Shown in pieces: positions 1 through 33,364 of a stretch of 33,364 bases of DNA. A program made the translations under genes and the position numbers. Position 1 is the stretch's first letter, and the number at the start of each line of letters is the position of its first letter. The notes beneath the pieces are model-generated. The model worked only from the letters and a program-made list of their open reading frames with translations. It did no database searches and had not been told where the DNA came from. This DNA is from an uncultured Arthrobacter sp. (lineage in GTDB: Bacteria; Actinomycetota; Actinomycetes; Actinomycetales; Micrococcaceae): the NCBI RefSeq assembly GCF_902805515.1, contig NZ_CADCTE010000066.1:82114-115477 (forward strand), in the 5' to 3' direction.

Positions 1-819
1 GGAGGTCTGCATTCCGGCCTTCTGCTGCACGGCCCCCGAGATGCCCGCCGAGATGTAGAGCTGGGGGGACACCGTCTTGCCGGTCTGGCCGATCTGCGCG
101 GAGTGCTCGATCCACCCGGCGTCGGTCGCCGCCCGGGAGGCCCCGACGGCCCCGCCGAGCAGGTCGGCGAGTTCCTCGAGCGGGGCGAAGTTGCCGTCCA
201 CGCCGCGTCCTCCGGCGACGATGACACGGGCCTCCGCGAGGTCCGGCCGGCCGGTGGCGGGCTTGTCGACCCGCCCGGTGATGACCGCGGCGGCGGCCGG
301 GACCGGCACCTCGACCGAGACGGTTTCCGGCGTGGCCGGCTGCCCGGCCTCGGCGGCTTCGATGCTGTTGGGCTTCACCGCGAGGATCGGGATGCCGGTG
401 GTGACCCGGCACTGTGAGGTGTAGGACCCGGCGAAGACGGACTTGGTGGCGGTCAGGTCATCGGCCACCGCGACCACATCGGTAATGACCCCCGATTCCA
501 GCCGGACTCCTGCGCGCGCGGCGATTTCCTTGGCCTCGTAGGCGTTGCCGAGCAGCACCACCGACGCCCCGGAGGCCCGCACCGCCTCGGCCAGGAAGGC
601 GGCCTTGCCCGCGACGAGGGACTTCCCCACCGACGGATCGGCGGGAAGGTAGCAGGTGGACACCCCGTAGGAGCCCAGTCCGTCCAGCAGGGGGTCACCG
701 GCGTCGCCGGCCACCGCTGCCACGGGATCGCCGAGCGTCCGTGCCAGGGTGAGCAGTTCCCGGTCGTTCTTGGCGAGCACCGCGCCGGGGTCGTGGAGGA
801 AGACAAGTACCGTAGGCAT
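1..819 (-). CDS. etfA: Electron transfer flavoprotein subunit alpha, 3' end cut by the window edge
   Basis: EtfA pairs with EtfB to form the FAD-containing heterodimer that passes electrons from acyl-CoA and related dehydrogenases to ETF:quinone oxidoreductase. The protein begins [20 protein letters not shown], with GGAG about 8 nt before the ATG. 273 codons are present, and roughly 45-50 residues of the usual ~320 are missing at the C terminus. The FAD-domain signature is visible near the cut end as [20 protein letters not shown]. In well-studied ETFs the residue after Q in 'G-A-[IV]-Q-H' is a histidine that contacts the flavin (human alpha His286, from memory). Here it is glutamine. The gene lies 39 nt downstream of etfB on the same strand, so the two are almost certainly one transcript. 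Family assignment is secure; the effect of the Gln is unknown. Confidence 0.95.
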
Positions 820-858
820 GCTGCGGTCTCCTTTTCGAAGGATGGAGTGGGCGGCGGG

Positions 859-1686
859 CTAGAGGAGCTTTTGTCCCGCGAGGAAGTCGACGAGCCGCAG
901 GCCCGCGTCGCCTTCGTCCGTGATCACAATGCCCTGGCTGCGGGGAGGCCGCGGTTCGGCGGCCTCGACGGCCGTCCAGGAGCCGGCGAACCCGACCTCG
1001 TCGGCGGTCAGGCCGATATCGGAGAGGGACAGCGTGCGCAGCGGCTTCTTCTTCGCCGCCATGATGCCCTTGAAGTTGGGGTAGCGCGGCTCATTGATCT
1101 GGTCCGTGACCGACACCAGGGCGGGCAGCTGACAGGTGATGGTCTCGGAGTAGGCATCACCGTCGCGGCGGGCCGTGAGCGTCCACCCCGCTTCCGCGGC
1201 CTCAAGCTCGAGGGCCGCGGCGAAGGTCACCTGGGGCAGGTCGAGGCGTTCGGCCAGCTGGGCCGGAACCAGGGAGGTCTCCCCGTCCGTTGAGGCCATC
1301 CCCGTGAGGACCAGGTCGAAGGGGCCGAGGTGGGAGAGCAGTGCGGCGAGCGCGCGGGATGTCGCGGAGGCGTCCGATCCGGCCAGTGCGTCGTCGGTGA
1401 GGTGGACCCCCTCGGCCGCACCCATCTGCAGGGCCTTCTTGACGGCGCTGACGGCCGGACCCGGTCCCATCGTGACCGCTGTGACGCGGTGCCCGGCCGC
1501 ATCCCCGCCGTGCTGCTCCACCAGCTGGAGGGCCGCTTCGAGGGCGTACTCGTCGAGTTCGGAGAGGATGCTCTCGGAACGTTCGGTGGTGTTGCGGGGG
1601 CCGTTGAGGTGGCGGTCGAACTGCGCGTCGGGCACGTGCTTGACCAGTACGGCGATATTCAGTCCCGGAGTCGGGGCCTCGTCCAT
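859..1686 (-). CDS. etfB: Electron transfer flavoprotein subunit beta
   Basis: EtfB is the AMP-binding partner of EtfA. The 275-residue protein starts MDEAPTPGLNIAVLVKHVPD; the ATG is preceded by AGGAAGG at good spacing. It is slightly longer than the usual 250-262 residues because of about eight extra N-terminal residues. The family core is clear: VKHVPD near the N terminus, a GPGPAVSAVKKALQMGA segment, and the beta-subunit signature around INEPRYPNFKGIMAAKKKPL near residues 200-215. It is the first gene of an etfBA unit. Only about 70 bp separate its start from the hairpin behind the htrA-like gene, so any promoter must lie within 1687-1754. I see no convincing -35/-10 pair there. I am sure of the family; the substrate dehydrogenase is not visible in this window. 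Confidence 0.95.
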   Translation of the reverse strand: MDEAPTPGLNIAVLVKHVPDAQFDRHLNGPRNTTERSESILSELDEYALEAALQLVEQHGGDAAGHRVTAVTMGPGPAVSAVKKALQMGAAEGVHLTDDALAGSDASATSRALAALLSHLGPFDLVLTGMASTDGETSLVPAQLAERLDLPQVTFAAALELEAAEAGWTLTARRDGDAYSETITCQLPALVSVTDQINEPRYPNFKGIMAAKKKPLRTLSLSDIGLTADEVGFAGSWTAVEAAEPRPPRSQGIVITDEGDAGLRLVDFLAGQKLL

Positions 1687-1754
1687 GAGAAACCTTCCTA
1701 AGGTGGCAGTCTGTCCCGCGCTCTAGCTAACCACAAACTTGTCCGGACCCCGTC

Positions 1755-1778
1755 GGGGCGCCCCTGCAGGGGCGCCCC
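1755..1778 (-). terminator. 24-bp perfect palindrome behind the HtrA-like gene
   Basis: GGGGCGCCCCTG is followed directly by its exact complement CAGGGGCGCCCC, six bases beyond the stop of the htrA-like gene. It would fold into a very stable GC-only hairpin in the htrA mRNA. There is no T-rich tail, so classical Rho-independent termination is uncertain; actinobacterial terminators often lack the tail. It also insulates the etfBA leader from htrA read-through. Confidence 0.5.
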
Positions 1779-1783
1779 GGGAA

Positions 1784-3397
1784 TCAGGCGGCCGGGGCCT
1801 CGGCGAGGGTCACATCGATGGTGACGGTGTCCCCGCCGCGCCGCACCTCGACGGGAACTGTCTCCCCGACCGGCTGCATGCGCACCGCGGCGGTGAGCGA
1901 CCGCGGGTCCCCGATGGGTGAATCCCCCACCTTGGTGATGATGTCGCCCTCGCGGATTTCGGCGTCGGCGGCCGGCGACCCGGCTTCCACACCGGCCACC
2001 TGGGCGCCGACGGAGAAGGTGGACCCGGAGGAGGCGTTCTCCCCGGCCGCCGGCTCCACCGTGACGCCGAGGAACCCGTGGGTGGCCTTGCCGTTCTCGA
2101 TGATGTCGTTGGCCACCCGCTCGGCGTAGGAGATCGGGATGGAGAAGCCGACGCCGATGTTCCCTGCGCTTTCATTGCTTCCGCTTGAGGCGATGGCGAC
2201 GTTGACGCCGATCACCCGCCCCTGCGCATCGACGAGGGCGCCGCCGGAGTTGCCCTGGTTGATGGCGGCGTCGGTCTGGATGACGTTGAGGTAGATGGAG
2301 CCCTGGGACTGCGGCTGGGGCTCCTGGGACCCGTCGGGCGGCAGGAAGTTGAAGCCGTCGCCCTCCTGCTGCTCGGGTGCGTCGGACTGCTCCTCCGGTA
2401 CCGCCGAGGACGCCACGCTGATGGTGCGGTTGAGCGTCGAGATAATGCCGTCGGTGACCGTGCCGCTCAGGCCCAGGGGCGCACCAATGGCGATGGCGGT
2501 GTCGCCGACGTTCAGCTCCTCAGAGTTTCCGAGCGCGGCGGGCGTCAGGTCGGGTGCGTCGATCTTGATGACGGCGAGGTCGGACAGCGGGTCGGTTCCA
2601 ACGATGTCGGCCCGGAACACCCGGCCGTCGTTGGTCTTGACCTCGACGGCGGCGTCGGCGACCTGCCCTCCGAGGGTGACAACGTGGGTGTTGGTGAGGA
2701 TGTGCCCTTCCTCGTCGAGGATGATCCCCGAGCCTGACCCACCCGAGCCGTTCCCGCTGACGGCGATGGTGACGACGCTGGGCGATGCCTTCACGGCGGC
2801 GGCGGTGATTTCGTTGACGCTGTCGGAATTATTGACGATCACCGATTCGCTGCGCCCGCCGCCCGAGCCCGAGCCGGCGGTGCCCCCGCCGTCGAACAGC
2901 CCGTCGGCCCCTGCCGCGATACCGCCGCCGAGCAGGCCGGCCGCGAGGACGCCGGCGAGGAAGGCGGGAACGCCGATGCGCTTCTTCTCCCGGACCCGTA
3001 CGGACGCGTGCTGTCCGGAGTGCTGGAGCCACGGCTGCGACGGGGGCTGGGCGGGAGGCACCGGCTGGCCGAAGGTTCCCTGCCGGAAGGAGTTCTGTCC
3101 GTAGGAGTTCTGGCCATAGGAATTCTGCCCGGAGGAGCCCTGTCCGTTGGAACCCTGCCCGGAGGAGCCCTGTCCGTAGGAGTTCTGTCCCTGGGAATCT
3201 TGGGGGGAAGCCCCGGAGGCTCCCTGGCGGTGGGCTGTCGGCCCGTCGGCGGGACGGGCCGCCGTATCGCCGCCGGTGCGGTCCTCGGGGGCACGACCGG
3301 AGTCCGCGACCTGGGCCTGCTCTGCCGTTGGAGGGTTGGCCGGTCGGGGCGGGATCGGGCGGTCAGGACCGGCAGGTCCCCCAAACTGGTCAGCCAT
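1784..3397 (-). CDS. Membrane-anchored HtrA/DegP-type serine protease with PDZ domain
   Basis: This is an envelope quality-control protease of the HtrA family, 537 residues from the chosen ATG, which has AAAGGA 7 nt upstream and begins MADQFGGPAGPDRP. The frame is open for 90 more codons upstream, but that part has no ribosome-binding site. Order of parts: a Pro/Gln/Ser-rich cytoplasmic N terminus (1-140) with eight pentapeptide repeats at 71-110; one membrane helix (about 142-163); a Gly/Ser linker; a trypsin-like domain (about 195-435); a PDZ domain (about 440-535). The catalytic triad is intact: His238 in TNTHVV, Asp273 in LSDLAV and Ser384 in GNSGG. The orientation places the protease outside the cytoplasmic membrane. 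It diverges from the TPM-pspA pair, consistent with an envelope-stress role. A -10-like CATAGT lies on the minus strand at 3426-3431. Similar actinobacterial proteins are called HtrA, PepD or trypsin-like peptidase, and I cannot choose an ortholog. Confidence 0.92.
   Translation of the reverse strand: MADQFGGPAGPDRPIPPRPANPPTAEQAQVADSGRAPEDRTGGDTAARPADGPTAHRQGASGASPQDSQGQNSYGQGSSGQGSNGQGSSGQNSYGQNSYGQNSFRQGTFGQPVPPAQPPSQPWLQHSGQHASVRVREKKRIGVPAFLAGVLAAGLLGGGIAAGADGLFDGGGTAGSGSGGGRSESVIVNNSDSVNEITAAAVKASPSVVTIAVSGNGSGGSGSGIILDEEGHILTNTHVVTLGGQVADAAVEVKTNDGRVFRADIVGTDPLSDLAVIKIDAPDLTPAALGNSEELNVGDTAIAIGAPLGLSGTVTDGIISTLNRTISVASSAVPEEQSDAPEQQEGDGFNFLPPDGSQEPQPQSQGSIYLNVIQTDAAINQGNSGGALVDAQGRVIGVNVAIASSGSNESAGNIGVGFSIPISYAERVANDIIENGKATHGFLGVTVEPAAGENASSGSTFSVGAQVAGVEAGSPAADAEIREGDIITKVGDSPIGDPRSLTAAVRMQPVGETVPVEVRRGGDTVTIDVTLAEAPAA
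3068..3187 (-). repeat. 15-bp tandem coding repeat, eight pentapeptides in the HtrA N terminus
   Basis: Eight consecutive 15-bp units encode QNSYG, QGSSG, QGSNG, QGSSG, QNSYG, QNSYG, QNSFR and QGTFG. They lie in the cytoplasmic tail before the membrane helix. The units differ by a few bases, so this is an old, diverged expansion. The composition is prion-like or low-complexity (Gln, Asn, Ser, Tyr, Gly). Confidence 0.85.
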
Positions 3398-3548
3398 TCG
3401 AATTCCTTTCATCGCGGTTGTCTCCACTATGGCAACGAAGACTGAACCTTGAGGGAGCATTTGCTGGAGGTCTGCTGGGAAGCAGCCGGAAAGCGCAGGG
3501 TCCCACTGCCCATTATTCCCCCTGCGGACTGGTGCTTCATCTCCGCGG

Positions 3549-3576
3549 CCGGGGGAAGGCCCGGGCCTTCCCCCGG
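3549..3576. repeat. 28-bp perfect palindrome between divergent stress genes
   Basis: CCGGGGGAAGGCCC is followed immediately by its exact reverse complement GGGCCTTCCCCCGG. It lies about 150 bp upstream of the htrA-like start and 165 bp upstream of the TPM start. It could be a dimeric regulator site, a transcript hairpin in a long htrA leader, or the remains of a terminator. No T-tract follows on either strand. Its size and symmetry are far beyond chance. Confidence 0.75.
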
Positions 3577-3635
3577 GAAGCGGTATAGGTCCGCCGAGTT
3601 TCGCTTGGGGCTTAGGTCCGGGCCCCCCGTGTCGG

Positions 3636-3664
3636 TGGACGGCCCCAACCACCGGCCATAGAAT
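3636..3664 (+). promoter_or_regulatory. Predicted promoter of the TPM-pspA unit
   Basis: A -35-like TGGACG (3636-3641) and a -10-like TAGAAT (3659-3664) are separated by 17 bp. This would give a leader of about 70 nt before the ATG at 3742. The boxes match the housekeeping consensus at 4/6 and 5/6. Predicted by eye only. Confidence 0.4.
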
Positions 3665-3741
3665 CAAAATTCAGGGAGCCCCGGCGTCCGTCGCCTTTCT
3701 TCCCGACGGGCGTGGCCGGGGAACATGCTGAAGGGTGTTGA

Positions 3742-5817
3742 ATGCAACGGATGACCAGGCGGACCGGCGCCGCCGCGGGACTCAGCGCCCTGACCGCGCT
3801 GACACTGGCGCCGGGTGCGGCCTACGCGGCCGACCCCATCGATATCCCGGACGGGGAGACGGTGGTGGACCAGGCCGGGGTGCTCACCCCTGCGGACATC
3901 AGCGATGTCGAGGCCGCCATCACCGGCCTGCAGGACGAGTACGGGTACACCGTGCAGGTGGTGTATGTCGACACTTTCACCAGCCCCTCCGACTCGCTGG
4001 CTTGGGCCATCGAAACGGCGGAGGCCAGCAACCTCGGGTCGGATGACGCGCTGCTCGCGGTGGCCGTCGAGTCAGGCCAGGCCCGGTTCGTCGCCGGTGA
4101 AGGCACCAACGTGCCGGGCAACACGAACGACATCTTCAACCGGCAGATCGACCCGCAGCTGGACGGGCAGAACTACGCCGAGGCGGGCATCGCCGCGGTG
4201 GAGGGGACCGAAGCGGTCCTGGCCGGTGCCGGAAACGACCCCGGCGGCGCGGCGGGCGACGGCGGGGGCGGTGCGGGGTTCCTCATCGGGCTGGTAGCAC
4301 TCGCGGGCGCCGGCAGCTACTTCTTCATGCGCTCGCGCCGGCGGCGGCAGGCCGCGCCCAAGGAGATCACCTACGGACCGGGGCAGGCGCCGGACGGCGC
4401 CGTCGTCGACCCGCTGGCCTCCGTCAGCGTCGAGGACCTGCGCAAGCGGGCGGGAAGCCTGCTCATCGCCGCCGACGACGCGATCAAGTCGAGCGAGCAG
4501 GAGCTCGGCTTCGCCGAGGCGTCCTACGGCGAGGCGGCGGTCAAGCCCTTCGCCGCCGACATCGCCGCAGCCAAGGTGCACATGAGTGAGTCGTTCAAGC
4601 TGCAGCAGCAGCTCGATGACCACATCCCCGACACCGAGGAGCAGCAGCGCGCCTGGCTGGGAGACATCATCCGCCGCTGCGAGGCGGTCAACGAGTCCCT
4701 GCAGGCGCACAAGGCCGACTTCGACTCGCTGCGCGAGCTGGAACGGAACGCCCCGCAGGCCCTCGAGGCCGCACGGAACGCCGCCAACGCGGCCGGCACC
4801 CGGTTTGTCGCCGCGGAGGAGCGCCTGACCGCCCTCCGGCGCCGGTACGCCGGCACGGCCACCTCCCAGGTGCAGGACAACGTCGACCAGGCCCGCGAGC
4901 GCCTCGCCTTCGTCGAGAGTGCCGCCGCCGAGGCCCGCACCCGGATGAACGCCGGCGAAACCGGACCCGCCGTCGTCGCGGTGCGCGCCGCCGAAGAGTC
5001 CGTCAGCCAGGCCAACCTGCTGCTCGACGCCATCGACAAGCGGGCCGCCGAACTCGAGGCGGCCCAGGAGGAGCTCGAGCGGGCCGTTGCCGACACCGTT
5101 CAGGACCTCGCCCAGGCGACCGCCATGATCCGCACCGGGCGCCACGACGACCTCGTCGGGCCGGTCGCGGCGGCGGAATCGGCGCTCCAGACGGTGCGCT
5201 CACAGCGTCAGGCCGGTCCCATCGACCCCATTGCGCTGCTCGAACGCGTTGAAGGCGCCCACCGCCAGCTCGACGCGGCGATCGGCGGAGTGCGCGACCA
5301 GAGCGAGCAGGCCCGGCGGGCCCGCGAATCCCTGCAGCACACCCTCCTGGCGGCGCACTCGCGCATCTCTGGGACCGAGGACTACATCCGGGCACGCCGC
5401 GGCGGCGTCGGCAGCGAGGCCCGCACCCGGCTCGCCGAAGCCGGACGCAACCTCGACTACGCCGTCAGCATCCAGAACTCCGACCCCGTCACCGCCCTGT
5501 CCCATGCCGAGCAGGCGGTGATGCTCGCCGAGCAGGCGGCGCAGCTCGCCGAGCAGGACGTCTCGGGCTTCGGAGGACGCGGCTACGGCGGGTACGGCGG
5601 CTACGGCGGCCGCCGCGGCGGAGGTGACGGGATGGGTGGAGCCCTGCTCGGCGGCATCCTGCTCGGCTCCCTCCTGAACGGCGGCGGAGGCGGCGGCGGA
5701 TTCTTCGGAGGCGGAGGCGATGGCGGAGGTGACGTCTTCGGCGGCGGCGGGTTCGGCGGCTTCGACGGCGGCGGCGGAGGCTTCGGCGGCTTCGACGGAG
5801 GTGGAGGCGACTTCTAA
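3742..5817 (+). CDS. Exported TPM-domain protein with membrane helix, long coiled coil and Gly-rich tail
   Basis: 691 residues; the ATG follows GAAGGGTG at good spacing. A signal peptide (about 1-29, AYA cleavage motif) leads into a TPM domain (about 35-165), which includes VVDQAGVLTP and the VQVVYVDTF strand. TPM domains (YgcG family) are named for TLP18.3, Psb32 and MOLO-1, and some have acid phosphatase activity. One membrane helix (about 178-196) ends in a basic RSRRRR stop. Then come about 400 residues of Ala/Glu/Arg-rich helix with heptad character, probably cytoplasmic coiled coil, and a tail from about residue 590 made almost wholly of Gly with Tyr, Phe and Asp. The topology puts the TPM domain outside and the coiled coil inside, where PspA, encoded 72 nt downstream, would be. 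I infer a membrane partner or sensor for PspA. The biochemical activity is unknown. Confidence 0.85.
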   Translation: MQRMTRRTGAAAGLSALTALTLAPGAAYAADPIDIPDGETVVDQAGVLTPADISDVEAAITGLQDEYGYTVQVVYVDTFTSPSDSLAWAIETAEASNLGSDDALLAVAVESGQARFVAGEGTNVPGNTNDIFNRQIDPQLDGQNYAEAGIAAVEGTEAVLAGAGNDPGGAAGDGGGGAGFLIGLVALAGAGSYFFMRSRRRRQAAPKEITYGPGQAPDGAVVDPLASVSVEDLRKRAGSLLIAADDAIKSSEQELGFAEASYGEAAVKPFAADIAAAKVHMSESFKLQQQLDDHIPDTEEQQRAWLGDIIRRCEAVNESLQAHKADFDSLRELERNAPQALEAARNAANAAGTRFVAAEERLTALRRRYAGTATSQVQDNVDQARERLAFVESAAAEARTRMNAGETGPAVVAVRAAEESVSQANLLLDAIDKRAAELEAAQEELERAVADTVQDLAQATAMIRTGRHDDLVGPVAAAESALQTVRSQRQAGPIDPIALLERVEGAHRQLDAAIGGVRDQSEQARRARESLQHTLLAAHSRISGTEDYIRARRGGVGSEARTRLAEAGRNLDYAVSIQNSDPVTALSHAEQAVMLAEQAAQLAEQDVSGFGGRGYGGYGGYGGRRGGGDGMGGALLGGILLGSLLNGGGGGGGFFGGGGDGGGDVFGGGGFGGFDGGGGGFGGFDGGGGDF

Positions 5818-5889
5818 ATTCGGCTGCGGCAGCCTTGGCACCGCCGCATCAATGCTCACGGAAACATTCACACATCGAGAGGGAACCTC

Positions 5890-6654
5890 ATGGTAAAGCA
5901 GTCAATTTTTGGTCGAATCGCCCAGCTGGCGAAGGCGAACATCAACTCCGTTCTCGACCAGGCGGAGGATCCGCAGAAGATGCTGGACCAGATGGTCCGT
6001 GACTACACCAACAGCATCGCCGAGGCGGAGAGCGCCGTCGCCCAGACCATCGGGAACCTCCGGATGATCCAGGACGACTACAACGAGGACATGGAGAACG
6101 CCCGCAGCTGGGGCAACAAGGCCCTGGCGGCGTCGAAGCGGGCGGACGAGTACCGCAGCTCCGGTGACGCCGTCGACGCCGAGAAGTTCGACAACCTCGC
6201 CAAGGTCGCCATCCAGCGGCAGATCGCCGCGGAGAACGAGGCCAAGGGCGCCGAGCCCACCATCGCCTCGCAGACGGAAATCGTCGACAAGCTGAAGACC
6301 GGCCTGAACCAGATGAAGGGCAAGCTCAGCGAACTCACCACCAAGCGTGACCAGCTCATCGCCCGCGCCCGCACCGCGCAGGCCCAGCAGCAGGTGCACG
6401 ACGCCGTCAAGAGCATCGACTTCCTGGACCCCACCAGCGAGGTGGGACGGTTCGAGGAAAAGATCCGGCGCGAAGAGGCCAAGGTGCGCGGACAGCAGGA
6501 GCTCGCCAGCTCAAGCCTCGACGCGCAGTTCGAAAGCCTGGAGGACCTCGGCGAGCAGACCGAGATCGAGGCACGGCTCGCCGCACTGAAATCCGGGGCT
6601 CCGGCCCAGCCGCAGTCGGCCATCAGCCAGGGCACCGAGACGACCGCCCCGTAG
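5890..6654 (+). CDS. pspA: PspA/IM30 (ESCRT-III-like) membrane-stress protein
   Basis: 254 residues, starting MVKQSIFGRIAQLAKANINS after a strong AGAGGGA site. PspA/IM30/Vipp1 proteins bind stressed membranes through an amphipathic N-terminal helix and assemble as ESCRT-III-like filaments. The N-terminal FGRI..L.KANIN.VLD..EDP..ML.QM.RD core is typical, and the whole protein is predicted helical. A short disordered tail follows (about 230-254). It sits directly behind the TPM protein with no obvious promoter in the 72-bp gap, so co-transcription is likely. It is followed by a clear hairpin terminator. PspA neighbours vary between phyla; here there is no pspB, pspC or clgR in view, and the TPM protein is the natural candidate partner. 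Confidence 0.93.
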   Translation: MVKQSIFGRIAQLAKANINSVLDQAEDPQKMLDQMVRDYTNSIAEAESAVAQTIGNLRMIQDDYNEDMENARSWGNKALAASKRADEYRSSGDAVDAEKFDNLAKVAIQRQIAAENEAKGAEPTIASQTEIVDKLKTGLNQMKGKLSELTTKRDQLIARARTAQAQQQVHDAVKSIDFLDPTSEVGRFEEKIRREEAKVRGQQELASSSLDAQFESLEDLGEQTEIEARLAALKSGAPAQPQSAISQGTETTAP

Positions 6655-6684
6655 CCGGTCACTGACATGCAGTACCCCAGGGAG

Positions 6685-6713
6685 AGCCGCAGCGCCCGCG
6701 CTGCGGCTTTCCT
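6685..6713 (+). terminator. Rho-independent-like terminator after pspA
   Basis: The arms AGCCGCAGCG and CGCTGCGGCT close a 4-nt loop; the stem could nearly zip to the centre. They are followed by TTTCCT. The hairpin sits 30 nt after the pspA stop and ahead of the photolyase gene. Confidence 0.65.
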
Positions 6714-6746
6714 GCGTTAAGGGGCCTCCGGGACCCGGCCGGCAGG

Positions 6747-6752
6747 TACATT
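6747..6752 (+). promoter_or_regulatory. -10 box for a possibly leaderless photolyase transcript
   Basis: TACATT fits the actinobacterial TAnnnT -10 and ends exactly 7 nt before ATG 6760. Initiation would then fall on the start codon itself. There is no good Shine-Dalgarno sequence (GGGGA sits too close). No clear -35 is seen. Confidence 0.45.
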
Positions 6753-6759
6753 GGGGACC

Positions 6760-8148
6760 ATGGCCGTTACCCTCGTGTGGCTCCGCGATGACCTCCGACT
6801 CGCCGACAATCCCGCCCTCCACGAGGCGGCGTCCCGCGGCGGTGACGTCGTCGTTGTGTACATCCTCGATGAGGAGACCCCGGGCATCCGCCCTCCGGGT
6901 GGTGCCTCCCGGTGGTGGCTGCACCACTCCCTGGCCGCGCTCGCCGGCTCCCTCGAATCGCTCGGGGTCCCCCTGGTGCTCCGCCGCGGTCCCGCCGGGA
7001 CCGTCCTGCCGGCCGTGATCGGGGAAACCGGCGCCGAAGCCGTGCTGTGGAACCGGCGCTACGGGCTCGCCGAACGTGAACTTGACGCCTCCCTCAAGGC
7101 GGAGTGCGCCGAGGTGGGCGTTACAGCCTCGAGTTTCCAAGCCAACCTGCTCTTCGAGCCCTGGCAGGTGCGCACCGGCGCGGGAGAGCCCTTCCGGGTG
7201 TTCTCCCCCTTCTGGCGCGCCTGCCTGCGGGAGCCCGACCCGCGGCAGCCGCTGCCCGCGCCGGAGCGGCTCACCGGCCCGGCGGTGTACTCGGACGCCC
7301 TTGAGGACTGGGGGCTTCTTCCCACCCCGGACTGGGCGCAGGGCCTGCGTGAGACCTGGGTTCCAGGGGAGGCGGGGGCCACCGCCCGGCTTGAGGACTT
7401 CTTCGACTCCCTCGTCGAGGGTTACGCCACCAACCGTGACCTGCCGGCCGTCGACGGCACCAGCCGGCTCTCGCCGTACCTGCGCCATGGCGAAATCAGC
7501 CCCTTCACCGTCTGGCATGCGGCCCAGGCACGCCGTTCCGGCCCGCTCGCCGAGGACATCCGCTCCTACCTCTCGGAGATCGGCTGGCGCGAGTTCTGCT
7601 GGCAGCTTCTCTACTTCAACCCGGAGCTCGCGACGGTGAACTACCGGCCGGAGTTCAACGCCTTCGCCTGGGAGAGCGATACCGGCGCCGAGCTGAAAGC
7701 CTGGCAGCGCGGCCGCACCGGCTACCCCCTGATCGACGCCGGAATGCGGCAGATGTGGCAGATCGGCTGGATGCACAACCGGGTGCGGATGGCGACGGGT
7801 TCCTTCCTGATCAAGAACCTCATGATCGACTGGCGGGTCGGCGAACAGTTCTTCTGGGACGCGCTCGTCGACGCCGACGCTGCGAGCAACGCCGCGAACT
7901 GGCAGTGGGTGGCCGGGTCCGGCGCCGATGCCAGCCCCTATTTCCGGATCTTCAACCCCGTCACCCAGGCAAAGAAGTTCGACCCCGACGGCGGCTATGT
8001 GCTGCGCTACGTGCCCGAGCTGGCCGACGCGGAGAACCTCCATGAACCATGGAAGGGCACCGCGCCGGGGTATCCGGCGCCCGTGGTCGACCTGGCCGAA
8101 TCCCGGCAGCGCGCCCTGGCCGCCTTCAAGGCCCTCGGCGCGGGCTAG
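6760..8148 (+). CDS. phrB: DNA photolyase (class I cryptochrome/photolyase family)
   Basis: This enzyme uses blue or near-UV light and FAD to split cyclobutane pyrimidine dimers. 462 residues from ATG 6760, beginning MAVTLVWLRDDLRLADNPAL. A TTG three codons upstream in frame is possible but less likely. The N-terminal Rossmann-like antenna domain (about 1-130) is followed by the helical FAD domain. The class I core is intact near residues 325-400: MRQMWQIGWMHNRVRMATGSF, then DADAASNAANWQWVAGSGAD and PYFRIFNPVTQAKKFDP. Whether the antenna is a folate or 8-HDF cannot be read from the sequence. The gene ends only 9 bp from the stop of the convergent beta-helix gene, with no terminator between them. 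Confidence is high for the family; CPD rather than 6-4 specificity is inferred from class I similarity. Confidence 0.93.
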   Translation: MAVTLVWLRDDLRLADNPALHEAASRGGDVVVVYILDEETPGIRPPGGASRWWLHHSLAALAGSLESLGVPLVLRRGPAGTVLPAVIGETGAEAVLWNRRYGLAERELDASLKAECAEVGVTASSFQANLLFEPWQVRTGAGEPFRVFSPFWRACLREPDPRQPLPAPERLTGPAVYSDALEDWGLLPTPDWAQGLRETWVPGEAGATARLEDFFDSLVEGYATNRDLPAVDGTSRLSPYLRHGEISPFTVWHAAQARRSGPLAEDIRSYLSEIGWREFCWQLLYFNPELATVNYRPEFNAFAWESDTGAELKAWQRGRTGYPLIDAGMRQMWQIGWMHNRVRMATGSFLIKNLMIDWRVGEQFFWDALVDADAASNAANWQWVAGSGADASPYFRIFNPVTQAKKFDPDGGYVLRYVPELADAENLHEPWKGTAPGYPAPVVDLAESRQRALAAFKALGAG

Positions 8149-8157
8149 GGGTACTGC

Positions 8158-9501
8158 TCAGGAGACGAGGGAAACCCGCGAGCCCCGCGGGACATCGCCT
8201 CCCACCGGCTGGACCGCCACGCGCCCCACGCTGAGGGTCAGGTTCACCCGCGCGGCGCCGTCGGCGAACTGGACGCCGTACTGCTGGTAGACGTTGGCGC
8301 CGTCGTACTTCCGGTCGAACGAGGTCCCCTGCACCGTGGAGGGGTGGCCCTTCCGGCCCCGCAGGTAGAAACCCGACCCGGTATAGCCCGCCCCCCGGCC
8401 GCTGCCGCCGCCGCCGTTGTAGCCGTTGCTGTCCGCCACCGCCCCGCTGATGCTGTGATCACCGCCGGCGATGAAGTACCCGTGCCCGTAGTTGTCCTGC
8501 GCCGTGCAGCCGACCAGGGAGCTGCGGTGGCCGTCGAGGTGGAAGCCGCTGCCCTGGCCGAACCCGTCGGCGCTCCGCCCGCTGAACCAGCTCTTGCAGT
8601 TGGCCAGCTGCGAGTTCGCGTTCGGCAGCCGGAACCCGTGTCCTGCCGACAGGCCGCTCTCGCAGTTCGCGATGCAGGTGTCCGGGCTGTCGATGACGTA
8701 CCCGGAGGCACCCCGGGTCACCCGGCGGCCCGCCTCGATCACCCGGATCGTATCGAGCACCCCGGCGCGCAGCCGGCTGTCACCGGGCCCGTTGAGCAGG
8801 TACACCCCGTGGTGTCCGGTGCGGTAGATGTAGAGGTTCGACAGCAGGTGGGAGGCGTCCCACTCCGTTCCCCTGCCCTGCTCGTAGAAGATGCCGGAGC
8901 AGGAGCTGTCGGGTCCGCCGTGGATGCCCAGCCCGCGCACGCCCGTGTACTGGGTGTCCGGCGAGTTGAGTTCGAAGACGCCCTGCTTTTCGCCGCCGTC
9001 CATGTCCGCCGTCGCCTGCAGGGTGGTGACCATGCGGCCCTGGCCCTGGACCTCGCAGTGGGCGCGGAGGCGGATCGGCGCGCTGATGCTGAAGAAACGC
9101 CCCCACAGGCCGACCGAGCCGCCCTGGCTGCCGAAGGCGGGCGACCGGTCGTTGGAGAGCGCCTCGAGGGCCGCGTTGATCTCCTCCTGGTCGTCGACGC
9201 CGTCGCACACGTAGTCCGCAGCGTCCTTCACCGCCGGCGGCGCGTCGTCGGCCGCCACGAGGAGGCCTGCCGCGAACCGTCCCGCCGGCCGGACGGTCCG
9301 TTCGAGCTCGGTCACCCGGGCGGCGAGGTCACTGGCGGCGAGGTCTTTGGAGGCAAGATCACGGGCAGGGGTGCCGCCCGGGTTCCGGACCGGAGCCGGG
9401 AAGCCGGCAGCGGCGGCGGAGGGAACCGCGGCCGCGAGGAGCGCCAGGAACCTCCGGCGCTCCCAGGGAAACACCGTCGGTCTCCGTCGGTGAACTGGCA
9501 T
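8158..9501 (-). CDS. Tat-exported right-handed parallel beta-helix protein
   Basis: 447 residues from an ATG with GAGGAG 7 nt upstream; the frame stays open further upstream without an RBS. The N terminus has a twin-arginine-type signal, WERRRFLALLAAAVPSAAAA (13-32). A short heptad stretch (49-72) follows, with DLASKDLAASDLAARVTELE. From about residue 95 a pectate-lyase-superfamily type opening appears (YVCDGVDDQEEINAALEAL), then repeated short Gly/Asn/Cys-rich coils such as GVRGLGIHGGPDSS, TCIANCESG and SLVGCTAQDNYGHGYFIAGG. This pattern is typical of right-handed beta-helix folds used as polysaccharide lyases or hydrolases, phage-like tailspikes and surface adhesins. I see no defined catalytic set. 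The short coiled coil before the helix could support trimerisation, as in tailspikes. It stands alone, with no sugar-metabolism neighbours. The substrate is unknown. Confidence 0.8.
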   Translation of the reverse strand: MPVHRRRPTVFPWERRRFLALLAAAVPSAAAAGFPAPVRNPGGTPARDLASKDLAASDLAARVTELERTVRPAGRFAAGLLVAADDAPPAVKDAADYVCDGVDDQEEINAALEALSNDRSPAFGSQGGSVGLWGRFFSISAPIRLRAHCEVQGQGRMVTTLQATADMDGGEKQGVFELNSPDTQYTGVRGLGIHGGPDSSCSGIFYEQGRGTEWDASHLLSNLYIYRTGHHGVYLLNGPGDSRLRAGVLDTIRVIEAGRRVTRGASGYVIDSPDTCIANCESGLSAGHGFRLPNANSQLANCKSWFSGRSADGFGQGSGFHLDGHRSSLVGCTAQDNYGHGYFIAGGDHSISGAVADSNGYNGGGGSGRGAGYTGSGFYLRGRKGHPSTVQGTSFDRKYDGANVYQQYGVQFADGAARVNLTLSVGRVAVQPVGGDVPRGSRVSLVS

Positions 9502-9638
9502 GGTCCGCTCCTCGCACCCGGGGTTCCCCCGTCCTCCTGCCCACCGGGCAGGCACAGCAGGGCCGAACACCCATGCTATGCCGGGCTCCCGGGCGCGGGC
9601 AGACCCGAACCCTTTCCTCCGACCCAACTCGGCCGGGT

Positions 9639-9685
9639 CGGTTCCGGCGGTCAGGTTCCGCCGGTCCGGTTCCGCCTGCCTGGTT
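9639..9685. repeat. Three 14-bp tandem units beside the tRNA-fMet terminator
   Basis: CGGTTCCGGCGGTC, AGGTTCCGCCGGTC and CGGTTCCGCCTGCC run head to tail, followed by a partial TGGTT. Six bases later the tRNA terminator stem begins. The array is non-coding and lies upstream of the beta-helix gene. Confidence 0.75.
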
Positions 9686-9690
9686 AATGC

Positions 9691-9726
9691 AGAAGGTCCC
9701 TGTCAGAAACCTGACAGGGACCTTCT
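9691..9726 (-). terminator. Strong hairpin terminator downstream of tRNA-fMet
   Basis: Perfect 16-bp stem (AGAAGGTCCCTGTCAG and its complement) with a 4-nt loop, starting 5 nt beyond the 3' end of the tRNA on the minus strand. The 3' side ends in CCTTCT, then GCATTAACC, only weakly T-rich. The hairpin would work in either direction. Confidence 0.75.
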
Positions 9727-9731
9727 CTTCG

Positions 9732-9805
9732 TTGCGGGGACAGGATTTGAACCTGTGACCTCTGGGTTATGAGCCCAGCGAGCTACCGAACTGCTCCACC
9801 CCGCG
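9732..9805 (-). tRNA. Initiator tRNA-fMet (CAU)
   Basis: The minus strand folds as a full cloverleaf: acceptor 5' CGCGGGG with 3' CCCCGCA, D arm GAGCAGTTCGGTAGCTC, anticodon arm TGGGCTCATAACCCA with anticodon CAT, and T arm ACAGGTTCAAATCCTGT. Two features mark it as the initiator: the unpaired C1-A72 at the top of the acceptor stem, and three consecutive G-C pairs (GGG/CCC) in the anticodon stem. The discriminator is A, and CCA is not encoded (CGA follows). It lies downstream of the UPF0182 gene on the same strand, with 62 bp between them. Confidence 0.97.
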
Positions 9806-9867
9806 GCGCGGTTTCAACTCTACCGGCCGCGGGATGGGGAGGCAAATCGGGGCTGCCGCCCGGCCGC

Positions 9868-12800
9868 CTAGCCGTTGTCCCCTTCGGCCGGTGCCTCGGT
9901 CGCTTCACCCTCGGCCGGCGCTTCACCCTCGGCCGGCGCTTCGCCGTCGGCCGGTGGGACGACCGTGCCGGTGATCTCACCCTCGGCGTCCAGCGCGCGC
10001 TGCAGCGCCGCATTCAGCTTGTCCTGGGCTGCGCCGTAGGCGGCGAAGTCGCCCTCGGCCAGCGCCGTCCGGCCTTCCTCGATCGCCTCGTTCGCCTCAG
10101 CAAGCGCATCGCGGAGCGCCTGCTGGGCGGTCGGGTCCTCGGTCGGAGCCGGCGGCGTCCCGGGATCGGTGGGCGTCTCCCCCGCGTTCTCGGAGTCTCC
10201 GGCGCTTGCGCCGGAATCACCACCGAACACCTGGTCGAGGGCCTCATCGAGGGTCGGGGCGAATCCGACCTTCTCACCGAAGCTCGCCAGCACGCGCTGG
10301 AGCGTCGGATAGGACGACGCACCGGAGGACTGGACATAGACCGGCTGCACATACAGCAGGCCACCGCCAACAGGCAGGCTCAGCAGGTTGCCGTTGATCA
10401 CCTCGGAGGCGCCCTGCCGCAGCAGGTTCAACGCGTTGGAGACCGTCGGGTCGGAGTTGAAGCGGTTCTGCGCCTGCCCGGGGCCGGGCACCGAGGTCGA
10501 GCGCGGCAGCTCGAGCAGCCTCAGCTTGCCGTAGTCCTCCGACTTCACCCCGGCCTCACTGCCGGCGTCGCCGACGGCCGAGAGGAACCCGTAGAGCACG
10601 TTGCGCGCTTCCCCGCCCGGCTCGACGAAGGGAATGAACGGGGTCGTGAGCGAGAAGGCCGCCTCGTCCTGGCCCGGGACCTTCAGGGACAGGTAGAACG
10701 GAGGCTGCTTCACGTCGGCGCTCTCACCCTCGGTGGGGTCGTCGGGAACGCTCCACGCGTCGCTGTTGGCGAAGAACACGTCGACATTCGTGACGTGGTA
10801 GCGGGCCAGCAGCTCGCGCTGCACCTTGAACTGGTCCTCGGGGTAGCGGACGTGCGCCATCAGCTCGGCGGACATCTCGGTGTAGGGCTTGATCGTGGTG
10901 GGGAACACCTTGCTCCAGGCCTTCAGGACCGGGTCCTGGTCGTCCCAGGCGTACAGCTCGACCGAGCCGTCGTAGGCGTCGACGGTCGCCTTCACCGAAT
11001 TGCGGATGTAGTTGACCTGGTCGGCCGGCAGCGGGGTGGACAGGTTGTCCGCCGTCTGGGAGTCGATCGTCGCCGATTCGAGCTCCTGCTGCGTGGAGTA
11101 CGGGAAGAACTCGTTCGTGGTGTACCCGTCGACGATCCACTTGACCCGCCCGTCGACGATGGCCGGGTAGGAGTTGCCGTCAACCGTGAGGTACGGCGCG
11201 AGCTTCTCGACCCGCTCGCGGGGAGTGCGGTCGTAGAGGATCTGCGATTCGCTGTTGACCGCATCCGAGAGCATCAGGTCGGTCGACTGGAACTTGATCG
11301 CGTACACGAGCTTGTTGAAGAAGTTGCCCACGCTCGGGCCGCCCTCACCGGCGAAGGTGTTCTTGGACTCCTCGTCGGAGTCATCGCTCTGCGGGCGGTC
11401 GATCTCGCGTGGGTCGGCGCCTTCAGGTGCGCCGACGATCGAGTACTCGGGGGACGCTTCGCCGAAGTAGATCCGCGGTTCGTAGGTCTCATCGCTGCCG
11501 AGCACCCCCGCGGAGGGGATGCCGGAGAGGGTGAAGGAGGGCTTGCCGTCGGCTTCGACGAACGAGCCGCGGGCGGCGACGACGCCGTAACCGTGGGTGT
11601 AGAGCACGTGCTCGTTGACCCACCCGGCCGGAACGCCCTCGGGGTTGAGCTCGCGGGCAGCGATCACGGTGTCCTGGACCTCGCCGTCGACGGTGTAGCG
11701 GTCAACGTTCAGGGTCGGCGGGAACTGGTAGTACTGGCGGAACTGCTCGAGCTGGCTGAAGGCGTCGGACACGAGGTTCGGGTCGAGCAGGCGGATGTTA
11801 GCCGTCGTCTCCGCGTCCTCGCGCAGCGCGCCGGGCTCGGCGGTGGTCTTGGCGTTGTAGGGAATGGCCTCGACCTGATCGAGGCCATAGGCAACCCGGG
11901 TCAGGTCGATGTTGCGCTGGATGTACTCCCGCTCGAGGGTCAGCTCCGACGGGGTGACCTGGAACCGCTGGACCACCCAGGGGTAGACGCCGCCGGCGAG
12001 GATCGCGGTGATGATGAGCATCGCCGTCCCGATGATGGGCAGCCGCCAGCGGCCGATGACCGCGGCGACGATGAACAGGACCGCCACCAGGATGGCGGCG
12101 ACGGCGAGGATGGCCTTGGTGGGGATGACCGCGTTGACATCGGTGTACAGCGCGCCGGTCCAGCGTCCTCCGGTGTTCTGCAGGGTGGCGTACCGGTCGA
12201 GCCAGTAGTTCACTCCCTGCAGCAGGAGGAACAGGGCCGCGATGACGGCGATCTGGACCCGGGCCGCCTTCGTGGTGAACAGGCCCTTTTCCTCGAGCCG
12301 GATGCCGCCGTAGAGGTAGTGGGTGAGCACCGCGGCGATCGCGCTGATGATCGCGACGCTGGTGAGGAAGCCGATGAGGAAGCCGAAGAACGGCAGGGAG
12401 AACATGTAGAAGGAGAAGTCCAGGCCGAACTCGGGATCGGTCTCGCCGAAGGGCTCCTGGTTGATGAACAGCAGGACCTGCTGCCACTGGGAGGCGGCGG
12501 CCGTTCCGGCGAAGGCGCCCAGAACGATCGGGATGCCGAGCATGAGCAGCTTGCGGATCGGCTCAAGCTGCGCCTGGTACCGGTTGAGGTTGTCCTGCAT
12601 CACGCTGTCCGGCGCGTAGATGGGCCGGCTGCCGTAGGCGATGCGCAGGCTCGCATAGACCGCGCCGGCCATGACGACGAAGGCGGCGACGAACAGGGCG
12701 ATCCGGGAAAGGTTTTCGGTGAGGAACACGCCGAGGTAGCCCAGCTGGTTGTACCAGAGGATGTCGGCGTAGACCTGCGAGAGGTACACGAAGGCGATGA

Positions 12801-12921
12801 CGATGACCGCGACCACGATAACCGTGGGAATCAGGGGGCTGCGTCGTCGGGCGGGTGCTGTCGCTGTGGAACTCGAAGGGCTCGGTCTGCTGCCGAAGGG
12901 CCGGTCTGGTCCGGATGTCAC
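9868..12921 (-). CDS. UPF0182 (COG1615) large multi-pass membrane protein
   Basis: 1017 residues. The start is GTG, preceded by GAGGT; an overlapping ATG is out of frame and hits a stop at once. The N-terminal third holds seven predicted membrane helices (about 31-52, 70-92, 122-146, 172-205, 222-240, 270-295 and 300-322). A large extracytoplasmic region of about 500 residues follows, then an Ala/Glu-rich helical segment and an acidic low-complexity tail with tandem EGEAPA repeats. The family is widespread in Actinobacteria (M. tuberculosis Rv3193c and Rv0064, from memory) and has no proven function. Its neighbour on the same strand is the PDZ/Lon-like protease, an association kept in mycobacteria, so a shared envelope role is plausible but unproved. 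Family assignment is secure. Confidence 0.92.
9902..9955 (-). repeat. 18-bp tandem coding repeat in the UPF0182 tail
   Basis: Three 18-bp units, two identical (GCTTCACCCTCGGCCGGC) and one diverged, encode repeats of the hexapeptide AEGEAP near the C terminus. The tail is acidic and probably disordered, so copy number can vary without harming the fold. Confidence 0.85.
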
Positions 12922-13140
12922 ATTTACCTCATCGTTGGCGGCTGTGGGTCACGACGACGAGCACAAAACGGTCTGCTGCAGGCCCGCGGGCCGGAAACAT
13001 GGCGCAGTCTCTGCCTTCGTGGTTCCATTCTGCCCTGTTAGCGCACGGGCGGTACAACTCAGCGGCCGATTACGCCGCTTCGCCGCGAATCGTTCCGCAA
13101 TCGTGTCCTGGCAGGGGTCCCCGAAAGTCCGGAAATCCGG
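12922..13140. other. 219-bp gap between the PDZ/Lon-like gene and UPF0182
   Basis: Both neighbours are on the minus strand, so this is the 3' end of the protease gene and the leader of UPF0182. A CAGAAT box with a TTGTAC about 19 bp upstream occurs on the minus strand near 13030-13060, a weak promoter candidate. A small CCGGA/TCCGG inverted repeat lies directly behind the protease stop. I see no gene. Confidence 0.4.
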
Positions 13141-14238
13141 TCAGCTGCAGGTGGGCAGGCCGGCGCCGTCCCCGCCCGAACCCAGCTCCTCGACGGCGTC
13201 GACGGCCTCCTCGAGGGTGCCGACCTTGACCACCTTCAGCCCGTCGGGCACGTGGCCGACGACCTCCGCGCAGTTCTCGGCCGGGGCGAGGAAGAACTCC
13301 GCGCCGCTCTCGTGCGCGCCGACCAGTTTCTGCTGGATACCGCCGATCCTCCCGATCGCCCCGGTGGAGTCGATGGTCCCGGTGCCCGAGAAGTGGCGCC
13401 CGCCGGTGAGGTCACCCTCGGTGAGCATGTCGATGATGCCGAGGGCGAACATGGAGCCGGCGGAGGGGCCGCCGACATTGTCGAGGGCGATGGTGACGTC
13501 GAAGGGGAAGTCGAACTCCGAGGTCAGCAGGACCCCCAGCTGGTAATCCCCTTCGGGAGACTGTTTCGGGGTCACCGACACCTCCTCCGCCGATCCGGCG
13601 CGGAGCACTTCGAGGTCGACCCCTGCACCAGCGGCGTCCGTCAGGGCGCTGCGTAGGGTATCGATGTTCTGCACCGGGGCGCCGTCGATGGAGGTGATGG
13701 TGTCGCCGGGCTCGAGGACTCCCGCTGACGCCGATTCGTCGGCGAGGTCCACCACGGTCAGCGATTCCTCGTAGGGGATGTCCAGGTGCCCCAGCGCCGC
13801 CGCGATCGCGGACTCCTGGGAGGAAATCATGGAGACGGTGTTGCGTTCCTCGATGTCCGACCGGGTGGTGCCCGGAGCGTAGACGAGTTCCTCGGGGCGC
13901 ACGGTCTGGTTCGGGTCGATCCATGCCCGGAAGGCATCGAAGATGCTGACATCGCCGTTGGGTCCGCCGCTGACGTACACCGTCGTGAGGTCGAGCTCCC
14001 CCTCGGGGTCGAAGGTCTCCCGGCCGGAGATTTCGATCAGCGGCTGTGAGCGGGCCTCCCCGATGGTGTTGAACGTCGGCCCGGGCGCCTCGAGGACGTA
14101 TGGCGCCGGCAGCAGCACCGCCGCGGCGCCGAGCCCCAGGGCGAGCGCACCGGAGGTCACCATGGCCCGGACGCGGGGGTCACGGGGGCGTTCCGGCTCC
14201 ACGGGTTCGTAGGTTCCGGAGCGGACGGGCTGTGACAC
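13141..14238 (-). CDS. Membrane-anchored PDZ and Lon-type (S16) Ser-Lys protease
   Basis: 365 residues from a GTG that follows AAAAGGAAA at 8 nt; the frame runs 35 codons further upstream without a ribosome site. One membrane helix (about 27-48) is followed by an extracytoplasmic part. A PDZ domain (about 145-225) contains VLEPGDTITSIDGAPVQNIDTL. A Lon-like proteolytic domain follows (about 245-345). The catalytic dyad of family S16 is visible: Ser259 in GGPSAGSMFALGI and Lys304 in GGIQQKLVGAHESG. There is no AAA+ module, so it is not a true Lon. The family (YlbL-like; Rv3194c in M. tuberculosis, from memory) is thought to act on membrane or secreted substrates. It stands divergent to the DUF2342 gene and upstream of UPF0182. 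Confidence 0.92.
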   Translation of the reverse strand: MSQPVRSGTYEPVEPERPRDPRVRAMVTSGALALGLGAAAVLLPAPYVLEAPGPTFNTIGEARSQPLIEISGRETFDPEGELDLTTVYVSGGPNGDVSIFDAFRAWIDPNQTVRPEELVYAPGTTRSDIEERNTVSMISSQESAIAAALGHLDIPYEESLTVVDLADESASAGVLEPGDTITSIDGAPVQNIDTLRSALTDAAGAGVDLEVLRAGSAEEVSVTPKQSPEGDYQLGVLLTSEFDFPFDVTIALDNVGGPSAGSMFALGIIDMLTEGDLTGGRHFSGTGTIDSTGAIGRIGGIQQKLVGAHESGAEFFLAPAENCAEVVGHVPDGLKVVKVGTLEEAVDAVEELGSGGDGAGLPTCS

Positions 14239-14502
14239 GATGGGGTTTCCTTTTCCCTGGCGCGGGCCGTTCGGCCCGGCCAGCGGGGCACGGGAGGACG
14301 AAGGGATCTGCTCTACAACCCTAAACGGTTCGGGTCCCGGCACCGTCCCGGGCCGGGTCTTTGCCCTCAGCGAACTCCCGCAGGGCTTCTAGGACAAGCC
14401 CGCTCCCCTGCCGGTAACGTTGCCTCAACAGCTGCGCGGACCGGTGCCACGGCATGCAGGACCGGCAGGCCTTTTCAGCGACTTCCAGGACTGGTGGTAT
14501 TA

Positions 14503-15993
14503 GTGACCAACCCATCCAACCCCTCCAACGGCGACGACTCCCCCAAGGATCCGCTGTCGGAAATGATCGCGAGGCTGCTCGGCGGTGACGCCGAGGGGTT
14601 CGATCCCACGGAGATCGCCAAGGCGGCCGGCCTGCCGTCGGATCCCCAGGCGATGGCGATGATGATGCAGCAGGTCCAGGCCATGTTCTCGGCCCCCAGC
14701 AGCGGTCCGGTGAACTGGCAGCTCGCGCACGAGCATGCCCGGCGGGTGGCCGCGGCAGACAACGATCCCTCGGTCACCTCCCTGCAGCGCCGGGCCGTCG
14801 ACGAGGCCCTGCGCGTGGCCGAAATGTGGATCGACCCCTTCACCGCGTTCCCGCCCACCGGGCAGCTCGGCCGGGCATGGTCGAAGGCCGAGTGGATCGA
14901 AGCGACGATGGGTACCTGGCGCCGGCTGACCGAGCCGGTGGCGGTGAGTATCTCCAAGGCGCTTTCGGACACGCTCTCGGAGCAGCTGCCCGATGAGATG
15001 AAGTCGATCCTCGGAATGGCAGGCGGCGGTGCCTCGATGTTCCAGAACATGGGCGGGGCGATGTTCGGGATGCAGCTCGGCCAGGCCGTGGGCGCGCTCT
15101 CCAAGGAGGTGCTGGGCTCGACCGACATCGGCGTCCCTCTCGCCGACGGCCAGATGGCCCTGCTTCCCGCCAATGTGCGCTCCTTCGGTGAGGGCCTGGA
15201 CATCCCCGAACAGGAAGTGACGCTCTTCCTTGCGGTCCGGGAGGCCGCCCATGTGCGCCTCTTCACGCAGGTGCCGTGGCTGGCGGGCCACCTCATGGGC
15301 ACCATTGAGCGGTATGCCCGCGGAATCCACATCGACATGACCAAGATCGAGGACGCCGCCCGCGAGATCGACCCCTCGAATCCGGAATCGATGCAGGCGG
15401 CCCTGTCGCAGGGGGTGTTCATGCCCGAGCGGACGGCGGAGCAGGAGGCGGCGCTGTCCCGGCTCGAGACGGTGCTGGCCCTGGTCGAGGGGTGGGTCGA
15501 CGAGATCACCGCCGCGGCCGCGGTCAACCTGCCCTCGGCGGCCGCGCTGCGCGAGACCGTGCGGCGGCGCCGGGCCAGCGGCGGACCCGCCGAGCACGCC
15601 TTCGCCTCCCTGGTCGGACTCGAACTGCGCCCGCGCCGGCTGCGCGAGGCCGCCGCACTGTGGGCCCACCTCACCGAGGAGCGCGGGCTCGAGGGCCGCG
15701 ACGCCATCTGGGAGCACCCGGACCTGCTGCCCACCGCCGAGGACCTCGATGACCCGACGGGCTTCACCGCCCGCCGCCAGCTCATCGAGTCGGCCGGGTC
15801 CGACGTCGACGCCGCGCTGCAGCGCCTGCTCGCGGGCGACTTCGAAAAGCCGGACGTCCCGGAAGACGGGGCCGACGGAGCCGACGGAGCCGACGGCGGG
15901 GACGGCCCGCAGGACGGCGGTTCCGGGGAGGGTCCCGACGGCGGGGACGGGCCCGGGGCTGAAGACCGCGGCCCGGACGGACGCACGCCATAA
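14503..15993 (+). CDS. DUF2342 / Zincin_2 family protein (predicted metalloprotease-like)
   Basis: 496 residues from GTG 14503 (MTNPSNPSNGDDSPKDPLSE). An in-frame GTG at 14494 is the alternative, and the ribosome site is poor for both. The body (about 60-420) is a helical zincin-like domain typical of the actinobacterial family often annotated 'zinc-dependent metalloprotease' or 'F420 biosynthesis-associated'. The expected zinc motif is not canonical: the aligned-looking segment is AVREAAHVRLF with Arg246-Glu247-Ala-Ala-His250, and no HExxH occurs anywhere in the protein. The C terminus (from about 452) is a disordered Gly/Asp-rich acidic tail. It diverges from the PDZ/Lon-like gene, the same arrangement as Rv3194c/Rv3195 in M. 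tuberculosis (from memory). Catalysis is doubtful; the family call is firm. Confidence 0.87.
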   Translation: MTNPSNPSNGDDSPKDPLSEMIARLLGGDAEGFDPTEIAKAAGLPSDPQAMAMMMQQVQAMFSAPSSGPVNWQLAHEHARRVAAADNDPSVTSLQRRAVDEALRVAEMWIDPFTAFPPTGQLGRAWSKAEWIEATMGTWRRLTEPVAVSISKALSDTLSEQLPDEMKSILGMAGGGASMFQNMGGAMFGMQLGQAVGALSKEVLGSTDIGVPLADGQMALLPANVRSFGEGLDIPEQEVTLFLAVREAAHVRLFTQVPWLAGHLMGTIERYARGIHIDMTKIEDAAREIDPSNPESMQAALSQGVFMPERTAEQEAALSRLETVLALVEGWVDEITAAAAVNLPSAAALRETVRRRRASGGPAEHAFASLVGLELRPRRLREAAALWAHLTEERGLEGRDAIWEHPDLLPTAEDLDDPTGFTARRQLIESAGSDVDAALQRLLAGDFEKPDVPEDGADGADGADGGDGPQDGGSGEGPDGGDGPGAEDRGPDGRTP

Positions 15994-16047
15994 CGACCCA
16001 CGCACCCGGTAACGACGGAAGCACCCGTTAACGACAAACGCACCGGT
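15991..16047. repeat. Three 19-bp tandem units starting at the DUF2342 stop codon
   Basis: TAACGACCCACGCACCCGG, TAACGACGGAAGCACCCGT and TAACGACAAACGCACCGGT run without spacers. The first TAA is the stop codon of the DUF2342 gene. The third unit is also the left arm of the hairpin at 16023-16076. Confidence 0.9.
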
Positions 16048-16076
16048 TATTGCCGGTGCGTTTGTCGTTAACGGGT
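16023..16076. terminator. Bidirectional terminator with a 24-bp perfect stem
   Basis: The left arm 16023-16046 and right arm 16053-16076 are exact complements around a 6-nt TTATTG loop. It lies between the convergent DUF2342 and DUF45 peptidase genes and can serve both strands. The left arm coincides with the last unit of the tandem array before it. Confidence 0.85.
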
Positions 16077-16120
16077 CCGCCTGTCGCGGGGTGGTGCGCG
16101 GAGCGCCTGCGGAGCACCCG

Positions 16121-16687
16121 CTAGCGGCCGGCCAGCCCGTGGTCGGCCGCGAAGGCCGCCCCGGCGAGGAAGGCCTTGGCCTTCTCGGTGTCCGGGTAGG
16201 ACTCGAGCAGGCGCCAGAAGACGCGGTTGTGGGACGGCTCGATCAGGTGCGCCATCTCGTGGAGGATGACGTAGTCGACCACCCAGTCGGGCATGCCGCG
16301 GAGCTTGTGCGAGAGCCGGATGGAGCGGTGCACCGGGGTGGCTGAGCCCCAGCGGGAGTTCTGGTTGGTAACCCACCCGATGGTCGCCGGAATGCCCCGG
16401 CCCCCGAGGTAGCGCCCGGCGAGGTCGGCTGCGCGCTGTGCCAGGGCCCGGTCGGCGGCCGCGGGGTCAGAGGCCTGTCCGGCGCTCCGGCCCTGAAGCT
16501 TTAGGACCATCCGGGCCACCCATTCCTTTTCCTGCGCCCGGGTGAAGGTGGCGGGAATGGAGACGATCATCGTCCCGTTGCGCACATCCGCGCTCACAGT
16601 GCGCCGCCGCCGCGCGGACCGGCGAACCTCGACCGGCATCGGCTCTGCCGTGCCAGGGCCGCCGGCGTGCGGGGAGGGCTCAGTCAT
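16121..16687 (-). CDS. YgjP/DUF45-type zinc metallopeptidase (M48-like)
   Basis: 188 residues. The chosen ATG overlaps the uvrD2 stop by 8 nt, pointing to translational coupling; the open frame extends further up inside uvrD2 but has no typical sequence there. The C-terminal half carries the family block: NQNSRWGSATPVHRSIRLSH, then DWVVDYVILHEMAHLIEPSH. The zinc motif is His143-Glu144-x-x-His147, with His153 in SHNRVFW as the probable third ligand. Members of this family, including partners of type I restriction systems and stand-alone YgjP, lack a well-defined physiological substrate. No export signal is present, so it is cytoplasmic. Being third in the nudC-uvrD2 transcript suggests a link to nucleic-acid upkeep, but that is only inference. 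Confidence 0.9.
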   Translation of the reverse strand: MTEPSPHAGGPGTAEPMPVEVRRSARRRRTVSADVRNGTMIVSIPATFTRAQEKEWVARMVLKLQGRSAGQASDPAAADRALAQRAADLAGRYLGGRGIPATIGWVTNQNSRWGSATPVHRSIRLSHKLRGMPDWVVDYVILHEMAHLIEPSHNRVFWRLLESYPDTEKAKAFLAGAAFAADHGLAGR

Positions 16688-18782
16688 TCCGGCTGATGAT
16701 GTCGATGACCGCTTCGCCGTAGCGCTCAAGCTTCGCGGAGCCGACCCCGGCCAGCTCGCCGAGCTCCTCAAGGGTCTGCGGCTTGGCCTCGGCGATCGCG
16801 ATGAGGGTGGCGTCAGTGAACACGACGAATGCCGGGACGTCCTTGTCGCGTGCCTCCTCCAGCCGCCACCCCCGCAGCGCCTCGAACGTCTCCTCGCGGT
16901 AGGTGGCCGGGCAGTCGCCGCAGCGGCCCATCTTGCGCTCGGAGCCCGAGCCGAGCGCCTTCCCGCAGACGCGGCACACCGCCGGCGCGGCGGCCTTGCG
17001 CACCTTGCGCGCCGCCGGTTGCCGGAACGTACGCGCGCCGGCTCCGCCCGGGCGCAGGGCGTCGAGGAACCTCGACGGCTTGCGGGTGGCCCGGCCCCCC
17101 GGCGAGCGGGAGGTCGACCAGGACAGCGCGAGGTGGGCCCGCGCGCGGGTGATGCCCACGTACAGCAGCCGGCGTTCCTCGTCGATCGCCTCCTGGGTGT
17201 CGGCGAAGGAGATCGGCATCAGCCCCTCGCTCAGGCCCACGAGGAACACCGCATCCCACTCCAGGCCCTTGGCGGAGTGGAGGGATGCGAGGGTGACGCC
17301 CTGTACGGTCGGGGCGTGCTGGGCGGCCGCCCGTTCCTCAAGCTCGGCAACGAACATCCGGAGGGAGAACGACTCGCGGGTGCGGGACAGCTCGTCGGCC
17401 AGGCCCACGAGCGCGGCCAGGGATTCCCACTTCTCCCGCACGGCCCCGGAGGTCTGCGGGGCGGTGGAGGTGTACCCGAGGGAGGAAAGGACGTCGCGCA
17501 CCTGCTGCGGGACATCGTCCTCGCCCTCGGCGCGGGCCGCCGCCCGGAGCTGAAGCAGCGCGTCCCGAACCTCGCGGCGGGCGAAGAAGCGTTCCCCGCC
17601 GCGCAGCTGGTAGCCGATGCCGGCGCTGGCGAGCGCCTGCTCGTACGCCTCGGACTGCCCGTTGGTCCGGAAGAGAATAGCGATTTCGCTCGCCGGTACG
17701 CCGGAGGCCAGCAGCTCACCGATGCGCCGTGCCACCTCGGCGGCCTCGGCTTCGTCGTCGGTGCACTCGGTGAAGACCGGTTCAGGCCCTGCCGGGCGCT
17801 GCGCGACCAGTTCGAGCGGAGCCGACCAGGAGGTGGCCCCGGCCCTTCGGTCCACCTCGCTGCTGCGCGCGGCGAGGAGCGTGTTGGCCAGCCGGACGAC
17901 CTGGGGCGTGGACCGGTAGTCACGGACGAGCCGCACCACCTGGGCACCCTCGTAGCGGCTGGTGAAGTCCAGCAGGTGCCGCGAGGTCGCGCCGGTGAAG
18001 GAGTAGATGGTCTGGCTGGCATCGCCGACCACGCACAGCTCCTGCCGGTCGCCGAGCCACAGGTCGAGGAGGCGCTGCTGCAGGGGCGAGACGTCCTGGT
18101 ACTCGTCGACGACGAAGTGCCGGTACTGGCTGCGGACGGTCGCGGCGACCTTCTCGTCCTCCTGCAGGATCCCCACCGTGGTCAGCAGGACGTCCTCGAA
18201 GTCGATCAGGTTCCGGTCGATCTTGAGGTCCTCGTAGGCCGAAAAGATCCGGGCAACGGTGGTGAGGTCCATGCCCGCGGGTTCCGCCCGGCCGGCGGCG
18301 GCCGCGACGTAGCTGTCGGGCATCAGCATCGACACCTTCGCCCACTCGATCTCGGCGGCGACATCCCGAATGGCCGCACGGTCGGTGGACAGGCGCAGGC
18401 GCCGGGCGGCCTCGGCGATGAGCTGGGCCTTGTGGTCGACGAGGGCAGGCAGGGGCCCGCCGACCGCCGAGGGCCAGAAGTACTGGAGCTGCCTCAGCGC
18501 GGCGGCGTGGAAGGTGCGCGCCTGGACGCCGCCTGCGCCGAGGTCGCGCAGCCGGGTGCGCATCTCGGCGGCGGCCCGGGCGGTGAAGGTGACGGCGAGG
18601 ACCTGCTGGGGCTTGTACACGCCGGTGTGGACGCCGTACGCGATGCGGTGGGTGATGGCGCGGGTCTTGCCCGTACCGGCGCCGGCCAGGACGCACAAAG
18701 GGCCGGCCAGCGTCGTGGCCACGGCGCGCTGTTCGTCGTCGAGGCCATCGAGGATGCGTTCTTCAAACGGCTGATCACTCAA
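16680..18782 (-). CDS. uvrD2: UvrD2-type SF1 DNA helicase with tetracysteine and HRDC domains
   Basis: 700 residues, a 3'-5' superfamily 1A helicase. The start is TTG, overlapping the nudC stop by 4 nt (TTGA). Walker A lies at 33-40 (AGAGTGKT), Walker B in FVVDEYQDVSP, and motif VI in RRLLYVGITRARAHLALS. After the motor comes a zinc-type tetracysteine (Cys603, Cys606, Cys621, Cys624), then an HRDC domain (about 631-697: EALRGWRLEEARDKDVPAFVVFTD...). This architecture and the length match mycobacterial UvrD2 (Rv3198c, about 700 residues), where the tetracysteine is needed for unwinding. It sits in the nudC-uvrD2-peptidase operon. It is not PcrA/UvrD1, which lacks the HRDC tail. Confidence 0.95.
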   Translation of the reverse strand: MSDQPFEERILDGLDDEQRAVATTLAGPLCVLAGAGTGKTRAITHRIAYGVHTGVYKPQQVLAVTFTARAAAEMRTRLRDLGAGGVQARTFHAAALRQLQYFWPSAVGGPLPALVDHKAQLIAEAARRLRLSTDRAAIRDVAAEIEWAKVSMLMPDSYVAAAAGRAEPAGMDLTTVARIFSAYEDLKIDRNLIDFEDVLLTTVGILQEDEKVAATVRSQYRHFVVDEYQDVSPLQQRLLDLWLGDRQELCVVGDASQTIYSFTGATSRHLLDFTSRYEGAQVVRLVRDYRSTPQVVRLANTLLAARSSEVDRRAGATSWSAPLELVAQRPAGPEPVFTECTDDEAEAAEVARRIGELLASGVPASEIAILFRTNGQSEAYEQALASAGIGYQLRGGERFFARREVRDALLQLRAAARAEGEDDVPQQVRDVLSSLGYTSTAPQTSGAVREKWESLAALVGLADELSRTRESFSLRMFVAELEERAAAQHAPTVQGVTLASLHSAKGLEWDAVFLVGLSEGLMPISFADTQEAIDEERRLLYVGITRARAHLALSWSTSRSPGGRATRKPSRFLDALRPGGAGARTFRQPAARKVRKAAAPAVCRVCGKALGSGSERKMGRCGDCPATYREETFEALRGWRLEEARDKDVPAFVVFTDATLIAIAEAKPQTLEELGELAGVGSAKLERYGEAVIDIISRND

Positions 18783-19738
18783 TGGAAACGGGCTCCGTCC
18801 GGTTCGCCCTCAAGCGGTCCGCCGTACCAGCGCTCGATCAGGGCGCGGGCGATGGAGATCTCCCCCGCCACGGTGATTCGGCCGTCGCGGAGGTCCTCAT
18901 GCAGTTCCCGGCGGGTGAACCACCGAAGCGTCTCGATTTCGACACCGTCCGGCGTCAGGTCGGTACTTCCCGCCACCGCCGTGTAGCCGAGCATGAGGGA
19001 GGCGGGGAACGGCCACGGCTGGGACCCGAGGTACTGCGGGGAATGCACCCCGACCCCGGACTCCTCGGCCACCTCGCGGAGAACGGCCGACTCAAGTGAC
19101 TCGCCGGGCTCCACGAAGCCGGCGAGGGTGGAGAACCGGTTGGCGGGCCAGGACACCGCCGAGCCGAGCAGGATCCGGTCTTCGGCGTCGATCACCGAAA
19201 CGATGATGGCGGGGTCGGTGCGCGGGTAGTGGAGCGAATCGTCAACCGGGCAGCGGCGCACCCAGCCGCCGTCCTCGGGCACGGTGGGGCTGCCGCAGCG
19301 CGGGCAATGGGTGTGGGTGGCATGCCAGTGCGCCAGTGCCGCGGCCTCGACGAACAGGCCGACGTCGCGGGCGTCGAGGGACGCGGCAACCTCGCGCAGC
19401 CCGTGCCACTCCGCGTCCGGGGCGAGCGCTTCGTCGACGTCATCGAGCATTACCAGCACCACGTGGGCGCCGGCGGCCCGCGCCCCGGGCAGGACCCGGC
19501 CCAGGTAGACCGGGTTCTCCGGGCGGGGCACCTCGTCCGTGCCGAACAGCCGCAGCGCACCGCCGGCCAGCGGGGAGCGCCCCTGCGCCAGGACCAGCAC
19601 CTGGGTGTCGGTGGACGCCCACAGCGTGGTGAACAGGTCGGGGGTGAGCCGGAAATCGGCTCCGCGGTCGGCGTGGGAGCGGGAAAGCGGAAGGGAAACG
19701 AGCGGCGGCTGGAGGAGGGTGCGCAGGGGTTCGCTCAT
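18779..19738 (-). CDS. nudC: NAD+ diphosphatase / NAD-RNA decapping Nudix hydrolase
   Basis: 319 residues. NudC hydrolyses NAD(H) to NMN(H) and AMP and removes NAD caps from RNA. The Nudix box is exact (207-229: GFVEPGESLESAVLREVAEESGV), and the NudC-specific SQPWPFP motif stands at 239-245. The zinc ribbon has Cys145-x2-Cys148 and Cys163, but the fourth expected Cys is absent (CPVDD). His170, in the HYPR turn, is a candidate replacement ligand and seems normal for actinobacterial homologs. The N-terminal half is the usual NADH-PPase-like domain. AGAAGG abuts the ATG too closely to be a good ribosome site. The gene starts an operon with uvrD2 (4-nt overlap) and diverges from the phosphotransferase. 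Confidence 0.95.
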   Translation of the reverse strand: MSEPLRTLLQPPLVSLPLSRSHADRGADFRLTPDLFTTLWASTDTQVLVLAQGRSPLAGGALRLFGTDEVPRPENPVYLGRVLPGARAAGAHVVLVMLDDVDEALAPDAEWHGLREVAASLDARDVGLFVEAAALAHWHATHTHCPRCGSPTVPEDGGWVRRCPVDDSLHYPRTDPAIIVSVIDAEDRILLGSAVSWPANRFSTLAGFVEPGESLESAVLREVAEESGVGVHSPQYLGSQPWPFPASLMLGYTAVAGSTDLTPDGVEIETLRWFTRRELHEDLRDGRITVAGEISIARALIERWYGGPLEGEPDGARFH

Positions 19739-19744
19739 CCTTCT

Positions 19745-19781
19745 ACGGTACTAACTTGGTCCCCCAAAAGACATTTGGGGG
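19745..19781 (-). promoter_or_regulatory. nudC promoter region with an 8-bp inverted repeat
   Basis: On the minus strand TACCGT (19745-19750) lies 6 nt before the nudC ATG, so the transcript may be leaderless. The inverted repeat CCCCCAAA-AGACA-TTTGGGGG (19761-19781) overlaps where the -35 would be, a natural position for a repressor site. Confidence 0.4.
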
Positions 19782-19851
19782 CCGGGACGGTGGAGGAGAA
19801 GTCGCGGAATTTCAAGGCATTCGGCGACTCGCCGCCGCCGAATTGTCCCGA

Positions 19852-19873
19852 GGTGCACCGATGCACCTACCGT
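19852..19873 (+). promoter_or_regulatory. Phosphotransferase -10 box and adjoining inverted repeat
   Basis: TACCGT (19868-19873) ends 7 nt before GTG 19881, placing initiation at or next to the start codon. Directly upstream is GGTGCA-CCGA-TGCACC (19852-19867), a small dyad between -35 and -10. A TTGTCC at 19843-19848 could be the -35 (19-bp spacing). Confidence 0.4.
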
Positions 19874-19880
19874 TGACAGT

Positions 19881-21446
19881 GTGAAACGGACTCCCATGGA
19901 ACTTGCTGCCATCGCCAGCGCCGCTGTGCCTGGGCTCGCACCCACCGGTGTTACCGGTGCCCCGGACGACAGCGCGGATTTCGACGCCGCCCTGCTTGTG
20001 GACGCCGCCGGCAAGCAGTGGAGGGTCCGTTCCCCCCGTCACCCGGAAGCCAGCATGCGCCTCGAAACCGAGCTGCAGGCCCTGCGGGCCTTCACCCCGG
20101 CAGTCCGGGCCGAGCTTCCCTTCCTCATCCCGCACATCGCCGGGAGCGTCCGCCAGGGCAACCTGAGCACCTTCGTCTATTCGCACCTCGAGGGCAGCAC
20201 CCGGGACCTCGAGACCCTCGCGGCCGGCGGCCGCGGCATGGCAGCCGAGATCGGGAGGGCGCTGGCGGCCATCCACGAACTGCCCAAGGCGCTCGTGCAG
20301 CAGGCCAACCTTCCAAGCTATGAAGCGAACGAGTTTCGGACGCGGAAGCTCAACGAGCTTGACCAGGCGGCGACGACGGGCCGGATCCCCTCGGTCCTGC
20401 TGCGCCGATGGGAGCACGCCCTCGAAGACGTGACCCTGTGGCGCTTCAGCCCGACAGTGGTCCACGGGGACCTGCACGAGGACCACCTCCTGATTTCGGG
20501 CAGCCGGATCTCGGCCGTGACCGGGTGGACCGACCTGCGGATCGGTGATCCTGCCGACGATTTCGCCTGGCTCGCGGCCGTCGCCGATGCCTCCTTCGTG
20601 GACTCGGTCTACGCCGCCTATGCCAAGGCGCGCGGCGCAGCCGACCAGCACCTTGCCCGGCGCGCGGCGCTGGCCGCCGAGTTCGCCCTGGCCCAGTGGA
20701 TGGTGCGCGGTCTGGCCATGGAGGATCCCCAGATGATCGCCGAGGCGCACGACATGATGGCCTCCCTCGAGGCCGATGTTGTGGCCTTCGACCTCACCTC
20801 CCCCGGCGACGGGCACGGTGCCGCACGCGGCGTCTCCGGAACCCGGGGGACCGCGGGCCCGGGAACCACGGGACCCGGAACCACGGGAGCAGCGACAGTG
20901 GTCACCACACCAGCCGGATCCACTGCGGCGGGCAGCACGACGGTTACCGGCAAGGCGACCGGCACGACGGCGGACGGCGAACGTCCGGAGGCCCCGGCCG
21001 GCACCGCCGGAGGACCCAAGCCGACGGTGGTCACCCCGACCGTGGTGACCCCACCGGTGATCGCCCCGACGATGATCGCCCCCTCGGTCGTCGCACCCGT
21101 GGCGGTTACGTCGGCGGACCCGGCGCCGTCACCGGGCCTCCCCGCTCCGGAGCTCGGCCAGCAGGGAAAGACGCCCGCCCAGGATGCGGCACAGTCCTCC
21201 CCGGACAAGCCGGCCGAACCTGCCGCCGATCCGGCGGCACCGTCCGTCCCCGCCCCCTCGACCCTTCCTGCGGTCCAGCGGGCCGGGAGCCATGCCGCCA
21301 CCCACGGGGTGCAGGGCGATGGCACGAACGAAACCCTCCCGGCGGTGACCCGCCTCCGCCCCGCAGGCACACCCTCAACACCGGCCGCCGGGTCGACCGA
21401 CCACCTCGCCACCACGGCAATCCCGATCATCTCCTCCCACCGCTAG
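19881..21446 (+). CDS. APH-fold phosphotransferase with a long low-complexity C-terminal tail
   Basis: 521 residues from a GTG without a ribosome site. Residues 1-305 form a small-molecule kinase fold of the aminoglycoside/macrolide phosphotransferase family: catalytic loop His195-Gly-Asp197 in VVHGDLHEDHLL and metal-binding Asp218 in GWTDLRIGDPADDFAWL. Residues about 308-521 are Pro/Ala/Thr/Gly-rich and probably disordered, with local repeats such as GTTGPGTTGA and a TVVTPTVVTPPVIAP series. The tail keeps the normal codon bias and reading frame, so it is genuinely coded. Resistance is unlikely: the gene sits in a housekeeping block, and this family is very broad. The substrate is unknown. 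It replaces the position held by a channel gene (Rv3200c) in mycobacteria (from memory). Confidence 0.85.
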   Translation: MKRTPMELAAIASAAVPGLAPTGVTGAPDDSADFDAALLVDAAGKQWRVRSPRHPEASMRLETELQALRAFTPAVRAELPFLIPHIAGSVRQGNLSTFVYSHLEGSTRDLETLAAGGRGMAAEIGRALAAIHELPKALVQQANLPSYEANEFRTRKLNELDQAATTGRIPSVLLRRWEHALEDVTLWRFSPTVVHGDLHEDHLLISGSRISAVTGWTDLRIGDPADDFAWLAAVADASFVDSVYAAYAKARGAADQHLARRAALAAEFALAQWMVRGLAMEDPQMIAEAHDMMASLEADVVAFDLTSPGDGHGAARGVSGTRGTAGPGTTGPGTTGAATVVTTPAGSTAAGSTTVTGKATGTTADGERPEAPAGTAGGPKPTVVTPTVVTPPVIAPTMIAPSVVAPVAVTSADPAPSPGLPAPELGQQGKTPAQDAAQSSPDKPAEPAADPAAPSVPAPSTLPAVQRAGSHAATHGVQGDGTNETLPAVTRLRPAGTPSTPAAGSTDHLATTAIPIISSHR

Positions 21447-21462
21447 GGGCTCCGCGCCTGGA

Positions 21463-21481
21463 GGCAGCCCGCCTGGCTGCC
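21463..21481 (+). terminator. Small hairpin after the phosphotransferase
   Basis: GGCAGCC-CGCCT-GGCTGCC forms a 7-bp stem and 5-nt loop 16 nt after the stop. There is no T-tract. A repeat array follows at once. Confidence 0.45.
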
Positions 21482-21489
21482 CCGCCCGT

Positions 21490-21586
21490 GGAGTAATGCC
21501 GGGAGTAATGCCGGGAGAAATTGGCCCGGGAGCAATTGGCCTCGAGTAATCAGCCTCGAGTAATCAGCCCGGGGTGATTCGCTCGA
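21490..21586. repeat. Six 11-15 bp tandem units ending in a hairpin between convergent genes
   Basis: Units read GGAGTAATGCC, GGGAGTAATGCC, GGGAGAAATTGGCC, CGGGAGCAATTGGCC and then TCGAGTAATCAGCC twice. The last copy (21556 on) pairs with an imperfect inverted copy, TGATTCGCTCGA, ending at 21586: two 5-bp stems with a small internal loop. The array fills the gap between the phosphotransferase and adnB 3' ends. Confidence 0.8.
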
Positions 21587-21646
21587 CACGATTCGGCCGG
21601 TGAGTGCCCAGGAATGCGCTCCGGCGGCGGCACCCAGCGGGCGGCC

Positions 21647-24600
21647 CTACCCGCCGAGCTCGACAGCGGCGGCGATAATCCTTTCCAGTTCGGCTTCCCC
21701 GGCGAGGTCGTGCGGGCGGATCAGGGCGTTGTCCGCCACATAGAAGAAGGCGGCCCGGACCGATTCCAGCGGCACCTCCTTGAGCCGGGCCCAGGCGAGC
21801 CGGTAGAGGGCGAGCTGGACCGACTTGGCGGCACGTTTCGCCTCGCTGGGCGGCCGGCCGGTCTTCCAGTCGATGAGGTCCCACCCACCGTCGGCATCCT
21901 GGAACACCGCATCGATGCGCCCGCGCACGATGACTCCGCCGACCTTCGTCTCGATGGGCACCTCGATCCCGGCCGGGGTGCGGGCGGCCCAGGACGAGTT
22001 TCGAAAAATCTCGGCCATCTCGTCAAGGCCGAGCGCCTCGTCGACATGGGCATCGGCGGCTCCCGGGTACTCCCCCAGGTCCAGCATGCCGCTGGTGCCG
22101 TAAAACTCCTCGATCCAGGCGTGGAAGGCCGTCCCCTTCCGGGCGGCGGAACCGGGCTGGCGCGGCACCGGCCGGCGCAGCTGCGCCAACACGGCGGCAG
22201 GGTCTTCACCCAGTTCGACGAGCGTCGACGCCGAGATGTGGGCCGGCAGGGTCACCGGGAGTTTCTCCTCGTCCTGGGCGCGCCGGGCGAGGGCGAGCTC
22301 GACCTCCCGGCTCCACCGGCCGGCCGGGGGCGCCCACGCCTCCCGCGCGCCCGACCCGGCGGCGGCGAAGGCCTGCGCCGCTCCCGCGACGGCGCCGGCC
22401 GCCTCGCTCAGGGCCGGACGCCGCGGACCGAGTGGATCGATGGGCCAGGTTGCGCGCTGCGGTACGGCAGCGGCAGGGTTTTCGTCGCCCTCATCCTCCG
22501 CGGCCAGCCAGTGCAGGACGGCGAATCCCTCCTCCCCCTGTTCGGCCAGGGTGAGCAGGTCCAGCAGGTAGCCCGAGGCGGGCGTGGGCCGCGTGCGTCC
22601 GCCGCCCCAGGCCGAGGAGGTGCAGACGAGGACGTGCTTGGCCCGGGTGAAGGCCACATAGGCGAGCCGGCGTTCCTCCCGTTCGGCATGGGCCCGCGCT
22701 TCGTCGGCATACCGCTTCTCGCTCTCCAGCCACTCCTTCGCATCGGGCTGATCCCAGTCCCACTGGGGCAGCTCGGGAGCGTCGCCGCGCAGGGTCCAGG
22801 GGATGGCCGAATCGCCGCTGCTCCACCGGGACGCCGTACCGCTGGGGAAGGATCCCTCATTCAGCCCTGGAACGAGCACCACATCCCATTCGAGGCCCTT
22901 GGAGGCGTGAACGGTGAGCAGCTGGACCGCCTCGCGGCTTGCCTCGAGCTGGGTGACGGGGAGCCCGTCCTCCTCTGCGTCGGCCGCCTCGAGCCACGCG
23001 AGGAAGGCCGGGAGGTCGACCCTTTCGGCCGTCGAGGTGAATCCGGCCACCGCCTCGGAGAAGGCATCGAGGTTCCGGCGGGCGTCGTGGATGCCGACGC
23101 CGGGCTTGGCCGCGACCTCGATGTCGAGCAGGATGCTCCGCTCCACCTCACCGATGATCGTGCCGAGGTCGTCCCCCACGTAGTCCCGCAGCCGCCTCAG
23201 CTCATTCCGCAGTCGTTCGAGCCGTTCCCTTCCCTCACTGGTCAGGCTGCGGCCTGCCCCGGACTCCCAGCCTTCGGGCGGGAGGTGGTCAACGGCCTCG
23301 ACCAGGCTGCCGCTCTCGGCTGCGTCCGGGGCGATGACGGCGTCGTCGTCCCCCTGCGCTTCCCCGGCACGCGTGGAACGCCCGGCCGCCGCTTCCCGTG
23401 CCCGGGCCAGCTGGCGGGACCAGTCGCCGAGCGCCATCAGGTCGGCGGGCCCGATGCGCCAGCGGGCACCGGCCAGGAGCCGGAGCATCGAGTCGGAGCG
23501 GTCAGGGTCGCCGAGGACCCGCAGCACGGCGAGCATTTCCACGATCTCGGGGGTGCGCAGCAGCCCGCCGAGGCCGACGATCTGCACCGGGATGCCGTTG
23601 CGCTCAAGCTCACGGCGGATCGGCTCGAACTGTTTCCGGCCGCGGCACAGCACGGCGATGGTCGGGCGCAGCCGGTCGCCCGCGTCGTCGCGCTCAAAGG
23701 TGCGCCGGGAGTGGAACATCACCTCGGCCGCCACGGCCTCGGCCTCGGTGACGGGCCGGGGCGCGCCGGGACCGGCCGGCCCGGAGGCCTCCGCCGGCCG
23801 GTCACCGGCCGGGGCATCCGCGAGGAACCGTCCGATCCGGACCTCCCCCAGCGGTGCGCCGGGCCGGGGGCTCAGGCCGGGAACCGTCAGCGACGGCGCG
23901 GAGCGGAGCCAGGGGGCGGGCACGTTGAGGGCGGCGGAGACGGTGTTGGCGGCGGCCAGGATCGCCGTCGAGTTCCGCCAGGCGACCGAGAGGTTCGAAA
24001 CCGGCGACGGCACCAGTGCTCCGCCCGGCGCCCCGACCGGGAAGGCCGTCCGGAAGGTGCCGAGCTGGCCCGCGGAGGCTCCCCGGAAACCGTAGATCGA
24101 CTGGTGCGGATCACCCACCGCCGTGACGGCCCTGCCGTCGGCGAACAGCCGGGAGAACAGGACCATCTGGGCGTGGGACGTGTCCTGGAACTCATCGAGC
24201 AGGACAACCTCGTACTTCTGCCGTTCCATCGCGGTCGCCTCGGGAATTTCCTGGGCGATCCGGGCCGCGAGGGCCACCAGGTCGCCGAAGTCGAGCTGCC
24301 GCCGTGCCAGCTTCGCCGCAGCATACTGGTCGACCAGCTCGGTGACGCTTACCCGTGTCCTCAGCTTGTCCAGCAGGTTGGCGACCGCCTGGGTCGGTTT
24401 GCGCGCCGAATTCAGCGAATACTGAAGGCCTTCGACAGCCTCGATGTGCTCCCGCAGCGCGGTCCGCACCACCGAGGGGGGCGTGAGGTGCTCGGCGCAT
24501 TCCCCGGCCATGCCCAGTACAGCGTTCACGAGGGTCGACTTGGCGGCGGTGAAGTGGCTCCACTCCCCGCTGTACGCCTCGACGACGGACACCGCGAGCT

Positions 24601-25102
24601 GCCAGGCCTGAGCGGTCCCGAGCATCACCGAATCGCGTTCCACCCCGATGCGGAGCCCGTAGTCCTGGACGATCCCATTGGCGAAGGAATGGTAGGTCGA
24701 CACTGTCGGGTCCAGCCGGTCCTGACCAGGGGCATCCTCACCGTCGAGGGCGCGGTACAGCGCCGCCAGGCGCTGCCTGATCCGGGTCCCGAGCTCGCCG
24801 GCAGCCTTGCGGGTGAAGGTCACCCCGAGGATCTGCTCGGGGCGGACCAGTTCGTTGGCGACGAGCCACACCACCCGGTCCGCCATCGTCTTGGTCTTGC
24901 CCGAGCCGGCTCCGGCGACCACCAGCAGCGGCTCCAGCGGGGCCTCGATGACACGCGCCTGGTCGGCGGTAGGGTACTGAACCGGCGAGGCCGGGTCGGT
25001 GTGGAGCAGCTCCGCCAGCGCCCGGGCCGAGAAGCGCATGCCTGCCGCCCCGGTAGGGTCGCCGGGCCCGCCGGCGGGCCGGTTCAGAACGTTCCGGCTC
25101 AC
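21647..25102 (-). CDS. adnB: AdnB-type helicase-nuclease subunit
   Basis: 1151 residues from a GTG that overlaps the adnA stop (GTGA), with GGAAAG and CAGG upstream. AdnAB is the actinobacterial RecBCD/AddAB counterpart that unwinds and resects double-strand breaks. The UvrD-type motor has Walker A at about 63-70 (AGAGSGKT), Walker B in VVLLDEFQDTSHAQ, LLTVHASKGLEWD and RRLAYVAFTRAKHVL. The C-terminal PD-(D/E)XK nuclease has KGTAFHAWIEEF, GRIDAVFQD, Asp1078-Trp-Lys1080 in LIDWKTG and QLALYRLAW, so it looks active. Two motor-nuclease subunits in tandem, with a nuclease in each, is the AdnAB rather than RecBCD plan. An ATG 21 codons downstream of the GTG could also serve, but coupling favours the GTG. 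Confidence 0.93.
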   Translation of the reverse strand: MSRNVLNRPAGGPGDPTGAAGMRFSARALAELLHTDPASPVQYPTADQARVIEAPLEPLLVVAGAGSGKTKTMADRVVWLVANELVRPEQILGVTFTRKAAGELGTRIRQRLAALYRALDGEDAPGQDRLDPTVSTYHSFANGIVQDYGLRIGVERDSVMLGTAQAWQLAVSVVEAYSGEWSHFTAAKSTLVNAVLGMAGECAEHLTPPSVVRTALREHIEAVEGLQYSLNSARKPTQAVANLLDKLRTRVSVTELVDQYAAAKLARRQLDFGDLVALAARIAQEIPEATAMERQKYEVVLLDEFQDTSHAQMVLFSRLFADGRAVTAVGDPHQSIYGFRGASAGQLGTFRTAFPVGAPGGALVPSPVSNLSVAWRNSTAILAAANTVSAALNVPAPWLRSAPSLTVPGLSPRPGAPLGEVRIGRFLADAPAGDRPAEASGPAGPGAPRPVTEAEAVAAEVMFHSRRTFERDDAGDRLRPTIAVLCRGRKQFEPIRRELERNGIPVQIVGLGGLLRTPEIVEMLAVLRVLGDPDRSDSMLRLLAGARWRIGPADLMALGDWSRQLARAREAAAGRSTRAGEAQGDDDAVIAPDAAESGSLVEAVDHLPPEGWESGAGRSLTSEGRERLERLRNELRRLRDYVGDDLGTIIGEVERSILLDIEVAAKPGVGIHDARRNLDAFSEAVAGFTSTAERVDLPAFLAWLEAADAEEDGLPVTQLEASREAVQLLTVHASKGLEWDVVLVPGLNEGSFPSGTASRWSSGDSAIPWTLRGDAPELPQWDWDQPDAKEWLESEKRYADEARAHAEREERRLAYVAFTRAKHVLVCTSSAWGGGRTRPTPASGYLLDLLTLAEQGEEGFAVLHWLAAEDEGDENPAAAVPQRATWPIDPLGPRRPALSEAAGAVAGAAQAFAAAGSGAREAWAPPAGRWSREVELALARRAQDEEKLPVTLPAHISASTLVELGEDPAAVLAQLRRPVPRQPGSAARKGTAFHAWIEEFYGTSGMLDLGEYPGAADAHVDEALGLDEMAEIFRNSSWAARTPAGIEVPIETKVGGVIVRGRIDAVFQDADGGWDLIDWKTGRPPSEAKRAAKSVQLALYRLAWARLKEVPLESVRAAFFYVADNALIRPHDLAGEAELERIIAAAVELGG

Positions 25103-28100
25103 TCGGTGACCTGCTTTCCCTCGGCGCACAGCGGGCAGATCTCCGGAAGCCGGCACCCGCTGCCGCCGAATCCGGACCGGCCCGGATCGTGCACCGATTC
25201 GAACTCGGCGGCGGCCATCAGCAGCGCAGCCTCGCCGATCATGTCCTTCGCCCAGGTGTCCCCGGGTTCCAGGGGAGGCTGTTCCTGCACCGAGGCGCCC
25301 TTCGCCGTCGTCCCGAGCTGCACCAGTGCGGCGCCGCCCGGGGTGTCCGACCCGGCGGCGTCGAGCAGGCCGCCTTCGCCCACCGCCGCCTGGTAGGCCG
25401 CCAGCTGCGGGTGCTGGCCGAGCTCGGCCTTGGCCGGCGCGGACTTCCCCGTCTTCAGGTCCACCACCACGAGGCGGCCCGCGGCGTCGATTTCGAGCCT
25501 GTCGATCTGGCCCTTGAGCCGCGCCGTGCGCTCGGCGTCACCGGCCGGCACGGGGATGTCGACGGTGAAGTCGACCTCGGTGGCAACGAGGGACCGGCCG
25601 GCCTGGCGGGCGTCGACAACATAGGCGGCGAGCTTGCGCACCATGGTTTCGGCCCGCCGGTAGTCGAGCTTGCCCTCCCAGTTCTCCTTCATACCAAGGG
25701 TGGGCCAGCGGCGCTGCAGTTCGGCGACGTACTCTCCGCCGCTGGCGTGCGGCAGGTCCTGGGCGATCTGGTGCACCAGGGTGCCCAGCGAGCGGGCGAA
25801 GTCGGTGGCCGGTTCCCCGCCGGCGGCCGAGACGAACCAGTTCAGCGGGGAGCGGAGGACGGATTCGACCTTGGAGGGCGAGACCGGGATGGCCGCGTCG
25901 GGCGGGACCACAGGACCGTCGGAACTCAGCGGCAGCAGGCCCCACCACTGGGAGGGGTGCGCACCCGGCACCGGCGGTGAGACCCCGGCCATGCGGCCCA
26001 GGTGCAGGACTGCTTCCGCGGCCAGGGCCGGGCTCCGCGCCGGTTCCTGCACGAACTTGCGCAGTTCGGCCACCAGGGCGCGCAGCGTGAGGGGACGCTG
26101 CACCTCGGTGCGGGCCCGCTCGTCCACTCCCGGTGGCAGCGGGTCAACGAGGTCGAGGAACTGCGAGGGCTGCTCGTCCGGGGAGGACACCCCGATACAC
26201 AGCAGCTGCTCCGAGGCCCGCGAGACGGCGGTGGAGAAGGTCCGCAGCTCGTCGAACCGGATGTCCTGAAGCAGGCTCAGCGGGTCCCGGTGCTGGCGGA
26301 AGGAGGCGCCGTGGTCCAGCAGGGCGCGCAGTTCGCCCGATCCGAGCAGCTCCCCGCGCAGCCTCAGGTTGGGCCACACCCCTTCCTGCAGCCCGGCGAC
26401 GATCACCAGGGGCCAGTGCCGCCCGGCAGCGCTGGCCGGGGTCAGGACCGACACCGACGCCCGCCGGTGGGCCCGGGGGGCGAGGGTGTCCATCGGGAGT
26501 TCCTGGCTCAGGAGGTATTCGAGGAAGAGCCCCGCCGGGGCACCGGGCATCTGGTCGACGAACCGCTCGGCGGCCTGGAAGAGGGCAAGCACGGCATCGA
26601 GGTCGCGGTCGGCGCGGGCGGAGGACGGCCCTTCGGCGACGGCAGCGGCGGACCAGGTGGCGGAGAGGCCCGAGGCCGACCACAGCGCCCACACCACCGA
26701 CTCCGGGTCGCCCGCCGAGGCGAGCGCGCTCCGGCCCGCCTCGATCATCCGGGCGATGCGCTGCACCGGGCGCGCTTCCCGCGGCAGGGTGCCCGCCGGC
26801 ACGGGCGCCGACAGCAGCTCAACGAGGAGTTCGTCGCTGGTGCGCCCGCCGCCCTCGGTGAGCTCCTCACGGCGCAGCACCTGGCGCAGGCGCCGCAGCT
26901 CAAGCGGGCTGGCGCCGCCGATGCGTGAGGTGAGCAGCGAAACACACAACTCGGGGGTGATCCCGGTGGCGCCCACAATCACCGAGAAGATGTCCAGGAG
27001 GGGCCGGACGGCCGGTTCGTCGCGGATCGCCGTCTCGGCGGCGGGCACATTGACCGCGAGCCCCTGGGCGGTCAGGAACCGCTGGACCGCCTGGACCTGG
27101 CCGCCGTTGCGGACGATCACGGCGATGTCATCGAAGCTGCGGCCGTCGTACAGGTGCGCCTCGAGGATCCGCTGGGTGAGGTAGCGCTGTTCATGGAACA
27201 CGGAGTCGACGAGGTGGACCTCGACTCCGGGCGCCGCACCGGCCGGGACGGATCCGGCGTCGGGCGGAGTGGGACCGGTCCCTGGAGCCGGGTCCTCCCC
27301 TGCCCGCCCAACCTGCTCCGTTGACGGCCGCCCCGCCAGCTGGCGGTAGGCACTGCCGGCGCCGGCCGTGGCGATGCGGGAGGCGACATTCCGCCACGCC
27401 CCCAAAAGGTGCTCGTGCAGGGTGAAGGAGGTGGGAAGCACCACGGTGCGCAGGCCCTGGCCGGCGTCGAGCAGCTCCTCGAGCCGCCCGGTGAGCTCGG
27501 GCCGGGCACCGCGGAAACCCTGGACGGCGGTGTCGGGGCAGGAGGTGATGACCGCCTCGCTGCCCTGGGCCAGGAGGCCGAGCAGGGCGTGGATGGCCGG
27601 GTTCGCCTCCTGGTAGTCGTCGACGAGGATCAGTTTCAGCCGCGCCCGTTCCTCATCGAGGAACTCCGGGTCCTGCTCCAGCAGCTGGCGCGCCCCGGTG
27701 AGGATGCCAGCCGGGTCGAACGCCTCGGGCATCCTCAGGTCGAGGACATCGCGGTACTCCTGGTAGAGGGCGGCGGCCGCGCTCCAGTCGGGCCGGTCGA
27801 AGCGCAGGCCCCACGCGTGGAGTTCCTCGGCGGAGGCTCCGTACTCGCTGACCCGGTCAAAAAGCTCGCGGATCTCCTGCCGGAAGCCGCGCGTGCCCAG
27901 CGCCAGGGCCAGGCTGGCCGGCCAGGCCAGGGACGGAGCGCCCTCGCCGCCGTGGCCCGCGAGGAGCTCCTTGATGATGAGGTCCTGCTCGGCGCCCGAG
28001 AGCAGACGGGGAGGCCGGCTCAGATGGGGCATCCGGCCCTCGATCTTCGCGCGGCGGATCAGGTCGAAGGCGTAGGAGCCCCAGGTGCGGGCCGGGGCCG

Positions 28101-28413
28101 TGCTGAGGCTGCGGTCAAGGCTGCTGGTGAGCTGATCGCGCAGCCGTGCCGCTGCGGCGCGGGTAGGGGCCAGGAGCAGGAGCCCAGAGGGCTCGAGGAG
28201 GCCCGAGTTGATGCGGTGGACCGCCAGGTCGACGAGCAGCCGGGACTTCCCCGCCCCCGGGCCGCCGAGCACGAGCGTCCCGCCGGGGGCCGGCGGGGCG
28301 GTCACCACCGACGCCGCGTCCGCGAAGCCGCGCGGGCGGCCGGGAGAGCCCGGGTCGGTGAGCGCACCGGAGGTTTCGGCGTCGGTCCCGGGGCCGGAAA
28401 GGGTGGTGGTCAT
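25099..28413 (-). CDS. adnA: AdnA-type helicase-nuclease subunit
   Basis: 1104 residues, starting MTTTLSGPGTDAETS. Walker A is GGPGAGKS (50-57), Walker B LILVDDYQEAN (about 261-271). Later motor motifs are degenerate (for example VLTPASAAGRHWPLVIVAGLQEG), as expected of the weaker AdnA motor. The C-terminal nuclease keeps LGTLVHQ (His881), GQIDRLE (Asp971), Asp985-x-Lys987 in VVDLKTG, and Gln1003-x3-Tyr1007. Three cysteines end the protein (1087, 1093, 1096 in GCRLPEICPLC), recalling the Fe-S staple of AddB-type nucleases. The partner cysteine expected at the front of the domain is Ser855 (SPSKVESVLRSPLNWF). The only nearby SD-like stretch, TTAAGGC, sits very close to the ATG. The gene follows ATL by 30 nt and overlaps adnB by 4 nt. 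Confidence 0.92.
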   Translation of the reverse strand: MTTTLSGPGTDAETSGALTDPGSPGRPRGFADAASVVTAPPAPGGTLVLGGPGAGKSRLLVDLAVHRINSGLLEPSGLLLLAPTRAAAARLRDQLTSSLDRSLSTAPARTWGSYAFDLIRRAKIEGRMPHLSRPPRLLSGAEQDLIIKELLAGHGGEGAPSLAWPASLALALGTRGFRQEIRELFDRVSEYGASAEELHAWGLRFDRPDWSAAAALYQEYRDVLDLRMPEAFDPAGILTGARQLLEQDPEFLDEERARLKLILVDDYQEANPAIHALLGLLAQGSEAVITSCPDTAVQGFRGARPELTGRLEELLDAGQGLRTVVLPTSFTLHEHLLGAWRNVASRIATAGAGSAYRQLAGRPSTEQVGRAGEDPAPGTGPTPPDAGSVPAGAAPGVEVHLVDSVFHEQRYLTQRILEAHLYDGRSFDDIAVIVRNGGQVQAVQRFLTAQGLAVNVPAAETAIRDEPAVRPLLDIFSVIVGATGITPELCVSLLTSRIGGASPLELRRLRQVLRREELTEGGGRTSDELLVELLSAPVPAGTLPREARPVQRIARMIEAGRSALASAGDPESVVWALWSASGLSATWSAAAVAEGPSSARADRDLDAVLALFQAAERFVDQMPGAPAGLFLEYLLSQELPMDTLAPRAHRRASVSVLTPASAAGRHWPLVIVAGLQEGVWPNLRLRGELLGSGELRALLDHGASFRQHRDPLSLLQDIRFDELRTFSTAVSRASEQLLCIGVSSPDEQPSQFLDLVDPLPPGVDERARTEVQRPLTLRALVAELRKFVQEPARSPALAAEAVLHLGRMAGVSPPVPGAHPSQWWGLLPLSSDGPVVPPDAAIPVSPSKVESVLRSPLNWFVSAAGGEPATDFARSLGTLVHQIAQDLPHASGGEYVAELQRRWPTLGMKENWEGKLDYRRAETMVRKLAAYVVDARQAGRSLVATEVDFTVDIPVPAGDAERTARLKGQIDRLEIDAAGRLVVVDLKTGKSAPAKAELGQHPQLAAYQAAVGEGGLLDAAGSDTPGGAALVQLGTTAKGASVQEQPPLEPGDTWAKDMIGEAALLMAAAEFESVHDPGRSGFGGSGCRLPEICPLCAEGKQVTE

Positions 28414-28443
28414 GCCTTAAGCCCATCACGAGGTACCGACAAT

Positions 28444-28851
28444 TCAGGCCAGGGTCGGCGCTGTGTCGGTCTCGGACTGCCCGCGCAGCCGCTCCCGGAT
28501 CCGCGTCAGCTCGCCCAGCTCCTCCGGCGAGGGGGTCCACCGGGCGGAGCGGAGATCGACGGCGTAGTCGCCGTCCCGCTCCCGGCCGCCCCGGGCGGCG
28601 CGCAGCGGGGTACCCTCGGCGGCGTAGTGGGGGTGTGCCTCCCCGGCGAGCCCGCGGGGAGGAAATCCACCCGCCCGGATCACGCGCCACCAGGGCACGG
28701 CCGATCCGCTGCGGCTCATCGCCGCTCCGACCTGCCGCGGCCCCCCGCTCTCGAGCAGTTCGGCGATATCCCCATAGGTCAGCACGAACGCCGGCGGGAT
28801 GAGCCGGGCCACGTCGAGCACCGACTCCTGATAGTCGGCAGCGCTCCTCAT
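28444..28851 (-). CDS. Alkyltransferase-like (ATL) protein
   Basis: 135 residues. ATL proteins bind O6-alkylguanine without repairing it and hand the lesion to nucleotide excision repair. The fold matches the MGMT C-terminal domain: VARLIPPAFVLTYGDIAELLE, then GGPRQVGAAMSRSG. The acceptor loop reads V-P-W54-W55-R-V-I, so tryptophan stands where true methyltransferases have the alkyl-accepting Cys (PCHR). There is therefore no transferase chemistry, and annotation as 'methylated-DNA-cysteine methyltransferase' would be wrong. The ATG was chosen because it starts the conserved block and lies 7 nt after a TAGGCT -10 box. It is probably the first gene of an ATL-adnA-adnB transcript; in mycobacteria ATL (Rv3204) is also next to adnAB (from memory). 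Confidence 0.92.
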   Translation of the reverse strand: MRSAADYQESVLDVARLIPPAFVLTYGDIAELLESGGPRQVGAAMSRSGSAVPWWRVIRAGGFPPRGLAGEAHPHYAAEGTPLRAARGGRERDGDYAVDLRSARWTPSPEELGELTRIRERLRGQSETDTAPTLA

Positions 28852-28858
28852 GGCTTCA

Positions 28859-28864
28859 AGCCTA
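28859..28864 (-). promoter_or_regulatory. -10 box of ATL-adnAB, probably leaderless
   Basis: TAGGCT on the minus strand ends exactly 7 nt before the ATL ATG. There is no Shine-Dalgarno sequence in the gap (TGAAGCC). Confidence 0.45.
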
Positions 28865-28902
28865 GCCGGAGCGTCGCCACCGGAAACGTCGGTGGCTGCC
28901 GT

Positions 28903-28908
28903 TAGCGT
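28903..28908 (+). promoter_or_regulatory. -10 box of the exonuclease gene, probably leaderless
   Basis: TAGCGT ends exactly 7 nt before ATG 28916. No ribosome site is present. It is arranged back to back with the ATL promoter within 64 bp. Confidence 0.45.
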
Positions 28909-28915
28909 GGAATCC

Positions 28916-29629
28916 ATGACCAGCTGGCACTCCCTCCCCCGGGCAGGGTTCGACCTCGAAACCACCGGGCGCGATCCGTTGGACGCCCGTATCGTCACGG
29001 CCTCCATCCTGGTTGTGGACGGCGGCGGATCCGTCGTTGAGCAGCATGAGTGGCTTGCGGATCCGGCGGTGGACATCCCGGAGGAAGCCGCGGCGATCCA
29101 CGGCATCAGCACCGCCTACGCGCGGGCCCACGGCCAGCCGGCCGGCACCGTGGTGGCGGAGGCGGCAGCGGTCCTGCGGCGGCTGTTCTCCTCCGGCGTG
29201 CCCGTGCTGGCGTTCAATGCCCGGTACGACTTCACGGTCCTTGCCCGCGAGAGCGCCCGGTACGGGCTCGATGCGCCCGCGCCGTCGCCGGTGCTCGACC
29301 CGTATGTGATGGATAAGCAGGTCGACCGCTACCGGCGCGGCAAGCGGACCCTGACGGCCATGTGCGAGCACTACGGGATCGAGTTCGAAAACGCCCACAC
29401 CTCGGCCGCCGACGTGCTGGCCACCCTGCGCGTCGCCGAAACCCTCGCGGTCCGCTACCCGAGCCTCGCCCGGCCCGCCGAAGACCTGCACGAAGCACAG
29501 GTGGTGTGGGCCGACCGTCAGGCCGCGAGCCTTGAGGAGTACCTGCGGCGTGCCGACCCGGAAGTGGTCGTGGAGCGCGCCTGGCCGGTGATTCCCGACC
29601 CGGCGGAGACCCTCCTCGTCGCCGGCTGA
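28916..29629 (+). CDS. DEDDh 3'-5' exonuclease (DnaQ-like)
   Basis: 237 residues from ATG 28916 (MTSWHSLPRAGFDLETTGRD). All exonuclease motifs are present: ExoI Asp13-x-Glu15 in GFDLETTG, ExoII Asp105 in LAFNARYDFTVL, and ExoIII His161-x4-Asp166 in HTSAADVLATL, making it DEDDh. The size fits a stand-alone enzyme, and there is no UvrC-like or polymerase domain. Proteins of this type are often annotated 'DNA polymerase III subunit epsilon', but nothing here shows replisome binding, and RNA or DNA trimming is equally possible. It is divergent from ATL-adnAB and ahead of metNIQ, from which a terminator separates it. Confidence 0.92.
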   Translation: MTSWHSLPRAGFDLETTGRDPLDARIVTASILVVDGGGSVVEQHEWLADPAVDIPEEAAAIHGISTAYARAHGQPAGTVVAEAAAVLRRLFSSGVPVLAFNARYDFTVLARESARYGLDAPAPSPVLDPYVMDKQVDRYRRGKRTLTAMCEHYGIEFENAHTSAADVLATLRVAETLAVRYPSLARPAEDLHEAQVVWADRQAASLEEYLRRADPEVVVERAWPVIPDPAETLLVAG

Positions 29630-29709
29630 GCAGGCCCCGGGCATCGAACTGCCCCGCGCGGAGTTCCGGGAGCACCCGAAAGAGGTTCCGGAAGGGCCCC
29701 GGAGTGACC

Positions 29710-29747
29710 GGAGCAGGGCCGGCGGAGGACCGGGCTCCAACTTTTTT
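29710..29747 (+). terminator. Terminator between the exonuclease and metN
   Basis: GGAGC pairs with GCTCC, and inside it CCGG pairs with CCGG around a purine-rich loop. CTTTTTT follows three bases later, one of the few T-runs in this GC-rich window. Confidence 0.6.
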
Positions 29748-29760
29748 ACGGTGCATGACG

Positions 29761-29824
29761 CACACCGGTGTGACCCGGCACACACAATTTCGCCGGCCCT
29801 TTGGTCCATGCGACCATCGAAGGG
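29761..29824 (+). promoter_or_regulatory. metN upstream region: 12-bp palindrome and leader hairpin
   Basis: CACACCGGTGTG (29761-29772) is a perfect palindrome, a candidate operator. Downstream CCCTTTGGTC (29797-29806) pairs with GACCA and AAGGG (29812-29824) as a 10-bp stem with a 3-nt bulge and a CATGC loop. I find no match to known SAM riboswitch cores (no GGCAACC-type element). Confidence 0.4.
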
Positions 29825-29881
29825 TTATCCAAGTGCCGCAGCGCCGCGCCGAATCCATTTCCAGCCAAGCCATGAGGATCC

Positions 29882-30889
29882 ATGATTACGGTTACTGAGC
29901 TGCGCAAGTCCTACCGCCAGGGCGGACGCACCATTGACGCCCTCGACGGCGTCAGCCTTGAGGTTCCGCGCGGAACGATTCACGGCGTCATCGGTCATTC
30001 CGGAGCCGGCAAGTCGACACTGGTCCGCTGCCTGACCCTGCTCGACCGCCCCACATCCGGCTCGGTCTCCATCGACGGCCGGGACCTCACCTCCATCAAG
30101 GACTCCGAGGTGCGTTCGGCGCGCCGCCGGATCGGCATGGTCTTCCAGCACGCCAACCTCCTTGACTCCCGCACCGCCGCGGGCAACGTCGCCCTGCCTC
30201 TGGAACTCGTGCGGCTCTCCAAGAGCGAAAAGGACGCGAAGGTCGCCCGCCTGCTCGGCCTCGTCGGCCTTGCGGAGTTCGCTGATGCCTACCCTTCCCA
30301 GCTCTCCGGCGGCCAGCGGCAGCGGGTGGGCATCGCCAGGGCGCTCGCCGCGGATCCGACGGTGCTGCTGTGCGACGAGCCGACCTCGGCCCTCGACCCG
30401 GCCACGACCGATGAGATCCTCGACCTGATCCGTGACCTGGCGGACACCCTCGGCCTGACCGTCCTGATCATCACCCACGAAATGAACGTCGTGAAGCGGA
30501 TCTGCGACTCCGTCTCGCTGCTGGAGAAGGGCCGCGTCGTGGAACAGGGCCCCCTGCGCGAGGTGGCCGGTTCCCTCAACGGAAGGCTGGTCCAGGCGCT
30601 GCTGCCGCTGCCGCCCCACAACCCGTCCGGCACGGGCCCTGTCCTCGACCTGCTCACGGCAGGCGGCTCCGGCTCGGGCCCGGTACTCTCCGAACTCTCC
30701 CGCCGCTTCTCCCTCGACGTGACCCTCCTCGCAGGGAGCGTCGAAACCCTCGCCGGCGAGCAGTTCTCACGGATGCGCGTGGGGCTGGCACCGGCCGCCG
30801 AGGACAACGCTCCGGCCGAACCCCTTGAATTGAACGAGGTGGTATCCCACCTTCGGGCCCGCGGAGTCACGGTGGAGGTGGCGGCATGA
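29882..30889 (+). CDS. metN: Methionine ABC importer ATP-binding protein
   Basis: 335 residues, ATG after TGAGGATCC. MetN drives uptake of D- and L-methionine through MetI with MetQ as the binding lipoprotein. The ATPase domain shows Walker A GHSGAGKST (38-46), signature LSGGQRQR (141-148) and Walker B VLLCDEPTS (161-169, Glu166). The C-terminal part (about 265-335) is the NIL/ACT-like domain that senses internal methionine and causes trans-inhibition; VTLLAGSVETLAGEQFSRMRVGL and VVSHLRARGVTVEV belong to it. The stop overlaps the metI start (ATGA). Regulation is probably both transcriptional (see upstream dyads) and by substrate feedback at the NIL domain. Confidence 0.95.
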   Translation: MITVTELRKSYRQGGRTIDALDGVSLEVPRGTIHGVIGHSGAGKSTLVRCLTLLDRPTSGSVSIDGRDLTSIKDSEVRSARRRIGMVFQHANLLDSRTAAGNVALPLELVRLSKSEKDAKVARLLGLVGLAEFADAYPSQLSGGQRQRVGIARALAADPTVLLCDEPTSALDPATTDEILDLIRDLADTLGLTVLIITHEMNVVKRICDSVSLLEKGRVVEQGPLREVAGSLNGRLVQALLPLPPHNPSGTGPVLDLLTAGGSGSGPVLSELSRRFSLDVTLLAGSVETLAGEQFSRMRVGLAPAAEDNAPAEPLELNEVVSHLRARGVTVEVAA

Positions 30890-31629
30890 ACTTCCTTGAG
30901 CAGATCGCAAACAATCCCGGGCTGACCGAGGCGCTGCCCAAGGAGTTCGCCGCAACGCTTCAGATGATCAGCATCTCCGGTTTCTTCACGGTGCTCATCG
31001 GACTCCCCCTCGGGGTCTTCCTCATCGCGAGTGCGCCGGGCGGGCTCCGCCCGATGCCGGTGACCCACCGCATCCTCTCGGATGTCGTCGTGAACATCAC
31101 GCGCTCGGTCCCGTTCGCGATCCTGATGGTCTCCCTCATTCCGCTGGCACGCCTGATCACCGGCACCTCGATCGGCCCGGTCGCGGCCTCGGTGTCGCTG
31201 AGCATCGGCAGCATCCCGTTCTTCGCCCGGATCGTCGAGACGAGCCTGCGCGACGTCGCCACCGGCAAGATCGATGCGGCCCTGGTGATGGGATCCACCC
31301 GCATGCAGGTGATCCGCAAGGTGCTCCTCCCCGAGGCCCTGCCCGGGCTCATCGCCGGTTTCACCTCCACCCTCGTCGCCCTCGTCGGATACTCGGCGAT
31401 GGCCGGCATCATCGGCGGCGGCGGCCTGGGCCGGCTCGCCTACAACTACGGGCTCCAGCGCTTCGATACCACCGTGATGGTGGTGATCATCGTGATCATC
31501 GTCGCGATCGTCCAGCTGATCCAGCTGGCCGGGGACCGGGCCATGGCCCGGGTGGACCACCGCAACGCCGCGACCGCGGGGGCGGGACGGCGCCGCCGGC
31601 GCGCCCCGGTGCCCGAGGTCTCCGCCTAA
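30886..31629 (+). CDS. metI: Methionine ABC importer permease
   Basis: 247 residues; the ATG overlaps the metN stop by 4 nt, with GGAGGTGG as ribosome site. It is an integral membrane protein with five predicted helices. The cytoplasmic coupling (EAA-type) loop is clear in ALVMGSTRMQVIRKVLLPEALPGLIAG. The C terminus is unusually basic (RRRRRAPVP). It acts as a homodimer with two MetN subunits. Unlike in many bacteria, metQ does not follow directly: a 192-bp gap with a tandem repeat array intervenes. Confidence 0.95.
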   Translation: MNFLEQIANNPGLTEALPKEFAATLQMISISGFFTVLIGLPLGVFLIASAPGGLRPMPVTHRILSDVVVNITRSVPFAILMVSLIPLARLITGTSIGPVAASVSLSIGSIPFFARIVETSLRDVATGKIDAALVMGSTRMQVIRKVLLPEALPGLIAGFTSTLVALVGYSAMAGIIGGGGLGRLAYNYGLQRFDTTVMVVIIVIIVAIVQLIQLAGDRAMARVDHRNAATAGAGRRRRRAPVPEVSA

Positions 31630-31634
31630 CCAGG

Positions 31635-31711
31635 CCTCGTCCACCGAGGTTTCGACTCCACCGGGTTTCGACTCCACCGGGTTTCGACTCCACCGGGTTT
31701 CGACCCACGCA
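31635..31711 (+). repeat. 16-bp tandem array with leading hairpin in the metI-metQ gap
   Basis: A CCTCG-TCCAC-CGAGG hairpin (31635-31649) runs into GGTTTCGACTCCACCG three times exactly (31648-31695) and a diverged copy GGTTTCGACCCACGCA (31696-31711), with GGTTTCCGCA as a trace of a fifth. It is inside the operon, between permease and binding protein. Confidence 0.9.
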
Positions 31712-31821
31712 GGTTTCCGCATGCCGGACCACCATCCGGCCGCTGCGGTACGGCAGCCAGTAGCCGCTAGCTGCCCCGTTTCCGGCCCCTGGGCGCCGGA
31801 CTTCCGAAAGGAAACGCACCC

Positions 31822-32664
31822 GTGCGTAAACTGCTCTCCCTTGCCGCCACCGGCCTTGCAGCCACCCTCACGCTCTCCGCCTGCGGCGCCTCCGCTGCCG
31901 AAAGCGAGACCGTCGAATCCCTGGATCCGGCCAACCCCGTGACCGTGACGGTCGGTGCCAGCCCGCTGCCCCACGCCCGCATCCTCGAATTCGTTGACGA
32001 GAACCTCGCCGAGGAAAGCGGCATCGACCTCGACATCGTTGAGTTCGACGACTACACCACCCCAAACATCGCCCTGAAGGACGGGGACCTCGACGCCAAC
32101 TACTTCCAGCACCTGCCCTACTTCGAGCAGCAGGTGGAGGGCCAGGGCTACGAGTTCTCCCACGGGGAGGGCGTCCACATCGAGCCGTACGCCGCCTTCT
32201 CGGAGAAGCACGACGACGTCTCCGAGCTTCCCGAGGGAGCCCGGATCGCCATCACCAACGACCCCTCCAACCAGGCCCGTGCGCTGACCCTGCTGCAGGA
32301 AGCCGGGCTGCTGACGGGCATCGAGGAGGAGGCCTCGGTCCTCGCGCTCACCGAGGCGCAGAACCCGAACGGCTACGAGTTCGTCGAGAACCAGCCGGAG
32401 CTGCTGCTCAACGACGTCAAGGACCCGTCGGTGGACCTGGCGATCATCAACGGCAACTACATCCTCGACGCCGGGCTCAACACCGACGACGCCCTGATCG
32501 TGGAGTCGACGGAGGAGAACCCGTACGCGAACTTCCTGGCCTGGAACACCTCTTCCGAGGGTGATGCCCGGATCGAGAAGCTCGACGAGCTGCTCCACTC
32601 CGACGAGGTCCGCGCCTTCATCGAGGAGCAGTGGCCCAGCGGAGACGTCACCCCCGCGTTCTAG
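31822..32664 (+). CDS. metQ: Methionine-binding lipoprotein
   Basis: 280 residues from GTG 31822, with AAAGGAAA about 10 nt upstream. The signal peptide ends in a lipobox LSAC with Cys21 as the lipidation site, so the mature protein is anchored to the outer face of the membrane. The NlpA/MetQ family fold is clear: TVTVGASPLPHARILEFV, GIDLDIVEFDDYTTPNIALKDGDLDANYFQHLPYF, then RIAITNDPSNQARALTLLQEAGL and AIINGNYILDAGL. The aromatic/Asn positions that hold the substrate amino acid in MetQ are compatible with methionine. The distance from metI (192 bp) and the intervening repeats would allow a separate promoter or differential mRNA stability, giving more binding protein than permease. Confidence 0.94.
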   Translation: MRKLLSLAATGLAATLTLSACGASAAESETVESLDPANPVTVTVGASPLPHARILEFVDENLAEESGIDLDIVEFDDYTTPNIALKDGDLDANYFQHLPYFEQQVEGQGYEFSHGEGVHIEPYAAFSEKHDDVSELPEGARIAITNDPSNQARALTLLQEAGLLTGIEEEASVLALTEAQNPNGYEFVENQPELLLNDVKDPSVDLAIINGNYILDAGLNTDDALIVESTEENPYANFLAWNTSSEGDARIEKLDELLHSDEVRAFIEEQWPSGDVTPAF

Positions 32665-32677
32665 GCGGTACCTCCCC

Positions 32678-32737
32678 GCTTAGACACCCACTGCTTAAAG
32701 ATCCACCGCTTCAACATCCACTGCTTAAATATCCACT
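32678..32737. repeat. Four 15-bp tandem units behind metQ
   Basis: GCTTAGACACCCACT, GCTTAAAGATCCACC, GCTTCAACATCCACT and GCTTAAATATCCACT run head to tail, starting 14 nt after the metQ stop. The fourth unit is the outer left arm of the hairpin that follows. Confidence 0.9.
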
Positions 32738-32799
32738 GCGCAGTAATGCCGGACCCCGAGGGGTTTTCCGGTACTTACTGCGCAGTGGATGTGTTTAAG
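32724..32799. terminator. Long bidirectional hairpin between metQ and hemL
   Basis: CTTAAA and ATCCACTGCGCAGTAA on the left pair with TTACTGCGCAGTGGAT and TTTAAG on the right, with a 1x3 internal loop. Inside, CCGGA and CCCC pair with GGGG and TCCGG. It ends 6 bp before the hemL stop. Confidence 0.8.
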
Positions 32800-32804
32800 G
32801 GTCC

Positions 32805-33364
32805 CTAGGCCGGCTGGGCGGCCGCGGCGGCCTTGGCCGCCGCCGGCAGCGCCGCGAAGATCTCCTCCATGGCGGCGTCGTCGTGCGCCGCGGAGAGGAA
32901 CCACGCCTCGAACACCGACGGCGGCAGGTACACCCCGGAGTCGAGCATCGAGTGGAAGAACGGCCCGTAGCGGAAGGCCTCCTGGGCCTGGGCGTCGGCG
33001 TAGTTGCTCACGCCCCGCTCGGAGGTGCCGAAGGCGACGCTGAAGAGGTTTCCGGCGCGCTGGATCGAGTGGTCCACCCCTGCACGGCTCAGCTCCTCCG
33101 AGAGCGCGGTCGAGATTTCGAGGGACCGGGCGTCGACGTGGCGGTAGACCTCGCCGGTCGCCGCGGTCAGCGTGGCGACGCCGGCGGCCACGGCCACCGG
33201 GTTCCCCGACAGCGTCCCGGCCTGGTAGACCGGCCCGATCGGGGCGAGGTGGTTCATGACGTCGGCGCGGCCGCCCAGCGCCGCCGCCGGGATGCCGCCG
33301 CCGATCACCTTGCCGAAGGTCAGCAGGTCCGGCGTCCACGGCTCGGCCGCGTCGGGGGCTCCGC
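32805..33364 (-). CDS. hemL: Glutamate-1-semialdehyde 2,1-aminomutase, N-terminal part outside the window
   Basis: 186 C-terminal codons of a PLP enzyme that converts glutamate-1-semialdehyde to 5-aminolevulinate in the C5 route to haem. The visible part begins [23 protein letters not shown]; the Lys of FGKVIGGG (codon 33309-33311) is the Schiff-base lysine. [23 protein letters not shown] and the C-terminal [25 protein letters not shown] are typical of HemL and separate it from other class III aminotransferases. The full protein should be about 430-440 residues. It converges on metQ, and the two share the hairpin at 32724-32799. Confidence 0.93.

Follow-up and report, generated by a model that had tools for sequence, protein, structure and literature searches.

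Five tandem arrays and their hairpins

The window analysed here, a 33,364 nt stretch of a 115-kb contig from an uncultured Arthrobacter sp., carries five short tandem arrays in its intergenic gaps, all of which were detected by TRF close to where the original prediction had placed them. Genes were called using a purpose-built codon-usage predictor; on these calls, three convergent gaps in the window exceed 100 bp (127, 200 and 140 bp) and each holds an array, as had been claimed. The arrays and their flanks were folded as RNA and compared with 200 shuffles, giving the z scores listed with the features:

9636..9685, minus strand: array 1, unit of approximately 14 bp in approximately three copies (TRF)
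9691..9726, minus strand: stem beside array 1, a perfect 16 bp with a 4-nt loop, directly downstream of tRNA-Met; z -5.9
15976..16044, no strand assigned: array 2, the left-hand 19-bp modules (four on the left) of a dispersed palindromic element
16023..16076, no strand assigned: core of the dispersed element at array 2, a perfect 24-bp stem with a 6-nt AT-rich apex; z -8.3
21449..21494, plus strand: predicted interrupted stem-loop at the start of array 3, with a chance-like fold energy; z -1.5
21490..21569, no strand assigned: array 3, in a convergent gap, with 11-15-bp units of the GGAGTAATGCCG type and of the GCCTCGAGTAATCA type
31640..31717, plus strand: array 4, 16-bp unit in 4.8 copies with 93% matches, directly past the stop of a permease gene
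31717..31748, plus strand: weak interrupted stem-loop on the 3' side of array 4; z -1.0
32676..32739, plus strand: array 5, 15-bp unit in approximately four copies, continuing into the 5' arm of the following stem
32731..32790, plus strand: long stem-loop of array 5, a 16-bp outer stem with an inner stem, flanked by metQ and an aminotransferase gene; z -6.1

Array 1 separates the tRNA-Met stem from the next gene on the minus strand, and its units lie outside that stem; the core of the array 2 element is followed by a degenerate second right-hand module. Array 3 was resolved by TRF as three sub-arrays. The tRNA alone attained the gathering score in Rfam. Each array had been predicted to be tied to a hairpin: the hairpins are strong at arrays 1, 2 and 5 (z -5.9, -8.3 and -6.1), but the folds at array 3 (z -1.5 and -1.6 on the two strands) and array 4 (z -1.0) are chance-like. 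The unit itself constitutes a stem arm in two arrays, as anticipated, these being arrays 2 and 5 and no others. A motif common to arrays 3 and 5, GTAATGCCGG, was found at three sites in the 115-kb contig and at none in ten other sampled contigs of the same genome.

The units had also been described as private to each array. This held for arrays 3, 4 and 5, whose best matches elsewhere in the source genome had E values of 0.39-2.6, but not for array 2, which recurs outside the window at C8 (two places), C159 and C57; the best other match to array 1, of 24 nt with an E value of 0.0074, was treated as chance. The arrays are for the most part lineage-specific, and arrays 1, 3, 4 and 5 differ between sister species. 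Array 5 has four units in the source genome, three in A. crusticola and one in strain MSA 4-2 (the sister counts being made by eye); its stem-loop is kept in both sister species, and the MSA 4-2 locus is a plain hairpin with its single unit. Array 4 has 4.8 copies against approximately one in each of the two nearest species, and the stem-loop past it is identical in sequence in both sister species, neither of which has the array. Units related to those of array 3 are present in MSA 4-2 and absent from A. crusticola, and for array 1 an orthologous placement was achieved in MSA 4-2 only. In some cases the orthologous gaps of close relatives are without the arrays, and in MSA 4-2 arrays flank both sides of another conserved stem. 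With locus-private units and copy numbers that vary between close relatives, arrays 1, 3, 4 and 5 have, on sequence comparison, the attributes of slippage minisatellites.

Arrays and hairpins in intergenic gaps

Arrays were counted in gaps of 40-500 nt, leaving out shorter and longer ones, in 899 kb of the 3.74 Mb source genome, with the element-targeted stretches L230-L243 and L290-L299 excluded. They were found in 13 of the 81 convergent gaps (shuffle expectation 0.3), 11 of the 282 tandem gaps (0.6) and 3 of the 120 divergent gaps (0.6); the counts are thus far above shuffles, and arrays are commoner in convergent than in tandem gaps, these being the two comparisons that had been suggested. 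One of the 13 convergent arrays falls inside a missed gene, without which the comparison is 12/80 against 11/282 (Fisher p 0.001). Six other Arthrobacter genomes have arrays in 8/67 convergent against 5/203 tandem gaps (p 0.004). Of the nine Arthrobacter samples, two lack arrays in convergent gaps altogether. Controls from outside the genus were small. Two genomes of other families (120 kb) have arrays in 2/5 convergent, 6/22 tandem and 1/18 divergent gaps; at 20 loci from more distant relatives, of which five bear the label Arthrobacter, the corresponding fractions are 0/21, 0/61 and 1/48. The bias towards convergent gaps is real in the source genome, and is not general, tandem gaps in the two genomes of other families having arrays as often as the few convergent ones. 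In the nine-genome rates, and in the hairpin, inverted-copy, composition and stop-triplet counts given below, orthologous gaps of the window contig (from the source genome, G007 and G013) were counted separately and are not fully independent.

Arrays had been expected to be commoner beside 3' hairpins, and this failed. Among convergent gaps of 60-400 nt in nine genomes, hairpins are present in 11 of the 24 with an array and 61 of the 131 without one, with no excess beside convergent-gap arrays at any of eight threshold settings (lowest p 0.48). Nor do arrays lie nearer to hairpins than under random placement (within 10 nt in 12/17, 12.7 expected) or overlap hairpin arms more often (8/17, 9.9 expected). 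When convergent and tandem gaps are pooled the odds ratio is 1.8 (p 0.086), as arrays and hairpins may each simply favour convergent gaps. Equal hairpin frequencies with and without arrays are the outcome that the original prediction had named as marking a coincidence; hence the link looks coincidental, save where array 2 belongs to a dispersed palindromic family.

A dispersed palindromic family at array 2

In the source genome, 21 sites of the array 2 family are listed, seven of which are stronger than any match outside the genus; 18 were read as sequence, the other three being C185, C130 and C58. The element was found by blastn in 4/57 genomes, including its own, whilst a covariance model gave 54 matches in the source genome, 56 in A. 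crusticola and 61 in MSA 4-2 (both strands counted). The family is abundant in the sister species as well, and has orthologous copies in all three. Nineteen cores align gap-free, and the layout consists of tandem 19-bp modules (roughly GCACCCGWWAACGACNNAC) inverted around a 4-6 nt AT-rich apex, usually with two to four modules per side (range one to four in 30 elements). Of the 60 sides, 51 have a second module that passes 12/19, compared with 3% of null windows, although the model already spanned part of this module, 19 of the 30 elements were used in building it and two further copies in the C168 cluster were left out of the test; the second copy at C82 has no passing second module. Modules have been both gained and lost, and at L290 the 19-bp unit is present in 6.0 copies at 100% identity, which points to recent tandem growth. 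Pairing within the core is preserved through changes on both sides (33 cells against 19.3 +/- 3.0 in shuffles, 0/500), bearing in mind that relatedness by itself, with no selection, can raise covariation above the level of shuffles.

The family is concentrated between convergent genes. Where flanks could be determined, 8 of 12 sites in the source genome are convergent compared with 81 of 483 gaps (p 1.6e-4); adding those of three other genomes, with orthologues merged by eye, gives 10 of 16 (p 5e-5, same baseline of 81/483). Sites lacking called flanks (three at C168, two at C82, one at C156 and one in G007) were dropped from these counts. The stem was called with a score of 16-27 in 16 of 18 cores, and no T-tract follows either arm, there being just 0-5 T in the next 9 nt; likewise, no T-tailed terminator was found in 15900-16200. 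Model matches in other genera of the order (15/198 genomes including the source at E <= 1e-6, with one to six matches per genome and a maximum of 62.5 bits) were treated as chance long hairpins. Plasmid, phage and viral-contig collections gave no match, although they may omit records near this genome. Neither a mobilising enzyme nor a target-site duplication was found, and no empty orthologous site was recognised, the gaps of more distant species being too diverged to compare.

Origins of the arrays and comparison with known repeats

We consider it probable that two distinct phenomena are present: minisatellites produced by slippage in 3' gaps under weak constraint, and one small family of interspersed palindromic repeats. 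Arrays 1, 3, 4 and 5 would be ordinary locus-private minisatellites with replication slippage as their source, presumably retained because 3' gaps, convergent ones above all, are weakly constrained. Since terminator-like hairpins occupy the same gaps, array and hairpin would frequently meet, and in array 5 the slipped tract would include a stem arm by chance. Array 2 and its 24-bp hairpin would be one copy of a clade-specific dispersed family, probably non-autonomous and perhaps mobilised in trans by some agent, whose hairpin, when transcribed, may form and then protect or end transcripts. A single process linking all five arrays to hairpins, as originally proposed, need not be invoked, array 2 being separate and slippage suiting the other four. 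Of the options considered with it, slippage stands for those four, which are private and variable in copy number, and a dispersed palindromic element stands for array 2 alone and not as a RAYT-linked REP, no RAYT having been found in three genomes.

An unlikely general origin for such arrays, raised in the original prediction, is stalling of replication at a terminator stem, one arm of which is then copied in tandem through slippage or template switching. In its favour, unit and arm coincide in arrays 2 and 5, and in MSA 4-2 the array 5 locus is a one-unit plain hairpin and another conserved stem has an array on either side. Compared with shuffled gaps, 12 of 54 arrays also have an inverted copy of the unit in their own gap at p <= 0.05, and nine, from four places, at p <= 0.01. 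However, five of these nine represent the array 2 gap of three species, and so a dispersed element, and the shuffling destroys hairpins, such that the effect is overstated; furthermore, shuffled sequences fold as well as arrays 3 and 4, hairpins show no excess beside convergent-gap arrays at the eight thresholds, and adjacency and arm overlap match random placement. Given the excess of inverted copies, some link between arm and unit may exist. We similarly doubt an extension of this idea to array 2, in which the family would show the birth and persistence of a dispersed repeat. Both arms of a bidirectional stem between convergent genes would have been extended away from the apex in increments of 19 bp to give a multi-register hairpin. 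This modular palindrome would then have reached some twenty sites within a single Arthrobacter clade, most of them convergent gaps, with no REP-type transposase involved; the private arrays, especially array 5, would represent the same process before dispersal. That array 2 is a classical REP element mobilised by a RAYT seems very improbable: it is dispersed, palindromic and intergenic, but it has long, almost perfect stems flanked by modules, and the Y1 transposase (PF01797) is absent from the source genome (91% complete), A. crusticola and MSA 4-2, the same search being positive in 5/14 controls.

Selection for the arrays as functional parts of 3' UTRs is also unlikely; in such a role they would help to end transcription or translation between convergent genes, whether by forming multi-register hairpins, by loading Rho or by supplying back-up stops in every frame. 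The median distance of convergent-gap arrays from a stop codon is 11 nt, and these arrays have a strong compositional asymmetry, A exceeding T in 24 and T exceeding A in 4 of 30 when read in the sense of the nearest gene, against a baseline near zero. Sense stop triplets are present in 17 of the 30 units (11.6 expected), with 51 in sense and 27 in antisense; however, this enrichment is weak and absent from tandem gaps, and tandem stops in all frames were rejected as an explanation. A modest excess of C over G across all 48 arrays (28 against 18, p 0.014) stems from tandem gaps, convergent gaps having no such bias (mean 0.03, p 0.67), and a Rho-loading reading was likewise rejected. Pairing is preserved in the dispersed family, but its stems lack a T-tract, and orthologous gaps in close relatives are without arrays. 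The A-over-T asymmetry and the sense stop excess are not predicted by plain slippage.

Bacterial VNTRs, or minisatellites, have private units and copy numbers that differ between relatives, and arrays 1, 3, 4 and 5 resemble them in both respects; the concentration in convergent gaps and the A-over-T asymmetry are observations of this analysis. REP and BIME sequences associated with RAYTs are dispersed intergenic palindromes. The array 2 family shares their short palindromic cores dispersed in intergenic DNA, but has inverted module arrays and no RAYT was found. One survey of REPs includes an Arthrobacter species in its table of predicted palindrome counts, the accompanying passage describing no family (PMC12306157). 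The pneumococcal SPRITE is a small dispersed hairpin with an 18-bp duplex and a uridine-rich tract, over-represented between convergently transcribed genes and with no mobilising IS identified (PMC3049150). On that account the array 2 family is similar in being a small dispersed hairpin enriched in convergent gaps for which no mobiliser was found, but differs in lacking a T-tract and in having tandem 19-bp modules outside both arms. The same source gives BOX elements as boxA-[boxB]n-boxC, dispersed and with a number of tandem modules that varies between strains (PMC3049150). This dispersed, modular layout with variable tandem modules is comparable, except that BOX modules are in tandem between two end modules, whereas those described here are inverted about an apex and each is a stem arm. 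STAR elements of staphylococci are interspersed intergenic direct repeats with internal spacers; their loci grow and shrink, and they occupy different genomic positions in different species (PMC3532100); the array 2 family shares the interspersed intergenic distribution, changing copy number and differing locations, but has inverted modules around a palindrome. In the limited collection of literature searched, no description of inverted tandem arm-modules around an apex was found; this architecture is unusual, and the family that has it occurs in strength in a small clade.

The general claim that arrays are tied to hairpins proves ordinary, and a false lead is avoided. The array 2 family, found as a by-product, offers a tractable case for studying the growth and spread of small palindromic repeats, and their settling in convergent gaps, where no REP-type transposase takes part.

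Tandem arrays of the window and their history

TRF recovered all five arrays of the original prediction:

9636..9685, array 1, behind tRNA-Met
15976..16044, array 2, in a convergent gap; together with a 24-bp stem (16023..16076) it forms one copy of a dispersed palindromic element built of 19-bp modules
21490..21569, array 3, in a convergent gap
31640..31717, array 4, directly 3' of the stop of a permease gene
32676..32739, array 5, in a convergent gap

By the gene calls made in this analysis, arrays 2, 3 and 5 occupy the three convergent gaps longer than 100 bp. The proposal that each array is tied to a hairpin held for three of the five: arrays 1, 2 and 5 have excellent stems, none of 200 shuffles folding as stably, but arrays 3 and 4 fold near chance level against 200 shuffles. 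The last unit is itself a stem arm in two arrays only. Another repeat, of 15 bp in about seven copies, lies at 3088-3190 within a predicted minus-strand gene; a similar one of 4.5 copies is found in Arthrobacter sp. MSA 4-2, and it is probably a low-complexity protein repeat.

At the AdnA-like gene, MSA 4-2 (98% identity) and A. crusticola SLN-3 (97%) come closest among named relatives. The AdnA-like protein also has a counterpart of 75% identity encoded on a contig (L101) whose title names Vibrio cholerae strain 35D, a record that is probably mislabelled or contaminated. Array 5 has four units in the window's own genome, three in A. crusticola and one in MSA 4-2, with the same long stem in all; array 4 has 4.8 copies and a single one in each sister species; and units related to those of array 3 are present in MSA 4-2 (8.2 copies) and absent from A. 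crusticola. In the Zincin/YgjP gap, most other species shown lack a stem or have a plain, unrelated one; A. ruber has its own array next to a stem, and two loci (L079 and L080) have a unit in roughly two copies. In the rest of the own genome, arrays 3, 4 and 5 had no match below E 0.39, and array 1 had one 24-nt match (E 0.0074). This pattern fits slippage in poorly constrained DNA, by which we infer the private arrays (1, 3, 4 and 5) were made.

Around 25 kb before the window, which spans 82114-115477 of contig C66, the same contig has at 56989-57075 a 16-bp array of 5.4 copies, the unit of which contains TTATCCACA, a perfect DnaA box. It holds all four TTATCCACA boxes found in a 512-kb sample of the genome. 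In MSA 4-2 the gap orthologous to this one contains a 17-bp unit repeated 2.9 times, and in A. crusticola a single box; hence this cluster of DnaA boxes seems to expand lineage by lineage.

Arrays and stems in convergent gaps

Gaps carrying a tandem array, by orientation of the flanking genes
Sample; convergent; tandem; divergent
Own genome, 899 kb (TRF score at least 50, gaps of 40-500 nt); 13/81; 11/282; 3/120
Arrays expected from dinucleotide shuffles of own gaps; 0.3; 0.6; 0.6
Nine Arthrobacter samples summed; 26/195; 18/668; 7/289
47 loci from the AdnA-like gene search; 6/105; 4/165; 6/128
20 more distant loci; 0/21; 0/61; 1/48
Two genomes of other families (small samples); 2/5; 6/22; 1/18

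With one array in a missed gene removed, the own genome retained 12/80 convergent against 11/282 tandem gaps with an array (p 0.001). The six samples other than the own genome, A. crusticola and MSA 4-2 gave 8/67 against 5/203 (p 0.004), two of them (G009 and G010) having no arrays in convergent gaps. With 3' ends as the unit of counting, an array no more than 60 nt from a stop was about five times commoner in convergent (28/390) than in tandem (9/668) gaps. The same trend was seen in the 47 loci, grouped as Arthrobacter with L059 and L060 left out. As the more distant loci have almost no arrays, and the two genomes of other families show no such bias in small samples, the bias is established for this genus and not in general.

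Convergent-gap arrays are also strongly A-rich over T in the strand sense of the nearest gene (24 versus 4 of 30; mean 0.35, against 0.04 in array-free flanks; p 5e-6, although counts from the nine genome samples are not fully independent). Tandem-gap arrays have no such asymmetry (p 0.35). The C-over-G bias is near zero in convergent gaps and positive across all 48 arrays (p 0.014), and sense stop triplets are somewhat commoner in convergent-gap units (17/30) than expected from permuted units (11.6).

The original prediction suggested a process behind the shared layout of arrays and hairpins. When convergent gaps of 60-400 nt were scored, taking a stem score of at least 11 as presence, stems were as frequent with an array (11/24) as without (61/131), and none of eight stem and loop settings gave an association (every p at least 0.48); nor did tandem gaps alone (3/16 versus 85/507). 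Pooling both gap types gave an odds ratio of 1.8 (p 0.086), as expected because stems and arrays both favour convergent gaps. Where both occurred, placement was as random: of the 17 arrays, 12 were at most 10 nt from the stem (12.7 expected) and eight overlapped an arm by at least 8 nt (9.9 expected). Pointing the other way, an inverted copy of the array was found in its own gap in 12 of 54 cases at p <= 0.05 and nine at p <= 0.01, but in a test whose shuffling removes stems from gaps; these nine represent only four places, with the array-2 gap counted in three species and that of array 5 in two, plus two further places. We conclude that convergent gaps are where stems and arrays both gather, and the proposed link between them was not borne out.

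Two individual regions were observed besides. On contig C95 of the own genome (L257 and L258), a similar GC-rich stem recurs in three convergent gaps within 11 kb (at 20.0, 24.6 and 30.7 kb), two of which then have tandem arrays, different from each other. At L055:3170-3380 of MSA 4-2 (contig C32, ~133.2 kb) lies a bidirectional stem that three species have conserved; repeat units have expanded on both sides of it in MSA 4-2 and are few in the own genome and A. crusticola.

A dispersed palindromic element

Array 2 departs from the claim that each unit is private, since a whole-genome search found it in C8 (two places), C159 and C57. By blastn it matched several places in A. crusticola and MSA 4-2, one in G044, and nothing in the other 53 of 57 genomes. 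A covariance model of the family, whose palindrome usually matches both strands, was run over 38 Arthrobacter genomes, giving 54 matches in the own genome, 56 in A. crusticola, 61 in MSA 4-2, 25 in G015, at most 10 in others and none in 11. The own genome has at least 21 distinct sites at E below 1e-6. Among the matches listed, scores of at least 63 bits occurred only in the own genome (seven sites), A. crusticola (11), MSA 4-2 (12) and G015 (one), many of these sites belonging to the training set, with three of the seven own sites outside it. Single matches in other genera reached 62.5 bits, which shows that a long perfect stem of any kind gets a fairly good score, so weaker matches should be judged by their modules.

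The 19 aligned cores are gap-free across 66 columns, and 86.7% of their cells pair across the apex. Changes on both sides that keep pairing number 33; shuffles gave 19.3 +/- 3.0, and sliding the partner gave no more than 12. As the core sequences are related, this is suggestive of maintained pairing rather than proof. Outward from the stem, further copies of the arm sequence follow every 19 bp to the left and right, forming inverted arrays aimed at a 4-6 nt AT-rich apex. Across 30 elements, a second module (at least 12/19 matches) was present on 51/60 sides and a third on 22/60, against 3% of null windows; 11 elements outside the model-building set had the second on 19/22 sides. Left and right modules number 4/2 in the window copy, 2/3 in A. 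crusticola and 4/2 in MSA 4-2. The own contig C168 has three copies, 233-255 bp apart, forming a cluster with a 118-bp higher-order repeat; here a perfect array of GCGACGAGCGGACCCGGAA (L290:799-912; 19 bp x 6.0, 100%) feeds one palindromic apex. Its six identical modules indicate that tandem growth is recent.

Own sites with determinable flanks lie in convergent gaps in 8/12 cases, against 81/483 gaps overall (p 1.6e-4); adding other genomes' sites, with orthologues merged by eye, gives 10/16 (p 5e-5). The family was absent from the plasmid, phage and viral collections searched, and a search of the own, A. crusticola and MSA 4-2 genomes for a RAYT-type Y1 transposase found none. No description of it was found in the literature searched on Arthrobacter repeats and palindromes. 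The nearest published kinds are the pneumococcal SPRITE and BOX elements, both of which, according to PMC3049150, are over-represented between convergent genes; the same paper suggests that insertions are better tolerated downstream of genes, and notes that BOX length differs from strain to strain. Staphylococcal STAR elements behave similarly (PMC3532100). From the SPRITE, BOX and STAR elements, the Arthrobacter family is set apart by its inverted-module layout. Its stems are followed by 0-5 T in nine bases, without a T-tract, and hence are not textbook intrinsic terminators. They may serve to end or protect transcripts.
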